DNA of 64,000 bases, from contig NZ_JAGDYL010000001.1 of the NCBI RefSeq assembly GCF_017565705.1, positions 124,001 to 188,000 of the forward strand. Reading direction: 5' to 3'. Origin of the DNA: Leucobacter ruminantium (GTDB lineage Bacteria; Actinomycetota; Actinomycetes; Actinomycetales; Microbacteriaceae). Below the pieces are notes generated by a model, which saw nothing but the letters and a program-made list of their open reading frames with translations, was not told the origin of the DNA and searched no databases. The translations under genes and the position numbers were made by a program. This document shows positions 1 through 64,000 of this stretch, in pieces. Numbering within the stretch: the stretch's first letter is position 1; every line of letters begins with the position of its first letter.

Positions 1-36
1 AGCCGGTTCCCGCTGCAGGTTTCGACTCGGCTTCGA

Positions 37-78
37 CTCGCCGGGCCGGCGGAAGGGTGCGCCTCGCCGGGCCGGCGG
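37..78. repeat. Short GC-rich direct repeat downstream of pheT
   Basis: The 16-mer CTCGCCGGGCCGGCGG occurs at 37-52 and again at 63-78, just beyond the pheT stop. Each copy is nearly self-complementary, so the pair could fold into small hairpins and help end the pheST transcript. There is no T-tract. Bases 1-92 hold no gene that I can see. Confidence 0.4.
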
Positions 79-92
79 CGGAGACGCGATCC

Positions 93-2681
93 CTAGTCGC
101 GCAGGCGAGCGCCGAACGCGGTCTCGGCCGCGGCGACGCCCGCGAGCTTCGCCTCGCTGGCCTCTTCGGCCTTCAGCGTGCGATCGCCCGCGCGGAAGCG
201 GAGGGCGAAGGTGAGCGCCTTCTCCCCCTCCTCGACGCCTGCTCCGCGGTAGTCGTCGACGATTCGCGCGTCCTCGAGCAGTTCACCCGCTCCCGCGACG
301 ACCACGGCGAGCACATCGCCCGCGGGCACATCGGCCGCAACGACGAGGGTGAGATCCTGCGTCGCCGCGGGGTAGCTCGAGAGCGGGAAGGTCTCGGGTT
401 CGCGCGGGGCCAGTTCGATGAGGCGGTCGAGATCGAGCTCGAACGCCGCCACCCGACCGTGCAGGTGGTGCTCCGCCACGAGCTCGGGCAGCAGCTCGCC
501 GGCCACGCCGACGACCTCGAGGCCGCCCTCGTCCCCCTCGACATCGCTGCTCACGCGCACGGCGAGCTCGGCGGTGCGGCCCGGGTGGAAGGCGCGGTGC
601 GAGCCCTGCGACACGACGAGCTCGGCCGAGACGGCCCCCGCGACGGTGCGCGCGGCGTCGAGCGCGTCGGCCCAGTCGTAGGCGCGGGCGCTCTCGCCCG
701 GCTGCTTGGCAGCCGCGTCGCCGAGCAGCAGGCCTGCGGCGCGGCGCGGCTGCGCCGGGATCGACGCGTTCAGCTCGGCGAGCACCGCGTCGCTCGGCCG
801 TTCGGCGAGCGGCGGCACCGAGTCGGTGCCGAGCCGGGCCTCGCCCGAACCGGCGGTCGGCTCGAACACCGAGCCGAACTCGACGAGGGCGAGGTCGGTC
901 ATGCCGCGCGAGGCGTTGCGCTGCGCCGCGCCGACGAGGCCGGGCAGCAGCGAGCGGCGCATGAAGGGGGTCTCCCCGTCGAGCGCGTTCGCGAGGCGCA
1001 CGGCGTGCACCGCGTCGGGCTCGCCGGACGCCGCGGCCGACTCCGGGCCCGCGCCGAAGGCGTTCAGCTGCGCCCGCGACACGAACGGATAGCTCTGCAC
1101 CTCGTCGAGGCCCGCGGCGGTCGCGACGTTCGCGGCCCTGCGGCGCAGTCGCTGCTCGCGGGTGAGCCCGCGTCCGGCGGGCGCGACCGGCAGCACCGAG
1201 GGGATGCGGTCGTAGCCGACGATGCGGGCGACCTCCTCGATCAGGTCGGCTGCGCGGGCCAGGTCGGAGCGCCAGCTCGGCGGGGTCACGACGATCTCGC
1301 CCTCGGCGCCGTCGGTCACCTCGCAGCCGATCATCTCGATCGCGGCGCGGGCCTCCGCATCGGTGTAGTCGGCGCCCGTGAGGCCGTTCACGCGGGAGAG
1401 CCGCAGCTCGACGCGGGGAGCCTCCCACGGCGCGACGATCTCGGTGCCGAGCTCGTCCGCGGTGCCGCCCGCGAGCTCGACGAGCAGGTCGACCATGCGC
1501 TGGGCGGCCGCGCGCGCGACGAGCGGATCGACGCCGCGCTCGAAGCGCTTGGACGCCTCGCTCGGCAGCTTGTGGCGGCGCGCCGTGCGGGCGATCGACA
1601 CCGGGTCGAAGGTCGCGGCCTCGACGAGCACGTCGACCGTGCCCTCGCCGACCTCGGTCGTCCGGCCGCCCATGACGCCGGCGAGACCGATCGGGCCCGA
1701 CTCGTCGACGATCAGCAGATCCTCGGGATCGAGCTTGCGCTCCTGCCCGTCGAGGGTGACGAGCGTCTCGCCCCGGGCCGCGCGACGCACCGTGAGGCCG
1801 CCGCGCACCTTGGCGAGGTCGTAGGCGTGCAGCGGGTTGCCGAGCTCGAGCATCACGTAGTTCGAGATGTCGACGGGCAGCGACAGGGATCGGATCCCCG
1901 CGAGCTGCAGGCGCGTGACCATCCACGTCGGCGTGGGCCGGGTGGGGTCGATCCCTCGCACCACCCTGGTGATGAAGCCGGTCGCGCCCACTCGGCCCCT
2001 GATCGGGGCCTCGTCTGCGAGCACGACGGGGAAGCCGGATGCCGGCGCGGGCGACACGGCGAGCGCGGGATCGCGGAACTCGGCACCGGTCGAGTGGGCG
2101 TACTCGCGGGCGACCCCGCGGATCGAGAACGCGTAGCCGCGGTCGGGCGTCACGTTGATCTCGACCGCGCTGTCGTCCATGCCGAGCAGCGGCAGCGCGA
2201 GCTCGCCGACCTCCGGGTCGAGGCCGAGACGCGACAGCACGATGATGCCGTCGTGGTCCTCGCCGAGCGACAGCTCGCGGGCCGAGGCCATCATGCCGTC
2301 GGAGACGTGGCCGTAGGTCTTGCGGGCCGCGATCTCGAAGCCTCCCGGCAGCACCGAGCCGGGCAGCGTGACGACGACCTTGTCGCCGACCTCGAAGTTG
2401 TGGGCTCCGCACACGATGCCGCGCACGTCGTCGCCGCCGTCGGCCGCGCGCTGCCCCTCGGGCGCCACGCGCACGCTGCACCAGTTGATGGTCTTGCCGT
2501 TCGACTGGGGTTCGGGCTCGCGCGTCAGCACCTGGCCCACGACGAGCGGACCCGACACGTCGAAGCGGCGGATCGACTCCTCCTCGAACCCGACGCGCAC
2601 CAGGTCGGCGTGCACCTGCTCGGGCGTGGTGCCTTCGGGCAGCGAGACGTACTCGCCGAGCCAGCTGAGTGGAACGCGCAT
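93..2681 (-). CDS. pheT: Phenylalanine--tRNA ligase beta subunit
   Basis: The 862-residue product is the beta chain of the cytosolic (alphabeta)2 enzyme that charges tRNA-Phe. It begins MRVPLSWLGEYV, typical of the family. An OB-fold tRNA-binding domain lies at about residues 40-155, B3/B4 and B5 regions follow, and an FDX-ACB anticodon-binding domain sits at about 770-862 (FPLSSYPAATQDLTLVV to the end). It is somewhat longer than many bacterial PheT proteins because of Ala/Gly/Glu-rich insertions around residues 600-690. Its ATG shares one base with the pheS stop (TAATG), so the two subunits are probably translationally coupled. Confidence 0.97.
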   Translation of the reverse strand: MRVPLSWLGEYVSLPEGTTPEQVHADLVRVGFEEESIRRFDVSGPLVVGQVLTREPEPQSNGKTINWCSVRVAPEGQRAADGGDDVRGIVCGAHNFEVGDKVVVTLPGSVLPGGFEIAARKTYGHVSDGMMASARELSLGEDHDGIIVLSRLGLDPEVGELALPLLGMDDSAVEINVTPDRGYAFSIRGVAREYAHSTGAEFRDPALAVSPAPASGFPVVLADEAPIRGRVGATGFITRVVRGIDPTRPTPTWMVTRLQLAGIRSLSLPVDISNYVMLELGNPLHAYDLAKVRGGLTVRRAARGETLVTLDGQERKLDPEDLLIVDESGPIGLAGVMGGRTTEVGEGTVDVLVEAATFDPVSIARTARRHKLPSEASKRFERGVDPLVARAAAQRMVDLLVELAGGTADELGTEIVAPWEAPRVELRLSRVNGLTGADYTDAEARAAIEMIGCEVTDGAEGEIVVTPPSWRSDLARAADLIEEVARIVGYDRIPSVLPVAPAGRGLTREQRLRRRAANVATAAGLDEVQSYPFVSRAQLNAFGAGPESAAASGEPDAVHAVRLANALDGETPFMRRSLLPGLVGAAQRNASRGMTDLALVEFGSVFEPTAGSGEARLGTDSVPPLAERPSDAVLAELNASIPAQPRRAAGLLLGDAAAKQPGESARAYDWADALDAARTVAGAVSAELVVSQGSHRAFHPGRTAELAVRVSSDVEGDEGGLEVVGVAGELLPELVAEHHLHGRVAAFELDLDRLIELAPREPETFPLSSYPAATQDLTLVVAADVPAGDVLAVVVAGAGELLEDARIVDDYRGAGVEEGEKALTFALRFRAGDRTLKAEEASEAKLAGVAAAETAFGARLRD

Positions 2682-3730
2682 TAGACCAGTCCTCCGAACT
2701 GACGGTTGAAGCGGATGTCGCCCTCGACCATGTCGCGCATGTCGTTCAGGTCGTGGCGGAACTGCAGGGTGCGCTCGATGCCCATGCCGAAGGCGAAGCC
2801 CTGGTACTCATCGGGGTCGATCCCGGCTGCGGCGAGGACCCTGGGATCGACCATGCCGCAGCCGCCCCACTCGACCCAGCGGGCGCCGCCCTTGGCGTTC
2901 GGCTGCCACACGTCCATCTCGGCGGAGGGCTCGGTGAAGGGGAAGAAGTTGGGGCGGAGGCGGATCTTCGCCTCCTCGCCGAACATCTGCCTGGCGAAGT
3001 GCTCGAGCGTGCCGCGGAGGTGCGCCATCGTCAGCCCTCGGTCGATGGCGAGGCCCTCGATCTGCTGGAAGACGGGGGTGTGGGTCGCATCGAGCTCGTC
3101 GGTGCGGTAGACGCGGCCGGGCGCGACGACGTAGACGGGGAGCTCGCGGTTCAGCAGCGCCCTGATCTGCACGGGCGAGGTGTGGGTGCGCAGGATCAGG
3201 TGCCGGTCGGCGGGCTCGACGAAGAAGGTGTCCTGCATCGCGCGCGCGGGGTGGTCGGGGTCGAAGCCGAGCGCGTCGAAGTTGAACCACTCGTGCTCGA
3301 TCTCGGGCCCCTCCGCGATCTCCCAGCCCATGCCGATGAAGATGTCGGAGGCCTCGTCCTGCAGCTGCGCGAGGGGGTGACGGGATCCCGTGCGCCTGCG
3401 CACGGGCGCCTCGGTGACGTCGACCGTCTCGGCGATGAGCCGCTCGGCGGCCTCCTTCTCGACCAGCTCGGCCTCGCGGCCCTTGTACGCGCCCTCGATG
3501 CGCCCGCGGGCCTGCCCCATGAGCTTGCCCGTGGCTGCCTTCTCATCCTTTGGCACGTCGCGCATGCGCGCGTTGAGCTTCGCGATGTCCGAGGCCTCGC
3601 CCGAGTGCTCGGTGCGCGCCGCCTTCAGCTCGGCCACGGTGCCGGCGGCCGCGAACGCGGCGAGCGCCGCATCGACGGCTGCCTGGGCCGCTTCCTGGGT
3701 GATCGGGTTGGTGCTGGGAGTGTCTGACAC
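2681..3730 (-). CDS. pheS: Phenylalanine--tRNA ligase alpha subunit
   Basis: The 349-residue catalytic class II subunit forms Phe-AMP and transfers Phe to tRNA. The motif 2 region (LRTHTSPVQIR, PGRVYRTDELDATH) and motif 3 (GMGIERT, about residues 315-321) are intact, and the segment GGCGMVDPRVL of the active site is present. An N-terminal coiled-coil region (about 1-90) should contact tRNA. The start is a GTG with TAAGAT eight bases upstream, which suggests a nearly leaderless mRNA. I see no T-box in the 73-nt upstream gap. Confidence 0.97.
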   Translation of the reverse strand: MSDTPSTNPITQEAAQAAVDAALAAFAAAGTVAELKAARTEHSGEASDIAKLNARMRDVPKDEKAATGKLMGQARGRIEGAYKGREAELVEKEAAERLIAETVDVTEAPVRRRTGSRHPLAQLQDEASDIFIGMGWEIAEGPEIEHEWFNFDALGFDPDHPARAMQDTFFVEPADRHLILRTHTSPVQIRALLNRELPVYVVAPGRVYRTDELDATHTPVFQQIEGLAIDRGLTMAHLRGTLEHFARQMFGEEAKIRLRPNFFPFTEPSAEMDVWQPNAKGGARWVEWGGCGMVDPRVLAAAGIDPDEYQGFAFGMGIERTLQFRHDLNDMRDMVEGDIRFNRQFGGLV

Positions 3731-3738
3731 GAGGCTCT

Positions 3739-3744
3739 ATCTTA
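3739..3744 (-). promoter_or_regulatory. -10 hexamer of pheST
   Basis: On the minus strand TAAGAT ends eight bases before the pheS GTG. This spacing places the transcription start at or next to the start codon, as in leaderless actinobacterial messages. No good -35 box is visible. Confidence 0.5.
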
Positions 3745-3763
3745 CCGGCGTCGGCACGGGGTA

Positions 3764-3786
3764 TCCGGCGCGATCGCTCCGCCGGA
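3764..3786 (-). terminator. Hairpin after pxpBC
   Basis: The arms TCCGGCG and CGCCGGA pair perfectly around a 9-nt loop, 18 nt after the pxpBC stop. There is no U-tract, so intrinsic termination is likely but not certain. Confidence 0.5.
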
Positions 3787-3803
3787 CCCCTCGGGCGCGG
3801 CGT

Positions 3804-5690
3804 CTATCGCGCCCCGGATCCGGTTCCCGCGTCGAGGCTGCGCACGATCTCCCCGATCAGCGCTTCCGAGGCCGAGCGGTCTCCCTCGGCGCCAGCCCGG
3901 TCGATGGCCGACGCGAGCGCGCCCGCCATCGCGACGGCGTGGCGGCGGCCGTCGACCTCGATCGAGAAGTCGACGCGCTCGGGCGGTGCCGCGGCCCCCC
4001 GCGGCTCGCCGATGTCGTCGGGGTCGACCGCGACGAAGCGCACCTCGCTGCCGGGGCTCAGCTGGGCGGCCCGGTCGAGGTCGTCGTCGACGACCGTGCC
4101 GATGACGGGGTAACCGCCGGTCGTGGGATGGTCGGCGAGGAACAGCACGGGCAGGCCGTTGGGCGGCACCTGGATGGAGCCGCGCACCATGCCCTCGGTG
4201 GGCAGCTCGCCCTCGCGCTCGCGCTCGAGCGGTTCGCCGTCGAGGCGCAGGCCGATGCGGTTCGACTGCGGCGTGACCCGCCACGGGCGCTCGGCGAATG
4301 CGGCGAGGGATCCCTCGGTGAACCAGTCGTCGCGCGGGCCGGCCACGAAGCGCAGCACCGGCACGAGATCGGCTGGCGCCGGTGCGGGCGAGGGATCCCT
4401 ATCGGTCCCGCTCCCATTCACGGACTCTGGATCCGGCTCGCCGATCGCCTCCGTCGCGATCGTGTCGCCCGGCGCGAGCGGAGCCGTGCCCAGGCCGGAG
4501 AGGCTGTCGTGGGCGAGGCTGCCGAGCACGGTGCGACCGGCGATCCCGCCTCGCACCGCCACGTAGCAGCGCAGTCCGTGCTGCGGCGCACCGAGCGTCA
4601 GCCGGTCGCCCGCCCGCAGCGCGATCTCCTCGCCCGCGGCCGCCTCCCGCGTCTCCGCAGAAGTCTCCGCGCCGGAGCGGCCGTCTCCGGTCGTGACGGA
4701 GATCTCGGCGTCCGCACCGGTCACCGCCACGGCGGTGTCGCGCTCGGCGCGCAGCACGAGGCCACCGCCGAGGTGCTCGAGGCCGGCCGCGTCGAGCCGA
4801 TTGCCGACCGCGCGATTGGCGGCGCGCAGCGCGGCACGGTCGAGCGCGCCCGACTCCGTGACGCCGAGTGCGGCGTTGCCCGGCCTGCCGCCGTCCTGCA
4901 CGAGCGTGAGCATGCCGGGTCGCACGACCGCGAGTGCGGGGCTCGATCCCTCGCGCGCGATCGCGGCTTCAGCAGTGTCCGCCGCGTCGTCCGAGCCTGC
5001 CGAGAGGGTGAGGGATCCCTCGCCGTCCGCGCCGCTCGCGCCCCGGGCGGCAGCGACGCGCTCCCGCACTGCGCGGAAGCGCACCGAGTCGCCGGGCGAT
5101 ACGAGCGCGGGGCGATCCCTCGACTCGTCCCACATCCGCTCGCCCGTGCGACCGAGCAATCGCCAGCCCCCGGGCGACTCCCCCGGGTAGACCGCCGAGA
5201 ACTCTCCGGCGATCGCGACCGAGCCCGCGGGCACGGCCGTGCGCGGCGAGTCGAGTCGGGGCACTCGCAGGCGCTCGTCGCCGCCGACGAGGTAGGCGAA
5301 GCCGGGCGCGAAGCCGCCGAACGCCGCGCGCCAGGCGGCGCCGGTGTGCGCGGCGACGACGCCCTCGGCGCCGAGACCGGTGAGCTCGCCGACCGCTTCG
5401 AGATCGTCGCCGTCGTAGACGACGTCGATCGTCACCTCCCGCCCGACGGTCTCCCCCGCCGCGACATCGGGCTCGAAGCCGGAGACGGCGTCGGAAACGC
5501 GGTGCACGGCCTCCCGCCCGTCGCAGACGACCAGCACCGTGCACGTCGCGGGCACGATGTCGACGACGCCGGGAATCGCGAGCTCACGCAGCCGCGCCGC
5601 GACGCCGAGCACACGATCGAGGTCGGGCAGATCGACGATGCAGGCGCGATCGCCGACCGGGCGCACTGGGAAGCCGCGGTCGCGGGGCAT
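3804..5690 (-). CDS. pxpBC: 5-oxoprolinase subunits B and C, natural fusion
   Basis: This 628-residue protein fuses PxpB (KipI-like, about residues 1-230) to PxpC (KipA-like, about 255-600). With PxpA it hydrolyses 5-oxo-L-proline to glutamate using ATP in the cytosol. The PxpB part shows GFAPGFAYLVGG and PRTAVPAGSVAIAG; the PxpC part shows VQDGGRPG, SNRIGLRLDG and HPTTGGYPVIGTV, all family hallmarks. The linker between the domains is rich in Ala, Glu and Ser. The ATG overlaps the pxpA stop by one base (TGATG). B and C are separate genes in Escherichia coli and Bacillus, and fused in several actinobacteria. I see no sign of a frameshift or of a missing segment. Confidence 0.92.
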   Translation of the reverse strand: MPRDRGFPVRPVGDRACIVDLPDLDRVLGVAARLRELAIPGVVDIVPATCTVLVVCDGREAVHRVSDAVSGFEPDVAAGETVGREVTIDVVYDGDDLEAVGELTGLGAEGVVAAHTGAAWRAAFGGFAPGFAYLVGGDERLRVPRLDSPRTAVPAGSVAIAGEFSAVYPGESPGGWRLLGRTGERMWDESRDRPALVSPGDSVRFRAVRERVAAARGASGADGEGSLTLSAGSDDAADTAEAAIAREGSSPALAVVRPGMLTLVQDGGRPGNAALGVTESGALDRAALRAANRAVGNRLDAAGLEHLGGGLVLRAERDTAVAVTGADAEISVTTGDGRSGAETSAETREAAAGEEIALRAGDRLTLGAPQHGLRCYVAVRGGIAGRTVLGSLAHDSLSGLGTAPLAPGDTIATEAIGEPDPESVNGSGTDRDPSPAPAPADLVPVLRFVAGPRDDWFTEGSLAAFAERPWRVTPQSNRIGLRLDGEPLEREREGELPTEGMVRGSIQVPPNGLPVLFLADHPTTGGYPVIGTVVDDDLDRAAQLSPGSEVRFVAVDPDDIGEPRGAAAPPERVDFSIEVDGRRHAVAMAGALASAIDRAGAEGDRSASEALIGEIVRSLDAGTGSGAR

Positions 5691-6445
5691 CAGGCGAAGC
5701 TTCTGATCTCGACCCCCGCGGCCTCGAGGCCCGCGCGGATCTCTCCGGCCAGACGCACCGCAGCCGGGTTGTCGCCGTGCAGGCAGATGCTGTCGGCGGC
5801 GACCTCGAGATCGGTGCCGTCGACCGCGGTGATGCGCCCCTCGGTCGCGATGCGCACCGCCTGGGCCACCGCGGCCTCCGGGGTGTGGATCGCGCCGGGC
5901 GTGCCGCGCTTCACGAGCGTGCCGTCGGCCTGGTAGCCGCGGTCGGCGAAGGCCTCGGCGACCGTGCGCAGGCCGGCCTCGCGCGCCACGCGCTCGATGA
6001 CCGATCCGCTCAGCACCATGAGCGGCAGCTCGGGGGCGAGCTCGGAGAGTGCGCGCGCCACTGCGCCTGCCTGCTCCTCGTTCACCGCGATCGTGTTGTA
6101 GAGACCGCCGTGCGGCTTGACGTAGCGCACCTCGGCTCCGACGCTGCGCGCCATGGCCTGCACCGCGCCGACCTGGTAGATGACCTCGTCGGTCAGCTCG
6201 TCCAGGTCGTAGTCGATGAAGCGGCGACCGAATCCGGGCAGATCGCGGTAGCCGGGGTGCGCACCGATCGTCACGCCGAGTTCGAGCGCCTTGCGGCAGG
6301 TCGTGCGGATGCCGTGCGGGTCCCCGCCGTGGAAGCCGCAGGCCACGTTCGCGCTCGACACGGAGGCGAGCACCGCCGCGTCGTCGCCGAAGGTGTAGTT
6401 GCCGAACGATTCGCCGAGATCGCTGTTGAGGTCGATGCGGGGCAT
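5690..6445 (-). CDS. pxpA: 5-oxoprolinase subunit A (LamB/YcsF family)
   Basis: The 251-residue product is the ring-opening subunit of the ATP-dependent 5-oxoprolinase. It opens with IDLNSDLGESFG and has ANVACGFHGGDP, TIGAHPGYRDLPGFGRR, VKPHGGLYN and a C-terminal SICLHGDNP, the conserved acidic and histidine motifs of the YcsF family. The ATG follows AAGGAG by a few bases. It sits 18 nt downstream of the ABC importer gene and overlaps pxpBC, so the three genes form one operon for uptake and hydrolysis of pyroglutamate. Confidence 0.94.
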   Translation of the reverse strand: MPRIDLNSDLGESFGNYTFGDDAAVLASVSSANVACGFHGGDPHGIRTTCRKALELGVTIGAHPGYRDLPGFGRRFIDYDLDELTDEVIYQVGAVQAMARSVGAEVRYVKPHGGLYNTIAVNEEQAGAVARALSELAPELPLMVLSGSVIERVAREAGLRTVAEAFADRGYQADGTLVKRGTPGAIHTPEAAVAQAVRIATEGRITAVDGTDLEVAADSICLHGDNPAAVRLAGEIRAGLEAAGVEIRSFA

Positions 6446-6463
6446 GGATCCCTCTCCTTCTGC

Positions 6464-8881
6464 TTAGTCAGTCGCGTGCACGCGCTTCAGGAAGCGCCGC
6501 GTCCGATCGTGCTCGGGGCGGTCGAACACCTGCTCGGCCGGCCCCTCCTCGACGACGACTCCCTGGTCCATGAACACGACCCAGTCGGCCACCTCTCGGG
6601 CGAAGCGCATCTCGTGCGTCACCACCACCATAGTGAGGCCCTCGGCTGCGAGTTCGGTCATGACCCGCAGCACCTCGTCGACGAGCTCGGGATCGAGGGC
6701 GGAGGTGGGCTCGTCGAAGAGCAGCGCCTCGGGCTCCATGGCGAGCGCCCGCGCGATCGCGACGCGCTGCTGCTGACCGCCCGACAGCTGATGCGGGTAC
6801 TTCTCGGCATGCGCGTCCATGCCGACCTTCGCGAGCAGCGCCATGGCCCGCTCCCGGATCTCGGCACGCGACGCGGTGCGCAGGTAGTCGGGCGCGAAGG
6901 TGACGTTCTCGATGACCGTCTTGTGCGGGAACAGGTTGAACTGCTGGAACACCATGCCCACCTCGGCGCGCGTCGCCGCGACGACCCGGTCGGAGACCGG
7001 CTTCTTCGCGCCGCTCGCGTCGCGGGCGTAACCCACGGGCTTGCCGTGGAAGAGCACATCGCCCGAGTTGATCGGCTCCATCGCGTTGAGCGTGCGGATG
7101 AGGGTCGTCTTGCCCGAGCCGGAGGGGCCGATGATCGCGATGACCTCGCCGCGGTGCACGTCGAGGTCGATGCCCTTGAGCACCTCCGTCTCGCCGTACG
7201 ACTTGCGCAGTTCGCGCACCTGCAGCACCTGCTCGCCCTCGTGCGGCGTGCGCTCGCGCTTCGGGGCGGGCGGGAGCACGTCGATGTTCGAGGTGGCGGT
7301 GCCGAGCTTCGCGCGCTTGCCCCTGCGGTTCACGTCGAGTCGGCGCTCGAGCAGGCGCAGCGCCTGGTCGAAGACGGTGACGAGCATCACGTAGAAGATG
7401 CCGACCGCGAGCAGGGTCTCGAGCACCTTGAAGTTCTGCGTGTAGATGCGCTGACCCACGAGCAGGATCTCGGTCAGCGAGATCGCCGAGACGAGCGAGG
7501 TCAGCTTGATGATGGTGACCAGCTCGTTGCCGAGCGCGGGCAGCGCGACGCGGAAGGCCTGAGGGATCACGATGAGGCGCTGCACGCCGCCCCAGGGGAT
7601 GCCGAGCGCGCGGCCCGCCTCGCCCTGACCGCCCGCGACCGACTTCAGGCCGCCGCGGTGGATCTCGGAGATGTAGGCCGTCTCGGAGAGCACGAGCGCG
7701 AGCAGACCGGCCATGAACGGCGATCCGACGATCGCGCGCAGCTCGGGGATCACCTGCGGCGCGTTGTAGACGAAGATCAGCAGCACGAGCAGCGGGAGGG
7801 ATCGGAAGAACCACACGTAGGCCCCGAGCACGGCGCGCAGCCAGGCGAAGCGCGACTGCCTGCCGAGGGCGACCGCCATGCCGAGCACGGTCGAGATGCC
7901 CCACGCGAGGGCCGAGAGCACGAGCACCGTGAGCGCGGCGGACCAGAAGTCGGGCACCGCGAAGAGGCTGAAGAAGTAGGGCCAGTCGAAGACGAATCCC
8001 TGCTTCGCTCCCGCCTCGTCGCCCTCGGCCGGCGCGTTCTTCCCCATCGCCTCGGCCACGGCCTCGGGATCGGGCTCCGCGAGGTTGTACTGCGCGAGCA
8101 GCTTCTCGTAGGTGCCGTCCTCGCGCATGCGCTCGATGCCGCCGCGCAACTCCTCGGCGAGTTCGGTGTCGCCCTTGGCCACGGCGATGCCGACGGAGGC
8201 GGGGAACAGCAGTTCATCGCTCGTGATCGCGAGCGAGCCGTTCGAGGCGTCGACCGCGCTCTTGGCGACGGCCGCGTCGGTCACCTGCGCGTCCACCTGC
8301 CCGGCGAGCAGCGCCTGGGTGCCCTCGGTGTCGGAGGTGAAGTCGCGCACGTCGATCGCGGCGCCGCCGTCCTTCTCGCAGGCCGCGCTCGCCTCGCTGC
8401 GTAACTGGGTGGCGACCTCTCCGCCCTTGATCACGGCGACGCTCAGGCCGCACAGATCACCCGCATCGCGCACGGGCGCCGAGTTTGTCGGTGAGACGAT
8501 CGAGTTGCCGGTGGTGAAATACGGGATGAAGTCGACCTGCCCCGCTCGCTCCTCGGTGATGTAGAGCGCCGAGGCCACGACGTCGAAGTGGCCCGCCTGA
8601 AGGCTCGTGATGAGCTGCTCGAAACGGGTGTCGACGAACTCGGGCTCGCGATCGATCTGCGCCGCGAGCGCCCGCATGAAGTCGGGGTCGAAGCCGGCGG
8701 GCTCCTCGCCGTCGAGATAGGCGTAGGGCGGGTAGGTGAGATCGGAGCCGATCCGGAGCACGCCGTCGTCGGCGGCGGCGCCGGCGCTGCTCGCCTGCGT
8801 GAGTGGCGCCGCGACGGCGGCGAACCCGAGGAGCGCGGCCGCGAGGCCGACGATCAGGGTCCTGCTTCTTCGAAGAATCAT
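6464..8881 (-). CDS. Single-chain amino-acid ABC importer (binding protein, permease and ATPase fused)
   Basis: This 805-residue protein carries all parts of a polar amino-acid importer. A signal/anchor segment (about 1-30) is followed by a type 3 solute-binding domain (about 35-270, with [12 protein letters not shown] and [10 protein letters not shown]), a HisM/GlnP-type permease (about 300-510, with [12 protein letters not shown] as the EAA loop), and a GlnQ-type ATPase (about 550-795) with Walker [10 protein letters not shown] near 585, the signature LSGGQQQR near 699 and Walker B LLFDEPTS near 717. I prefer the ATG at 8881, directly ahead of the signal sequence, over an in-frame TTG at 8917. 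Fusions of two parts are common in this family; three parts in one chain is unusual. The pxp genes downstream suggest 5-oxoproline or glutamate-like substrates, but the specificity is inferred. Confidence 0.88.
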
Positions 8882-8900
8882 GACGCAACCATACGGATCA

Positions 8901-8917
8901 TTGAACAATCTTGTCAA
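8901..8917. promoter_or_regulatory. Operator-like repeat before the ABC importer
   Basis: TTGAACAATCTTGTCAA forms an imperfect inverted repeat 20 bp before the importer ATG. It resembles the TTGTTCAACAA palindrome in front of the divergent GntR gene at 9083-9093. The two sites together suggest that the regulator controls both directions. Confidence 0.5.
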
Positions 8918-9082
8918 TGGTCGAGTAACGAAATGTCATAACTCGTATTGCTTGAGCGAATGACCCTCCCGTGCGCGCGGACAGGGAAACGCGGCATTTC
9001 AGGGATCCTTCGCCCCGAGCGGCAAGGGATCCCGCCCCGCCGCTCTCCTTCATCGCGCAGCGCTCCGTCCCGATAATCGATT

Positions 9083-9114
9083 TTGTTCAACAATCTAGGG
9101 CGAGGTGATACAGT
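9083..9114 (+). promoter_or_regulatory. Promoter and operator of the GntR gene
   Basis: TTGTTCAACAA (9083-9093) is a perfect 5-1-5 palindrome of the T-N-G-T/A-C-N-A type bound by FCD GntR proteins. TTCAAC (9086-9091) could be the -35 box, 17 bp before TACAGT (9109-9114). TACAGT lies six bases before the ATG at 9121, so the mRNA is probably leaderless and the operator overlaps the -35 box, which fits autorepression. Confidence 0.55.
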
Positions 9115-9120
9115 GACCGC

Positions 9121-9972
9121 ATGTCTCCAGCCCACGTCGCACCCGGAGAGTCCGCCGCCGAGGCCGCACTCCACGCGCTGCGCCGCCGCATCATCGCAGG
9201 CGAGCTCCCGCCCGGCGAGCGCCTGGTCGACGCCGTCGTCGCCGAGCAGCACGGCGTCTCGCGCAACACCGCGCGCGACGCGCTGCGCCTCCTCGCCGCC
9301 GAGGGTCTCGCCGTCTCGGTGCGCAACGTCGGCTACTCCGTGCGCGCCCTCGCGATCGACGACATCCGCGACCTCTACGCAGCTCGCCGGATCATCGAAT
9401 CGGGCTCCGTGCTGCAGAGCCACGCCGCGTCGGAGGATCTTCTCGCCGACATCGACGCCGCCGTCACGCGCACCGAGCGCTCCGTGCGCGGCGGCGACTG
9501 GTCGAGCGTCGGCACCGGGAGCCTCGCCTTCCACCAGGCGATCGTGCGGCTGGCCGGCTCGCCGAGCCTCGAGCGGGCCTTCGACGTCATCGCAGCGCAG
9601 CTGCGCCTCGCCTTCGCGGTGATCCCCGACGAGGGCGCGTTCCAGGTGCGCTGGATCGCGCGCGACCGGGAGATCGCCGAACTCGTGCTCTCCGGCGCCC
9701 GCGCCGAGGCCGCGAAGGCGCTGGCCGCCTACCTCGACGACTCCGAGGCGAGCGTGATCGACGCGCTGCGCGCGGCCGAGCGTCTGCGGACGCGCGCCGG
9801 CGAGGAGCCCGCCGACGACGCGCCCGCCGGCTCGAGCCCCCCGGCGATCGGCGAGGCCGAAACCCACCCGGGCTCCTCTGTCGGCGCCGGCGCGCCGACC
9901 GGCGCCGATCCCTCCCCTCACTCCGCCGCCGCACAGCGCGGCGCAGCAGCCCCGAAAGGACACCATGACTGA
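9121..9972 (+). CDS. GntR-family regulator, FCD subfamily
   Basis: The 283-residue protein has an N-terminal winged helix (about 10-80; RRRIIAGELPPGERL, then SRNTARDALRLLAAEG as recognition region) and an all-helical FCD ligand domain (about 90-225). The last 55 residues are a low-complexity Pro/Ala/Gly tail not expected in the family. The gene is divergent from the importer-pxpABC operon and its 3' end overlaps the DUF1989 gene by 8 bp. By position it is the pyroglutamate-responsive repressor or activator of both arms; the ligand is inferred. GATCCCTCCC in the tail is another copy of the widespread GATCCCT word. Confidence 0.85.
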   Translation: MSPAHVAPGESAAEAALHALRRRIIAGELPPGERLVDAVVAEQHGVSRNTARDALRLLAAEGLAVSVRNVGYSVRALAIDDIRDLYAARRIIESGSVLQSHAASEDLLADIDAAVTRTERSVRGGDWSSVGTGSLAFHQAIVRLAGSPSLERAFDVIAAQLRLAFAVIPDEGAFQVRWIARDREIAELVLSGARAEAAKALAAYLDDSEASVIDALRAAERLRTRAGEEPADDAPAGSSPPAIGEAETHPGSSVGAGAPTGADPSPHSAAAQRGAAAPKGHHD

Positions 9973-10810
9973 ACAGGTCGCCTCACTCACCGACGCCGCC
10001 TACAAGGGCCCCGCCCTCGAAGTCGACCGCGATTTCTACGGGGCCATCGCCGAGCAAACCGCCACGCGCACCCTCGTCGACAGCTTCGAGATCCCGATCC
10101 GTTCGGGCCGCGCCTGGGAGGTGCCAGCCGGGCACGTCTGCCGCCTTCTCACCGTCGACGGTCCGCAGGTCGGCGACCTCAACATCTGGAACCGCCACAA
10201 CCCGCGCGAGCGGTTCTGGGCCGCCCGCACGCGTCAGCTGCAGGCCGCCCACGTCACCACCTTCGACCGGCTCTGGTCGACGCTGCCCTACATCAGGCCG
10301 CTCGTCACCATCACCGCCGACACCCTCGAGAACTACGGAGTCGACGCCGAGGGCGGCCGGGTGCACGACACCCTCGGCACGCGCTGCGATCCCTACATCA
10401 ACCGCAAGCTCACGGGCGAGGACTTCGACTACCACTGCCACTCGAACCTCGTGCGCGCCGTGCGCCCCTACGGACTCACCGAGTTCGACGTGCACGACGT
10501 GCTCAACGTCTTCCAGTGCACGGGCCTCAACGACCGCGATCAGTACTTCATGAAGACCTGCCCCGCGCAGGTCGGCGACTACTTCGAGATGTTCGCCGAG
10601 CAGGATCTGCTGATGGCCCTCTCCACGTGCCCCGGTGGCGATCTGTCGGTGCCGATGTGGGGCGACGGAGCGCACGATCCCATCGAGGTCTGCCGCCCCA
10701 TCGGCGTCGAGATCTACCGCATCGACGACACGCTGCTCGAGGGCTGGCAGCAGCCTGCGCTCCCCGAGTACGCCGGCGGGCACGCCCTCGTCGAGCGCCC
10801 CTGGAGCTGA
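9965..10810 (+). CDS. DUF1989 (urea carboxylase-associated family) protein
   Basis: This 281-residue protein belongs to DUF1989, a family often found beside urea carboxylase or amide-metabolism genes but with no settled reaction. Conserved segments include VPAGHVCRLLTVDGPQVGD, RHNPRERFW, DTLGTRCDPY, CHSNLVRA and FMKTCPAQVGDYFEMFAEQ, with several His and Cys that could bind metal. AAAGGA precedes the ATG, and the start lies inside the end of the GntR gene, so the two are co-translated. A role in 5-oxoproline or related amide nitrogen metabolism is suggested only by context. Confidence 0.8.
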   Translation: MTEQVASLTDAAYKGPALEVDRDFYGAIAEQTATRTLVDSFEIPIRSGRAWEVPAGHVCRLLTVDGPQVGDLNIWNRHNPRERFWAARTRQLQAAHVTTFDRLWSTLPYIRPLVTITADTLENYGVDAEGGRVHDTLGTRCDPYINRKLTGEDFDYHCHSNLVRAVRPYGLTEFDVHDVLNVFQCTGLNDRDQYFMKTCPAQVGDYFEMFAEQDLLMALSTCPGGDLSVPMWGDGAHDPIEVCRPIGVEIYRIDDTLLEGWQQPALPEYAGGHALVERPWS

Positions 10811-10833
10811 CCCGCGGTCGTCCGCGGCGGCGA

Positions 10834-10839
10834 TAGGAT
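10834..10839 (+). promoter_or_regulatory. -10 hexamer of the membrane protein gene
   Basis: TAGGAT ends seven bases before the ATG at 10847, which fits a leaderless message and favours that ATG over the one at 10838, which overlaps the hexamer. Confidence 0.45.
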
Positions 10840-10846
10840 GGTCCCC

Positions 10847-11479
10847 ATGGAGGGATCGCGACCGGCCGTACGCCCGCGGCGCGCGCATCGCGCGAGCCGC
10901 GGGGCGCGCACGCTCCGCGGCACCCTCGGCGCTGCGGCCGCGACCCTCATCGCCGCCGCCTCCCACTCGCTGGCGGGAGGATCCCTCACCTGGCAGGCCC
11001 TGGCCGCCACCGCGATCCTCTCGCTGCCCGTCTGCGTGCTGCTCGCCGGCCGCGCCGCCTCGCTGTGGCGCCTCTCGCTCGCCGTCTGCACCTCGCAGTT
11101 CCTCTTCCACTGGAGCTTCGCGGGCCTCGGCGCCCCCACCGCGACCGGCTCGCCGGCGCCGCTGCACGCCGCGCACCTCGCAGCGCTCGAGCGGTTCGCG
11201 CCGACTCCGCTCGCCTCGGGCGCGGCGGAGGCGGACGCCGCCATGTGGCTCGGCCACGCCGTCGCCGCCCTGCTGACCATCGCGCTGCTGCACCGCGGCG
11301 AGCGCGCCGGCCTCGCGCTCCTGCGCCTCATCCGCCGCGCACTCCCCTGTGCGGCACCGCGGCTCTCCCCCGTCTCCCGGCGCCCGGCTCCCACTGCCGT
11401 CATCCGGCCGATCGCGCTCCGCGACCGGCTGTTCTCCTCCTCCGCGATCACGCACCGCGGGCCGCCGCTCGCCGTCTGA
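10847..11479 (+). CDS. Hypothetical membrane protein upstream of copC
   Basis: I do not recognise this 210-residue protein by family. It has an Arg-rich N-terminus, about four hydrophobic stretches (around residues 30-50, 55-72, 78-95 and 130-150) and a basic C-terminal tail. His residues occur next to membrane segments (AAASHSL, FLFHWSF, MWLGHAV), and the position ahead of copC and a PCu(A)C gene suggests copper handling. The start is chosen because TAGGAT lies seven bases upstream; the codons read MEGSRPAVRPRRAH. Confidence 0.6.
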   Translation: MEGSRPAVRPRRAHRASRGARTLRGTLGAAAATLIAAASHSLAGGSLTWQALAATAILSLPVCVLLAGRAASLWRLSLAVCTSQFLFHWSFAGLGAPTATGSPAPLHAAHLAALERFAPTPLASGAAEADAAMWLGHAVAALLTIALLHRGERAGLALLRLIRRALPCAAPRLSPVSRRPAPTAVIRPIALRDRLFSSSAITHRGPPLAV

Positions 11480-11507
11480 GCCCGATGACTGCGCATCGCA
11501 GCCCGTT

Positions 11508-11532
11508 CAGCACGCGCGCTCCGCGCGTGCTG
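11508..11532 (+). terminator. Hairpin after the membrane protein gene
   Basis: CAGCACGCGCG and CGCGCGTGCTG form a perfect 11-bp stem with a 3-nt loop, 29 nt past the stop. It should end the upstream transcript, so copC probably has its own promoter in the rest of the 287-bp gap (11480-11766). Confidence 0.6.
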
Positions 11533-11575
11533 GTTCGGGATGCACGATGCTGCACGGCCGCTCGGACCTGAACGC

Positions 11576-11611
11576 TCATTCGGACCAGGGAGACCGTTCT
11601 CGTCCGAATGA
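11576..11611. repeat. Interrupted palindrome with TCATTCGGAC arms
   Basis: TCATTCGGAC and GTCCGAATGA are perfect 10-bp arms around 16 nt. The same GCTCATTCGGA core recurs in the 39.7 kb intergenic region, so this is a dispersed intergenic element. Nothing else in the 11533-11766 gap is recognisable apart from the ribosome site of copC. Confidence 0.5.
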
Positions 11612-11766
11612 CGCGTCATCTCCGCATCAGCGAACGCATCCGCCCGGCTCAGAACGCCGGCCGCGCGAGCCGCTCAGGCCGCGCGAGCCGCTCACAGACT
11701 CTTCCACACGCGCCCGCGATCGCGGCGCCATCGACCCGGCCATCGCCGGAGAAACTTGGAGACCCC

Positions 11767-12468
11767 ATGTCTCGCACATCCCGCCCCGCCCCCCGACCCG
11801 CTCGCGTCGGCCGACGCATCGCCCGCGCCGCGGGCGCAGCACTCATCGCCGCAGTCGCGGCCACCAGCATCGCCTCCCCCGCGCTCGCGCACGACGAGCT
11901 CGTCGACCGCACCGTCACCGTCGATCCCTCGACCGGGACCGTCGACGACATCACCCTCACGTTCAGCGACAGCATCATCGAGGTCGGCACCGAGATCGTC
12001 GTGACCGGCTCCGACGGGGCCGACGCGACCGACGGCGAGCCTCAGGTCAGCGGCCCCCGAGTGGTGCAGCCGCTCGCCGCGGACCTGCCCGACGGCGACT
12101 ACGCGGTCGCGTGGCGCGTCGTCTCGAGCGACGGCCACCCGATCGAGGGATCCTTCACGCTGCAGGCCGCAGGCGCCGACTCCGCCATCCTCGAGGCCGA
12201 TCCGCGCTTCGAGGACGGCGCATCGGCCGCTTCCGACGCCTCGGAGCAGGCGGCGGAGCACGACCACGCAGCCGAGGGCGAGGGATCCGAGGGCGGCGCC
12301 CCGGTCGGCGCCCTCATCGCCGTGATCGTCGGCGGAGCAGCTGTCATCGCGGGCGGGCTCGCCGCTGCCACCGCGGGGCGCAAGCGCCGCGCCCGGGGCA
12401 TGGCCGCGGACACCGAACGCACCGACGGCGCCGGAAGCGCCGCTCAGGGCGAGGAGGACCGCGCATGA
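11767..12468 (+). CDS. copC: CopC-domain copper resistance protein, membrane anchored
   Basis: This 233-residue protein has a signal peptide ending at about ALA, so the mature chain begins with His, which can form the Cu(II) histidine-brace site of CopC. A single CopC beta-barrel (about residues 42-140) ends with SSDGHPIEGSF, which supplies further Cu ligands (Asp and His). A His-containing acidic linker (EHDHAAEGEG) and a C-terminal membrane helix (about 180-205) tether it outside the membrane. GGAG precedes the ATG at 11767. It overlaps the PCu(A)C gene by 4 bp (ATGA). No CopD is seen. Confidence 0.9.
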   Translation: MSRTSRPAPRPARVGRRIARAAGAALIAAVAATSIASPALAHDELVDRTVTVDPSTGTVDDITLTFSDSIIEVGTEIVVTGSDGADATDGEPQVSGPRVVQPLAADLPDGDYAVAWRVVSSDGHPIEGSFTLQAAGADSAILEADPRFEDGASAASDASEQAAEHDHAAEGEGSEGGAPVGALIAVIVGGAAVIAGGLAAATAGRKRRARGMAADTERTDGAGSAAQGEEDRA

Positions 12469-13010
12469 TCCGCCCCGCGCTCGGCAGCACGACCGCCGCC
12501 GCAATCGCCGTCGCACTGCTCCTCTCGGGTTGCGCCGGCTCCGAATCCCGGACCTCGACGGCGCCCGAGCCCGCCGCGACCGAGGAGCGCGCCGAGGTCT
12601 CCTCGGTCACAATAGACGCAGGCTGGGCCAAGGCCGCCGAGGCAGACGGCATGACCGGGCTCTTCGGCACCCTCCGCAACGAGGGCTCCGATGACCTCGT
12701 CATCTCGGGCGTCGAGAGCGACGCCGCGAAGACGGTCGAACTGCACGAGGTCACCGCCGACGGGGCGATGCAGGAGATAACGGGCGACGTCGTCATCCCT
12801 GCGGGCGGCACGCTCGAACTCGCCCCCGGATCCGACCACATCATGCTCATGGGTCTGACCCGCGAACTGCTCGCGGGCGACGACGTCTCGGTGACGGTGA
12901 CGTTCGAGAACGGCGACACCGTCCGGATCACGGTGCCGGTCAAGGACTACGCGGGCGCCAACGAGGAGTACGCGGGCGCGGAGGATCACGGTGAGCACGG
13001 CGGGCACTGA
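12465..13010 (+). CDS. PCu(A)C-family copper chaperone lipoprotein
   Basis: The 181-residue protein has a lipobox (LLLSGCA, Cys about residue 23) and a PCu(A)C domain. The Cu(I) motif H...M...H-x-M is present: VELHEVTADGAM followed by GSDHIMLMGL. The C-terminus ends in a His-rich EDHGEHGGH. In Streptomyces a related protein (ECuC) delivers copper outside the membrane for oxidase maturation and lies beside a DyP peroxidase gene; the same pairing occurs here. The ATG overlaps the copC stop, and the next gene starts 20 bp before this one ends. Confidence 0.9.
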   Translation: MIRPALGSTTAAAIAVALLLSGCAGSESRTSTAPEPAATEERAEVSSVTIDAGWAKAAEADGMTGLFGTLRNEGSDDLVISGVESDAAKTVELHEVTADGAMQEITGDVVIPAGGTLELAPGSDHIMLMGLTRELLAGDDVSVTVTFENGDTVRITVPVKDYAGANEEYAGAEDHGEHGGH

Positions 13011-14307
13011 CCCGGTAGAGCTCCGAGACGAACGCACACTGGATGCGGAACCCTCCCGGCCCGGCCTGGGCCGACGCGCGCTGCTCACCGGCGGCGCCGT
13101 CGGCCTCGGGGCGCTGCTCGGGGCGGGCGGAGCACTCGGTACCCGAGTGCTCCGGGAGGCCGCGGCACCGCCGCCTCCCGGAACCGCGGCCGCAGCCGAG
13201 ACGGTTCCCGCAGCGGGCGGGAGCGGATCCCTCGCCGGGTTCGGCGGCGAGTCGCTCCCCTGCCACGGCGCCCACCAGGCGGGGATCGTGACCGCCCCGG
13301 CCGCGCACGTGGTGCACTCTGCGTTCGCGCTGCGCGCCGCGACCGATGCGGCCGCGCTGCGACGCATGTTCCGCGTGCTCACCGACGACGTCGAGGGGCT
13401 CACCTCGGGCAACGGACCGCTCGCCGATCCCGAGGTCGAGCTCGCGGCCCGGCCGGCCCGGCTGACGGTGACGGTGGGCGTCGGCCCCGAACTCGTCTCC
13501 CGGACCGGCGCCGCACGGCCCGCATGGTTGGCCCCGCTCCCCGCCTTCGAGCGCGACCACCTCGGCTCGGGCTTCGACGGCGGCGATCTGCTCGTGACAC
13601 TGCAGGCCGACGACCCGCTGCCGATCGCGCACGCGATGCGCATGATCGGCCGCGACCTCGCAGGCTTCGCGGAACCGCTGTGGACGCAGCGCGGCTTCCG
13701 GCAAGCCCGGGGAGCGGAGGCTGACGGCACCACCATGCGCAACCTCATGGGCCAGGTCGACGGCACCGTGAACCCCTCGCCCGCCGACGGGGAGGACTTC
13801 GACGATCTCGTGTGGCTCGGCCCCGAGGCGGGCTGGCTCGCGGGCGGCAGCGCGTTCGTGCTGCGGCGCATCCGCATGGAGCTCGCGACGTGGGACGCGG
13901 TGGACCGCCCCGGTCGGGAGCAGACGATCGGGCGCCGCCTGTCGGACGGCTCGCCGCTCAGCGCTCCGTCCGAGACGGCGACCGAGTCCACGCCCGCCGA
14001 CTTCTCCGCGACCGACGAGCGCGGGCTCAGCCGCATCCCGATGGCGGCGCACATCCGCCGCGCGCACTCGACCGACCCGGCGGAGCGCGTCTTCCGCCGC
14101 GCCGCGAATTACGACGAGGGCGGCGAGTCGGGGCTCCTGTTCGGCTGCTACCAGCGCGATCCGCTGCGGCAGTTCGTACCGATCCAACGCCGACTCGACG
14201 AGGCCGATCTGCTCAACGAGTGGGTCACGCACGTGGGTTCGGCCGTGTTCGCGATCCTGCCGGGGTTCGAGCGGGGCACCCTGCTCGGCGACCCGCTGTT
14301 CGAGTAG
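12991..14307 (+). CDS. DyP-type heme peroxidase, Tat exported
   Basis: The 438-residue protein has a twin-arginine signal (GLGRRALLTGGAVGLG, about residues 25-45), which implies folding with heme before export. The DyP hallmark GxxDG is seen as GQVDG near residue 255, and the distal Arg and proximal His regions (AAHIRRAHS, GLLFGCYQRDP) are present. The GTG start follows GGAGG closely and lies within the PCu(A)C gene. The copper chaperone context resembles DtpA/ECuC loci, so reduction of peroxide coupled to Cu(I) handling is plausible. The EfeB-type iron function is an alternative, but no efeUO genes are next to it. Confidence 0.9.
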   Translation: MSTAGTDPVELRDERTLDAEPSRPGLGRRALLTGGAVGLGALLGAGGALGTRVLREAAAPPPPGTAAAAETVPAAGGSGSLAGFGGESLPCHGAHQAGIVTAPAAHVVHSAFALRAATDAAALRRMFRVLTDDVEGLTSGNGPLADPEVELAARPARLTVTVGVGPELVSRTGAARPAWLAPLPAFERDHLGSGFDGGDLLVTLQADDPLPIAHAMRMIGRDLAGFAEPLWTQRGFRQARGAEADGTTMRNLMGQVDGTVNPSPADGEDFDDLVWLGPEAGWLAGGSAFVLRRIRMELATWDAVDRPGREQTIGRRLSDGSPLSAPSETATESTPADFSATDERGLSRIPMAAHIRRAHSTDPAERVFRRAANYDEGGESGLLFGCYQRDPLRQFVPIQRRLDEADLLNEWVTHVGSAVFAILPGFERGTLLGDPLFE

Positions 14308-14354
14308 GCGCTCATCCGCCGCTCGCACGAGGCGGAGCCGAACAACTCCGCTGG

Positions 14355-14425
14355 TTGAGCGAGGCGGAGCCGAGTCGAAACCGTCGGAGCAGACCCCTCG
14401 ATTTCGACTCGCTTCGCTCGCTCAA
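14355..14425. repeat. Interrupted inverted repeat between convergent genes
   Basis: The left arm at 14355-14380 begins TTGAGCGAGGCGGAGCC and the right arm at 14402-14425 reads its near-complement TTTCGACTCGCTTCGCTCG. Elements with TTGAGCGAGC...GAGTCGAAA arms are, from memory, frequent between genes in Microbacteriaceae. It may act as a bidirectional terminator. Confidence 0.6.
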
Positions 14426-14464
14426 TCAGCGGGGTGGGCTTCGCTCGCTCAATCAGCGGGGTGG
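14411..14464. repeat. Tandem 27-bp duplication
   Basis: Two exact 27-bp copies (14411-14437 and 14438-14464) share the core CTCGCTCAATCAGCGG. They extend the right arm of the inverted repeat. Two copies are not a CRISPR array. Confidence 0.75.
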
Positions 14465-14482
14465 TGCGGCACCGCAGCTCGC

Positions 14483-14506
14483 GGCGAAACGCTGCCGCGT
14501 TTCGCC
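14483..14506 (-). terminator. Hairpin directly after the trmH-like gene
   Basis: GGCGAAACGC and GCGTTTCGCC form a perfect 10-bp stem with a TGCC loop, abutting the TAG stop of the methyltransferase gene. Confidence 0.65.
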
Positions 14507-15310
14507 CTAAGCTCGCTGCGCAAACGCCGTCTCGTAGAGAAGCACGCTCGCCGCCGTCGCGAGGTTCAGCGACTCGGCCGCGCCGTAGATGGGCAGCTTG
14601 AGCGAGCGGTCGACGAGGGCGCGATCGGCATCGCTCAGGCCCCGAGCCTCGTTGCCGAACACCCATGCGACGGGCTGCGCGAGCTGAGCGCGCGACTCGA
14701 GCAGATCATCGCCTCGCACGTCGGCGGCATAGCTCGTCAGGCCCGCGGCGCGCGCCGCGTCCACGGCCTCGGCGAGGGATCCGGCCCGCGCCACCGGCAG
14801 GTGGAACAGCGACCCCGTCGTCGATCGGACCACCTTCGGGTGGAAGGCGTCGATGCTCTCGCCCGCGAACACCACGGCGTCGGCTCCCGCGGCGTCGGCG
14901 GCGCGCAGCACGGTGCCGGCGTTGCCCGGATCCCTGATCTCATGCAGGATCGCCACCAGCCGGGCGCCCGCCAGCGCCTCGGCGAGCGGCGGCTCCGCGA
15001 CCCTCGCGACGGCGACGACTCCCTGCGGCTGCACGGTGTCGGCCATCGCGGCCAGGACCTCCTCGGTCGCGCGCTCGATGCGCACTCCCCCGTCAGAGGC
15101 GAGCCGATCGATCTCATGCTGCCAGGGTTCCGTGCCGGTCGTGGCGTAGACGGTCTCGGCCAGCTCGGGGCGGTGCGCGAGCAGCTCCCGCACCGCCTGC
15201 GGGCCCTCGACCAGGAAGCGCCCCTGCGTCTGCCGCTCTCTCTTGCGCGCGAGTGCCGCGGCCCGCTTGATCCGAGGGGCCTTCGGGTTCGTCAGGATCG
15301 CATCGTTCAC
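14507..15310 (-). CDS. SpoU/TrmH-family RNA 2'-O-ribose methyltransferase
   Basis: The 267-residue protein is a SPOUT methyltransferase of TrmH/RlmB type. An N-terminal substrate-binding domain (FLVEGPQAVRELL, about 32-44) precedes the knotted catalytic domain with motif 1 (DPGNAGTVLRAAD), motif 2 (VFGNEARGLS) and motif 3 (LPIYGAAESLNLATAAS). It should methylate a ribose in rRNA or tRNA with S-adenosylmethionine, but the target nucleotide cannot be read from sequence. The GTG has TAGGCT six bases upstream. It lies upstream of infC-rpmI-rplT in the common actinobacterial order (rplT then a SpoU methyltransferase). Confidence 0.92.
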   Translation of the reverse strand: MNDAILTNPKAPRIKRAAALARKRERQTQGRFLVEGPQAVRELLAHRPELAETVYATTGTEPWQHEIDRLASDGGVRIERATEEVLAAMADTVQPQGVVAVARVAEPPLAEALAGARLVAILHEIRDPGNAGTVLRAADAAGADAVVFAGESIDAFHPKVVRSTTGSLFHLPVARAGSLAEAVDAARAAGLTSYAADVRGDDLLESRAQLAQPVAWVFGNEARGLSDADRALVDRSLKLPIYGAAESLNLATAASVLLYETAFAQRA

Positions 15311-15316
15311 CGCACC

Positions 15317-15322
15317 AGCCTA
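15317..15322 (-). promoter_or_regulatory. -10 hexamer of the trmH-like gene
   Basis: TAGGCT is followed by GGTGCG and then the GTG start. The same arrangement, TAGACT-GGTGCG-GTG, precedes hisC, which supports leaderless transcription. Confidence 0.5.
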
Positions 15323-15367
15323 TCCGGCGTGCGATCCGTCTCGGGCCCGCCGCCGGCCCGGAAACGC

Positions 15368-15403
15368 GAGAACCCCGCGGCCCTGACGGGCGGCGGGGTT
15401 CTC
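15368..15403 (-). terminator. Terminator of infC-rpmI-rplT
   Basis: GAGAACCCCGC and GCGGGGTTCTC pair over 11 bp, 14 nt after the rplT stop. Confidence 0.75.
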
Positions 15404-15416
15404 GAGACGAGGCTGC

Positions 15417-15800
15417 TTACGCGGCCTTCGGAGCCGAGGTGTCCTCGGGGAGGGCGCCCTTGGCGACCTCGACGAGCGCGGCGAAGGCGGTGGGCTCGTT
15501 CACCGCGAGCTCGGCGAGCATGCGGCGATCGACCTCGACACCCGCGAGGCCGAGGCCCTGGATGAAGCGGTTGTAGGTGAGACCGTTGGCGCGGGCGCCG
15601 GCGTTGATGCGCTGGATCCACAGGCGACGGAAGTCGCCCTTCTTCTTGCGGCGGTCGTTGTACGAGTAGACCAGCGAGTGGATGACCTGCTCTTTGGCCT
15701 TGCGGTACAGGCGCGAACGCTGACCGCGGTAGCCCTCGGCGCGCTCGAGGATGACGCGACGCTTCTTGTGGGCGTTGACTGCCCGCTTGACTCTTGCCAT
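15417..15800 (-). CDS. rplT: 50S ribosomal protein L20
   Basis: The 127-residue L20 binds 23S rRNA and is needed for 50S assembly. It begins [15 protein letters not shown] and has [19 protein letters not shown] and [14 protein letters not shown], family hallmarks. It is the last gene of infC-rpmI-rplT. L20 or IF3 feedback on the operon is known elsewhere; I cannot assign an L20 leader here. The C-terminal extension [14 protein letters not shown] is not conserved. Confidence 0.98.
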
Positions 15801-15841
15801 TTCAGTTCTTCCTTACGAGAAAAGGTTCGGGGTGGCCGGGA

Positions 15842-16036
15842 TCAGTGGCCGAGGAGCTTCATAGCCTGCTTGGCGTCGCCCTTGGCGAGCACCTGCTCGG
15901 CGTTCAGACGGCGCTTGCGCTTCGAGGCCTTCACCTCGAGGTTGTGGCGCATGCCGGCCTGCTGCTTCATCAGCTTGCCGGAGCCGGTCAGCTTGAAGCG
16001 CTTCTTGGCCCCCGAGTGGGTCTTCTGCTTGGGCAT
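15842..16036 (-). CDS. rpmI: 50S ribosomal protein L35
   Basis: The 64-residue L35 reads MPKQKTHSGAKKRF and contains GKLMKQQAGMRHNLE and KRKRRL, as expected. The ATG at 16036 is preceded by a GGAGAG ribosome site. The longer reading frame that runs through this gene into infC is not used. Confidence 0.98.
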   Translation of the reverse strand: MPKQKTHSGAKKRFKLTGSGKLMKQQAGMRHNLEVKASKRKRRLNAEQVLAKGDAKQAMKLLGH

Positions 16037-16112
16037 CGTTCTCTCCTTGTTGTGGTGCGCGCCGCACACGGCGGCAGCGTCTGTCGCGGCTGGCCTCGGG
16101 GCCGCCGCAGTT

Positions 16113-16712
16113 CTACTCGCTCGCCGAATCGGCCGACTTCTCGGCGCGGCGAGTGGCCTTCTCCTCGGCACGGCGGGCGTTCTGCTCCGCCTTCGCCTCG
16201 GACTTGTTCTTGATCGGCGCGATGACCATGACCATGTTGCGGCCGTCGATGCGAGGGTTCGACTCGACGGTGCCGTACTCGGCGATGTCCTCCGCGAACT
16301 GCTGCAGCAGGCGCACACCCATCTCGGGGCGCGACTGCTCACGGCCGCGGAAGAGGATCATCGACTTGACCTTGTCGCCCTGCGACAGGAAGCCGATGGC
16401 GCGCTTCGTCTTCGTCTCGTAGTCGTGCTTGTCGATCTTCAGGCGGAAGCGCACTTCCTTCAGCACCGTGTTCGCCTGGTTGCGACGGGCTTCCTTCTGC
16501 TTCTGGGCTGCCTCGTACTTGAACTTCCCGAAGTCCATGATCTTAGCGACGGGAGGCTTCGAGTTCGGGGCTACCTCGACGAGATCGAGATCCGCGTCGG
16601 CCGCCAGGCGCAGCGCAGTCTCGATCGGGACGACCCCGACCTGCTCGCCACTGGGGCCAACCAGTCGCACCTCGGGGACGCGGATTCTGTCATTCGTACG
16701 GGGATCGCTGAT
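16113..16712 (-). CDS. infC: Translation initiation factor IF-3, started at ATC
   Basis: The 199-residue IF-3 prevents premature 30S-50S joining and proofreads the start codon. The N-domain starts with [18 protein letters not shown] and the C-domain has [13 protein letters not shown]-type sequence ([16 protein letters not shown]) and NMVMVIAP. The start chosen is ATC at 16712, six bases after AGAGGAG, the best ribosome site in the area. A rare start codon on infC is the known device by which IF-3 represses its own translation. An ATG-started frame from 16781 would add 23 residues that lack conservation. Confidence 0.9.
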
Positions 16713-16726
16713 CGCCGGCTCCTCTG
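16706..16726 (-). promoter_or_regulatory. Strong ribosome binding site that selects the ATC start of infC
   Basis: On the minus strand AGAGGAG is followed by CCGGCG and ATC. No ATG, GTG or TTG lies at that distance, so the noncanonical start is what the ribosome site indicates. Confidence 0.75.
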
Positions 16727-16742
16727 ATCTCGTGGTCTGGTC

Positions 16743-16757
16743 GCTCCTGACAGGAGC
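16743..16757. promoter_or_regulatory. 15-bp perfect palindrome in the infC leader
   Basis: GCTCCTGACAGGAGC is a perfect palindrome about 30 nt upstream of the infC ATC. In the RNA it gives at most a small tight hairpin. It could belong to leader control, but it is not a known element. Confidence 0.35.
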
Positions 16758-16850
16758 ACGGAAGGAGATCGGGCCGCGCACGCGCGTTCCGCACCCTGCA
16801 AGCTGCCGCGCGAGCGGCGGGGTGCCAACTACCCGGTAACCTTGGAGCGG

Positions 16851-16887
16851 TGCCGGGTGGGAGTATCTCCTCTTCCGTATCCCGGCA
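16851..16887 (-). promoter_or_regulatory. Possible leader hairpin upstream of infC
   Basis: TGCCGGG and CCCGGCA form a 7-bp stem around 23 nt, about 140 nt upstream of infC. It may lie in the 5' leader or the promoter region. No clear -10/-35 pair is visible. Confidence 0.3.
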
Positions 16888-16944
16888 AATCGCCGAGAAC
16901 CGGAACAAGCCTAGCACAGAATCAGCCGCAACAGTCAGGACAGT

Positions 16945-17325
16945 ATGAGCGAGAACACCGCCGACCAGCCGCAGCACGACAGCACGACGCACGACGCGGA
17001 GGCCGCGCAGGCCGCTCGCGACATCGCGGAGGTGCCCGCGGTCGAGATCATCACCGCCGCAGCGGTCAACCTGCTCAGCGCGGCCGCGATCAAGTGCGGT
17101 CTCTCCGACGACCCCGAGAACGAGACCGACCTCGACGAGGCGCGCAAGCTCATCAACGCTCTCGCGGGGCTCATCACCGCCGGCGCCCCCGAGATCAGCG
17201 ACTCGCACGCACGTCCGCTGCGCGACGGCCTCCGCTCGGTGCAGCTCGCCTTCCGCGAGGCCTCGACGATCCCCGATGCACCGGGTCAGGGACCCGGCGA
17301 GAAGTACACCGGATCGGTGATCTGA
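16945..17325 (+). CDS. DUF1844 protein
   Basis: The 126-residue protein belongs to DUF1844, a small actinobacterial family usually next to infC. The conserved core is EVPAVEIITAAAVNLLSAAAIKCGL and DLDEARKLINALAGLI, both amphipathic helices. The first 30 residues are acidic and probably disordered. Its function is not known. AGGA precedes the ATG. It is divergent from infC and shares its upstream region. Confidence 0.88.
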   Translation: MSENTADQPQHDSTTHDAEAAQAARDIAEVPAVEIITAAAVNLLSAAAIKCGLSDDPENETDLDEARKLINALAGLITAGAPEISDSHARPLRDGLRSVQLAFREASTIPDAPGQGPGEKYTGSVI

Positions 17326-17389
17326 GCACACCCGTCGCGGCAGAGGCCGAGGGCGGCCTCCGGACATACGGCGCGGGCAGCGCCGCCGC

Positions 17390-18439
17390 TCATCCCAGCA
17401 GCGGCACCTCGCCACCCCTGCGGGCATCGCGCCACAGATCGACCCCGGCGTCGGCCAGCAGGCCGTCGATCTCCGACAGCTCCTCCGCGGTGAAGTCGAG
17501 TCGCTGCAGCGCCCGCCAGTTCTCGTCGAGCTGCGAGAGTCGGCTCGCGCCGATCACGAGGCTCGACACGCGCTCGTCGCGCAACGCCCATGCGAGCGCG
17601 AGCTGCGCGAGGCTCTGCCCGCGCCTCTCGGCGACCGCGACGAGTGCGCGCAGCCGGCCGCGCAGCTCATCGGTCAGCGCCTCGGAGGTGAAGGAGCCCG
17701 GACCCGAGCCGCGCGATCCCTCGGGGGCTCCGTCGAGGTATTTGCCCGTGAGCAGACCCTGCGCGAGCGCGGTGAAGCCAATCACGCCGAAGCCCTCGTC
17801 GGCCGCCGCATCGAGCAGCCCCTCCGTCTCGATCCAGCGGTTCACCATGCTGTACGACGGCTGGTGAATGGTGATCGGGGTGCCGAGCTCGCGCATGAGA
17901 CCCGCGAGCTCGCGGCTCGCCTCGGCGGAGTACGACGACATGCCGACGTAGTGGGAGCGGCCAGAGCGCACGATGTGGTCGAGGGCCCGCGCCGTCTCCT
18001 CGAGCGGGGTGCGCGGATCGGGGCGGTGGGTGTAGAAGATGTCGACGCAGTCGACGCCGAGGCTCGCGAGCGAGCGGTCGAGGCTCGACACGAGGTGCTT
18101 GCGGCTCGCACCGGCGCCGTGCGGGCCCGGCCACATGTCCCAGCCGGCCTTCGTGGAGATCACGAGCTCGTCGCGGTGCGAAGCGAGATCCTCCCGCAGA
18201 ATGCGCCCGAAGTTGCGCTCGGCCGCCCCGTGCGGCGGGCCGTAGTTGTTCGCGAGGTCGAAGTGGAAGATGCCCCGGTCGAAGGCGCCGAGCACGAGCT
18301 CTCGCTGCGACTCCAGCGGGCGGTCGTCGCCGAAGTTCTGCCACAGCCCGAGCGACAGCAGCGGCAGGTGCAAGCCGCTGCGGCCCACTCGGCGGACGGG
18401 GGTGCGGTCGTATCGCGAGGGCGCTTCGTCGTTGCTCAT
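17390..18439 (-). CDS. Aldo/keto reductase, YghZ-like
   Basis: The 349-residue protein is an NADPH-dependent aldo/keto reductase with a TIM-barrel fold. The catalytic tetrad is visible: Asp (FDLANNYG), Tyr in the same motif, Lys (ISTKAG) and His (YTHRPDP). The end shows VIGASRLSQLDEN for cofactor phosphate binding. It most resembles YghZ (L-glyceraldehyde 3-phosphate reductase) and potassium-channel beta-subunit-like proteins. It has its own -10 hexamer and no obvious pathway partner. Confidence 0.92.
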   Translation of the reverse strand: MSNDEAPSRYDRTPVRRVGRSGLHLPLLSLGLWQNFGDDRPLESQRELVLGAFDRGIFHFDLANNYGPPHGAAERNFGRILREDLASHRDELVISTKAGWDMWPGPHGAGASRKHLVSSLDRSLASLGVDCVDIFYTHRPDPRTPLEETARALDHIVRSGRSHYVGMSSYSAEASRELAGLMRELGTPITIHQPSYSMVNRWIETEGLLDAAADEGFGVIGFTALAQGLLTGKYLDGAPEGSRGSGPGSFTSEALTDELRGRLRALVAVAERRGQSLAQLALAWALRDERVSSLVIGASRLSQLDENWRALQRLDFTAEELSEIDGLLADAGVDLWRDARRGGEVPLLG

Positions 18440-18445
18440 GCCCCG

Positions 18446-18451
18446 ATGCTA
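18446..18451 (-). promoter_or_regulatory. -10 hexamer of the aldo/keto reductase
   Basis: TAGCAT is followed by CGGGGC and the ATG, which fits a leaderless message. Confidence 0.45.
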
Positions 18452-18462
18452 GTACGGGGCCC

Positions 18463-18897
18463 TCATCCTTTCAGGTTCTTCATCGCGAAGTGAGAGCTCA
18501 GCTTGCCGACGCCGCGGACCGACATGATCCGCCGGGTGAGGAAGGACTCGTAGCTCGCGAGGTCGGCGACCGCGACGCGCACGAAATAGTCGGGCGTGCC
18601 GAAGAGGCGCTTGAACTCGACGACCTCGTCGAGGGCGGCGACCTCCCGTTCGAATCCTTCGACGACGGATGTCTCCTGCGAGGCGAGGTCCACCTGCAGG
18701 ATCACCTCGAAGCTGCGCCCCAGCGCCTCCGGGTCGACGACGGCGCGGTAGCCCCGGATGACGCCGCTCGCCTCGAGGCGCTGCACCCGCCGCAGGCAGG
18801 GGCCGGGCGTCAGACCGATGCGCGAGGCGAGCTCGACGTTGCTGATGCGGCCATCCCGCTCGAGCTCTGCGATGATTGCGTGATCCAGAGAATCCAT
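18463..18897 (-). CDS. Lrp/AsnC-family regulator
   Basis: The 144-residue regulator has an N-terminal helix-turn-helix (DGRISNVELASRIGLTPGPCLRRVQRLEASG, in two parts at about 14-45) and a C-terminal RAM ligand domain (about 65-140; GTPDYFVRVAVADLASYESFL). It is divergent from azlCD, so it probably senses branched-chain amino acids or methionine and activates the exporter, as Lrp does for BrnFE in Corynebacterium. An AT-rich palindrome lies immediately upstream of its start. Confidence 0.93.
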   Translation of the reverse strand: MDSLDHAIIAELERDGRISNVELASRIGLTPGPCLRRVQRLEASGVIRGYRAVVDPEALGRSFEVILQVDLASQETSVVEGFEREVAALDEVVEFKRLFGTPDYFVRVAVADLASYESFLTRRIMSVRGVGKLSSHFAMKNLKG

Positions 18898-18902
18898 GAA
18901 TC

Positions 18903-18916
18903 AATATTGCAGTATT
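18903..18916. promoter_or_regulatory. Lrp operator-like palindrome
   Basis: AATATTGCAGTATT is a near-perfect palindrome in a GC-rich region, five bases from the regulator start and about 60 bp from azlC. Its AT-rich symmetric form fits an Lrp binding site for divergent control. Confidence 0.6.
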
Positions 18917-18976
18917 ACGAAGGTGGATGCACCGATACGCACACACATTGCTCCCCCGTTGCGGGATGATGGTCGC

Positions 18977-19732
18977 ATGCGCCCTCCCCGTCCCGCCACG
19001 TCCGCCACCGCTCCGACGGGGCGGCGCTCGCAGGTACTCGCGGGCCTCGGCGACTCGCTCGGCGTGGGCATCGGCATCTTCCCGCTCGGCGTGGCGCTCG
19101 GCGTGCTCGTGGTGCAGGCCGGGCTGCCGTGGTGGCTCGCCCCTGCACTCTCCGTCGGCATCTTCGCGGGCTCGGTCGAACTGCTGCTCGTGAGCATGCT
19201 GGCCGCCGCGACACCCCTCGTCACCATCGCAGTGACGGTCTTCGCCGTGAACTTCAGGCACGTCTTCTACGCCCTGTCATTCCCGATCCAGCGCGTCGCG
19301 CCCGGGCTGCCGCGCGCCTACTCGGTGTACGCGATGATCGACGAGGCGTACGCCACCTACGTGCTGATGCCGGAGGAGCGTCTCTCCTCCGCGCGCATGG
19401 TCGCGGGGCAGCTCGCCATGCAGGCGTACTGGGTGTTCGGCGGCCTCGTGGGCGTCGTGATCGCGGGGGCGCTGCCCGAGCCGATCGAGGGCTTCGAGTT
19501 CGCGCTCGTCGCGCTCTTCGTCGTGATGACGCTCGACGCCGCGCGCAGCAGGCGCGAGGTGCCCTCGGTGCTGCTCGCCGGGCTTTCGGTGGGAGTGTCG
19601 ATGCTCATCGCGCCGGCGCAGGCGCTGCTCGTCGCGCTCGTGCTCTACACCGTGCTGCTGGCGGCGCGCTACGCGCTCGCGCAGAAACGCGGGCTTGCGG
19701 TCGAGGAGAAGGGCGAGGGATCCGATGCCTGA
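18977..19732 (+). CDS. azlC: AzlC-family branched-chain amino acid/methionine exporter, large subunit
   Basis: The 251-residue membrane protein is the large half of a BrnFE/AzlCD exporter. It has about seven to eight membrane helices, with the conserved opening GLGDSLGVGIGIFPLGVALG, then FAVNFRHVFYALSFP and MIDEAYA, family hallmarks. I start it at ATG 18977 because an in-frame ATG 27 codons earlier would run back over the operator and has no ribosome site. AzlD begins 8 bp before its end. Confidence 0.92.
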   Translation: MRPPRPATSATAPTGRRSQVLAGLGDSLGVGIGIFPLGVALGVLVVQAGLPWWLAPALSVGIFAGSVELLLVSMLAAATPLVTIAVTVFAVNFRHVFYALSFPIQRVAPGLPRAYSVYAMIDEAYATYVLMPEERLSSARMVAGQLAMQAYWVFGGLVGVVIAGALPEPIEGFEFALVALFVVMTLDAARSRREVPSVLLAGLSVGVSMLIAPAQALLVALVLYTVLLAARYALAQKRGLAVEEKGEGSDA

Positions 19733-20057
19733 ACAGCTCGCGCCGATCTATCTGATCGCCGCCGTCGCAGTCGCCGGGCTCATCACGCTCGGACTGCGCG
19801 CGCTGCCCTTCGCGGTGCTGAAGCCCCTCCGCCGCTCGCGCTTCGTGCAGGCGCTCGGCCGCTGGATGCCTGCGGGCATCCTGCTGATCCTCGCGGTCGT
19901 GGTGCTGAGGGACCAGTTCGTCTCGTCCGGACGCATCTGGCCCGTCGCCATCGCGACGGCCGTCACCATCGCCGTCCACCTGCTGGGCGGGCGGCGCGCC
20001 CTGCTGAGCATCGCGGCGGGAACCGCCTGCTACATCCTGCTGATCAACTTCATCTGA
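19725..20057 (+). CDS. azlD: AzlD-family exporter, small subunit
   Basis: The 110-residue protein has four hydrophobic segments and the AzlD signature LRALPFAVLKPLRRSRFVQALGRWMPAG (seen in two pieces at about 25-50), followed by VHLLGGRRALLSIAAGT. GAGGGA precedes the ATG inside the azlC end, which ensures coupled synthesis of both subunits. Confidence 0.92.
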   Translation: MPEQLAPIYLIAAVAVAGLITLGLRALPFAVLKPLRRSRFVQALGRWMPAGILLILAVVVLRDQFVSSGRIWPVAIATAVTIAVHLLGGRRALLSIAAGTACYILLINFI

Positions 20058-20094
20058 CGCGATCGAGCCGGGCTCGGCCTGCGCGGGCCTCAGC

Positions 20095-20268
20095 TCACGT
20101 GTCCCGGATCGGGGGCAGGTCGTAGACCTCCTCGCCCGCGGGGTCGTCGCCGCCCGGCGGGTACTCGTCGACCTCGGGCCGACGACCGAGGAAGATTCCG
20201 CTCACCACGAGCCCGCCCCACACGACGGCGGCGGCGAGCACGAGGAAGACGATCGCGATCGGGGTCAT
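20095..20268 (-). CDS. MetS-like small subunit of the NSS transporter
   Basis: The 57-residue peptide has one membrane helix (MTPIAIVFLVLAAAVVWGG) and a charged tail ending EEVYDLPPIRDT. It matches the small subunit type that in Corynebacterium glutamicum is needed with the MetP transporter for methionine and alanine uptake. Its ATG overlaps the transporter stop by 4 bp. Confidence 0.85.
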   Translation of the reverse strand: MTPIAIVFLVLAAAVVWGGLVVSGIFLGRRPEVDEYPPGGDDPAGEEVYDLPPIRDT

Positions 20269-21869
20269 CGGGCACCTCCGGTGGAATCGTTGCCGGCAGC
20301 GCCGGGCCGGGCCTTTGCACCGGCCGCTTCGAGCACCGGCCAGGGAACGAAGTTCGAGGGGTCTCTCTTCCACGGCAGCAGCGTGAGCACCGCGGATCCC
20401 GCGATCATCGCGAACACGGAGCCCCAGCCCACGACGAGCAGGTAACCGGGGCTGTAACCCGAATAGGGGTTCTGAATCAGGTCGATGATCGTCACGATGA
20501 GCATGTAGCCGAGCACGATCGGCCCGAGCACGGAGACGAGCAGCAGCCAGGTGCGCCCCACCTTGAAGGTCGAGAGAGCGCTGAGGTGCCCGCTCAGCTC
20601 GCGGCCGGCTCGTCTGATCCACAGCACGGTCACGGTCATGACGACGGCCGAGCCGACGATGCCGATCTCGTTCGCCCACTTGTCGATGGTGTCGAGGGCG
20701 ATGAGGCCGGTGGTCGTGCCGAAGAGCAGGATGGAGACGACCGCGAGCGCGCCGCCGATGCCGTAGGCGGCGCCCTTGCGGCTCATGCCGAACTTGTCGA
20801 TGATGCCCGCGAACACGACCTCGAGGATCGAGATGAGCGAGGTGAGCGCGGCGAGGGTGAGGGATCCGAAGAACAGCATGCCGAAGAAGGGGCCTCCCGG
20901 CATCTCGGCGACGATCGCGGGGAACGTCACGAAGGCGAGCCCGACGCCGGTCAACCCCTCGAGATCGGCGATGCCCACCCCCTGCTGGTGCGCGAAGAAA
21001 CCGAGGGTCGCGAAGACGCCGATGCCCGCGAGGATCTCGAACGAGGAGTTCGCGAACGCCACCACGAGCCCGGGCGTCGTCATGTTCGACCGGCGCTTGC
21101 GATACGAGGCGTAGGTCATCATGATGCCGAAGGCGACGGAGAGGGAGAAGAAGATCTGGCTGTAGGCCGCGACCCACACGCCGGGGTCGGCGAGGGCTGC
21201 GAAGTCGGGGGTGAACAGCGCGTTCAGCCCGTCGGCCGCGCCGGGCAGGAAGAGCGCGCGCACCACGAGCACGACGAAACCGATGACGAGCAGCGGCATC
21301 GCGATCATGTTGGCCCGCTGCACGCCCTTGACCACGCCCTGGCCGAGCAGCACGATCGTGACCACCCACATCAGCACGAGCGCGATCAGCACGCCCGGCA
21401 CGAAGTCCATCGAGAACAGCGTGCCGTCATCGGGCACCCGCAGGAACTCCCCCTGGAAGAAGCCACCGGCATCGTCGCCCCACCGCAGGTCGAAGGAGAA
21501 CACGAAGTAGCTGCCGGCCCACGCGAGCACAGCCGTGTAGTAGATCGCGATGAACACGCAGATCATCACCTGGAACCAGCCGAGGCTCTCCCCCAGCCGC
21601 CCCGCGACGCGACGCAGGGCGAGCGGCGCCGAGCCGCGGAAGCGGTGCCCGATCGCGTAGTCGAGGAAGAGGATCGGGATACCCGCGGTGAGGAGCGCGA
21701 CGATGTACGGGATCAGGAACGCTCCGCCGCCGTTCTCGTATGCGACGCCCGGGAAGCGCCAGATGTTGCCGAGGCCGACGGCCGAACCGATCGCCGAGAT
21801 GATGAAGCCGATCTGGCCGGTCCACTCGGCGCGCTGCGGCGCGGCCTGCTTCGGTGTGCCCTGGGTCAC
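20265..21869 (-). CDS. Sodium:neurotransmitter symporter (NSS/SNF) family transporter
   Basis: The 534-residue protein has about twelve helices and the NSS signature in helix 1 (SAIGSAVGLGNIWRFPGVAYENGGG), the Na+ and substrate site. Others include SLSVAFGIMMTYASY and NSSFEILAGIGVF. With the MetS-like peptide it is most likely a Na+-coupled methionine/alanine importer like MetPS. The start is a GTG at 21869, nine bases after AAGGAG; upstream in-frame codons would add a basic, unconserved stretch. Confidence 0.9.
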   Translation of the reverse strand: MTQGTPKQAAPQRAEWTGQIGFIISAIGSAVGLGNIWRFPGVAYENGGGAFLIPYIVALLTAGIPILFLDYAIGHRFRGSAPLALRRVAGRLGESLGWFQVMICVFIAIYYTAVLAWAGSYFVFSFDLRWGDDAGGFFQGEFLRVPDDGTLFSMDFVPGVLIALVLMWVVTIVLLGQGVVKGVQRANMIAMPLLVIGFVVLVVRALFLPGAADGLNALFTPDFAALADPGVWVAAYSQIFFSLSVAFGIMMTYASYRKRRSNMTTPGLVVAFANSSFEILAGIGVFATLGFFAHQQGVGIADLEGLTGVGLAFVTFPAIVAEMPGGPFFGMLFFGSLTLAALTSLISILEVVFAGIIDKFGMSRKGAAYGIGGALAVVSILLFGTTTGLIALDTIDKWANEIGIVGSAVVMTVTVLWIRRAGRELSGHLSALSTFKVGRTWLLLVSVLGPIVLGYMLIVTIIDLIQNPYSGYSPGYLLVVGWGSVFAMIAGSAVLTLLPWKRDPSNFVPWPVLEAAGAKARPGAAGNDSTGGAR

Positions 21870-21906
21870 GTGCTCAAGCTCCTTGTCCTCGCGTACGTTC
21901 CCGGAG

Positions 21907-21912
21907 AGACTA
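21907..21912 (-). promoter_or_regulatory. Extended -10 box of the NSS transporter
   Basis: On the minus strand TGCTAGTCT forms an extended -10 about 38 bp upstream of the GTG. Unlike many genes here, this one keeps a leader with a ribosome site. Confidence 0.4.
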
Positions 21913-21979
21913 GCACCGGTGGGCGGCACGCCGTTCCCGTTCGGGCCGCTCTCGGCGGGATTGCTCGAGGCCTGCGCCC

Positions 21980-22876
21980 TCAGCCCCGGGGGCCTGCGAC
22001 GGGGCGCACGCGCATCGAGTCGACGCGCTCCGCGATCACGGCGTTCGCCGCCCAGCGGCGCTGCAGCGATTCGAGCAGTTCGCGCAGCCCCGCATCGTCG
22101 AGGCCCGGCGCGACGAGCAGGCGCACCTCCGTCTCGGCCTGCAGCAGACGGGCCTCGGGGTCGCCCGGCAACAGGGCCAGCGCCTCGACCCCGGGGCCGG
22201 CGCTGGCGCCGATGAACGCCTCGCGCACCGCGGCGTCGTCCCACGCGGGCGGCACGGCTTCGCCGAGCGCCATCGCACGCAGCGCCGGCCTTCGCACGCC
22301 GATCTCGCGATCCGACGATCCCGGGTCGACGATGATGAGATCGGTCTCCTCCTGCGCGGCGGCGAGCGCGAGCTGGGGTCCGGGAACAGGGATCGGCCTG
22401 GCCTCAGCATTCCAGCTCCGCATGGCCTCCGTCGAGCTGAAGACGGGCATCACCCTGCGGCCGTCAGGCCCCGCGACCGTCACGATGGACAGCTCCTGCG
22501 ATTTCTCGACCACCCGCCCGTCGGGCGTCAGCCCCGTGTCGCCCGCCTCCGCGAGCAGCGGCACGAGCAGCCGCGACTCCGAGAGCGCGAGCACGGCGTC
22601 GGCGTGGGCAGCCCCGAGGCGGGCGAGCGCCGCCGCCTGCTCGCCCGCCGCAGCGGTGACGAAGCCCCTCGCCGCCGCCCGGACCTCCGCGACGGCCGCG
22701 GCGAGGCGCGCGGGGGTCGCGCCGTCGTCGTCGGCGAAGGCCGTGCCGTGGTGATCGAAGGTGCGTCCCTGCCAGGGGAACCCCGCGGAGTCGGCGGGGC
22801 CGCCCGGCACGAGGCTCGCCGGCACACCCGTGGACCGCGGAGCGTCGCCCGTGGACGGGAGCTTCCTGATGGCCAT
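21980..22876 (-). CDS. SseB-domain protein
   Basis: The 298-residue protein has an SseB-type N-terminal domain (LLVPLLAEAGDT..SQELSIVTV..RRVMPVFSSTEAMRSWN), followed by a C-terminal domain of unknown role. SseB-like proteins regularly follow priA in actinobacterial his operons; no reaction is known. The ATG overlaps the priA stop by one base (TAATG), so it is co-translated. Confidence 0.85.
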   Translation of the reverse strand: MAIRKLPSTGDAPRSTGVPASLVPGGPADSAGFPWQGRTFDHHGTAFADDDGATPARLAAAVAEVRAAARGFVTAAAGEQAAALARLGAAHADAVLALSESRLLVPLLAEAGDTGLTPDGRVVEKSQELSIVTVAGPDGRRVMPVFSSTEAMRSWNAEARPIPVPGPQLALAAAQEETDLIIVDPGSSDREIGVRRPALRAMALGEAVPPAWDDAAVREAFIGASAGPGVEALALLPGDPEARLLQAETEVRLLVAPGLDDAGLRELLESLQRRWAANAVIAERVDSMRVRPVAGPRG

Positions 22877-23625
22877 TACCGGCCGGCGACGTCCAGTGCT
22901 GCGGGCAGTGTGAAGGCGCCGTCGTAGAGAGCCTTGCCGACGATCGCGCCCTCGACGCCGAGGTGCACGATGGACCGCAGCGCCGCCAGATCGTCGAGAC
23001 TCGAGATCCCGCCCGAGGCGATGACTGGGCGGTCGGTGCGGGCGCAGACCTTCTGCAGCAGCTCGATGTTCGGGCCGCTCATCATGCCGTCCTTCGTGAC
23101 GTCGGTCACGACGTAGCGGGGACAGCCCGCATCCTCGAGGCGCGCGAGCACGTCCCAGAGGTTGCCGCCCTCCTCGGTCCAGCCGCGGGTCGCGAACTGC
23201 TCGCCGCGCACGTCGAGACCGACGGCGATCTGGTCGCCGTAGCGGGCGATCACCGCGCGCGTCCACTCGGGGTTCTCGTGGGCGGCGGTGCCGATGTTCA
23301 CGCGCCTGGCACCCATCTCGAGTGCGGCCTCGAGACTGGCGTCGTCGCGGATCCCTCCCGAGAACTCGATGTTGACCCGGTTGCCTGCGCGCTTGATGAT
23401 CTTGCGCGCCACAGCGACATTGCTGCCGCGGCCGAATGCGGCGTCGAGGTCGACGAGGTGGATCCACTCCGCGCCCTGCTCGATCCAGTCGAGCGCGGCG
23501 TCGACCGGGCTGCCGTAGTTCGTCTCAGTGCCGGCCTCCCCCTGAGTGAGGCGGACCGCCTTGCCGTCGACCATGTCGATGGCGGGCAGCAACTGCAGTT
23601 TAGGGCCCTCGGCGAGCTCGGTCAT
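22876..23625 (-). CDS. priA: Phosphoribosyl isomerase A (HisA, probably also TrpF)
   Basis: This 249-residue TIM barrel isomerises ProFAR to PRFAR in histidine synthesis. Catalytic Asp are present at [10 protein letters not shown] (Asp17) and [13 protein letters not shown] (about 177). Loops [16 protein letters not shown] and [18 protein letters not shown] match the actinobacterial PriA type, which also performs the TrpF step of tryptophan synthesis. It lies between hisH and sseB. Confidence 0.94.
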
Positions 23626-23661
23626 GATGGGTGCGCTCCTTGCGGGTAGTGCGGATTCGGG

Positions 23662-24342
23662 TCAGAAGGTGGCGATCCAGTTGCGCAGCAGCTGGATGCC
23701 CGCCTCGCCGGACTTCTCGGGGTGGAACTGCGTAGCCGTCAGCGGTCCGTTCTCGGCCGCCGCGACGAATCGCTCGCCGTGCTCGGCCCAGGTGACGAGG
23801 GGCTTGGTGGCCTCTCCCCGCCCCTCGAGCGTCCACTCGGTCGCGGCGTAGCTGTGCACGAAGTAGAAGCGCTCGTGCTCGATGCCTGCGAACAGCCTCG
23901 ATCCCTCGGGGGCATCGACCGTGTTCCAACCCATGTGCGGTAGCACGGGAGCCCGCAGCTCGCGCACGGTGCCCGGCCACTGGCCGAGGCCGTCGGTCTC
24001 GACGCCGCGCTCGACGCCGCGCTCGAACATGACCTGCTCGCCCACGCAGATGCCCAGCACCGCACGGCCGCCCGCAAGGCGTCGGTCGATCAGCTCGTCG
24101 CCGCGCACCTCGCGCAGCTGGCTGATCACCGCGTCGAACGCGCCGACGCCCGGCACGAGCAGACCGTCGGCATTCATCACCGCAGCGGGATCCCTCGTCA
24201 GCTCGACGTCGGCACCCGCACGCGCGAGGGCCTTCACCACGGAGTGGACGTTGCCGGACCCGTAATCGAGAACGGCGACGCGCTTCCGACCGGTCCCTGA
24301 GCCTGTCGAAGGGCCGGCCCCGGTAGCGCTTTCCGCGGTCAC
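23662..24342 (-). CDS. hisH: Imidazole glycerol phosphate synthase, glutaminase subunit
   Basis: The 226-residue class I glutamine amidotransferase supplies ammonia to HisF. The nucleophile Cys is in GICVGEQ (about residue 97) and the His/Glu pair in [11 protein letters not shown] (about 212). The start is GTG, overlapping the hisB stop (GTGA). The first 18 residues ([18 protein letters not shown]) are unusual because they are encoded by a dispersed repeat; the conserved chain begins at [12 protein letters not shown]. HisF is not in the window. Confidence 0.94.
24292..24315. repeat. Dispersed repeat inside the hisH N-terminal codons
   Basis: The core CCTGAGCCTGTCGAAGG, flanked by complementary GGTCC/GGCC bases, is from memory a very common intergenic element of Microbacteriaceae. 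Here it is read in frame. Confidence 0.55.
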
Positions 24343-24947
24343 AGAGCGCCCTTCGTGGAGGGGATGCCGGTCTCGAACGGGTCGAGGGCCTTCGCCTGAC
24401 GGAACGCGCGCGCGAAGGCCTTGAACTCCGCCTCGGCGATGTGGTGCGGATCGCGGCCTTCGACGAGGCGCAGGTGCACCGTGAGACGCGCGTTCAGCAC
24501 GAGCGCCTCGAAGAAATGACGCACCATCGACCCCGTGAAGTGGCCGCCGATCAGGTGGAACTCGTAGCCAGCAGGCTCGCCGGAGTGCACGAGGTAGGGA
24601 CGGCCCGAGATGTCGACGACAGCCTGAGCGAGCGCCTCGTCGAGCGGCACGAGCGCATCGCCGTAGCGGGTGATGCCGCGCTTGTCTCCGAGCGCCTCGA
24701 GGATCGCCTGACCGAGCAGGATGCCCGTGTCCTCCACCGTGTGGTGCACGTCGATGTGGGTGTCGCCCTTCGCACGCACCGTCAGATCGGTGAGCGAGTG
24801 CTTCGCGAACGCGGTCAGCATGTGGTCGAAGAACGGCACGCCGGTGTCGATGTCGGAGGCGCCCGAGCCGTCGAGGTCGAGACTGAGGACGATCTGCGAC
24901 TCGCTCGTCGAACGCTCGATCGAGACGGTGCGTGAGGCTGAGGTCAT
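24339..24947 (-). CDS. hisB: Imidazoleglycerol-phosphate dehydratase
   Basis: The 202-residue monofunctional HisB dehydrates imidazole-glycerol phosphate. The metal-binding motifs [28 protein letters not shown] and a second [14 protein letters not shown] are intact. The ATG at 24947 has TAGACT seven bases upstream, so hisB can be transcribed from its own promoter as well as from hisC. Confidence 0.97.
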
Positions 24948-24954
24948 GGGCTCC

Positions 24955-24960
24955 AGTCTA
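24955..24960 (-). promoter_or_regulatory. -10 hexamer of hisB
   Basis: TAGACT is followed by GGAGCCC and the ATG. The GGAG may serve as a residual ribosome site on longer transcripts. Confidence 0.45.
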
Positions 24961-24976
24961 GTCGGCCTAGTCGGCC

Positions 24977-25780
24977 TCACGGATGGCGACGCCGCAGCCG
25001 CACGATCCCCCAGGCTCCGGCGACGGCCGCGATCGCGATCAGCACGATCCAATCGGGCACCGTAGACGAGGCGCTCATCACCGCGGCCTCGAGCCGGGCC
25101 TGCTGCGTGGCGCCGAGCACGCCGCCGAGCGCCGAGGTGCCGTCGGTCACGAGCAGCAGCACCCCGATTCCAGCGGTGAGCAGACCGCCCACGACGTTCG
25201 TCCAGGCGTTGCGCCATCTCCCGATCACCAACTCGCGCGGCCGCACCAGGCGCCGCACCACCGGGAGCCGGTTCCAGAGCAGGGCGAGCAGCAGAAGCGG
25301 CAGCGTCATGCCCAGCGCGAAGACCAGCAGCACGAGCCCGCCGAAGAGCGGATCTCCGCCGAACGCCGCGAAGGCGAGCGCCGCGCCCAGCAGGGGCCCG
25401 GCGCACACGCCCGAAAGCCCGTACACGGAGCCGAGCGCGAATACCGACGCGGCGGATGCGCCGCTCGGACCCCGCCCGCGCATCGCGGCGGGCGGACGCA
25501 CGCCCGCGGCGACCGCGAGACCCAGCACGATCACGAGGATCGCGGCGGCGGTCACGAGCTCGAAGCGATAGCGGTTGACCCACGCTCCGACGGTGCCCGC
25601 GAGCAGGCCGAGCGGCACGAGTGCGGTCGCGAGACCGAGGAAGAACACGCCGGTGCGCGAGAGCAGTTCGCGCGGGCTCGTGAAGGCGTACGCGAAGAAG
25701 GCTGGGAGCAGCATCACCGAGCAGGGGCTCAGCAGCGTGAGCACGCCGCCGAGAAGAGCGCCGAGCAGGCTGAGGTTCAT
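24977..25780 (-). CDS. CcdA/DsbD-like transmembrane thiol transporter
   Basis: The 267-residue protein has six to seven helices and the CcdA features [16 protein letters not shown] (Cys in helix 1) and [15 protein letters not shown] (Cys in helix 4). It should carry reducing equivalents from cytosolic thioredoxin across the membrane. It lies 14 nt downstream of a DsbA-like gene, its likely partner, and both are embedded in a his operon. Confidence 0.9.
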
Positions 25781-25794
25781 CGGAAGCCCGGTGC

Positions 25795-26571
25795 TCAGGA
25801 GGCCGAGGCGACGGCCTCGTCGAGCAGCTGCCGGAAGGCCTCGATCGGCTGCGCCCCGCTCATCGCCTGCCCGTCGACGGCGAAGAACGGCACGCCGGTG
25901 ACGCCGAGGCTCTGCGCCGTGTCGGTGCTCGCCTGCACCGCCGCTCGCAGCTGCTCACTGCTCATGTCGCGCTCGAAGCGCTCGAGGTCTTTCACACCGG
26001 CGCGCTCGGCCAGCGCCACGAGCTCGTCCACCGGCAGCTCGGGGTGCCCGCTCTCGGGCGCGACCGCGAAGACCGCCTGCACGAACTCGACGTAGCGCCC
26101 CTGCTCGCCCGCGGCCCGCGCCGCCGCAGCGGCCCGCAGCGATTCCTCCCCGAAGAACGCGGCGTCGTGCATCTCGATCCGCACCTTGCCGGTCTTCACG
26201 TACTCCTCCATGAGGATCGGGAACGTCTCCCGGCTGTACACGGCGCAGTACGGGCAGCGCATGTCCACCCACTCGCTCAGCACCACGGGAGCGTCGACGT
26301 CTCCGACAGCCATGGGGTCGCCCTCGATCCTGCGCTCGAGCGAGTTCGCGGCGGGAGCCGCATCGGATCCCTCGCCGCTGTCGCTCTCGGAGACCGAGGA
26401 TCCCTGCCCCGCTCGCCCGGCGGCATCTCCCGAGACCCCTGTGCTCCACTGCACACCGGTGACGACGAGCAGCGCCGCCGCCGCGATGGCGAGCACCACC
26501 GTGACGGAGCGGAGCCGACGATAGCGTCGTTCGAGTTCCGGGCGCGGCAGGGCTTCGATCGGGCGGCTCAT
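25795..26571 (-). CDS. DsbA-like thioredoxin-fold protein, membrane anchored
   Basis: The 258-residue protein has one N-terminal membrane helix (about residues 23-42), a Ser/Gly-rich linker and a thioredoxin_4-type domain with active site CPYC ([10 protein letters not shown], about 115). The cis-Pro loop appears in [12 protein letters not shown]. It should oxidise, isomerise or receive electrons outside the membrane with the adjacent CcdA-like protein. The start at 26571 is preceded seven bases upstream by TAGCGT. Confidence 0.9.
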
Positions 26572-26578
26572 GCGATCC

Positions 26579-26584
26579 ACGCTA
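26579..26584 (-). promoter_or_regulatory. -10 hexamer of the DsbA-like gene
   Basis: TAGCGT is followed by GGATCGC and the ATG, the same leaderless spacing as at other genes here. Confidence 0.4.
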
Positions 26585-26644
26585 TCCGAGCACCGCGGGC
26601 CGGGCCGAATCAGGGGCCCGATCTTCACCCGTCGTTCGAACCGG

Positions 26645-27718
26645 TCAGGCCCCCAGAGCCGCTATGGCGTCGATGAGCGCCGTGGTCTCGGGCTCGGTGC
26701 CCACCGTCAAGCGCAGGTGGCCCTCGATTCCGAGATTGCGGATGAGGATGCCCTGGGCTCGGAGCGTCTCGAAGGCTCCCGTCGGATCGGCGAAACCGCC
26801 GACGAGCAGGAAGTTCGCGCCCGAGGGGTGCACCTCGTAGCCGAGCTCGGTGAGCGCCGTCGCGAGACGGTCGCGCTGCTCGCGGATGTCCGCAACGGTC
26901 GCCAGCATCTCACCGGAGTGCCGGATCGCGGCCGTGGCGGCCGCCTGCGTCAGCGCCGAGAGGTGGTAGGGCAGCCGCACCAGGCGGAGAGCGTCGATGA
27001 CCGCGGGATCGGCCGCGAGGTATCCGAGACGCACGCCGGCGAAGGCGAAGGCCTTGCTCATGGTGCGGGAGACGAGCAGCCGGTGCCGGCCCGGCAGCAG
27101 GGCGACGCTGCTCTCGCGCTCGGCGTCGAACTCCTGATAGGCCTCGTCGACGATGAGGATGCCATCGAAGGCATCGTAGGCCGCGAGCACGACGTCGCGG
27201 TCGAGGGGCGTGCCCGTCGGATTGTTCGGGCCGCAGAGGATCGCGATGTCGGGGCGGTGCTCGCGCAGCGCCGCGACCGTGAACTCCGGGGTCAGCGCGT
27301 AGCCCTCCGGCCGGGGCACGTCGATCCAACCCGTATCGGTGCCGGATGCGAGCAGCGGGTACATGGAGTAGGTGGGCGAGAAGCTCAGCAGGGTGCGGCC
27401 CGGGCCGCCGAAGGCCTGGAGGATCTGCTGCAGCACCTCGTTGGAGCCGTTCGCGGCCCAGAGCTGCTCGGCGGTGAGCCCGTGGCCGAGATACCCCGCC
27501 AGGGCGGTGCGGAGCTCCACGAACTCCCGGTCGGGATAGCGGTTGACGCCGCGCACGGCCTCGGCGAGGGACGCGACGATGTCCTCGATGACCGGGTCGG
27601 GGATCGGATGCGTGTTCTCGTTGACGTTCAGGCTGATCGGCACCGCGTCCTGCGGGGCGCCGTAGGGCTCCTGGCCCACGAGGTTGTCGCGGAGGGGAAG
27701 ATCGCTCAAGCTGGTCAC
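26645..27718 (-). CDS. hisC: Histidinol-phosphate aminotransferase
   Basis: The 357-residue fold-type I PLP enzyme converts imidazole-acetol phosphate to histidinol phosphate. LNVNENTHPIPDP at the start, NRYPD, CGPNNPTG, the PLP Lys in SRTMSKAFAFAGVRLG (about 221) and FLLVGG are all typical. The start is GTG, six bases after TAGACT. Transcription can run through the dsbA/ccdA pair into hisB-hisH-priA. Confidence 0.95.
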   Translation of the reverse strand: MTSLSDLPLRDNLVGQEPYGAPQDAVPISLNVNENTHPIPDPVIEDIVASLAEAVRGVNRYPDREFVELRTALAGYLGHGLTAEQLWAANGSNEVLQQILQAFGGPGRTLLSFSPTYSMYPLLASGTDTGWIDVPRPEGYALTPEFTVAALREHRPDIAILCGPNNPTGTPLDRDVVLAAYDAFDGILIVDEAYQEFDAERESSVALLPGRHRLLVSRTMSKAFAFAGVRLGYLAADPAVIDALRLVRLPYHLSALTQAAATAAIRHSGEMLATVADIREQRDRLATALTELGYEVHPSGANFLLVGGFADPTGAFETLRAQGILIRNLGIEGHLRLTVGTEPETTALIDAIAALGA

Positions 27719-27724
27719 CGCACC

Positions 27725-27730
27725 AGTCTA
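27725..27730 (-). promoter_or_regulatory. -10 hexamer of hisC
   Basis: TAGACT-GGTGCG-GTG, almost identical to the arrangement at the trmH-like gene. Confidence 0.5.
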
Positions 27731-27977
27731 GAACCTCGACGCGCGGCGAATCGCGTCAGCGCAGGGCCCTTCGAGGCCGTCTTCGATCAGATCGCGCACC
27801 GATGAGCCAAGACGCGCAGAACACGGATATTGCTCACCACTGCCTTTCCAAATGCACCTAGGCTGAGTATCGGCTGTGCATTCCTGGTCGACCAGGGATC
27901 CGCCTTCGGCGTTCGGGGAACAGCGCCGGAATCACCGACCGTGCCTCGTCACGGCCGACCGGGGGAACACTTCACAC

Positions 27978-29636
27978 ATGAGAACACATCGACTCCTCGC
28001 GCTCGGCACCGCCGCCGCGCTCGCTCTGGGAGGCATCGCGATCGCGTCGCCCGCATTCGCCGTCGAACCCCAGCCGCAGGACCGGGAGATGCAGCCACTC
28101 GCAGCCGAGACACGGCTCAGCATCACCACCCCGGGCGACTCGGGGTACTACACCGGTGGGCTCGGCCGGCTGGGAGGCACGGCTGTGCCCGGAGCTCAGC
28201 TGAACATCAGCGCGGCCACGGACAATCGCTCGACCCTCGACATCATTGCCGTCGGCCCCTCCGGCGACTGGTCCGTGACGATGCAGCCTCCGCTCATGAC
28301 CGGCAACGTGCGCGTCGAGGTGTCCCAGTATGAGGACGGGGGCAGTCGGCTGACCGACACCCAGCAGGTGGACTACACCTTCTTCGCCCCGGTGAACATC
28401 ACCTCGATTCCGCCGAGCGGGGTATTCGGCCCCGACGAAGCGGTGACGAGGATCTCGGGCACGGTCGACCCCGCCCTCGCATCCCGCAGCGACTACCGGA
28501 TCACGCCGATCCTGAACGGCGCTTCGTTCGACTACACGATGGACGACTCGGGCAACTGGTCCGTCACCTTCCCGGAACCCCTGCAGCCCGGCAACTACAG
28601 CCTGGTCGTGCAGCAGGCCGTCACCGACCCGGCGGTCCACTCCTCGCTCAGCCCGGCTTCGGCCACGTTCACGGTGGCGGCCGCCCCCGGCCCCGTCTAC
28701 GCCGAGGTCACCATCGACGGATTCTCGGACGATCTCGAGATCCGCACCGGCCCGGTCGCGAAGCTGGACGGCACCGGCGAACCCGGCGCATGGATCGAGG
28801 GAAGCTACGCCCGGGCCGAGGACCCCTTCGGCCCGAGCCCCGAGTTTCACGATTTCACGGCGCAGGTGTCGGAGGACGGCACCTGGTCGTATGCCTTCCC
28901 CGAAACGATCCGCCGCGGAATCTTCACCGCCGCGGTGCATCAGTACGTCGAGGATGAGACGTGGAACAGCAGCTCCTTCGTGCTCGCTCTCCTGGCGGAT
29001 CCCTCGCAGATCACTTCGATCGCTCCGGGGCAGGTGTTCACCGCGGCGAACGCGCCCAACAGCATCGCCGGAACCGTCGACCCGTTCCTGCCGAACGCGT
29101 TCTTCAGCGAGGGCCCGGGCGAACCGGAGGGTCCGGTCAATCTCCTGGCGCAGACCGCCGACGCCCTCGCCGGCTCTCTCGAGCAGGGCGGCGATCCGGC
29201 TGAGGCCGCGGAGTCCGCCGGCGAACTCCTCGCCGATGCCGGGCCGACGGCGACCCCGACCGCTTCCTCCTCGTTCGTCCCGACGCTGACCTCGAGTACC
29301 GGCGCCTCCTACCCGGTGGAGGTCGACGAGAACGGCGATTGGTCCGCCGACCTCGGCGGGCGCCTGCCTGTCGGCGAGTACACGATGACGTTCACGCCGG
29401 TGTTCGCCGACGATTCCATCCAGGAGATCAACCACCTGGACACGGTGAGCGTCAGCTTCTCCGTCGTCGCGGGCGGCGGCTCCAAGAGCGTCGACCCCGG
29501 AACCGGCAAGACCGGAATCACAACGCTTCCGAGCACCGGCGGCGCCAGCCTCCTCCCCTACGCGCTCGGAGCGGCCGGGCTCCTGCTCATCGGCGGCGCG
29601 GCCCTGTTCGTCGCGCGGCGCCGGAACTCCGAGTAG
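27978..29636 (+). CDS. LPXTG-anchored surface protein with four repeated modules
   Basis: The 552-residue protein has a signal peptide (cleavage near AFA), a long extracellular region and a sortase signal TTLPSTGG followed by a membrane helix and the basic tail RRRNSE. The extracellular part has four Ig-like modules, each with a [D/N/T]WS core: GDWSVTM near 98, GNWSVTF near 194, GTWSYAF near 302 and GDWSADL near 454. Two copies of ITSI..VF..SGTVDP-type linkers mark module starts. An Ala/Glu/Gly stretch (about 395-435) separates modules 3 and 4. The start follows a GGGGGA-rich stretch. A function in adhesion or cell-surface structure is likely but unproven; no sortase gene is adjacent. Confidence 0.85.
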   Translation: MRTHRLLALGTAAALALGGIAIASPAFAVEPQPQDREMQPLAAETRLSITTPGDSGYYTGGLGRLGGTAVPGAQLNISAATDNRSTLDIIAVGPSGDWSVTMQPPLMTGNVRVEVSQYEDGGSRLTDTQQVDYTFFAPVNITSIPPSGVFGPDEAVTRISGTVDPALASRSDYRITPILNGASFDYTMDDSGNWSVTFPEPLQPGNYSLVVQQAVTDPAVHSSLSPASATFTVAAAPGPVYAEVTIDGFSDDLEIRTGPVAKLDGTGEPGAWIEGSYARAEDPFGPSPEFHDFTAQVSEDGTWSYAFPETIRRGIFTAAVHQYVEDETWNSSSFVLALLADPSQITSIAPGQVFTAANAPNSIAGTVDPFLPNAFFSEGPGEPEGPVNLLAQTADALAGSLEQGGDPAEAAESAGELLADAGPTATPTASSSFVPTLTSSTGASYPVEVDENGDWSADLGGRLPVGEYTMTFTPVFADDSIQEINHLDTVSVSFSVVAGGGSKSVDPGTGKTGITTLPSTGGASLLPYALGAAGLLLIGGAALFVARRRNSE

Positions 29637-29662
29637 CGCAGCGCCGAGCAAGGCGTCTCGAA

Positions 29663-29693
29663 GGGCGGTGGGGATCCTTGATCCCTACCGCCC
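29663..29693 (+). terminator. Terminator of the LPXTG gene
   Basis: GGGCGGT...GATC and GATCCCTACCGCCC fold into a long near-perfect hairpin, 26 nt past the stop. It includes a copy of the GGGATC word in each arm. Confidence 0.75.
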
Positions 29694-29779
29694 TCGCTCA
29701 TCATCGGTCAGTGGCCCTCCGCTGAACGCAGCCTCCGCAGCCGACGGCGGGTCGATCAGCCGACCGGGCAGCTGCGATA

Positions 29780-30160
29780 TCAGTCGAGACCGAGCTCTTC
29801 CGCGGAGACCACCGCGTCACTGTCGGAATAGCGCAGCGGCACGGCGATCGGCTGCCCCGCCTGCACGCCCGATCCCTCGAGCTGGTTGAGCTGCACGATC
29901 TCGGCCACGAGGTCGCGCGGATCCATCGAGGGGTCGAGTTCGGTGGCCACCGACCACAGCGAAGTGCCGGGTTGCGCGACGACGTAGTGGAACTCCCCGC
30001 CGCCCTCGGCCGTGTTCGAGGCCTGGGCCTGCGGAGCGGCGATCGCCGCGATGAAGGCGAGGACGGCCGCCACGAGCACCGTCGCGAGAGCGCCGAGCAC
30101 GGCTCGACCGCGCCGGGTCAGGCGGAGCTTCGGCGAACCCACCGTGATTGCTGCACTCAT
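29780..30160 (-). CDS. LysM protein divergent from lexA (YneA/DivS/ChiZ-like)
   Basis: The 126-residue protein has a membrane helix (about 22-45) and an extracellular LysM domain (about 58-112; [17 protein letters not shown]). A small membrane-bound LysM protein divergent from lexA is the arrangement of Bacillus yneA and mycobacterial Rv2719c, which are SOS-induced cell division suppressors. That role is inferred from position and domain. The ATG at 30160 follows a GAGGAAGGGA ribosome site. Confidence 0.85.
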
Positions 30161-30277
30161 AATCGGTTTCCCTTCCTCAAGGCGACGCCGAGGCGAACAC
30201 CTGTTTCGAATATACCTTCGATTCTCGAAACCATCAAGCATTCATCGAACATCCGTTCCGATGTTTTTCGCGACACT

Positions 30278-30291
30278 CGAACATACGTTTG
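30278..30291. promoter_or_regulatory. SOS box (LexA operator)
   Basis: CGAACATACGTTTG matches the CGAACRNRYGTTYG consensus at every position. It overlaps the lexA -35 region. A weaker relative, CGAACATCCGTTCC, lies at 30246-30259 nearer the LysM gene. Confidence 0.9.
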
Positions 30292-30318
30292 TCGATGTTC
30301 GAGCGCTGCGGCTAGGGT
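30289..30318 (+). promoter_or_regulatory. lexA promoter
   Basis: TTGTCG (30289-30294) and TAGGGT (30313-30318) are 18 bp apart, with the SOS box over the -35 side. This gives a leader of about 90 nt before lexA. Confidence 0.6.
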
Positions 30319-30416
30319 TTCGAGCAACGGGATCACTGAAACAGCAACCACTGACATTCATGGTTCCGGCGCATGTCGCGAGGCCCGCTCGTGCGCATCA
30401 CGACGGAAGGACAGCG

Positions 30417-31082
30417 ATGAGCCCCACCGACGCGTCTCGCCCCGAGAAGCCGCTGAGCGAGAAGCAGCAGGCGATCCTCGAGTTCATCTGCCGCTCGGTC
30501 GAGAGCCGTGGATATCCGCCGAGCATGCGCGAGATCGGCGACGCCGTCGGCCTCTCCTCGCTGTCGAGCGTGACCCACCAGCTGAGCCGCCTCGAGCTCG
30601 CAGGCTACATCCGTCGCGATCCCAACAGGCCGCGCGCGCTCGAGATCCTCATCGAACTCGCCCAGACCAGCGCCGCCGTCGCCGACGCTCCGGAGCAGCA
30701 GGTCGAGGAGGCGGCGTACGTGCCGCTGGTCGGCCAGATCGCGGCGGGCGTGCCGATCACGGCCGACCAGCAGGTCGAGGAGATCGTGCCGCTCCCCCGC
30801 GCGCTCGTCGGCGACGGCCAGCTCTTCATGCTGAAGGTCGTGGGCGACTCGATGATCGACGCCGCCATCTGCGACGGCGACTTCGTCGTCGTGCGCCAGC
30901 AGCGCGAGGCCGAGAACGGCGACATCGTCGCCGCCATGCTCGACGGCGAAGCCACCGTGAAGGTCTTCCGCCGCCGCGACGGGCACACCTGGCTGCTCCC
31001 CCGCAACAGCGCGTTCGAGCCCATCCTGGGCGACCACGCCGAGGTGCTCGGCAAAGTCGTGGCGGTATTCCGCTCCGTGTAG
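30417..31082 (+). CDS. lexA: LexA repressor
   Basis: The 221-residue repressor has an N-terminal winged helix (about 10-75; [19 protein letters not shown]) and a C-terminal S24 protease domain. The self-cleavage site is Ala110-Gly111 (GQIAAGVPI) and the catalytic dyad is Ser145 (VGDSMIDA) and Lys182 (ATVKVF). RecA-stimulated cleavage should derepress lexA, recA and the LysM gene. AAGGA precedes the ATG at 30417, which is why the in-frame ATG at 30360 is not used. Confidence 0.96.
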
Positions 31083-31088
31083 ATCCAA

Positions 31089-31138
31089 GGTTCACCCCGG
31101 CCTCCGAAGCGGCTCCCTCCGGAGTTCACGGGTGAACC
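31089..31138 (+). terminator. Hairpin after lexA
   Basis: GGTTCACCC and GGGTGAACC are perfect 9-bp arms around 32 nt that hold a second possible small stem. It lies a few bases after the lexA stop. The remainder of the 206-bp gap holds the lipB promoter. Confidence 0.55.
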
Positions 31139-31251
31139 CCTGCCCGCTCTCAGGACGAAACCCTCCCGCACCTCAGCGCGGATCCCCTCCGGGTTCCCCC
31201 ATCGCACACCGCGCGGGAGACCCTCCCGAAGAACGCGTTTCCGCATCCGCA

Positions 31252-31281
31252 TTGATTTGTTGAATCGAGTTCAACTAATCT
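31252..31281 (+). promoter_or_regulatory. lipB promoter with operator-like inverted repeat in the spacer
   Basis: TTGATT (31252-31257) and TAATCT (31276-31281) are 18 bp apart, among the best promoter matches in the window. The spacer holds GTTGAA-TCGAG-TTCAAC (31259-31275), a perfect 6-bp inverted repeat that could bind a repressor. TAATCT lies seven bases before the lipB ATG, so the mRNA is probably leaderless. Confidence 0.65.
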
Positions 31282-31288
31282 GGGGGCC

Positions 31289-31990
31289 ATGCTCGCCACC
31301 ACCGCCCAGCCCGCTCGTACCTCCCCTCCCGTCACCCCTATCCCCACCCGCAGCGCCGGGCTCTCCGGGTCGCCCGTGCCCTACGAACTGGGGATGGAAC
31401 TCCAGACCGCGGCCGCGGAACGCGTGCGCAACGGCGAGGACCGCGGCACTCTCCTGCTCCTCGAGCACGAGCCCGTCTACACGGCGGGTCGCAGATCCCT
31501 CCCCGAGGAGTATCCGCGGGACGGCACGCGCGTCATCCCCGTCGACCGCGGCGGCAAGGTCACCTGGCACGGGCCCGGCCAGCTCGTCGCCTATCCCGTG
31601 ATCCGGCTGCGCGAGCGCTACCGGGTCGTCGAGCTCGTGCGCGTGCTCGAGGGTGCGCTCATCGAGGTCGCACGGGAGTTCGGGGTCGAGGGGTTCCGCG
31701 TCGAGGGTCGCAGCGGCGTGTGGGTCGACGAGGCCGAGCGCGGAGCCGATCCCTCGCCCGCGAAGATCGCGCAGATCGGTCTGCACACGAGCGACGGCAT
31801 CGTCACCCACGGCATCGCGCTCAACTGCTCCAACAGCCTCGAACCGTTCGGCCGCTTCATCCCCTGCGGCATCTCGGATGCGGGCGTGACGACGCTCAGC
31901 CGCGTACGCGGGGCCGAGGTGACGCCCCGCGAGGTCGCGCCGGTGCTCGAAGCCGCGTTCGTCTCCGTCTTCGAGGAGGTCGCCGAGTGA
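31289..31990 (+). CDS. lipB: Octanoyl-(acyl-carrier-protein) transferase
   Basis: The 233-residue enzyme moves octanoyl from ACP to lipoyl domains. The family motifs [27 protein letters not shown] (Lys about 157) and the catalytic Cys in PCGI (about 192) are present. The stretch [11 protein letters not shown] before the Lys motif is longer than usual and is encoded by a copy of GATCCCTCG. The lipA start overlaps its end by 4 bp. Confidence 0.95.
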
Positions 31991-33147
31991 GCGCCAGGAA
32001 CATCGGCACCCCGCTCTCCGAGGTGCTCGAGCAGCAGAGGGGCGAGGGATCCGGCCGCACGGCACCGCCCGCAGAGGAGACGCGCACGGCGCCGGGCACC
32101 GCGGCGTCCGGATGCGCCGCACCGGCGTCGTGCGCCGCACCATCGCCGGGCGCTGCGGCAGCACCCGAGGGCCGCCGCCTGCTCCGCATCGAGGCGCGCA
32201 ACGCCGAGACGCCGATCGAACGCAAGCCCGCCTGGATCAAGACCCGCGCCCGCCTCGGGCCCGAATACCGGGACGTGCACTCGCTCGTGCAGCGCGAGGG
32301 ACTGCACACCGTCTGTCAGGAGGCCGGCTGCCCCAACATCTTCGAGTGCTGGGAGGATCGCGAGGCGACCTTCCTGATCGGCGGCTCCATCTGCACCCGG
32401 CGCTGCGACTTCTGCATGATCACCTCGGGCAAGCCGCTGCCGCTCGACACCGACGAGCCGCGCCGCGTGGCGGAGTCGGTGCGCACCATGGGACTGCGCT
32501 ACGCGACCATCACGGGCGTCACCCGCGATGACCTCCCCGACACGGGCGCCTGGCTCTACGCCGAGACGATCCGCCAGATCCACGCGCTGAACCCGGGCTC
32601 GGGCGTCGAGTGCCTCGCCGACGACCTGGGCGGACGTCCCGAAGACCTCGCGCAGGTGTTCGAGGCCGCGCCCGAGGTGTTCGCGCACAACCTCGAGACC
32701 GTGCCCCGCATCTTCAGGCGCATCCGGCCGGGATTCCGCTACGAGCGCTCGCTCGGCGTGATCTCTCAGGCGCGCGACGCCGGCATGATCACGAAGTCGA
32801 ACCTCATCCTCGGCATGGGCGAGGAGCGGCGGGAGATCTCGGACACCATGCGCGAGCTGCGCGACGCGGGGTGCGACATCCTCACGCTCACGCAGTATCT
32901 CAGGCCCTCGAAGCTGCACCACCCGATCGACCGCTGGGTCCGCCCGGAGGAGTTCGTCGAGCTGAAGGCGGAGGCCGAGGCGCTGGGGTTCGCGGGCGTG
33001 CTCGCGGGCCCGCTCGTGCGCTCGTCGTATCGCGCCGGGCGGCTGTGGGCGCAGACGATGGCGAAGCAGGGCCGCCCCGTGCCCGAGCAGCTGCGGAACC
33101 TCGCCGAGAGCGCCGGAGCCGACGACGCGTTCCTCCAGGCGGTCTGA
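31987..33147 (+). CDS. lipA: Lipoyl synthase with a long N-terminal extension
   Basis: The 386-residue radical SAM enzyme inserts two sulfurs into octanoyl groups. Both iron-sulfur sites are visible: the auxiliary cluster ligands [12 protein letters not shown] and the radical SAM motif CTRRCDFC, and the C-terminal RSSY. The conserved chain starts at [19 protein letters not shown] near residue 60. The preceding 60 residues are a low-complexity Ala/Pro/Gly/Thr stretch with an EGSG encoded by GAGGGATCCGG; most LipA proteins lack it. The GTG start overlaps the lipB stop (GTGA). Confidence 0.94.
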
Positions 33148-33217
33148 GCGGCGTCGTCGGCTGCGCGGCGGAGCCGGATCCCTCGCCGACCGACGAGGAG
33201 GCGCGGAAACCGCTCCC

Positions 33218-34126
33218 CTACACGGCGACCGGGTCGGGGGTGAGCAGCTGCAGCTCGCGCAGCACCGAGAGCACCTGCTCGTGACGGTTGAAGGTGTAGA
33301 GGTGAATCGAGGGCGCGCCGCCGTCGAGCAGTTCGCGTGCGAGTCCGACCACGTGCTCCACCCCGAGCTCGGGCGCGAAACCGCCCGACTCGTCCATCTC
33401 GCGCACCAGTTCGGCCGGCGCCGGCCGGCCTGCGAGCGATGCGACCTTGCGCAGCTGCGCGCTCGTCGACGCCGGCATGAGACCCGGGACTACCGGGATC
33501 GTCAGGCCGGCGGCTCGCGCGTCTGCGACGAAGGAGAGGTACTCCTCCGCCCGGAAGAAGAGCTGCGTGACCGCGAAGTGGGCGCCGGCCTCCTGCTTGG
33601 CGATGAGCCAGTCGATGTCCTCCGCACGCGAGCGCGAGAGGGGGTGGCCGTTCGGGTAGGCGGCGACGGCCGTGCGGCCGACGCTCGTGAACGGCGGACG
33701 CTCGGCGCGCGCCTCGGTGATCAGGCGCACGAGTTCGAGCGAGGAGAGGGATTCCGCCACGACAGCGTCGTCCTCGGAGAGCCCGCGCGGAGGGTCGCCG
33801 CGCAGCGCGAGGAAGTCGTGCACACCGGCGTCCATGATGCCGTGGATCGCGGCGCGCACGGCGTCGCGCGTCTCTCCCACGGTCGTGAGGTGCGCGAGCG
33901 GCAGTGCGTCCGTGTGGTCGCGGAGGTATTGCACGAGGTCGAGCGAGGCGTCGCGGTTCGAGCCGTTGGCGCCGTAGGTCACCGAGATGAAGTCGGGCCC
34001 GGCGGCTGAGAGGTGCTGCGCCGCGTGCCCGAGCGCGAGCGCGGCTGCGCCCGTGCGCGCTGGGAACACCTCGAACGAGAAGCGGGCGCGTGTGGGGGCG
34101 CTGCCCGTCAGCAGCAGTGCGTTCAC
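33218..34126 (-). CDS. metF: Methylenetetrahydrofolate reductase
   Basis: The 302-residue flavoprotein reduces methylene-THF to methyl-THF, the methyl donor for methionine synthesis. FSFEVFPART carries the catalytic Glu, and LRGDPPRG, FAVTQLFF and PVVPGLMPASTS are family motifs. The GTG start overlaps the stop of the preceding methionine synthase-like gene (GTGA). It is the last gene of the metE operon. Confidence 0.94.
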   Translation of the reverse strand: MNALLLTGSAPTRARFSFEVFPARTGAAALALGHAAQHLSAAGPDFISVTYGANGSNRDASLDLVQYLRDHTDALPLAHLTTVGETRDAVRAAIHGIMDAGVHDFLALRGDPPRGLSEDDAVVAESLSSLELVRLITEARAERPPFTSVGRTAVAAYPNGHPLSRSRAEDIDWLIAKQEAGAHFAVTQLFFRAEEYLSFVADARAAGLTIPVVPGLMPASTSAQLRKVASLAGRPAPAELVREMDESGGFAPELGVEHVVGLARELLDGGAPSIHLYTFNRHEQVLSVLRELQLLTPDPVAV

Positions 34127-35355
34127 GCGACCGTCTCCCTCGGCACCGCGACGCCGGTCGCGCCGTAGCCCGCGTACGAGAGCGGCACCGCGGGGGCCCC
34201 GCCCCCGAGCTCATCGCTCGCGAGCGCCGTGCCCCGCACGCGCGCCGCGATCTTGGCGAACGCGACGTCGCGTGCGAAGTCGGGCGAGCCGTGCCGCGGC
34301 TTCTCGTCGATCAGGTACGGGGAGAACCCGCAGTCGTCGGTGGACCCCAGCAGCTCGGCGGGGATGAAGCGGGCCGCCCTCACGAGCTGGTCCCTGATCT
34401 CCTCCGCGGTCTCGAGCTTGGGGCTCGTCGGCTGCGTGACCCCGAGCAGCACGCGCGGCGCGTCGCCCCGGCTCCGGGAGAGGTGCCGCAGCTGCCGCCC
34501 GACCAGGCGCGCGACGCGGTCGGGATCCCTCTCGCTCGCCGCCTGCACCAGGAAGTAGCCCGCCTCGATCTGGAACAGCTCGGGGATCAGCTCGGCGTAG
34601 TCGACGTCGGCACTGTGCGCCGAGTCGTTGTCGTTGCCCGGGCAGGTGTGCACGCCCACCGCGGCCCGCTCGGCCTCGGTGAGCCGTGCGAGCACGCGGT
34701 TGATGAGCTCGATGAATCCCCCGAGCGCTTCGGGGCCCGCCCACGGGGCGCGCAGGTCGCGACGCAGGGCGAGACGGCCCTCGGTGAAGTCGATGGTCAC
34801 GCGCGCGGCGCCCGCGGCGAAGCAGCGGCGGATGTCCTCGGCGCAGCCGGCGATCACGTCGTCCAGGAACTCGACGCGCGTGTAGTCGCCGAGCCCCGCC
34901 TCTGGCACCATGAGCGAGAGCATCGACGGCGAGATCACCGCCTGCTTCAGCGGCAGATCGGTGAGGGATCGGGCCGCCGCCACGTCCTCCGCCGCCCACG
35001 CCCGGAACTCGAACGGGCCGCGGGCGAGGCTCGGGATCACGCGGTGATGACCGTCCGCGAACACCGCGAACACCGGCCCCGGCTCCGCGATGCCGTCGGA
35101 GGAGGTGCCGAGCGGGTAGCTCGCGAAGCTCTGCCTGCGCTGCTCGCCGTCGGTGACGATGGGCGAGCCGGTCTCGGCGAAGCGCGCGAGCGTGTCGCGC
35201 ACCGCGAGTTCCTGCTCGGCCCGCAGCTCCTTGTGGGATGCGAGTCCGGTCGAGGCGTCGAGCACGACGCGCTGCAGCCTCGTCGGCCTCGGCAGGGAGC
35301 CGACGGGCTCGGTGGGGAGCCCGCCGGCCGGCCAGGCCGCCGCGGTCGCCGTCAC
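34123..35355 (-). CDS. Core-MetE methionine synthase II-like methyltransferase
   Basis: The 410-residue protein corresponds only to the C-terminal catalytic half of MetE (YxjG/core-MetE type). It opens PTEPVGSLPRPTRL, keeps the Zn ligand pair in GVHTCPGN and the distal Cys in STDDCGFSP, so it is probably an active zinc methyltransferase. Core-MetE proteins elsewhere use methyl donors other than methyl-THF polyglutamate, including methylcobalamin. It lies between full metE and metF with GTGA overlaps on both sides. It is complete, not a broken metE copy. The donor is unknown. Confidence 0.85.
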   Translation of the reverse strand: MTATAAAWPAGGLPTEPVGSLPRPTRLQRVVLDASTGLASHKELRAEQELAVRDTLARFAETGSPIVTDGEQRRQSFASYPLGTSSDGIAEPGPVFAVFADGHHRVIPSLARGPFEFRAWAAEDVAAARSLTDLPLKQAVISPSMLSLMVPEAGLGDYTRVEFLDDVIAGCAEDIRRCFAAGAARVTIDFTEGRLALRRDLRAPWAGPEALGGFIELINRVLARLTEAERAAVGVHTCPGNDNDSAHSADVDYAELIPELFQIEAGYFLVQAASERDPDRVARLVGRQLRHLSRSRGDAPRVLLGVTQPTSPKLETAEEIRDQLVRAARFIPAELLGSTDDCGFSPYLIDEKPRHGSPDFARDVAFAKIAARVRGTALASDELGGGAPAVPLSYAGYGATGVAVPRETVA

Positions 35356-37706
35356 CGGCCCGAGGTCGCGAGCGCCGACTCGCGCACCGTCCGCGCCGCC
35401 CGCACAAGGTTCGTGAGGCTCGCCACGGTCTCCTCGTAGCCGCGGGTCTTGAGCCCGCAGTCGGGGTTCACCCACAGCTGCTCGCCCGGGATGCGCGAGG
35501 CCGCGATGCGGATGAGCTCGGCCTGCTCCTCGACGCTCGGCACACGAGGCGAGTGGATGTCGTACACGCCGGGGCCGATCCCTCGCGAATATCCGTGCTC
35601 CCCGAGCGGCTCGACGACGTCCATGCGGCTGCGCGCCGCCTCGATCGAGGTGACGTCGGCGTCGAGGCCGTCGACCGCGTCGATGATCTCGCCGAACTCC
35701 GAATAGCAGAGGTGCGTGTGGATCTGGACCTCCGGGGAGGCACCGCCCGTGGCGAGGCGGAAGGCCCCGACCGACCAGTCGAGGTAGGCCGCCTGGCGAT
35801 CCGCGTCGAGCGGCAGCAGCTCGCGCAGCGCGGGCTCGTCGACCTGCACGATCCTGATGCCCGCGTCGACGAGGTCGTCGATCTCGTCGCGCAGCGCGAG
35901 CGCGACCTGCGCCGCGGTGTCGGCGAGCGGCTGGTCGTCGCGCACGAACGACCAGGCGAGGATCGTGACGGGACCGGTGAGCATGCCCTTCACGATGCGG
36001 TCGGTGAGCGACTGCGCATAGGCCGACCACTCGACGGTGATGGGCGCGGGCCGCGAGACGTCGCCCCACAGGATCGACGGGCGGGTGGCGCGGGTGCCGT
36101 ACGACTGCACCCAGCCGTGCTCGGTCACGGCGAAGCCGTCGAGGTGCTCCGCGAAGTACTGCACCATGTCGTTGCGCTCGGCCTCGCCGTGCACCAGGAT
36201 GTCGAGGCCGATCTCCTCCTGCAGCCGGATCACGCGCTCGATCTCCTCGCGCAGGAACCCGTCGTAGGCCTGCCGGTCGATCTCCCCGCGGGTGAATGCC
36301 GCGCGGGCCCTGCGAATCTCGCCGGTTTGCGGGAAGGAGCCGATGGTCGTGGTGGCGAGTTGCGGGATGCCGAGCGATCGCTGAGCCTCGCGCCGCTCCC
36401 CCTCGGAGACGCGGGAGCGATCGGCGCCGCCTACGGCCGCCGTCCTGGCGCGGATCGCGTCGACGCGCACGCCGGGAGCGGCAGCGCGGTCGGCGAGCAC
36501 GCGCTCGGAGGCAGCGAGTTCGTCCTCGATGGCGGCTGCGCCCTCAGCGAGACCGCGCGCGAGCACCACCGCCTGCTCGACCTTCTGATCGGCGAAGGCG
36601 AGCCACGACTTCAAGCGCGCGTCGAGCTTCGACTCGTCGGCCACGTCGTGCGGCACGTGCTGCAGGTTGTTCGAGGTGCCGACCACCGCGGCGATGCCGG
36701 CCCGCTGCAGCTCCTCGACCCGCGCGAACGCGGTCCGAAGATCGGTGCGCCAGATGTTGCGGCCGTCGACGACGCCCGCGACGAGCTGGGTGCCCTCGAA
36801 GGCGCGGGCGAGCGAGCCGTCCGCGAGGGATCCCTCGGGGAGTGCTCCGCGCACCAGGTCGGCCTGCACCGCCTCGGCGGGCAGCGCGCCGAGGCGCGCG
36901 AGCACCCTCGAGGAGTCGCCGTAGGGTGCGGTGAGCAGGATGGCGGGCCGCTCGGCGGCGGAGCCGAGCTCGCGGTAGGCGCGCTCGACGAGCGCGAGGG
37001 TCTCGTCGCGGGTGGTCGGCAGCGAGTCGGAGATGAGCGCGGGCTCGTCCAGCTGCACCCAGGCGGCGCCGGCTGCGGCGAGCGCGCTCAGCAGCTCGGC
37101 GTAGACCGCAACGACCTCGTCGAGTCGATCGATCGGCTTGAAACCCCCGCCGGCCTCGTCGGACGCCTTGGCGAGCAGCAGGTAGGTGACGGGACCCACG
37201 AGCACGGGGCGCGAGTCGACGCCCTGCGCCCGCGCCTCGGCGACCTGCTCGACCAGGGCGGCCGCGTTCGCGGCGAACGGCGTGCGCTCGTCGATCTCGG
37301 GAACGCTGTAGTGGTAGTTCGTGTCGAACCACTTCGTCATCTCGAGCGGCTGGTGGTTCTCATCTCCTCGGGCGAGCGCGAAGTAGACGTCGAGGTCGCT
37401 CGCGCCCTCGCGCGCGGCGACATCGGCGAAGCGGTGAGGGATCGCGCCGAGCGCGAGCGTCGCGTCGAGCACCTGGTCGTAGAAGCTGAAGCTCTCGGGC
37501 ACCGCTCCCCCGAGCGCCGGCAGGCCGAGCTCGACGAGACGGGCCCGGGTCGCGGTGCGCAGCTCGGCCGCGGTGGCTCGCAGCTCGGCCTCGCTCGTCG
37601 CGCCCTTCCAATAGGACTCGACCGCGCGCTTCAGTTCGCGACGGCGGCCGATCCGGGGATAGCCGAGGATCGTGGCGTTGGGCAGGGGCGTCGTTGCGGC
37701 GGTCAT
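35352..37706 (-). CDS. metE: Cobalamin-independent methionine synthase
   Basis: The 784-residue enzyme transfers the methyl group of methyl-THF polyglutamate to homocysteine. The N-terminal half begins ILGYPRIGRRRELKRA and the C-terminal half has TTTIGSFPQTGEIR. The Zn ligands are intact: IHTHLCY (His and Cys near 662), Glu in DVTSIEAARS and Cys in NPDCGLKTRG near 750. GPVTYLLL and VQLDEPAL are also typical. AAGGA precedes the ATG at 37706. It heads the metE/core-metE/metF operon. Confidence 0.97.
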   Translation of the reverse strand: MTAATTPLPNATILGYPRIGRRRELKRAVESYWKGATSEAELRATAAELRTATRARLVELGLPALGGAVPESFSFYDQVLDATLALGAIPHRFADVAAREGASDLDVYFALARGDENHQPLEMTKWFDTNYHYSVPEIDERTPFAANAAALVEQVAEARAQGVDSRPVLVGPVTYLLLAKASDEAGGGFKPIDRLDEVVAVYAELLSALAAAGAAWVQLDEPALISDSLPTTRDETLALVERAYRELGSAAERPAILLTAPYGDSSRVLARLGALPAEAVQADLVRGALPEGSLADGSLARAFEGTQLVAGVVDGRNIWRTDLRTAFARVEELQRAGIAAVVGTSNNLQHVPHDVADESKLDARLKSWLAFADQKVEQAVVLARGLAEGAAAIEDELAASERVLADRAAAPGVRVDAIRARTAAVGGADRSRVSEGERREAQRSLGIPQLATTTIGSFPQTGEIRRARAAFTRGEIDRQAYDGFLREEIERVIRLQEEIGLDILVHGEAERNDMVQYFAEHLDGFAVTEHGWVQSYGTRATRPSILWGDVSRPAPITVEWSAYAQSLTDRIVKGMLTGPVTILAWSFVRDDQPLADTAAQVALALRDEIDDLVDAGIRIVQVDEPALRELLPLDADRQAAYLDWSVGAFRLATGGASPEVQIHTHLCYSEFGEIIDAVDGLDADVTSIEAARSRMDVVEPLGEHGYSRGIGPGVYDIHSPRVPSVEEQAELIRIAASRIPGEQLWVNPDCGLKTRGYEETVASLTNLVRAARTVRESALATSGR

Positions 37707-37738
37707 GCGTGTCCTTCGACTCGGAGTGCGTGCGGGGC

Positions 37739-37761
37739 GAGCCCGGCGCGGTGCCGGGCTC
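37739..37761 (-). promoter_or_regulatory. GC-rich hairpin in the metE leader
   Basis: AGCCCGGC and GCCGGGCT form an 8-bp stem with a 5-nt loop about 35-55 nt before metE. I do not recognise a SAM or cobalamin riboswitch in the 190-bp gap (37707-37896). Confidence 0.35.
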
Positions 37762-37896
37762 CCCACAACGTAACCGGATCCCTCCCGGACACGCCCCTAT
37801 GTTGCGCCGTATGAATGACGAAGTGTGACGTCCCGACCCGTCGGCCGGCGGGCACGCGCCTCTCGCCGACCGGCGAGCGAAGCCGCGCCGCGCTCC

Positions 37897-39522
37897 TTAG
37901 GCGACGAAGGGTTCCAGCTTCGCGAGCATCTCGGCCGTCACATAGGCCCGCACCCGGGTGCCCTCCTCGACGTACTCCGTGTCGAGCACGCGATTGCGCT
38001 CGTGCATCTCGGCGACGAGCTCGCCCCGATCGTACGGGATCACCGCCGTGACCTCGCGGTCGGGAACGGGCAGCGCGGCGTCGATGCGCCGCTTCAGCTC
38101 CTCGACGCCCTCGCCGGTGCGTGCGGAGACGAAGACCGCGTCGGGCACGAGACCGTGCAGCACGAGACGCTGCGACTCGTCGATGAGATCCGACTTGTTG
38201 AAGGCGACGAGTTCGGGAATGCCCTGCGCGTCCACCTCCGCGATCACGTCGCGCACCGTGCTCAGCTGCGCCTCGGGGTCGGGGTGGGAACCGTCCACGA
38301 CGTGGAGGATCACATCGGCCTCACCGACTTCCTCGAACGTCGACCGGAACGCCTCGACCAGCTGGTGCGGCAGGTTGCGCACGAAGCCGACCGTATCGGC
38401 GTAGGTGAAGCTGCGTCCGTCGTCGGTCTCGGCGTGGCGCACGGCCGTGTCGAGCGTGGCGAAGAGCTGGTTCTGCACGAGCTCCTGCGTGCCCGTCAGC
38501 CGGTTGAGCAGACTCGACTTGCCCGCGTTCGTGTATCCGGCGATCGCGACCGACGGCACCTCGCCGCGCTTGCGGTTGGCGCGCTTCGCCTCGCGCGCGG
38601 GCGCGAAGCCCGCGATCTGCTTGCGCAGCTTCGCCATGCGCGTGTGGATCTTGCGGCGATCCAGCTCCATCTTCGTCTCGCCGGGGCCGCGCGAGCCCAT
38701 GCCGGCCCCGCCCGAACCGACCTGACCGCCGGCCTGACGCGACATCGACTCGCCCCAGCCGCGCAGGCGGGGCAGCAGGTATTCGAGCTGCGCGAGCTCG
38801 ACCTGCGCCTTGCCCTCGCGGCTCTTCGCATGCTGGCTGAAGATGTCGAGGATCACCGCGGTGCGGTCGATCACCTTCACCTTCACGACGTCCTCGAGGG
38901 CGCGCCGCTGGCTCGGGGCGAGCTCGGTGTCGGCGATCACGGTGTCGGCGCCGACGGCGGCGACGAGCTCGGCGAGCTCCTGCGCCTTGCCCTTGCCGAG
39001 GTAGGTCGCGGGGTCGGGGTTGGCGCGCCGCTGCAGCAGTCCGTCGAGCACGCGTGCGCCCGCGGTCTCGGCGAGGGCCGCGAGCTCGCGCAGCGAGTTC
39101 TCCGCCTCCTCCAGCCCCTGCTGGCCCGAGCCCGAGTACACGCCGACGAGCACCACGTTCTCTAGCCGCAGCTGGCGGTACTCGACCTCGGTGACGTCTT
39201 CGAGCTCGGTCGAGAGACCGACGACGCGCTTGAGGGATGCGCGGTCCTCGCGCTCCATGCGGATGGCTTCGAGGTCTTCCGCGAGCCGGTCATGGGCCTC
39301 GTCGCCGAGCGCCTGCGCGCCGCCGGTGAGGTTGCTGACGCGGCCGTCATCGGGGTCGCGCAGCACGGTAGCCGAGCCGGAGCCGGCCGCACGGGCAAGC
39401 AGCCGCTCGAGCGGGTCGGCACCCGTCGCGGTCGTCTCTTCCGACTCGGCGTCGAGTTCGGGGGTGCGGTCGGCCTCGGAGCCGCCCCGCATGTCTGCAT
39501 CGTCTGAGAAGCGTTGTGTCAT
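37897..39522 (-). CDS. hflX: GTPase HflX
   Basis: The 541-residue GTPase binds the 50S subunit and rescues stalled or heat-damaged ribosomes. The HflX N-domain (TYLGKGKAQEL, GPGETKMELDRR) is followed by a coiled coil and a G domain with G1 GYTNAGKSSLLN, G3 DTVGF and G4 NKSD. The acidic N-terminal tail (about 1-45) is not conserved. The ATG at 39522 has GGAGG upstream and TACACT nine bases upstream. In many actinobacteria hflX lies in the dapF-hflX-lexA neighbourhood, as here. Confidence 0.95.
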   Translation of the reverse strand: MTQRFSDDADMRGGSEADRTPELDAESEETTATGADPLERLLARAAGSGSATVLRDPDDGRVSNLTGGAQALGDEAHDRLAEDLEAIRMEREDRASLKRVVGLSTELEDVTEVEYRQLRLENVVLVGVYSGSGQQGLEEAENSLRELAALAETAGARVLDGLLQRRANPDPATYLGKGKAQELAELVAAVGADTVIADTELAPSQRRALEDVVKVKVIDRTAVILDIFSQHAKSREGKAQVELAQLEYLLPRLRGWGESMSRQAGGQVGSGGAGMGSRGPGETKMELDRRKIHTRMAKLRKQIAGFAPAREAKRANRKRGEVPSVAIAGYTNAGKSSLLNRLTGTQELVQNQLFATLDTAVRHAETDDGRSFTYADTVGFVRNLPHQLVEAFRSTFEEVGEADVILHVVDGSHPDPEAQLSTVRDVIAEVDAQGIPELVAFNKSDLIDESQRLVLHGLVPDAVFVSARTGEGVEELKRRIDAALPVPDREVTAVIPYDRGELVAEMHERNRVLDTEYVEEGTRVRAYVTAEMLAKLEPFVA

Positions 39523-39531
39523 CTGGCCTCC

Positions 39532-39537
39532 AGTGTA
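39532..39537 (-). promoter_or_regulatory. -10 hexamer of hflX
   Basis: TACACT-GGAGGCCAG-ATG closely resembles TACACT-GGAGTG-ATG at dapF. The GGAGG would lie at the very 5' end of the message. Confidence 0.45.
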
Positions 39538-39689
39538 CGTCGGGCGCGGCGCCAGGGCATCCGTGTTCGCCCACAGCGCTCGGGCGAGCGCTGCCGTCGG
39601 TTGGATCCCTCGCTCCCGCGATTCCTCCGGTGCGCACCCGTGCGGTGACTCGTGCGGTGGAGCGGGTCGATCCCTCGCTCGGATCTGGT

Positions 39690-39749
39690 AGCTCATTCGG
39701 ACGCAGACGGCCGATCCGATCCGAATGAGCTGCCGGATCCGAATGAGCT
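39690..39749. repeat. AGCTCATTCGGA inverted repeat family, three copies
   Basis: AGCTCATTCGGA (39690-39701) is followed by two copies of its complement TCCGAATGAGCT (39720-39731 and 39738-39749). The same core is at 11576-11611. It lies in a 338-bp gap (39523-39860) that otherwise holds the hflX and methyltransferase promoters, two GATCCCT words near 39603 and 39670, and no gene that I can support. Confidence 0.65.
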
Positions 39750-39847
39750 GCCGGATTCGAGCCCGAGGGGACTCGCGCTGATGAGGGCTCGCGGCGGTGG
39801 GCGCGGGTGGAAGGAATCCGCGGAACCGTCTTCATGCTCGCGGCTGG

Positions 39848-39853
39848 AATACT
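39848..39853 (+). promoter_or_regulatory. -10-like hexamer of the RsmC-like gene
   Basis: AATACT is followed by GGACTGC and the GTG at 39861. This spacing supports the GTG as start. Confidence 0.35.
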
Positions 39854-39860
39854 GGACTGC

Positions 39861-40487
39861 GTGAACCAGCACTACTTCTCCGAGTCGCCCGAGGGCGAGT
39901 TCAGGCCGCGGGAGATCGAGACCCTCCTCGCGGGATCGCCGAGATCGGTGCTTACGGCAGGCGGCGTGTTCAGCCCCGACGGCCTCGATCGAGGAACCGC
40001 GGTGCTGCTGCGCGAGCTGCCGGATCCCTCGCAGCTCGAAGACGCGGGGCCCGAGGGGCCGATCCTCGACATCGGCTGCGGCTGGGGGCCGATCGCGCTC
40101 GCCGCGGCGCTCGAGCACCCCGGCCGAGAGGTGTGGGCGGTCGACGTCAACGAGCGCTCCCGCGAGCTCACCGCGCGCAACGCCGCGCGGCTGGAGCTCG
40201 GGAACGTGCGCGTGGCCGCACCCGAGGAGGTGCCGCCCGGCCTCGCGTTCGCCGAGATCCGTTCGAACCCACCGATTCGAGTGGGCAAGGAGGTGCTGCA
40301 CGGGATCCTGCGGGAGTGGCTGCCCCGGCTCCTGCCCGGCGGCGCGGCCTACCTCGTCGTCGCCAAGCACCTCGGGGCCGACTCGCTGCAGCGCTGGATC
40401 GCCGCCGAGTTCCCCGAACTCGAGGTGTCGCGCGCTGCCCGCGACAAGGGCTTTCACGTCATCGAGGCGCGGGCGCCGCGAGCCTAG
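39861..40487 (+). CDS. RsmC/RlmG-like class I methyltransferase
   Basis: The 208-residue protein starts NQHYFSESPEG, as expected of small RsmC-like enzymes. Motif I is DIGCGWGPIALAAA (about 78-91) and the catalytic motif is SNPPIRVGK (N-P-P, about 136), which is typical of guanine-N2 methylation of rRNA. The rRNA target is not determined. An ATG at 39834 and a GTG at 39807 are possible longer starts, but conservation begins at the GTG at 39861. Confidence 0.82.
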   Translation: MNQHYFSESPEGEFRPREIETLLAGSPRSVLTAGGVFSPDGLDRGTAVLLRELPDPSQLEDAGPEGPILDIGCGWGPIALAAALEHPGREVWAVDVNERSRELTARNAARLELGNVRVAAPEEVPPGLAFAEIRSNPPIRVGKEVLHGILREWLPRLLPGGAAYLVVAKHLGADSLQRWIAAEFPELEVSRAARDKGFHVIEARAPRA

Positions 40488-40493
40488 GGCACG

Positions 40494-41003
40494 ATGGAGG
40501 CGAGCCGGATTCCAGTACCCCGCGTCGTGATGATGTGCGGGCCGGCCGGTGCAGGCAAGACCACCTACGCCAAGCGCCTGGAACGCGAGGGATGGACGCG
40601 CCTGTCGTTCGAGGTGGAGTTCTGGGAGCGGGGAATCACGGGGCTGCCCTCCCCCGACGCGTTCGCCGAGGTGGCGGCGGACCTGCGGGCGCGCCTGCTG
40701 CGCGGGGTCGCCGAGGGGAACGATGTCGTCCTCGACTTCGGGTTCTGGTTCCGGCGGCAACGCGACGACTTCCGCGCCCTGCTCGCGCCCCGAGGGATCG
40801 TGCCCGAGACCGTCTACCTCGCGACGAGTCTCGAGACGATCGTGAGCCGGGTCGGTGAGCGGCACGGCAGGTGGGCCGACGACTGGCCGCTCACCGAGCA
40901 GACGGCGACCGAGTACTTCGAGAGGTTCGAGCCGCCCACGCCCGACGAGGGGCCGCTCGAAGTGATCCGCGAGCCCTACGGCAGCTCGATCTCCCCGCGG
41001 TAG
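40494..41003 (+). CDS. Small P-loop kinase-like ATPase
   Basis: The 169-residue protein has a Walker [12 protein letters not shown] (about 16-26) and the general form of a nucleoside or antibiotic kinase (AAA_33 group). FEVEFWERG and [17 protein letters not shown] are likely lid or substrate segments. The substrate is not known. It follows the methyltransferase gene by 6 bp and its last 28 bp overlap the convergent dapF gene. Confidence 0.75.
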
Positions 41004-41851
41004 ACGAGCTCGGCCGGCCCCGAGAGCGAGACGTGCTCGCCCTCCTCGGTCGGGAACATGCGGACGGCCAGGCGACCGCCCGGCACGTCGACCCGCCAGT
41101 GGTTCGGCATGCCCTCGCCGCCCCAGTGCCGGAAGGCGAGCGCCGCCGCCGCCGTGCCGGTGCCGCAGGAGAGCGTCTCGCCGACGCCGCGCTCGTGCAC
41201 CCGCATGCGGATGCGCGCGACGCCGTCTTTCACGAGCGGCTCCTCGGGCACGACGAACTCGACGTTGGCCCCCTCCGCAGGGATCGGATCGAGCGCGGGC
41301 GCGCTGTGCAGGTCGAGGCCGTCGAGCTCGCCGACGTGGGCGAGGGCGGCGACGATGTGCGGGTTGCCGAGGTCGATACCGAGACCCGGCCGCGCGACGT
41401 CGAGACCGTGCGCGGCGACGAGGCGCTCGGGTGCGAGGCGCCACCTGCCGAGATCGACCGTGTAGCCCGACGCGCCGGCCAGCACGTCCTTCACCCCGGC
41501 CCGCGTGCCGATGGGCAGAGTGTCGCGGCGCTCGGGAGAGACGAGCCCCTCGGTGATCAGGTAGTGGGCGTAGACGCGCACGCCGTTGCCGCACATCTCG
41601 GCGGGGGTGCCGTCGGCGTTCCAGTAGTCCATGAACCACTCGGCCTCGGGCTCCTCCGCGAGGATCGCCTCGCCCTCGGGAATGGCGCGCGAGCGGACCG
41701 CGCGGATCACTCCATCTGCGCCGACGCCGAAGCGGCGGTCGCAGAGGAAGCGGATCTGCTCGGGGCTCAGACTCAGCTCGCCCTCGGGGTCGGTGAAGAG
41801 CACGAAGTCGTTGCCCGTGCCGTGGCCCTTGGTGAATGCGAGCGAGGTCAT
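40976..41851 (-). CDS. dapF: Diaminopimelate epimerase
   Basis: The 291-residue enzyme interconverts LL- and meso-diaminopimelate for lysine and possibly wall synthesis. [11 protein letters not shown], the two catalytic Cys in [15 protein letters not shown] (about 85) and [14 protein letters not shown] (about 228), and DLGNPHIV are intact. I use the ATG at 41851, since TACACT lies six bases upstream; an adjacent GTG at 41854 is possible. It is convergent with the P-loop gene and overlaps it. Confidence 0.95.
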
Positions 41852-41857
41852 CACTCC

Positions 41858-41863
41858 AGTGTA
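41858..41863 (-). promoter_or_regulatory. -10 hexamer of dapF
   Basis: TACACT-GGAGTG-ATG indicates a leaderless message. Confidence 0.5.
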
Positions 41864-41882
41864 CTGACCGGTCGCGGGACGA

Positions 41883-41911
41883 TTGTGTCCGGCCTACCAG
41901 CCCTGTAGCAT
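41883..41911 (+). promoter_or_regulatory. Promoter of the PuuE-like/aminotransferase operon
   Basis: TTGTGT (41883-41888) and TAGCAT (41906-41911) are 17 bp apart. The expected start of transcription falls at the first bases of the operator at 41918. Confidence 0.55.
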
Positions 41912-41917
41912 CTATAT

Positions 41918-41936
41918 CTGTCTAGCAGGTTGACAG
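41918..41936. promoter_or_regulatory. Operator copy 1 of the 42-48 kb cluster
   Basis: CTGTCTAGCAGGTTGACAG has CTGTC/GACAG arms and shares CTGTCTAGCAGGTT exactly with the site at 46067. It lies just downstream of the promoter, a position that suits repression by the GntR protein encoded at 47235-47936. Confidence 0.7.
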
Positions 41937-41960
41937 ATAATCCGAGTTCGAAGGAGAACC

Positions 41961-42152
41961 ATGGCGCGCAGCGACACGGCCGGCCTCCTCGGAGCACGAG
42001 ACTGCTTCCTCTCCGCTCAGCGCTCGCCCGGATCCCTCAGCCGCTCTGTTCCGGCCCCGCGCATCCACGCCCCGTCCCTCCCCTTCCGAGGGCGCCCCTC
42101 CCAATCCACCGATCCGAAGGGAAACCAGACATGCCCGACCCCCAGCAGGTAG
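41961..42152 (+). CDS. Possible 63-residue leader peptide with a strong ribosome site
   Basis: An ATG at 41961 follows AAGGAG by five bases, a better ribosome site than that of the next gene. The frame runs 63 codons (MARSDTAGLLGARD...) and ends 22 bp inside the PuuE-like gene. The peptide is Ser/Pro/Arg rich and matches nothing I know. It may be a regulatory upstream ORF or a decayed gene start split from its gene. Confidence 0.35.
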   Translation: MARSDTAGLLGARDCFLSAQRSPGSLSRSVPAPRIHAPSLPFRGRPSQSTDPKGNQTCPTPSR

Positions 42153-43111
42153 CGAAGAACCACTGGTACCGCAACGACGACATCCCGGGAGTTCCCGGGC
42201 CGGACCGCGAGATTCAGGGATACGGCGAGAAACCGCCGGTCATCCGCTGGGAGGGCGGAGCGAAGGTCGCCATCAACATCGTCATCAACTACGAGGAGGG
42301 ATCGGAACTGACGTTCGCCATGGGCGACGGCCGCAACGACGGCATGTACGAACTCCCCTTCGACGTCGATGACCAGCGTGACCTCGCCAAGGAGTCGATG
42401 TACGAGTACGGTTCCCGCGCCGGCATCTGGCGTCTCTTCCGCACCTTCGACCGCTACGACATCCCGATCACGGTCTTCGGCGCGGCCGTCGCGCTCGAGC
42501 GCAACCCGCGAGTCGCAGAGAAGATCCGTGAGCGCGGTGACGAGCTCGTCGGCCACGGCTACCGCTGGATCGATCACTACGAGTACTCGCGCGAAGAGGA
42601 GCGCGAGCTCATCGCCCTCGCGATGGAGTCGTTCGACCGCATGGGCCTCACCCCTCGTGGGTGGTACTGCCGCGAGATGTCGGTGAACACCCGTGAACTG
42701 CTCGTGCAGGACGGCCGTTTCCTCTACGACTCCGACTACTACGGCGACGACCTGCCCTATTGGACCTTCGTCGAGGGCGAGTCCCACCTGGTGGTCCCCT
42801 ACTCGCTCGCCGTCAACGACTGCCGCTACATCATGGGAACGGGCTTCGGCTCCCCCACCGACTTCGTCGACGTGGCCAAGCGAACCGTTCTGCAGCTGCT
42901 CGACGACGGAGACGAATGCGGCCGCATGATGTCGATCGGTCTCCACCCCCGCATCACCGGCAACCCGGCCCGAGCCCACGGCTTGGCCGAGTTCATCGCC
43001 TGGGCCCAGCAGCAGGAGGGCGTCGCCTTCATGCGCCGGATCGATATCGCCGAGCAGTTCATCGAGCAGGTCCCGCGACCCGCGTCTCCGGCGGAGCGGC
43101 CGAACAGCTGA
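42131..43111 (+). CDS. PuuE-like (polysaccharide deacetylase fold) cyclic amide/ureide hydrolase
   Basis: The 326-residue protein matches the cofactor-independent allantoinase/cyclic imidase group of the NodB fold. It has INIVINYEEGSEL, EYGSRAGIWRLFR, FGAAVALERNP, VGHGYRWIDH, RGWYCREMSVNTRELL and DLPYWTF. The segment after EEGSEL differs from what I recall for true allantoinases, so the ring that it opens may not be allantoin. AAGGGA precedes the ATG at 42131. It is followed 19 nt later by an aminotransferase gene. Succinimide-, hydantoin- or allantoin-like substrates are all possible. Confidence 0.8.
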   Translation: MPDPQQVAKNHWYRNDDIPGVPGPDREIQGYGEKPPVIRWEGGAKVAINIVINYEEGSELTFAMGDGRNDGMYELPFDVDDQRDLAKESMYEYGSRAGIWRLFRTFDRYDIPITVFGAAVALERNPRVAEKIRERGDELVGHGYRWIDHYEYSREEERELIALAMESFDRMGLTPRGWYCREMSVNTRELLVQDGRFLYDSDYYGDDLPYWTFVEGESHLVVPYSLAVNDCRYIMGTGFGSPTDFVDVAKRTVLQLLDDGDECGRMMSIGLHPRITGNPARAHGLAEFIAWAQQQEGVAFMRRIDIAEQFIEQVPRPASPAERPNS

Positions 43112-43130
43112 GCGGGATGGACGGCGACCC

Positions 43131-44462
43131 ATGCAGCATGAGGAACTGATCCGCCGCGACGCGGCCGCGGTGGCAGGCGTCGAGAAGCTCCGCTTCTACC
43201 CGGCCACGATGCGTTCGGGCTCCGGCGCGAAGCTCACCGATCTCGACGGTCGCGAGTACATCGATCTCACGGCGACGTGGACGGCGGCCGGCCTCGGATA
43301 CGGGCACCCCCGGGTCGCCGAGGCCGTTCGGCAGGCGCTCGGCGGCCAACCGGGATCCGGACTGTCGATCATGCACGAGAACGCCGTGCTGCTGGCCGAG
43401 CGGCTGCTCGAACTGGTCCCGGGAAGCGGCGACCGGCGCGTCTACATCGGGCACGCCGGCTCGGACGCCTGCGACGTCGCCCTGCGATGCGCCCGCCAGG
43501 CGACCGGGAAGCCGCGCGTCGTCGCGTTCCAGCACTCCTACCACGGCGGCTTCGGCCTGGCGCAATCGGTCTCGGGAGTGCTCGTGGAGGGCGGGGCCGA
43601 GCCCGATCCCGGAGCGGTCTTCGTACCCTACCCGAACCCGTTCCGCCCTCACGCCGGAACAGTCGAGGCCTCGGTGGACGACTCGCTGCGCCTGGTCGAG
43701 GAGGCGCTCGCCTGCGGCGACGTCGCGATCGTCGCCGTCGAACCGATCCTGTCGGATGGCGGGTTCGTCGTTCCGCCGGAGGGCTTCCTGTCGCGCCTGG
43801 CGGATCTGGTGCAGAGCACCGGCACGCTGCTCATGGTCGACGAGGTGAAGATGGGGCTTGCCCGCCCGGGACTCATGCACGCCTACGACCACGAGGGAGT
43901 CACTCCCGACATCGTGTGCTTCGGCAAGTCGCTCGGAGGGGGGCTGCCGATCGGCGCTGCCGTGGGACCGGCCTGGGTGCTCGACGCACCGCCTGCCTCG
44001 GCCCTGCTGACGATGGCGGGCAACTCGGTGTGCTCCGCAGCGGCGCTCGCCGTGCTCGACGAACTCGTCGAGCACGGCTATGCAGCGCGGGCCGCGCGAC
44101 TGGGCGAACACTTCATGGGCCGACTGCGCGAACTGCAGTCCGGCGGCGGTTCGCAGGACGGGCGCAGCGCGCGCTACATCGGCGACGTGCGCGGGCACGG
44201 GCTCTGCATCGGGCTGGAACTCGTGAAGGATCGCGCGTCGAACGGCATCGCCCCCGAGTTCACCAGGAAGGTCGTCTACCGGATGTGGCAGCTCGGCGTC
44301 ACGGTGTTCTCCGTCGGGGCGAACGTGCTCGAGATCACACCGCCGCTCGTCATCGAGGAGGAGGAGATCGATCGCGCCGTCACGGTGATCGATCAGGCGA
44401 TCTGCGATGTCGCCGACGGCCTCGTCTCCGATGAGGAGGTCGCGCCGTACTCCGGCTGGTGA
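43131..44462 (+). CDS. Class III aminotransferase
   Basis: The 443-residue fold-type I PLP enzyme is of the omega-aminotransferase class. GYGHPRVAEAV, HSYHGGFG, VDEVKMGLARPG and the PLP Lys in CFGKSLGGGLPIGA (about 265) are typical. The substrate could be 4-aminobutyrate, beta-alanine, an amine or another omega-amino acid. In this cluster it probably deaminates the amino product of ring and amide hydrolysis. It is convergent with the NCS1 permease gene. Confidence 0.88.
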   Translation: MQHEELIRRDAAAVAGVEKLRFYPATMRSGSGAKLTDLDGREYIDLTATWTAAGLGYGHPRVAEAVRQALGGQPGSGLSIMHENAVLLAERLLELVPGSGDRRVYIGHAGSDACDVALRCARQATGKPRVVAFQHSYHGGFGLAQSVSGVLVEGGAEPDPGAVFVPYPNPFRPHAGTVEASVDDSLRLVEEALACGDVAIVAVEPILSDGGFVVPPEGFLSRLADLVQSTGTLLMVDEVKMGLARPGLMHAYDHEGVTPDIVCFGKSLGGGLPIGAAVGPAWVLDAPPASALLTMAGNSVCSAAALAVLDELVEHGYAARAARLGEHFMGRLRELQSGGGSQDGRSARYIGDVRGHGLCIGLELVKDRASNGIAPEFTRKVVYRMWQLGVTVFSVGANVLEITPPLVIEEEEIDRAVTVIDQAICDVADGLVSDEEVAPYSGW

Positions 44463-44479
44463 CTCCTGCACCGAGCGCA

Positions 44480-44519
44480 GCGAGCCCCTGCCCCGGATCG
44501 TTCCGGGGCAGGGGCTCGC
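44480..44519. terminator. Bidirectional terminator, 18-bp perfect stem
   Basis: GCGAGCCCCTGCCCCGGA pairs without mismatch to its complement across a 4-nt loop. It lies between the convergent aminotransferase and NCS1 genes and should stop transcription from both sides. Confidence 0.85.
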
Positions 44520-44535
44520 CGCTGAGAGAGAGGGA

Positions 44536-45948
44536 TCAGCGCATCCCGGCGTCGACCGATTCGATCAGCTGCTGCTCCGGACGAGCCGCCATCAGCTTCG
44601 AGAGCAAGATGTGCACCGCGAAGGTGATGATGAGCGCACCGAGGCCAGCGGGGAAATCGCCCGGAAGCGGCACCCAGTACTGGAAGACGATGCCGAGCAC
44701 GGCACCGACCAGGAACGAGACGATGCCCGGCCAGCGCACCTTCGGCAGCTCGTCGACGTTCGCCGTGGTGTACTCCCGACGACGCACGACGAAGAAGTCT
44801 GCGAGGATCGGACCGGCCAGGGGCACGAACGCCGCACCGAGCACGGTGATGAAGTCGGCGAAGAAGAACGAGTAGAACCCGAACGCGCCGAGAACACTGC
44901 CGATGGCGCCCACGATGATGACGATCTTCGTGCGCGAGACCTTCGCCCCCATCGCGTTGATGGCGGGGCCGATGTACAGGGCGTTGCAGTAGAGCTCGGA
45001 CATGTTGGTGGTCCAGAGCGCGACCACCCAGAGAATCACGCCGAGGATCGCGAAGACGATGCCCTTGGTGACCATCCATGAGATGAAGTTCGCATCGCCG
45101 GTGGCGATGGAGCCCGTGTAACCGACGATGTTGAGCAGGGGGTTCGTCAGGATGAAGCAGGCGCCCGCGCCGATGAAGACATGGGCCGCGGTCTTCGCGA
45201 AGCGGAAGATATCCACGCCCATGATCACGCCGGCGATCCAGGCACCGATGATCAGCGTCACGCCCGTCCCGATCGAGGTTCCCGACCTCGTGGCCCCCTC
45301 CGCGAGGACGTTGCCGAAGCCGCCGAACTCCGAGGTCATCATGATGGCCGCGATGATGGCGACGATCAGCACGAACGGAGCCGCCGGGGCGGAGATCCGC
45401 TCCAGCGCGACGATGCCCTTCCACGCCGACCAGGTGAAGATCGCACCCCAGATCAGGGAGAAGATCACGAACTCGAGGCTGAGTCCGTTGAAGATGGTGA
45501 TGCCCGTGAAGCTGCCGAACGCAGCGTTGAAGATGTCGCCGACCATGCCCACGATCGATGCGAACCAGCCGAGCGTCAGCAGGCCCATGATGATCATGGG
45601 GAGGATCATTCCCCTGGTGCCGTAGGAGAAGCGTGAGATGAGCGACAGGTTGAGGCCGGTCTTCATCGCCGCGAACCCGAGGGCGAAAGTGAGGAGCAGC
45701 AGCACGCCCTGGCCGATCACCACGGTGAGCATCGCGTCGCCGAAAGGCATGCCGCCGCCATCGGCGCTGCCTGCCAGCTGACCGCCGACGATGAGCCCGG
45801 TCGGAACATACCCGAAGCCCACCCAGATGACGAACTGCGACCACCACGAGCGGCGCGCCTTCTGCGGCACCCGCTCGAGCATGTACTCCTCATTGGTCTC
45901 GTCGACCGCCGGTCTCTCGTGCGGACCGACCTCAGTTGTCGCGCTCAT
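44536..45948 (-). CDS. NCS1-family nucleobase/ureide permease
   Basis: The 470-residue protein has about twelve helices and NCS1 features: WWSQFVIWVGFGYVPTG in helix 1, NLSLISRFSYGTRG, and a conserved WTTNMSELYCNALY. NCS1 carriers import cytosine, hydantoins, allantoin, uracil or thiamine with H+ or Na+. In this cluster it probably imports the substrate of the PuuE-like enzyme. AGGAAGAG precedes the ATG. Its upstream region carries operator copy 2. Confidence 0.9.
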   Translation of the reverse strand: MSATTEVGPHERPAVDETNEEYMLERVPQKARRSWWSQFVIWVGFGYVPTGLIVGGQLAGSADGGGMPFGDAMLTVVIGQGVLLLLTFALGFAAMKTGLNLSLISRFSYGTRGMILPMIIMGLLTLGWFASIVGMVGDIFNAAFGSFTGITIFNGLSLEFVIFSLIWGAIFTWSAWKGIVALERISAPAAPFVLIVAIIAAIMMTSEFGGFGNVLAEGATRSGTSIGTGVTLIIGAWIAGVIMGVDIFRFAKTAAHVFIGAGACFILTNPLLNIVGYTGSIATGDANFISWMVTKGIVFAILGVILWVVALWTTNMSELYCNALYIGPAINAMGAKVSRTKIVIIVGAIGSVLGAFGFYSFFFADFITVLGAAFVPLAGPILADFFVVRRREYTTANVDELPKVRWPGIVSFLVGAVLGIVFQYWVPLPGDFPAGLGALIITFAVHILLSKLMAARPEQQLIESVDAGMR

Positions 45949-46063
45949 GCGCTCTTCCTCTCCGTTGTGGAACGTGGACGCGGGGAAGCACAGGGCCCGC
46001 GCAGGGACGGCCCGGCGCGAGGCGTCTGCCCGCTTCGCGAACCAGGCTATGTCATTTCGACCG

Positions 46064-46084
46064 AACCTGTCTAGCAGGTTTACA
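46064..46084. promoter_or_regulatory. Operator copy 2 of the 42-48 kb cluster
   Basis: AACCTG-TCTAG-CAGGTT is a perfect 6-bp inverted repeat (46064-46080). CTGTCTAGCAGGTTTACA (46067-46084) repeats copy 1 with 14 identical bases at its start. It lies between the divergent NCS1 and asparaginase genes and close to a possible -10 TAACAT at 46091-46096 for the latter. Confidence 0.75.
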
Positions 46085-46143
46085 AGTTGGTAACATGACT
46101 CGACCGCACGTGCTCACCCGAGACGACCGAGAGAGAACCCACG

Positions 46144-47277
46144 ATGACTCCAGCTGAAGACACGATCCGAGCCGAGACGCGAGCACCGTTCGTGCTGTAC
46201 ACGGGCGGCACGTTCGGCATGCGCGACCTCGGCGGAGGCCTCGAGGTCGAGCCGAATCTCGAGGATGCTCTCGCCGCGCTCATCCCCCCGACGGCGAGTG
46301 CCGCCGAGTGGCGCTACCTGCAATTGGAGCGCATCATCGACAGCGCCGATGCCGATCTCGCGCACGCGCTTTCGGTGGCCTCGCTCATCCGCGCGCACGC
46401 CGATCAGACGACCGGGATGGTCGTCGTGCACGGCACGGACACACTCGCCTACACGGCCGCGGTCGCCGCCTTCGCCCTCATCGATCTTCCTTTCCCGATC
46501 GTCTTCACGGGAGCCCAGAGGTCGGTGAACGAGGTCGGCTCAGACGCACCGGGCAACTTCGCCGCCGCCTGCCGAGAGGCGCAGACGCGCACCCCGGGGG
46601 TGCGTCTCGCCTTCGGGGGCTCAGTGATCCCGGCCGTGCGGGCGATCAAACGATCGAGCGATGCCGATGAGGCGTTCGCTGCGCTCCGCCCGCTCACCCC
46701 GGGGGCTCGGGGGGCCAGGGCGCTCCGACTCCACGGCGCCGATCTCGACCGGCTGGCGCGGATCGGTCGCTCCGTTCCCGGAGCACCGCAACGCGCCACC
46801 CCCTCCGTCGGCCTTCTGCGGGTCTTTCCCGGCTTCGCTCCCGAACTCATCGAGGCCGCCGCCCGTCTCTATCCCGACGGCCTCGTCCTGGAGTGCTACG
46901 GAGCAGGAACCGCACCCATGAGCACACCCGGTCTCTACGACGCGGTCTCCGATGCGTGCCGGCGAGGGATCCCAGTGGTCGCGCTCACTCAGTGCCATAC
47001 CGGGGAGGTGAGACTCGAACGCTACGCCCTGGGAGCCGCGCTTCAGCGCGCCGGCGCCTGGAGCGGTTCAGACCTCACCGCGGACGCAGCACTCGCCAAG
47101 CTCGGCGTGCTCGCCGCGCTCGGGCTCGAGGGATCTGCCCGGCGCAGGATCTTCGAGACGAACCTCGTCGGAGAGCAGCTACCGACGAGAGGAGAGAGCA
47201 GTCGCGGGCCGGCGACCGATGTCGCGGCCCTCGCTCACTCCCCCTCGATCAGCGGGCGGACGACGGCTTCGACGTAA
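46144..47277 (+). CDS. Type I L-asparaginase family amidohydrolase
   Basis: The 377-residue protein has both catalytic threonine motifs of the family: LYTGGTFGM (about 18-26) and VVHGTDTLAYT (about 94-104). IVFTGAQRSVNEVGSDAPGN is also typical. It should hydrolyse an amide such as asparagine or a related half-amide in the cytosol. It shares operator copy 2 with the divergent NCS1 gene. The last 43 bp overlap the convergent GntR gene, and the C-terminal 30 residues look nonconserved. Confidence 0.88.
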   Translation: MTPAEDTIRAETRAPFVLYTGGTFGMRDLGGGLEVEPNLEDALAALIPPTASAAEWRYLQLERIIDSADADLAHALSVASLIRAHADQTTGMVVVHGTDTLAYTAAVAAFALIDLPFPIVFTGAQRSVNEVGSDAPGNFAAACREAQTRTPGVRLAFGGSVIPAVRAIKRSSDADEAFAALRPLTPGARGARALRLHGADLDRLARIGRSVPGAPQRATPSVGLLRVFPGFAPELIEAAARLYPDGLVLECYGAGTAPMSTPGLYDAVSDACRRGIPVVALTQCHTGEVRLERYALGAALQRAGAWSGSDLTADAALAKLGVLAALGLEGSARRRIFETNLVGEQLPTRGESSRGPATDVAALAHSPSISGRTTAST

Positions 47278-47936
47278 TCGAGGTGCGCCTGCATCGCGCG
47301 CGAGGCCCGATCCGGATCCTCCGCGAGAATCGCCTCGGCGATCTCGCGATGCTCGACGTTCGACGGCTCTCGCCGGTGCGCGACGAGGTTGATGATCTCC
47401 GACTGCTGCGAGAGGGCCTCGCGGGTGTCGGCCACGACGGAGGAGAACACCGCGTTCCCCGATGCGGCGGCGATCCGGGCGTGGAACAGCGAGTCGAGGC
47501 GCACCCAGGCCTGCGCCTGGAACTCGTGCTCCATGCTCACGCAGATATCGAGCAGTTCCGCGGCCTGCTCCTCGCTGCGGCGAGCGGCCGCGAGCCCGGC
47601 GGCAGGGACCTCGATCGCGGGCCGGGCCTCCATGAGATCCCGAGTGGTGTAGTTGCCGAACCTCTGCGGAGGGCGGAGCGTGTCGGAGACGACGTAGGTG
47701 CCGCTCCCGCTGCGGGTGCGCGTCAGCCCCAGTGCCTGGGCCGACCGCAGCGCCTCGCGCACCACGGGCCGGCTGACGCCGTAGTGCTCGGCGAGGGAGG
47801 TCTCGGAGGGCAGCCGGGAACCCACGCCGAGGGATCCCTCGCGGATGCCCTCCTGAATGTCGGCGAGAATCGCCTCGGCGGCGTTGACACGAGGCAGGGC
47901 CCGCCGCACCGCGAACCAGTCTTGCCGAGCGACCAT
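47235..47936 (-). CDS. GntR-family regulator, FCD subfamily, of the 42-48 kb cluster
   Basis: The 233-residue protein has a winged helix (about 18-85; GSRLPSETSLAEHYGVSRPVVREALR) and an FCD ligand domain (about 100-225) whose metal/ligand His appear in LDSLFHARIAAASGN and EHREIAEAI. It is the obvious owner of the two operators at 41918 and 46064. Its effector is unknown. The ATG at 47936 follows CATAGT-AGAGGG, so it may be leaderless. Confidence 0.88.
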   Translation of the reverse strand: MVARQDWFAVRRALPRVNAAEAILADIQEGIREGSLGVGSRLPSETSLAEHYGVSRPVVREALRSAQALGLTRTRSGSGTYVVSDTLRPPQRFGNYTTRDLMEARPAIEVPAAGLAAARRSEEQAAELLDICVSMEHEFQAQAWVRLDSLFHARIAAASGNAVFSSVVADTREALSQQSEIINLVAHRREPSNVEHREIAEAILAEDPDRASRAMQAHLDYVEAVVRPLIEGE

Positions 47937-47983
47937 CCCTCTACTATGCCACCAAACACCGCACCGGAGGGCGCGACGATCCT

Positions 47984-48922
47984 TCAGCCCGCCGTCGACT
48001 CCTCCGGCGCGGAGAGCTCGGGCCCGTCGAACCACCGGGCGCCCGGGTAGCGCTTGAACCAGCTGACCTGACGCCGCGCGTAGCGCCGCGTGAGCGCCTG
48101 GGTCTCGGCGATCGCCTCCGCCTCGGTCATGCGCCCCTCGAGCTGCGCGAGTGCCTGCGCGTAGCCGATGGCGCGGCTCGCGGTCCTGCCCTGCGCCAGG
48201 CCGCGAGGGATCAGCTCCCGCACCTCGTCGAGCAGCCCGTCCGCCCACATGCGCTCGACCCTCCTGTCGAGGCGTTCGACGAGGGCGGAGCGCGCGCAGC
48301 GCACGCCGAGGATGCTCGTGTCGGCTCGCCACAGGGTCGGCTCCTGCGGCAGCACGACCTGCGGGTCGCCTCCGAGCAGCAGCACCTCGAGGGCGCGCAC
48401 CACGCGGCGAGGGTTCCGGGCGTCGACGGCGTCCGCAGTCTTCGGAGCGAGGGATCGCAGGCGTTCGAGCAGAGGCTCCACGCCGCGCCGCTCGAGCTCA
48501 GCCTCGAGTTCGGCGCGCAGCGCATCGTCTCGGGGCGGGAACCGGAAGTCGAAGAGCACGCTGGACACGTACAGACCCGAGCCCCCCACCAGGATGACGT
48601 CGGATCCGCCTGCGGTGAGCTGATCGATCATCGAGCGCGCGAGTGCCTGGTACCAGGCGACGGCGCCCTCCTCGCCCGGTTCGAGCACGTCGAAGAGGTG
48701 GTGAGGGATCCCGCGCCGCTCATCCGGGGCCAGCTTGGCGGTGCCGATGTCCATGCCCCGGTAGAGCTGCATGGCATCGGCGTTCACGATCTCGACGCGC
48801 CGGCCCGCGGCGACGAGCTCTTCGGCGAGGTCGAGGGACAACGCCGACTTCCCGGTGCCCGTCGCACCGACGATCGCCCAGAGCCGCGCGTCGGCGGAAC
48901 TCGCCTGCGTGTGCCGGTCCAC
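47984..48922 (-). CDS. miaA: tRNA dimethylallyltransferase
   Basis: The 312-residue enzyme adds dimethylallyl to A37 of tRNAs reading UNN codons, the step before MiaB. The P-loop is GATGTGKS (19-26); NADAMQLYRGMDIGTAKL, LVGGSGLYV and TRRYARRQVSWFKR are typical. The GTG start is one base after the miaB stop, so the two modification enzymes are made together. Confidence 0.96.
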   Translation of the reverse strand: MDRHTQASSADARLWAIVGATGTGKSALSLDLAEELVAAGRRVEIVNADAMQLYRGMDIGTAKLAPDERRGIPHHLFDVLEPGEEGAVAWYQALARSMIDQLTAGGSDVILVGGSGLYVSSVLFDFRFPPRDDALRAELEAELERRGVEPLLERLRSLAPKTADAVDARNPRRVVRALEVLLLGGDPQVVLPQEPTLWRADTSILGVRCARSALVERLDRRVERMWADGLLDEVRELIPRGLAQGRTASRAIGYAQALAQLEGRMTEAEAIAETQALTRRYARRQVSWFKRYPGARWFDGPELSAPEESTAG

Positions 48923-48923
48923 G

Positions 48924-50471
48924 TCAGCCGTCGGCGCTGGTGCGCACGGTCGGCATGCCGAGCCCGACGGCGCGGGGGGCGGTGGACGCGGGCGACGCGG
49001 GCACGCCGCAGCTCTCCGCCTGCCTGCGATCCCACGCGTCGCCTGCGCGGGTGCGCCTCACGGTGTAGGCCGCGGCGTCGTCGGCGATGAGGAAGTGCGG
49101 GGCGGCCCCCGTCACGCGAACCGTGACGACGTCGCCGGGCCGGGGCGACTCGGCGGAATCGGGCACCGTGAAGTGCACGAGCCGGTTGTCCTCGGCTCGG
49201 CCGGAGAGACGCAGGGTGGCGGCGTCCTTCTTACCCTCCCCCACGGAGACCAGCACCTCGACTTCCCGGCCGATCTGCGCGTGGTTCTCCTCGAGCGAGA
49301 TGCGCTCCTGCAGCTCGATGAGGCGGTCGTAGCGACGCTGCACGATCTCCTTGGGCAGTTGGCCGTCCATCTCCGCGGCGGGTGTGCCTGGACGGATGGA
49401 GTACTGGAAGGTGAACGCGCTCGAGAAGCGGGACTGCTCGACCACCCGCAGGGTGTCCTCGAAGTCCTCCTCGGTCTCGCCGGGGAAGCCGACGATGATG
49501 TCGGTAGTGATGGCCGCGTCGGGAATCTGCTCGCGCACACGGTCGAGGATGCCGAGGAAGCGCTTCGAACGGTAGGAGCGCCGCATGGCCTTGAGCACGG
49601 TGTCGGAGCCCGATTGCAGCGGCATGTGCAGCGAGGGCATGACGTTCGGCGTCTCGGCCATGGCGGCGATGACGTCGTCGGTGAAGGCCGCGGGGTGCGG
49701 GCTCGTGAAGCGCACGCGTTCGAGACCCTCGATCTCGCCCATCGCGCGCAGCAGCTTGCCGAAGGCCTGACGGTCGCCGAACTCGACGCCGTAGGTGTTG
49801 ACATTCTGTCCGAGCAGGGTGACTTCGACGGCGCCGTCGTCGACGAGCGCCTGCACCTCGGCGAGGATGTCGCCCGGTCTGCGGTCCTTCTCCTTGCCGC
49901 GCAGCGAGGGGACGATGCAGAAGGTGCAGGTGTTGTTGCAGCCCACCGAGATCGAGACCCAGCCGCTCGACGCGGAGTCGCGCTTGGTGGGAAGCGTCGA
50001 AGGGAAGACTTCGAGCGCTTCGAGGATCTCGACCTGCGCTTCGGCGTTGTGGCGCGCGCGCTCGAGGAGCGTGGGCAGCGAGCCCATGTTATGCGTGCCG
50101 AAGACCACGTCGACCCAGGGGGCCTTCTCGATGATCTCGCCCTGGTCCTTCTGCGCCAGGCAGCCGCCGACCGCGATCTGCATGCCCTCGCGCTCCCGCT
50201 TCACGCCCGCGAGTCGACCGAGGTTGCCGTAGAGCTTGTTCGCGGCGTTCTCGCGCACCGCACAGGTGTTGATCACGATCACATCGGCGTCTTCGGCGTT
50301 CTCGGCAGCGACATAGCCTGCGGCCTCGAGGGATCCCGACATGCGCTCGGAGTCGTGCACGTTCATCTGACACCCGAGGGTGCGCACGGCGTAGCTGCGG
50401 GGGCTGCCGTTCGGCCCGAAGGCGGCGGGGGAAGGAGCGATCGCGATGGGGTCTGCGGTTGCGGCACTCAT
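48924..50471 (-). CDS. miaB: tRNA-2-methylthio-N6-dimethylallyladenosine synthase
   Basis: The 515-residue radical SAM methylthiotransferase modifies the MiaA product at A37. The N-terminal cluster domain has [13 protein letters not shown] and NTCAVRENA, the radical SAM motif is [12 protein letters not shown] (about 175-186), and a TRAM domain lies at about 395-460. The first 25 residues and the last 50 are nonconserved. TAGAAT lies seven bases before the ATG, so miaB has its own start besides read-through from recA. Confidence 0.96.
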
Positions 50472-50478
50472 GGCGGCA

Positions 50479-50484
50479 ATTCTA
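50479..50484 (-). promoter_or_regulatory. -10 hexamer of miaB
   Basis: TAGAAT-TGCCGCC-ATG is a near-consensus -10 at leaderless spacing. Confidence 0.5.
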
Positions 50485-50494
50485 CCGGCGGCGC

Positions 50495-51367
50495 TCAGCG
50501 GAACCGGACGCCGGAGCCACCCGGGCCGTTCGAACGACGCCCTCCCCCGGAGCCGCCCGCCCCTCCGCGGGAGCCGGCGCCGTCGAACGCCTCGCGCACA
50601 GCGCGCATCGCAGGTTCGCCCGACCAGCCGCGCCGCGCGAGGAAGCCCAGGAGCCGGCGCTCGGCGGTCTGCCGGTCGAGCCCGCCGAGCTTGCGCGCCC
50701 GCTCGGACGCCGCTTCGCGCAGCAGTTCGTATTCCTCGTCGGTGTCGAGTTCTCCGATGGCGGCCTCGATGACTGCGTCGGGAAGACGGCGCTCGCGGAG
50801 CTTGAGGCGGATCTGCGACCTGCTGGCCCGCTTCGTCTCGCGCAGCTTCTCGGTCAGGGCACGGGCGAGACCCGTGTCGTCGAGATAGAGGCTCTGCTCG
50901 AACTCGGCGACGACGCCTTCGACGATGTCGGTCTCGTGGAGCCTCCCCAGCTCGTCGCGGAGTTCACCGCTCGACCGCGCGCGCCGCGCGAGCAGTTTCA
51001 CGCCGTCCTGCCGACACGCTTCGAGCCGAGTCTCGAACGGCGAGTCAGACGCTTCGACGCTTTCGAAGTCGCCGTCGTCCGGCTCGACCCAGTCGGCCTC
51101 GGCACCTTCCGACATCCCAACGCATTCCGATCTCCCAGCATATTCTTCAGATGCGTCGGCGCCTTCCGACGCCCCAGCAGCTTCGTAGCCCTCGCCTTCT
51201 TCCGACGCTGCGTCGCCGCTCGGTGCGGCGGCGTCCGCCGGACTCGCACCTCCCCACCCGCGCTGGGAGAGCAGGGAACGCAGCTCGATCACCTCGGCGA
51301 GATCGGCGCGGTCCTCGGAGACCGCGCCGCTGCGCTCCTCCGGCGGCGGCAGGAACCGGACGGCCAC
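50495..51367 (-). CDS. recX: Regulatory protein RecX with a long acidic N-terminal region
   Basis: The 290-residue protein modulates RecA filaments. The RecX core of three-helix repeats is at about 112-262 ([42 protein letters not shown]). The first ~110 residues are acidic and Ala/Ser/Gly rich with internal near-repeats (SEGAD, SEGAE), unlike short RecX proteins. The GTG start is three bases after the recA stop, so recX is made with recA. Confidence 0.9.
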
Positions 51368-51370
51368 GGG

Positions 51371-52456
<1,086 letters not shown>

Positions 52457-52554
52457 TGTCCTGCTCCTTCGTTCGCGCGGCTGCGCCGCTGGGTTGCTGC
52501 CTACCGGCTGTCCTGACCCGAGGGCGGACAAGGCATCGGCGGGTGATGCATCAC

Positions 52555-52577
52555 ACCCTAGATCGCACCACCGACAT
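52555..52577 (-). promoter_or_regulatory. recA P1, RecA-NDp (PafBC-type) promoter
   Basis: On the minus strand ATGTCGGTG is followed by eight bases and TAGGGT. This matches the RecA-NDp consensus tTGTCRGTG-N8-TAnnnT known from mycobacteria, except for the first base. It is about 100 bp upstream of recA. Confidence 0.85.
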
Positions 52578-52633
52578 TCGCGGCCGGAGAGTGGAAATGT
52601 GGATGAGAAACTGCATCAACCTGCCTGTGGACG

Positions 52634-52663
52634 AAGATAGCACCATTCGAACACATCTTCGAA
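52634..52663 (-). promoter_or_regulatory. recA P2 with SOS box
   Basis: CGAACACATCTTCG (52648-52661) matches the LexA consensus at 13 of 14 positions. It lies between a possible -35 TTCGAA and a -10 TATCTT (52634-52639) that are 18 bp apart, so LexA would block this promoter. Confidence 0.75.
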
Positions 52664-52705
52664 CGCAACACGCCACACGCGCTTCATGCGCTCTCGATCC
52701 CTCGC

Positions 52706-52927
52706 CTATTCGCGAGGATCGATGAGCCCGCGGCCATGACGCCGAGCCGGCGGAACACCCAGTTCGACGCAGAGCGCCTCCCACACATCGCGGGCGGGCG
52801 CGCCGGAGTCGAGCGCCTCCTGCGCGGTTCCACCGAAGGCCGCCAACCAGTGGTCCCTGATCAGCACCCGGGCGTAGTCGGCCCCGAACTCCTCGGCGCA
52901 GGCGCGCTGGAACTCGCTCAGACGCAT
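52706..52927 (-). CDS. DUF3046 protein
   Basis: The 73-residue protein is of the small DUF3046 family, found just upstream of recA in actinobacteria. It begins MRLSEFQRACAEEFG and has WEALCVELGVPPARRHG at the C-terminus. Its function is unknown. AGGGGA precedes the ATG at 52927, which rules out the longer frame. Confidence 0.85.
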   Translation of the reverse strand: MRLSEFQRACAEEFGADYARVLIRDHWLAAFGGTAQEALDSGAPARDVWEALCVELGVPPARRHGRGLIDPRE

Positions 52928-52991
52928 ACGATTCCCCTCGGGCAACGAAGAAGCGCCCGAGCCGTCGGCCCGGGCGCCCCGATTCGAACGA

Positions 52992-53300
52992 TCACGACAC
53001 CAGTTCTGGCGCGTATCCGCTGACGAGCTCCGCCGGCACCGTGTCGGGCACCGGAAGCGACAGCCCCTCGATCACGGCGAGCCGTTCGCTCACCTCGCCC
53101 ATGATCACCGAGAGCGGCGTGTCGAGCGCATCGGCGACCGCGGCGAGAATCTCGCTGGACGCCTCCTTCTGACCGCGCTCGACTTCGCTGAGGTAGCCGA
53201 GCGCGACGCTGGCGTCACCGGCGACCTGGCGCAGCGTGCGCCCCTTCTGCTGACGGAAATCACGCAAGACGTCGCCGATCTCCTGACGCATCAGCACCAT
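52992..53300 (-). CDS. clgR: ClgR-type HTH regulator of Clp protease genes
   Basis: The 102-residue XRE-type regulator has a helix-turn-helix at about 8-65 ([35 protein letters not shown]). In actinobacteria the ClgR protein between cinA and recA activates clpP and clpC genes during protein stress. AAGGAGG precedes the ATG at 53300. The upstream region has a SigH/SigR-type promoter and a HAIR-like element. Confidence 0.88.
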
Positions 53301-53377
53301 GCGACCCTCCTTCACCACTCGCACATCCCGTGCATCCACCATACCCGCCGAAGATGTTTCCCCATCGGCGAGGACTC

Positions 53378-53394
53378 CCCACCAGTCTGGTGGG
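53378..53394. promoter_or_regulatory. Inverted repeat in the clgR leader
   Basis: CCCACC-AGTCT-GGTGGG is a perfect 6-bp inverted repeat between the clgR promoter and gene. It may be a leader hairpin or an operator. I do not recognise it. Confidence 0.4.
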
Positions 53395-53407
53395 TGTCAC
53401 TGGAAGT

Positions 53408-53433
53408 AACCACGAGAATAGCCTGGGCATTCC
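53408..53433 (-). promoter_or_regulatory. SigH/SigR-type promoter of clgR
   Basis: On the minus strand GGAAT is followed by exactly 18 bases and GTT, the consensus of the thiol/heat-stress sigma factors SigR (Streptomyces) and SigH (Corynebacterium, Mycobacterium). It gives a leader of about 100 nt. Confidence 0.7.
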
Positions 53434-53448
53434 TGAGACTTCACTGAA

Positions 53449-53469
53449 CTTGAGCGCAGTCGACTCAAG
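53449..53469. promoter_or_regulatory. HAIR-like element (HspR operator type)
   Basis: CTTGAGC-N7-ACTCAAG matches the HAIR consensus CTTGAGT-N7-ACTCAAG at 13 of 14 positions; the symmetry extends one base further on each side. It overlaps the cinA stop and lies upstream of the clgR promoter. A role as a weak cinA terminator is the alternative. Confidence 0.6.
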
Positions 53470-54016
53470 TTAGGGATCCGCACTCGCTCACGGCGAGCTC
53501 GAGCGCCGCGCGCACCGCCGCCTCGCGGATCGTGGGCCGATCGAGTCCGGCGAGCCCAGGCAGCAGGAGCGTCCGCTCTCCGTGCCGCCCGCTCGCACCG
53601 ATCCATACGGTGCCCGCCGGCTGCCCGGTCTGCGGGTCGGGATCGGGTCCCGCCACACCCGTGGTCGAGATGCCCAGATCCGCGGGCGCGGGCGTTCCCT
53701 CCCCCAGCGGCACGGCGCAGGCTTCCCGCACACCCGCCGCCATCTGAGCGGCGACATCCGCATCGACCGGTCCGCGCTCGCGCAGCAGGGCCGCGTCCAC
53801 CCCGAGCAGCGAGCGCTTCAGCGCGGTGTCGTAGGCGACGATCCCCCCGGAGAAGACGCGCGAGGCACCCGGCACCGAGACGATGCTCGCGGCGAGCAGA
53901 CCGCCCGTCAGCGACTCGGCGACGGCAAGCCGCAGGCCGAGACCGGCGGCCCGCTCGACGAGCAGCGCGGCGAGTTCCGGGACACCTCGCCCTCCGGCCG
54001 CCGCGGCACCGCTCAC
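53465..54016 (-). CDS. CinA C-terminal domain protein (nicotinamide-nucleotide amidohydrolase family)
   Basis: The 183-residue protein is the stand-alone PncC-type amidase domain of CinA, which deamidates NMN to NaMN. AESLTGGLLAASIVSVPGASRVF, GGIVAYDTALK and STTGVAGPDPDP are family motifs. The GTG start overlaps the pgsA stop by 4 bp (GTGA). The N-terminal CinA domain is absent, as is usual in actinobacteria. Confidence 0.92.
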   Translation of the reverse strand: MSGAAAAGGRGVPELAALLVERAAGLGLRLAVAESLTGGLLAASIVSVPGASRVFSGGIVAYDTALKRSLLGVDAALLRERGPVDADVAAQMAAGVREACAVPLGEGTPAPADLGISTTGVAGPDPDPQTGQPAGTVWIGASGRHGERTLLLPGLAGLDRPTIREAAVRAALELAVSECGSLT

Positions 54017-54609
54017 CGCTGCACCCTGCGGTTCCTCGCGAAGGCGATGATGTAGTCGATACCGCTCAGGATCGTGAGCGCGACGGCGATCGACATCGTC
54101 ACGACGTTCGCCCAGTAGGCCACGGGGGCGGCCGGGCCGAGAACGCTCGCGAGGGGCAGCAGCCCCAGCGTGATCGCGACCGACTGCGCGACGGTCTTGA
54201 GCTTGCCCATCCACGCGGCCGCGACCACCACGTCGTGCACGATCATGAGGCGGTGGACGGTGATGCCGATCTCTCGGACCAGGACGACGACGGTCACCCA
54301 CCACGGCAGTTCGCCGAGGATCGACAGGCCGACGAGCGCGGCCCCCGTCAGCGCTTTGTCGGCGATCGGGTCGAGCAGCTTGCCGAGGTCGGTGATGAGG
54401 TTGCGGGATCGCGCCAGATAGCCGTCCCAGGCGTCCGTCGCGATCGCGACCACGAAGAAGACCGCGGCCGCCCAACGCCACGGCCCGTTCTCGCCGCCAT
54501 CGGCGAGCAGCATCCACAGGAAGAACGGGGTCGCGACGATGCGGGCGCCCGTGATGATGTTCGGGGCGTTCCAGTTGCTGGGGCGGGCGGCCGACTCCGT
54601 GGACGTCAT
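54013..54609 (-). CDS. pgsA: CDP-alcohol phosphatidyltransferase (PgsA family)
   Basis: The 198-residue membrane enzyme probably makes phosphatidylglycerol phosphate. The CDP-alcohol motif D-G-x2-A-R-x8-G-x3-D-x3-D is complete in DAWDGYLARSRNLITDLG and LLDPIADK. It has about five to six helices. TAGGCT lies six bases before the ATG. Its position between ftsK and cinA is conserved in actinobacteria. Confidence 0.94.
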   Translation of the reverse strand: MTSTESAARPSNWNAPNIITGARIVATPFFLWMLLADGGENGPWRWAAAVFFVVAIATDAWDGYLARSRNLITDLGKLLDPIADKALTGAALVGLSILGELPWWVTVVVLVREIGITVHRLMIVHDVVVAAAWMGKLKTVAQSVAITLGLLPLASVLGPAAPVAYWANVVTMSIAVALTILSGIDYIIAFARNRRVQR

Positions 54610-54615
54610 GCCAGC

Positions 54616-54621
54616 AGCCTA
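54616..54621 (-). promoter_or_regulatory. -10 hexamer of pgsA
   Basis: TAGGCT-GCTGGC-ATG again fits a leaderless message. Confidence 0.5.
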
Positions 54622-54671
54622 GCGGAGCGGGGTCCGCGGCCGCTCAAGCGGGCGGCCGCACTGGCGAGGGA

Positions 54672-54687
54672 GGGCGGAGAGCCGCCC
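54672..54687 (-). terminator. Hairpin after the lipoprotein gene
   Basis: GGGCGG-AGAG-CCGCCC abuts the TAG stop of the lipoprotein gene, and a second stem of GCGGCCGC arms (54636-54659) follows. Together they separate it from pgsA. Confidence 0.55.
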
Positions 54688-55152
54688 CTAGCCGACCGTA
54701 CCGGTGAGGAGTCCGACCGCGTGGCGGTCGAGCACCAGCATCTCGTCGTCCGATTCGGGCAGGCCCAGCTGCTCGGCGACCACGTGCATGATCGGGGCCG
54801 CGGCACGGACCGCGTCTCCGCGCGTCGGGTAGTCGGCGGGTTCGCCGGGAACGATCGAGACGAGCACCGAGTGGCGACCGACGGACGGCTCATCCCGGAT
54901 CGCCTTCGCGATATCGCGCACCGCAACCGCGGACGACGGCACGTCGAGCGCGTCGGTGAAGGCCCAGACGCTCACCTGCGTGTTCGTCGGCAGTCCGGGG
55001 TGCTGAACTTCGACCAGGGCTCCGTTGAGCTCCGGAAGCCGCTCCAGGCGCTGCTCGAAGGATGCGGTGTCCACCTGTGCGGCGCAGCCGGACAGCGCCA
55101 CCGCCAGCGCGGCGGAAACACCCGCCGCACCGATTCGAATCGTGTTCCTCAC
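54688..55152 (-). CDS. Putative lipoprotein
   Basis: The 154-residue protein has a lipoprotein signal (ALAVALSGCAAQ, Cys about 22) and a small alpha/beta-like domain with no family that I recognise. RDIAKAIRDEP and VLVSIVPGEPADYPTRGDAV are its most regular segments. Similar lipoproteins with no known role occur in the ftsK-pgsA gap of relatives. I start it at the GTG at 55152, four bases after GGGAGG, rather than the GTG at 55164. Confidence 0.65.
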   Translation of the reverse strand: MRNTIRIGAAGVSAALAVALSGCAAQVDTASFEQRLERLPELNGALVEVQHPGLPTNTQVSVWAFTDALDVPSSAVAVRDIAKAIRDEPSVGRHSVLVSIVPGEPADYPTRGDAVRAAAPIMHVVAEQLGLPESDDEMLVLDRHAVGLLTGTVG

Positions 55153-55248
55153 GTCGCCTCCCACGTTCGCTCCCTGCCCTATTCGCTGCGGCGCTCGAGA
55201 ATCATGGCGATCGCCCGGCGGCGAGTCCCGGAGCGCGATTACGGCGGT

Positions 55249-56298
55249 CTAGTAGTAGGGCGTGACCTCGACGCGCATTTCACCGTCCGACGAGATCTCG
55301 ACGGAGGCTTCGGCGTAGGAATTGCGTCCACTCAGCTCGCTCGCGCCCCCGTCGTCCGTCTTCGGCCGCGCCAGGAACTCGCCGTCCGTATCGACCTCGA
55401 ACGTCTGCCAGCCGTAGCCCTCGATGATGCCGGGCTCGCGCACCACCTCGACGTCGAGTTCTGCTGCCACCGCCGAGAGCGGCACGTCGATCTCGATGCC
55501 GCAACTGCGCAGTTCGGCCGCGGTGCCCTTCTCGGCGCAGTCGTCGTACCACTCGGCCACCCGGGTCCGCATCTCGTCCCAGTAGGCGTCGGTGGGCCGC
55601 GTCCACACGCCGTGCTCGGGGGCCCGCTCGTAGTCCCCGAACAGGTCCGTGCTCTCGGGCGCGGCCACCATGCGCCCGTCGCCCACGACCTCGAAGAACT
55701 CGTTCGGCGCTTCGATGCCGTAGACGGCCGGATAGACCTCGAGGCTCTCCGCACCGCTCAGCACCTCGTCGAATCCGGCCAGTGCGAACGGGCCGCCTTC
55801 GCCGCTCCAGTCGAACGGCAGCTCGATGGTCAGGCCGTCGCGAACGTACCAGCCGTCGGAGTCCCGTGCGAGCTCGAGACGGTCGCTGTAGCGCCGTCCG
55901 TCGAGCCGGTACTCGACGGCGCCCCACGCGCTGCCGCGCTCGGAATCCACGCGCAGCCGGCCGAGATCGACATCCGAGATGCGTTCGTCGGCCTCCTCCA
56001 GCACGTCAGATCGCAGCAACTCGGTCTGCCGGCTCCGCGTATCGACACGGGCGTGTCCGTTCGCTTCCTCGGCGTCACCGGCCTCGACCGCGTCGAGGTA
56101 GGCCTCGGCAGCGGCACGGGCATTCGAGGAGTCGCCGGAGTTGGCGTCCGCCCAGATGATCGCCGCGACGCCGCCGAGTACCAGCAGCGTGATGCCGAGC
56201 ACGAGCCACCACGCCCAGACGGGCACCCGGTGCCCCGACATCGGCGCCTGCTCCTCGGTGCCGCCCGCGTGCCGACCGTCCGTCCATGTCCCGCTCAT
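55249..56298 (-). CDS. Hypothetical membrane-anchored extracellular protein
   Basis: The 349-residue protein has a Trp-rich cytosolic start, one helix (about 28-48; VWAWWLVLGITLLVLGGVAAII) and a large extracellular part. The first portion (about 60-170) resembles NTF2/DUF4878-like domains (AEAYLDAVEAGDAEEANGHA, SDGWYVRDGL). The remainder is unassigned. GAGGAGG precedes the ATG at 56298. It lies 31 nt after ftsK and may be co-transcribed. Confidence 0.7.
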   Translation of the reverse strand: MSGTWTDGRHAGGTEEQAPMSGHRVPVWAWWLVLGITLLVLGGVAAIIWADANSGDSSNARAAAEAYLDAVEAGDAEEANGHARVDTRSRQTELLRSDVLEEADERISDVDLGRLRVDSERGSAWGAVEYRLDGRRYSDRLELARDSDGWYVRDGLTIELPFDWSGEGGPFALAGFDEVLSGAESLEVYPAVYGIEAPNEFFEVVGDGRMVAAPESTDLFGDYERAPEHGVWTRPTDAYWDEMRTRVAEWYDDCAEKGTAAELRSCGIEIDVPLSAVAAELDVEVVREPGIIEGYGWQTFEVDTDGEFLARPKTDDGGASELSGRNSYAEASVEISSDGEMRVEVTPYY

Positions 56299-56329
56299 CG
56301 CAGCCTCCTCGTGCATCTCTCGGATGCCT

Positions 56330-59278
56330 CTAGTCGCGTCCCGTCAACTGCCACGCGTCCTCGTCGCCGTCGCCGTCGACCTCTTCGAGGCCCGACTGAT
56401 GACGGGAGATCGGATCGTCGTAGCGGTCGTCGCCGAAGCTCCCGCCGCCGAAGCCGTCGTCCAACGGTTCGATCACGTCGGTGGCGCCGTCGGGATCCTC
56501 GGAGGCCGCGGGGTCGCCCGCAGTGTGCGGAGCTTCGCCCGCCGCGACTGGTGCCTGCGCCGAGCCCGCCTGCGGGGCGGGGGCCTGCGGAGCCTGGGCC
56601 TGCGCCGGACTCGCCTGCGGAGCCGCGAAGGCCTGCTGCGCGGAGCCTCCCTTGATGCGGGCGATCACCTCGGGCAGCTGCTCCGGAGACACGAGCACGT
56701 CGCGAGCCTTCGAACCCTCGGAGGGGCCGACGATATCGCGCGACTCCATGAGGTCCATGAGGCGCCCGGCCTTCGCGAAGCCGACACGCAGCTTGCGCTG
56801 CAGCATCGACGTCGACCCGAACTGCGAGGTGACGACGAGGTCGATCGCGGCGAGCAGCACCTCGAGATCGTCGCCGATGTCTTCGTCGATCTCCTTCTTC
56901 TCGGCTGCCTGAGCGACGTCCGCACGGTACTCGGGCTGCGCCTGAGCCTTGACGTGAGCCACGACCTGGGCGATCTCCGCCTCGTTCACCCACGCTCCCT
57001 GCACGCGCATCGGCGTGGATTCGCCGTTGAGCAGCAGCAAGCCGTCGCCCTGGCCGATCAGACGCTCGGCGCCGACCTCATCGAGGATGACGCGCGAGTC
57101 GGTGCCCGAGGCCACCGCGAAGGCGTAACGGCTCGGCACGTTCGACTTGATCACGCCGGTGACGACGTTCACGGAGGGGCGCTGCGTCGCGAGGACGAGG
57201 TGAATGCCGGCCGCTCGGGCGAGCTGGGTGATGCGCTGGATCGAGTCTTCGACGTCGCGGGGCGCGATGAGCATGAGGTCAGCAAGCTCGTCGACGACGA
57301 CGAGGAGGTAGGGGTAGGGCTTGAGAACGCGCTGGCTGCCCTCGGGCAGCACGATCGATCCCGACCGCACCGCCTCGTTGAAGTCGTCGATGTGGCGGAA
57401 CCCGAAGCTCGCCAGATCGTCGTAGCGCATGTCCATCTCCTTCACGACCCACTGCAGCGCTTCCGCCGCCTTCTTGGGGTTCGTGATGATGGGAGTGATG
57501 AGATGCGGCACACCCTGGTAGACCGTGAGCTCCACGCGCTTCGGGTCGACGAGCACCATGCGCACCTCGGACGGGGTCGCCCGCATGAGGATGCTCGTGA
57601 TCATCGAGTTGATGAAGCTCGACTTGCCGGAGCCGGTGGCGCCGGCTACGAGGAGGTGAGGCATCTTCGCGAGGTTCGCGACGACGAAGCCGCCCTTCAC
57701 GTCCTTGCCCACGCCGATCGTCATCGGGTGCTTGCTGTTGCGGGCCTTGTTCGACCTCAGCACGTCGCCGAGCGCGACGTTCTCGCGATCCTTGTTGGGG
57801 ATCTCGATGCCGATGGCGCTCTTACCGGGGATGGGCGAGAGGATGCGGACCTCGTTGGAGGCCACGGCGTAGGAGAGGTTCTTCGACAGCGCCGTGACCT
57901 TCTCGACCTTCACGCCGGGGCCGAGCTCGACCTCGTACTGCGTGACCGTCGGTCCGCGCGAAAAGCCGCTGACCCGCGCATCGACCTTGAATTCCTCGAA
58001 CACCCGGGCGATCGCGGCCATGATCTGGTCGTTCGCATCGGTATGGGTCTTCGGCGCGTCGCCGGCGGACAGCGTGCCCTGATCGGGCAGGCGGTAATCG
58101 GCCTGCACGGGCCTGTGCGGAGGCGCCACGGCGAAGGGGATGGCCGGCTCCTCCCCTGCTGAAGCCGGAGCTGCGGCAGCGGGTGCCGCGGCCGCCGGGG
58201 CGTCCCATGAGTCGTCTCCGAGGCCCGAGGCGGGTGATGCGCCCGCGTGCTCGACTGCTGCCTCGGCCTGTGCGAGGTCGTCGAAGAGATCGGCCGGGAA
58301 GGCGTCGGTAGCGGTGTCCGATGCGAGTGCCGTTTCGAACGCCCCCTCGCTCCCGGCAGGCTCATCGGCGCCCGCCAGCGCCGAGTCGAGCGCCTGCTGA
58401 TCGGCCGCGTACTCCGGATCCTGCTCGCGACCCGAGGCGTTGCGCCGCCACCAGGGCATGCTGCCCGGCTCCGCCTCCTGCTCCTCAAGGTCGAAGAGCG
58501 TCTCCTGCTGCCGCTGCTCGCGCTTCCGAGGGCGCTCGGCGACGGCGGGCTCGGCGGGAGCCTCCTCCCCCATCCCGAACAGGAACACGTAGGCTTCGCG
58601 CAGCCGGCGCACGATGCGTCCGGGCGGCGTCTTCGTGATGATGAGCACCGAGAAGGCGAGCAGGATCGACAGCAAGGGCACCGCGACCCACACGGTGAGC
58701 GCGAGCAGCGGCGTTCCGACCATCCAGCCGAGCAGTCCGCCGGCCTCGGCGAGCGAAGGCATGCCGTCCTTCGGATTCGGGCGACCTCCGTAGACGTGGC
58801 TGAGACCGGCGATGCTCGTGATCGCGAGGAAGAGTCCGATCGCAATGCGACGGTTGTCGTTCACGCTCGAGGGGTGGTTGAACAACCACAGTGCGAAGCC
58901 GACCATGATGATCGGGAATCCGAACGCCACGCGCCCGAACAGACCGCCGAAGGTCCAGGCGTCGAGCTGCACCGCCACCGGGTTGCCGATCAGGAACCAC
59001 TCGATGACCGCGCCGACGATCGCCAGGATCACGAGCAGCAGCGGCACGCCGTCGCGCCGGTCGGCCCCGTCGAGCGGCTCGGTGCGGAACATGCGGGCGG
59101 CCCCGCCGACGGCGTGCGCGAGCCCGTTCCAGGCGCGCACCGCGACGCCCTCGCCGGGCTCGGGCTCGGCGAGCACGCGCGTCTTCGCGGTGCGATTCGC
59201 ACCGGTCGACTGCGCACCGCGAGCACCCCGGGTGGGGGTCTTCTCGGTTTTTCCGCGCGTCGAAGCTTTGCTGGCCAT
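56330..59278 (-). CDS. ftsK: DNA translocase FtsK
   Basis: The 982-residue translocase pumps chromosome ends through the septum. It has an N-terminal membrane domain with four to five helices (about 75-240), a long Ala/Glu/Pro-rich linker (about 260-400), the alpha/beta motor (about 400-790; Walker [10 protein letters not shown] near 546, Walker [14 protein letters not shown]) and the winged-helix gamma domain (about 800-865; [25 protein letters not shown]) that reads KOPS-like DNA. A Gln/Ala-rich segment and an acidic tail follow, an uncommon extension beyond gamma. The ATG at 59278 has a NDp-like promoter six bases upstream. Confidence 0.95.
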
Positions 59279-59284
59279 GCTACG

Positions 59285-59307
59285 AGGGTACTTTCGACTA
59301 CTGACAT
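59285..59307 (-). promoter_or_regulatory. RecA-NDp-like promoter of ftsK, leaderless
   Basis: On the minus strand ATGTCAGTA is followed by eight bases and TACCCT, then six bases and the ftsK ATG. It differs from tTGTCRGTG-N8-TAnnnT at two positions (first and last base of the first block). Confidence 0.65.
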
Positions 59308-59460
59308 TCGCGAGGTGACGCTCCGAACAGCCCGGCCTTCGCCTCGCGCATCCCGCGGTTCGCACCGTACGGTTCAGGCCGAGCCGTCGAGCGCGGCGGC
59401 GCGGCGAACCATCTGTTCGACGCTGCCCGCCGCCCGACCTGCCCGCCGCCCAGCAGCCGG

Positions 59461-60504
59461 CTAACGCCGCCGCAGCGCCCGCACGACCCTCTTCGCGAGC
59501 GGCAGCCCCTCGGTCCACAGCTTGTACCCGGGGCCGGGCCGATCCCACGTCCCCGCGAGCAGGTTCTCGTGCGACGCCCAGCCCTTCTTGAAGGTGGTCA
59601 CGCCGTCGTTGATGAGCCCGCCGAAGTCGTAGCGCTCGATCCCCAGCCGCTTCATCTCGCGGATCACGTGCCACTTCAGAGCGTAGTTGGCGCGCAGGCG
59701 CTGGCCGGTCTCGTCCATACCGCCGTAGAGTTCGAACGCGGTGCGCTCCGACTTCGCCATGAACAGGAACGCGACCGGCCGGTCGTCGACGTAGGCCGCC
59801 CAGACGGGCGAATCATCGCCCAGCATGGTGAATGCGTCGTGGTAGTACGAATCCTCGTGCAGCCCGAAGTCGGCCCGCTCGCTCGTCTGCCGGTACACCT
59901 CGAGGCACGCGTCGAGCTGCTCGATCGTCTCGACCGGGCGGATCGACAGCGATTCCTCGCGGCCCGCCTTGCGCACGTACTGACGGTGCTTCTTCGACAT
60001 GTCGGCGAGCAGCTCGTCCTCGGAGCGCCGCAGATCGAGGATCAGCGTACGCGCGGGCAGCACGGGTGTCTTCGCCTCGCGCCAGGACGCGGGCAGGGAG
60101 AACGCGCCCGCGTCCTCGTCGGGCTCGATCGACACGGCGACTGCGCGGCGCGAACCGTGCACGTAGGCGGCGATCGCATCGGCGACGGCGGAGGGCGAGG
60201 GATCCGCCGCAGGCCGCTCGGGGTCGGCCTCCGAACGCGCGACAACCGGGCCGCGCGGGGCGTAGACGAAGCCGCCGAGCGGGCCGGGCAGGGCGCGGGT
60301 CAGCAGCTGGCAGGCGCCGACCACACGGGCCTGCGGCCCGGATCCCTCGCGGACCAGCACCCGCTCGGCGCTCCAGCGGTGCGCCGCCTTGAGATCGCCC
60401 CACCCCCACAGCTGCAGCGGATGGCCGCCGAGGCGCTTCACCGTGTCGTCCCAGAGCGCGCGGTCGTCGCACGGCGTCACGTGCAGGGTCGCAGAGGAGG
60501 TCAC
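59461..60504 (-). CDS. FemABX-family peptidoglycan aminoacyltransferase (1)
   Basis: The 347-residue protein has the double-GNAT fold of FemX/MurM enzymes, which add amino acids from aminoacyl-tRNA to lipid [44 protein letters not shown] and [17 protein letters not shown] are typical. The GTG start follows AAGGAA and overlaps the murJ stop by 4 bp. It is distinct in sequence from the second FemABX protein on the other side of murJ, so they may add different residues. Confidence 0.88.
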
Positions 60505-62120
60505 GATCGGTTCCTTCCGAGTTTGCTGGAGACTGTGCCCGCGATGTCCGCTATCTCGGGCGAGCGGAGCAGGCGGAGCGTGATGACGTACACCGCCGCG
60601 ACCACGCCGGCGACGGCCGCGGCGAACCCGACGGCGACGAGCGCGTTGACGTCGCCCGCGGCGGCGCGGAGCAGCCGGGAGACGATCATCCCGAAGACGA
60701 GGGCCGGAACCGCGGCCAGCACGAACTTGACGACGCTCTGCAGGATCTTGCGCCCGTCGAAGGATCCGATCTTGCGCCGCAGCAGCCAGGTCGCGAGCAG
60801 GGTCTCCACGATCGTCGCGAACGACCAGACGATCGCGAAGGAGAGGCCGATGTAGCGCCGCTCGACGACGAACGGCAGCAGCAGCGAGAGCAGGATCACG
60901 AGCCCCATCTGGATCGTCGTGAAGACGAACGGCGTGCGGGTGTCGGAGAGCGCGTAGAACGCGCGCTGCACTACGAACAGGAAGCTGTATGCGGCGAGGC
61001 TCACCGAGTACGCCTGCAGCGCCTCGCCGAACATCTCCACCTGCTCGCCCGTCGCGCCGAAGTTGATGACGCGCCCGATGAAGGGGGCCGCGGCGAAGAG
61101 CACGATGGCCGCGTAGACCATGACGAGCGCGATCTGCCGCGCCGACGCCGAGAGATCCTCGCGGAACTCGGCCATCCTCCCGGTCTGGCCCCACTGGGCG
61201 AGACGCGTGAAGTAGGCGGTGGCGAGCGACACCGCGATGACGGAGTGCGGCATCATGAAGATCAGCCACACGTTCTGCATCGCGCTCGTCGAGGGACCTG
61301 CGCCGGAGCCGATCGAGACGATGCGGTTCGTGACGATGCCGCCGAGCTGCATCACCACGACCATCGCGAGGGTCCACGATGCGAGCCGAGCCGTGCGTCC
61401 GAGCCCCACACCGCGCCAGGCGAAGTCGGGCCGGAAGCGGATGCCGGCCTTCTTCCACGACACGAAGAGGATGAGTGCCTGCGCGACGATGCCGAGCGTC
61501 GCGGACCCCGCCAGCACCGCGATCATCGTCGGCGTCCAGGCGTCGACCGGCAGCCGTCCCTCGGGGTCGGATCCGAACATCGCGACGAACACCGCGATGC
61601 CCGCGATGGCGATGACGTTGTTGAGCACGGGCGCCCAGGTGAACGGTCCGAAGATGCTCTTCGCGTTCAGCACCTCGCCCATCACCGTGTAGACGCCGTA
61701 GAAGATCACCTGCGGCATGCACCAGTAGGCGAAGGCGGTCGCGAGCTCGATCTGCTGCTGACCCCAGTCCTGGACGGTGAGCCACACGATCCACGGCGCG
61801 GCGAGCATCGCGAGCGCCGTGATCCCCACCAGCATGGTCGTGATGAGCGTGAGGATCTTGTTGATGTACCCCGCTCCCCCGTCGGGGTTCTGCGCCGCCT
61901 TCACGATCTGCGGCACCAGCACCGCGTTGAGCACGCCGCCGATGAGGATCATGTAGACCGTGTTCGGCAGCAGGTTGCCGTTCGCGAAGGCATCGGCCGA
62001 GCGTGCGCCCACCGACCCGATCGCGTAGGCGAGCAGAATCGCCTTCACGAGGCCGAGGATGCGCGACACCATGGTGCCCGATGCCATCACCGCGCTCGCC
62101 CGCAGGAGTCCGCCGGCCAT
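60501..62120 (-). CDS. murJ: MurJ/MviN-family lipid II flippase
   Basis: The 539-residue protein has about fourteen helices of the MATE/MurJ superfamily. ASGTMVSRILGLVKAILLA at the start and the central ALSDTRTPF motif are hallmarks. It flips lipid II-linked precursors. It is translationally coupled to FemABX genes on both sides, so it may handle a precursor with a modified side chain. Many actinobacteria have their main murJ near the origin; whether this is the only copy cannot be told from the window. Confidence 0.92.
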   Translation of the reverse strand: MAGGLLRASAVMASGTMVSRILGLVKAILLAYAIGSVGARSADAFANGNLLPNTVYMILIGGVLNAVLVPQIVKAAQNPDGGAGYINKILTLITTMLVGITALAMLAAPWIVWLTVQDWGQQQIELATAFAYWCMPQVIFYGVYTVMGEVLNAKSIFGPFTWAPVLNNVIAIAGIAVFVAMFGSDPEGRLPVDAWTPTMIAVLAGSATLGIVAQALILFVSWKKAGIRFRPDFAWRGVGLGRTARLASWTLAMVVVMQLGGIVTNRIVSIGSGAGPSTSAMQNVWLIFMMPHSVIAVSLATAYFTRLAQWGQTGRMAEFREDLSASARQIALVMVYAAIVLFAAAPFIGRVINFGATGEQVEMFGEALQAYSVSLAAYSFLFVVQRAFYALSDTRTPFVFTTIQMGLVILLSLLLPFVVERRYIGLSFAIVWSFATIVETLLATWLLRRKIGSFDGRKILQSVVKFVLAAVPALVFGMIVSRLLRAAAGDVNALVAVGFAAAVAGVVAAVYVITLRLLRSPEIADIAGTVSSKLGRNRS

Positions 62121-63295
62121 CAGTAGTAGGGATCCTTCTTGAGCGCGAGAGAGGCACGGCGGGCGATGCGGTCTCCGAGCTTCGACCAGATCGCGTAGGC
62201 GCGGGGCTTCAGCGGCAGGTCGAATGCGCCGGCGTAGTCGGTGATCTCGGGCGAGAAGGAGCGCTTGAACTGCCCCACGCCGTGCAACGGATGGCCCTTG
62301 TCGTCCGCGCGATCATTCGGCGGTGCGCCGCACAGATCGTGCACGGTCGCACCGCGCTCGTGCGCCCAGCGCAGCACCTCCCACTGCAGCGCATGCGAGG
62401 CGCCGTATGCGGTCTTCGCGCGCACGGAGGCGCCGTCCTTGTAGGTGGTCTTGGCGCCGAGCCCCATCGCGAACGCGCCCGCGACGAGCCGCGGCTCGCC
62501 CGCGGCACCCGAAGCGGTGGCGTCGGCGTCGGAAGGATGCGATGCTTCCTTCCCCGAGGGATCGGCGCGGTACGCGAGGAAGATCTGGCCGGACCCCTCG
62601 CGCTCGAACGCCTGCCAGAACTCGCGATAGTACCCCTCCCGCCGCAGCACGAAGCGGCCCTCCGCCGTCTCGCGCAGCAGCCCGTAGAGCGCGGCGCAGT
62701 TCTCGTCGGTCGCGGGGGCGCGTGTCACCTCGATGCCGTCGCGGCGGGCGCGGTTGATCGAGTTGCGGGCCTTCTTGCCGAGGCTCGCGAAGAGCGCGTC
62801 CTCCACGGCGGAGGGATCGCCGAGGTCGACGAGCACCGTCGACGGATTCGGCACGATGCGCACCGTGTCTCGGTAACCGGCGGCGTGGATCGCTGCGCGC
62901 GCGTCGAGTCCGAGGCGCGGCTCGATCTTCAGCAGGAAGGCTCCGCGATCCCTCGCGAAACGCGCGACCGCCGCCGCGACCTCGAGCACCGCCTCGGTGC
63001 TCTCACCGGCGGGCCCGGCCGGCAGATGCCACCACTCGCCGAGCAGCGGCACGCGCTTCGCGAGCACGCCGACGGCGATGGGCTGCCTGCCGGGCCGCTC
63101 CACCACGACGCGGTAGTCGCGGTAACGGCCCTCTCGGCGCTTCACGCCGAGGTAGGCGTCGCCCATCCAGACCTCGCCGCCGCCCGGGTTCGCCGCGACG
63201 AGCGCATCCCAGGAGGAGCGCTCGGCGTCGGTCGCGAAGCGGGCGGTGACGGCCTCGGCCGGCGCCGGGCCCCCGGAGACGAGGGATCCCTCCAC
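62120..63295 (-). CDS. FemABX-family peptidoglycan aminoacyltransferase (2)
   Basis: The 391-residue protein is a second GNAT-like FemABX member. GGEVWMGDAYLGVKRREG, SLGKKARNSINRARRDGIEV, EGRFVLRREGYYREFW and the C-terminal LHGVGQFKRSFSPEITDYAGAFDLPL support this. A ~25-residue acidic insertion (about 245-270) breaks the second GNAT domain. The GTG start is encoded with a full GGAGGGATCCCTC word. The murJ ATG shares a base with the upstream-gene stop (TGATG). Confidence 0.87.
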   Translation of the reverse strand: MEGSLVSGGPAPAEAVTARFATDAERSSWDALVAANPGGGEVWMGDAYLGVKRREGRYRDYRVVVERPGRQPIAVGVLAKRVPLLGEWWHLPAGPAGESTEAVLEVAAAVARFARDRGAFLLKIEPRLGLDARAAIHAAGYRDTVRIVPNPSTVLVDLGDPSAVEDALFASLGKKARNSINRARRDGIEVTRAPATDENCAALYGLLRETAEGRFVLRREGYYREFWQAFEREGSGQIFLAYRADPSGKEASHPSDADATASGAAGEPRLVAGAFAMGLGAKTTYKDGASVRAKTAYGASHALQWEVLRWAHERGATVHDLCGAPPNDRADDKGHPLHGVGQFKRSFSPEITDYAGAFDLPLKPRAYAIWSKLGDRIARRASLALKKDPYY

Positions 63296-63299
63296 GTCG

Positions 63300-64000
63300 T
63301 TACACCACCACCACGACGGGCACGATCATCGCCTTGCGGCGCAGCTTCGTACCGACCCAGCGGCCGATGGTGCGGCGCACGATCTGCTGCAGCTGGTGGT
63401 GGTCGGTCACGCCGTCCTTCATCGCTGCCTCGAGAGCGTCGGCGATCTGCGGCTTGATCTTCTCGAAGACCTTCGCCTCCTCGGCGACGCCCTTAGCGTG
63501 GATGTCGGGGCCCGACACGATGTGCGCGGTCGTCGGCTCGACGACCGTGATCACCGAGATGAAGCCCTCCTCGGCGAGCGTGCGGCGATCGCGCAGATCG
63601 TCGTCGGTCACCCGACCGACGCTCTTGCCGTCGACGTAGATGAACTCGGTGTCGAGCTGGCCGACCGGCCTTGCGACGCCGTCGACGAGGTCGACCACGG
63701 TGCCGTTCTCGGCGATCACCGTGCGGTTCTGCGGCACGCCCGTCTCGATCGCGAGTGCAGCGTTGGCCACGAGCATGCGGTACTCGCCGTGGATCGGCAT
63801 GACGTTCTTGGGGCGCACGATGTTGTAGCAGTAGAGCAGCTCGCCCGCTGCGGCGTGACCCGAGACGTGCACCTTGGCGTTGCCCTTGTGCACGACGTTG
63901 GCGCCGAGCTTGATGAGGCCGTCGATCACGCGGTAGACCGAGGTCTCGTTGCCCGGGATGAGACTCGATGCCATGATCACGGTGTCGCCCTCGCCGACCT
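63300..64000 (-). CDS. rnj: Ribonuclease J, 3' part (gene continues past the window)
   Basis: The visible C-terminal ~233 residues belong to the metallo-beta-lactamase/beta-CASP ribonuclease J, which matures and degrades RNA. VIMASSLIPGNE, VHVSGHAAAGELLYCYNIVRPKNVMPIHGEYRM (beta-CASP and metal-site His) and a C-terminal dimer domain (RRTIGRWVGTKLRRKAMIVPVVVVV) are present. The N-terminal catalytic HxHxDH part is beyond base 64000. It is usually next to ftsK in actinobacteria; here the FemABX-murJ genes lie between them. Confidence 0.94.
   Translation of the reverse strand, partial: VGEGDTVIMASSLIPGNETSVYRVIDGLIKLGANVVHKGNAKVHVSGHAAAGELLYCYNIVRPKNVMPIHGEYRMLVANAALAIETGVPQNRTVIAENGTVVDLVDGVARPVGQLDTEFIYVDGKSVGRVTDDDLRDRRTLAEEGFISVITVVEPTTAHIVSGPDIHAKGVAEEAKVFEKIKPQIADALEAAMKDGVTDHHQLQQIVRRTIGRWVGTKLRRKAMIVPVVVVV

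What the first reader, a model, noticed from the sequence alone, without database searches (positions are those of the whole stretch)
88..63290. Hyper-abundant short word AGGGATC / GAGGGATCC across the whole window
Reading both strands I find close to 70 places with AGGGATC or its complement, most of them GAGGGATCC; six are the full palindrome AGGGATCCCT (near 4308, 4390, 5011, 36828, 47830 and 63283). With about 70% GC, base composition predicts about 6-7. Copies occur in both directions, inside genes (coding EGS, DPS, RDP or GSL) and between genes, and often in linkers or insertions (LipB, LipA, FemABX start, GntR tail). They are rare in conserved genes such as rplT and infC. From about 23 to 42 kb most read GATCCCT on the plus strand, and from 42 to 63 kb most read AGGGATC, irrespective of gene direction. 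It could be a KOPS- or Chi-like site, a site for a DNA-organising protein or methylase, or a small proliferating repeat.
Basis: seen in the sequence. Interest (0 to 1): 0.75.

Follow-up and report, generated by a model that had tools for sequence, protein, structure and literature searches.

The report
Species-specific switch of genome-wide word
One Leucobacter bacterium carries about 3,300 copies of a seven-letter DNA word that its relatives hold at background level, apparently because it swapped one letter of a related word that they over-use, much as throat bacteria of the Neisseria family differ in the 'dialect' of the tags that mark their own DNA for uptake.

Summary
AGGGATC occurs 77 times in the window (10.2 expected) and 3,264 times in the 3.3 Mb genome. 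The genus is Leucobacter. This genome has 2,548 GAGGGATC; the other 53 Leucobacter genomes held have at most 388. Copies arise by in-place substitution: 37 gains observed, 4.1 expected. All six reading frames and both strands are hit, more densely between genes, so codon preference, Chi and KOPS do not explain it. Four relatives over-use CGGGATC, a one-letter neighbour; the three sisters hold 3,468-5,287 copies, this genome 1,855. So this looks like a dialect switch, C to A at position 1. Sampled loci of other Microbacteriaceae over-use GGATCC or GGATGCC. MutS was found in 0 of 54 Leucobacter genomes and three methylase families gave no matching new enzyme, which weakens the methylation/repair model of cyanobacterial HIP1. 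The closest analogue is the uptake-sequence dialect system of Neisseriaceae; ComEC is present and a stretch with a conjugation gene is poor in the word. Uptake itself is untested; a chromosome-binding site remains a strong rival.

The parts
88..94 (-). AGGGATC word
1885..1891 (+). AGGGATC word
1950..1956 (-). AGGGATC word
4306..4315 (.). palindrome AGGGATCCCT (two overlapping words)
4391..4400 (.). palindrome AGGGATCCCT
4945..4951 (-). AGGGATC word
5011..5020 (.). palindrome AGGGATCCCT
5114..5120 (-). AGGGATC word
6447..6453 (-). AGGGATC word, between two ORFs
7562..7568 (+). AGGGATC word
7797..7803 (+). AGGGATC word
9001..9007 (+). AGGGATC word
9025..9031 (+). AGGGATC word
9907..9913 (-). AGGGATC word in the tail of a GntR/FCD gene
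10388..10394 (-). AGGGATC word
10851..10857 (+). AGGGATC word
10980..10986 (-). AGGGATC word
11923..11929 (-). AGGGATC word
12146..12152 (+). AGGGATC word
12281..12287 (+). AGGGATC word
13226..13232 (-). AGGGATC word
14775..14781 (+). AGGGATC word
14929..14935 (-). AGGGATC word; three relatives read CGGGATC here, G026 CGGGACC
17715..17721 (-). AGGGATC word
19716..19722 (+). AGGGATC word
20860..20866 (+). AGGGATC word
22388..22394 (+). AGGGATC word
23350..23356 (-). AGGGATC word made by codon changes in a GGIRD stretch of a histidine-biosynthesis gene
23900..23906 (-). AGGGATC word
24189..24195 (-). AGGGATC word
26366..26372 (-). AGGGATC word
26399..26405 (-). AGGGATC word
27894..27900 (+). AGGGATC word
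28998..29004 (-). AGGGATC word
29680..29686 (-). AGGGATC word
29871..29877 (-). AGGGATC word
31494..31500 (-). AGGGATC word
31748..31754 (-). AGGGATC word
32045..32051 (+). AGGGATC word
33177..33183 (-). AGGGATC word
34524..34530 (-). AGGGATC word; also present in relative G047
34964..34970 (+). AGGGATC word
35577..35583 (-). AGGGATC word
36826..36835 (.). palindrome AGGGATCCCT
37437..37443 (+). AGGGATC word; the three relatives aligned read CGGGATC here
37777..37783 (-). AGGGATC word
39604..39610 (-). AGGGATC word
39669..39675 (-). AGGGATC word
40023..40029 (-). AGGGATC word
40793..40799 (+). AGGGATC word
41279..41285 (+). AGGGATC word
42031..42037 (-). AGGGATC word
42297..42303 (+). AGGGATC word
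44531..44537 (+). AGGGATC word
46965..46971 (+). AGGGATC word
47129..47135 (+). AGGGATC word
47830..47839 (.). palindrome AGGGATCCCT
48206..48212 (+). AGGGATC word
48450..48456 (+). AGGGATC word
48704..48710 (+). AGGGATC word; all four relatives aligned read CGGGATC here
50329..50335 (+). AGGGATC word
51636..51642 (-). AGGGATC word coding EGS in recA
52696..52702 (-). AGGGATC word
53472..53478 (+). AGGGATC word
60198..60204 (+). AGGGATC word
60341..60347 (-). AGGGATC word
62128..62134 (+). AGGGATC word
62557..62563 (+). AGGGATC word
62812..62818 (+). AGGGATC word
62947..62953 (-). AGGGATC word
63282..63291 (.). palindrome AGGGATCCCT

Best explanation
AGGGATC (consensus ggcGAGGGATC[C/G]) is a species-specific dialect of a genome-wide word. 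Four relatives tested, and by count much of the genus, over-use CGGGATC; on this species' own branch the favoured word changed by one letter (C to A at position 1). The new word then spread to about one copy per kb through substitutions of several kinds that complete it, in genes and between them, on both strands, while the old word fell back. The most likely engine is self-DNA recognition in natural transformation, as for the uptake-sequence dialects of Neisseriaceae: DNA that carries the word is taken up or recombined preferentially, so alleles that contain it are over-transmitted. Shown: the excess, the opposite course of the two words, the substitution mode, the frame and strand indifference. 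Inferred: that uptake is the engine, and that the related words of other Microbacteriaceae (GGATCC, GGATGCC) belong to the same system.
For: Species-specific excess: 2,548 GAGGGATC against at most 388 in the other 53 Leucobacter genomes held. Switch: CGGGATC is 1,855 here against 5,287, 4,463 and 3,468 in the sisters G008, G047 and G029 (tree of 29 of the 54 genomes). CGGGATC is the most depleted 7-mer here (257 in 464 kb v 475 in 400 kb of four relatives). The two words together make 1.6 per kb here, 1.3-1.5 in the three sisters and 1.2 in G026 (samples). Between genes, CGGGATC in the four relatives is 80 v 28.6 expected and here 31 v 22.9; AGGGATC here is 111 v 9.1. Gains: one-step 22 v 2.7 and two- or three-step 15 v 1.4. 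Routes: CGGGATC 15 of 97; the fifteen other one-off words together 7 of 92; two-off AGCGAGC 5 of 35 and CGGCATC 5 of 96. DNA level: all six frames, 40-88 copies each; EGS coded by the word 69 of 91 here, 7 of 45 in relatives; DPS 64 of 86 v 2 of 33. No strand bias. ComEC present. A 26 kb stretch with a TraG-type coupling protein holds 5 words (C1:74-100 kb). Copy number and single-letter dialects match Neisseriaceae (about 900-5,900 copies per genome; PMC3630211, sections read). Other words in sampled loci of the family are similarly enriched in and between genes. A Microbacterium, same family, was reported transformed by a plasmid in a mixed culture (PMC10257627, passages).
Against: No uptake experiment and no receptor identified. 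ComEC is widespread (10 of 14 control genomes), so its presence is a weak test. One-letter variants of the word are not enriched, three slight exceptions apart, whereas Neisseriaceae genomes hold more one-off than perfect copies. Separated inverted pairs, typical of uptake sequences at terminators, are not in excess: 17 inverted and 17 same-strand neighbours at 4-40 bp. The switch is seen in one genome only. The poverty of the conjugative stretch may partly reflect lower GC, and it is not unique to mobile DNA: a 5 kb bin with uvrB also has no copy. Twelve of the fifteen or so alternative one-off routes rest on ten or fewer cases each, and eleven of them show no conversion.
Confidence: 0.4

Rival explanations
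1. Binding site of a chromosomal protein (nucleoid-associated, segregation or repair protein) kept by selection at each place; the protein's specificity changed in this species.
For: Strict 7-base core with graded flanks; both strands; denser between genes.
Against: Needs selection strong enough to fix thousands of new copies one by one, including amino-acid changes (EGS 91 per 464 kb v 45 per 400 kb). No candidate protein was identified. Spacing is close to random.
Confidence: 0.22
2. HIP1-like: an orphan methyltransferase recognises the word and biased mismatch repair keeps mutations that create it.
For: HIP sites in cyanobacteria lie about once per 1,000 nt and usually have a matching methyltransferase (PMC4390886; abstract, section 2.5 and part 1 of section 3.4 read). 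A C5 methyltransferase is present at C11:6804. The published model also favours whatever mutation completes the site.
Against: MutS was found in 0 of 54 Leucobacter genomes. The PF01555 enzyme is shared with sisters that lack the word; no PF02086 was found. The C5 enzyme is phage-like and lies in a 3.4 kb locus without the word. The word is asymmetric. Type I, III and IIG methylases, MutL and NucS were not searched.
Confidence: 0.15
3. Context-dependent mutation: GATCCCG mutates to GATCCCT at a high rate in this lineage.
For: CGGGATC to AGGGATC is the commonest single route (15 of 97, about 8-fold over background C>A), and the fall of CGGGATC would cover a large part of the gain.
Against: Gains by routes without that step are raised too: 7 of 92 from the other one-off words and AGCGAGC 5 of 35; two- and three-step gains 15 v 1.4, though some of these include the C>A step. 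Flanking bases up to four upstream are also preferred.
Confidence: 0.1
4. Chi- or KOPS-like polar site for recombination or chromosome translocation.
For: G-rich, asymmetric, 7-8 bases, dense (the likeness is recalled).
Against: No strand bias: 384+/358- in 704 kb and 70/63, 37/40, 47/50, 98/91 in the pieces of three contigs.
Confidence: 0.07
5. Inserted short mobile repeat, or codon-pair preference.
For: 70 of 183 aligned pairs have an indel within 8 bp, against 0-33% for eleven control words.
Against: 142 of 183 pairs are gap-free within the word; many copies align to one-off or unrelated sequence of equal length; no unit longer than about 12 bp; all six frames are enriched. The indels fit a preference for unconstrained places.
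Confidence: 0.02

Closest known systems
DNA uptake sequence dialects of Neisseriaceae
   Same: About 900-5,900 copies per genome; dialects that differ by one or few letters around a kept core; inside and between genes; overlapping dyad pairs in Simonsiella and Kingella (PMC3630211). Integrated conjugative elements have atypical word distributions (PMC7371117, abstract only).
   Different: Gram-positive host; no receptor or uptake test; no halo of one-off copies; no excess of separated inverted pairs.
Highly iterated palindromes (HIP1 and alternates) of cyanobacteria
   Same: Short word about once per kb; alternate words in some lineages (PMC4390886).
   Different: The word here is asymmetric; no matching methyltransferase found in the three families searched; MutS not found.
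Uptake signal sequence of Pasteurellaceae
   Same: Strict core of about nine bases with degenerate flank (recalled).
   Different: Sequence unrelated; the distant flank segments of that signal (recalled) have no counterpart here.
KOPS and Chi sites
   Same: Short, G-rich, asymmetric, over-represented (recalled).
   Different: No strand bias here.

Membership tests
DNA uptake sequence | Most over-represented word of the genome, thousands of copies | tested here: met
   3,264 copies; in the 464 kb sample the top-ranked word at each length from 6 to 12 is part of, or overlaps, the word.
DNA uptake sequence | Related species carry one-letter dialects around a kept core | tested here: met
   CGGGATC in relatives, AGGGATC here; one switch, one genome.
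DNA uptake sequence | Strand-indifferent, in genes and between | tested here: met
DNA uptake sequence | Mobile elements poor in the word | tested here: inconclusive
   C1:74-100 kb, 5 copies in 26 kb, with a TraG-type protein; one stretch, lower GC, and a bin with uvrB is empty too.
DNA uptake sequence | Inverted pairs at terminators | tested here: inconclusive
   2.76 per kb between convergent genes against 1.81 (tandem) and 2.09 (divergent), but separated inverted pairs are no commoner than same-strand pairs, 17 v 17 at 4-40 bp.
DNA uptake sequence | Halo of one-off copies | tested here: not met
   One-off words are at about or below the level of relatives, except AGGGGTC, AGGGACC and AGGGAAC at 1.3-1.7 times on small counts.
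DNA uptake sequence | Competence machinery | tested here: met
   ComEC family PF03772 at C48:17284; other competence genes were not searched.
DNA uptake sequence | Word raises DNA uptake or transformation; specific receptor | not testable with these tools
   Needs an experiment.
HIP1-type palindrome | Palindromic word | tested here: not met
   Consensus is asymmetric; 57 overlapping palindromic pairs among 742 copies.
HIP1-type palindrome | Methyltransferase specific for the word | tested here: inconclusive
   One conserved PF01555 enzyme, no PF02086, one phage-like C5 enzyme of unknown target; Type I, III and IIG not searched.
KOPS / Chi | Strand bias along the replichore | tested here: not met
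   draft contigs, origin not located.
Dispersed inserted repeat | Copies inserted as units | tested here: not met
   142 of 183 aligned pairs gap-free within the word.

The most novel reading that the evidence does not exclude
The family Microbacteriaceae has a self-recognition word system with dialects (CGGGATC, AGGGATC, GGATCC, GGATGCC, all around GGAT), an uptake-sequence system in Gram-positive bacteria, and this species has recently switched dialect, so that the spread of a new word can be followed substitution by substitution.
Probability: 0.33. Interest if true: 0.9.

Novelty: new variant of a known kind. Interest (0 to 1): 0.72.

Why it matters
Hyper-abundant genome words are known from Neisseriaceae and cyanobacteria (papers cited) and Pasteurellaceae (recalled); how such a word changes from one sequence to another is, as far as I know, open. 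Here the change is one letter, on one species' branch, with sister genomes that keep the old word, so that drive, selection and mutation bias become testable against each other from sequence and with a simple uptake assay. The word also alters proteins: EGS and DPS tripeptides are 1.7 and 2.2 times as frequent per kb as in relatives. I found no report of such words in this family in the searches (no hits; one hit each, not about it; 68 seen as a listing, 79 by passages); the library is open-access only.

Tried and rejected
Codon-pair preference, inserted repeat, KOPS/Chi, methylase and local strand blocks: see the rivals and the observation check. Sequencing artefact: not directly testable; thought unlikely because many copies differ from relatives at two or more positions and the substitution types vary.

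Viral contigs with a 14-base extended palindrome (33 stretches): counted, which printed the 14 densest and then stopped with an error on the next part (repeated). All were picked because they hold the word. The densest are short pieces; L244 (8 copies in 6.6 kb, 1.4 expected) was the most notable and was not followed up. G141 looked like a second AGGGATC genome (273 GAGGGATCC), but its abundant word is GGATCC, with AGGGATC near expectation in 280 kb (69 v 60.5). G047's GCAGGATGAC is an intergenic tandem repeat. The first tree mixed strands and was discarded, which holds 29 of the 54 Leucobacter genomes (G038, half covered, was dropped; the others had no locus) and three outgroup loci; 13 of its 29 inner branches are weak. 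The consensus of four relatives stands in for the ancestor; only columns with at least two agreeing relatives and no insertion count (145,426 columns), so copies in unalignable places are not in the gain counts, and two copies four and five steps away are outside the 37. The comparison sets 464 kb from three contigs here against 400 kb around one region in the relatives. Methylases were sought in three Pfam families only. The loci pooled were picked after their excess had been seen.

Full report
What was checked. AGGGATC occurs 77 times in the window against 10.2 in dinucleotide shuffles, and GAGGGATCC 35 times against 1.1 under a second-order Markov model. The window lies in a draft genome of 3,305,448 bases in 69 contigs, in which the word occurs 3,264 times, 1,638 forward and 1,626 reverse. 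The genus is Leucobacter: the nearest named loci by MiaB are Leucobacter (86% identity), and the contig of L. celer subsp. astrifaciens CBX151 in that list has the same length as a contig of the unnamed relative G008, so G008 is very probably that strain.

Anatomy. In 464 kb of the genome (window plus 400 kb) the core is AGGGATC (496 v 91.6, third order), with preferred flanks g-g-c-G upstream and C or G downstream. The information falls off within four bases upstream and one downstream; nothing is seen at a helical turn within 25 bases. The palindrome AGGGATCCCT occurs at 57 places in 704 kb. Spacing is close to random with mean 975 bp, and strands are 384 to 358 in 704 kb. After overlapping pairs are removed, neighbouring copies alternate in orientation more often than they repeat it (345 v 280), which I cannot explain.

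Not codons. All six frames are enriched (40 to 88 copies each in 464 kb here, 1 to 8 each in 400 kb of relatives). The tripeptide EGS is coded by GAGGGATC in 69 of 91 cases here and 7 of 45 in relatives; DPS by GATCCCTC in 64 of 86 and 2 of 33. The density is 2.02 per kb between genes and 0.94 in genes. Gene calls are my own, from codon usage, so the split is approximate.

How copies arise. Of 183 aligned pairs of a copy and a relative, 142 are gap-free within the word and 113 within 8 bp of it; only 5 have the word in the relative (examples). The share with a nearby indel, 70 of 183, is above that of eleven control words (0-33%), which fits a preference for unconstrained places. With a consensus of four relatives as the ancestor, 37 gains of one to three steps were observed and 4.1 expected from the substitution spectrum: 22 v 2.7 for one-step and 15 v 1.4 for two- or three-step gains. 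For 5,974 words (each strand counted) with more than five gains expected the largest ratio was 3.3; two- and three-step ratios of other words reach 5.7. Routes: CGGGATC 15 of 97; the fifteen other one-off words together 7 of 92, eleven of them with none on counts of ten or fewer; AGCGAGC 5 of 35; CGGCATC 5 of 96. So it seems to be the finished word that is favoured, not one mutation alone, but CGGGATC is the largest single source and the counts are small.

A dialect switch. Of 54 Leucobacter genomes, this one has 2,548 GAGGGATC and the next 388. The one-letter neighbour CGGGATC takes the opposite course: it is the most depleted 7-mer here against four relatives (257 in 464 kb v 475 in 400 kb), and genome-wide it is 1,855 here against 5,287, 4,463 and 3,468 in the sisters G008, G047 and G029 and up to 5,811 elsewhere in the genus. 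The genus varies widely (lowest 168), and several genomes have fewer CGGGATC than this one without AGGGATC in its place, so low CGGGATC alone is not the mark, and over-use against a Markov model was tested only in the four relatives. Between genes CGGGATC in those four is 80 v 28.6 expected, while here it is 31 v 22.9 and AGGGATC is 111 v 9.1. The two words together make 1.6 per kb here, 1.3-1.5 in the sisters and 1.2 in G026 (samples). The tree of miaA-miaB places this species beside G029, G008 and G047 (support 100/99), so the switch lies on its own branch as far as these genomes show.

Wider family. Among 396 genomes drawn from the order (none of the other Leucobacter among them), none approaches this one for GAGGGATCC: 1,244 here, 273 in G141, at most 102 in the rest by my reading of the table. 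Sampling two of them showed other words: G239 over-uses GGATGCC (between genes 36 v 4.1, in genes 188 v 29.9) and G141 GGATCC (146 v 47.4 and 792 v 247.6, both strands counted). Seven named Microbacterium loci show GGATGCC (24 v 4.8 between genes, 186 v 38.1 in genes), while L047, L056, L070 and Clavibacter L072 show GGATCC (36 v 12.9, 186 v 79.0) with GGATGCC near expectation. These loci were picked after the excess had been seen, and other Microbacterium loci show it weakly or not (L044, L054, L056), so the family-wide claim is a lead and not a survey.

Mechanism. Strand indifference speaks against Chi and KOPS. The repair model proposed for cyanobacterial HIP sites (PMC4390886; abstract, section 2.5 and part 1 of section 3.4 read) rests on MutS/MutL and a matching methylase; MutS (PF00488) was found in 0 of 54 Leucobacter genomes, with 11 of 14 control genomes positive, and the methylases found are one shared with sisters that lack the word and one phage-like C5 enzyme; Type I, III and IIG enzymes were not searched. 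That leaves a drive that favours alleles with the finished word, of which biased uptake of own DNA is the known kind, or selection at thousands of places for a binding protein, or in part a local mutation bias. In favour of uptake: Neisseriaceae show similar numbers and one-letter dialects (PMC3630211; abstract and the sections on dialects and counts read), a 26 kb stretch with a conjugation gene is poor in the word (5 copies, C1:74-100 kb), ComEC is present, and a Microbacterium was reported transformed in a mixed culture (PMC10257627, passages). Against: no halo of one-off copies, no excess of separated inverted pairs, a uvrB bin as empty as the mobile stretch, no receptor, no experiment. 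I put uptake at 0.4.

Verdict. A real, strong and genome-wide feature; the descriptive part (a species-specific word that replaces a one-letter neighbour, by substitution) is well supported; the engine is open. New variant of a known kind.

Noticed in passing
G239 stretches L304-L309; named loci L042, L043, L045, L048, L051, L063, L067: GGATGCC (CGCGGCATCCG) is over-used about five- to nine-fold, between genes and in genes, in an unnamed genus of the family and in these Microbacterium loci.
   Followed up: partly
G141 stretches L290-L303; L047, L056, L070, L072: GGATCC over-used about two- to three-fold where GGATGCC is at background; Cryobacterium L073 and L074 nearly lack GGATCC (2 v 9.2 and 0 v 8.5).
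   Followed up: partly
L105, L104, L115, L087: Other top words in other families: CCCCTTCG (Janibacter, 23 v 2.8), CGGCATAC (Terrabacter, 10 v 0.3), CGACATAC (Flexivirga, 11 v 0.4), ACGACGCC (Nesterenkonia, 12 v 0.4); these may be coding repeats.
   Followed up: no
G047 stretches (L149-L153, L166-L170, L198-L210): Intergenic-looking tandem repeat with a unit containing CTCGCGCAGGATGAC, often near GGATCCTGCGACTCGC.
   Followed up: partly
L128-L129 (G000 C1:74-100 kb): Low-GC stretch with a TraG/VirD4-type coupling protein and an M23 peptidase, with 5 copies of the word in 26 kb.
   Followed up: partly
L165 (G000 C11): Phage-like C5 DNA methyltransferase of 389 aa beside an AraC-type regulator.
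   Followed up: partly
L244 (IMG/VR contig IMGVR_UViG_3300036791_000797): 8 copies of AGGGATC in 6.6 kb against 1.4 expected; fetched because it holds the extended palindrome.
   Followed up: no
G000, 704 kb sampled: Neighbouring copies alternate in strand more often than they repeat it (345 different, 280 same, overlapping pairs removed).
   Followed up: no
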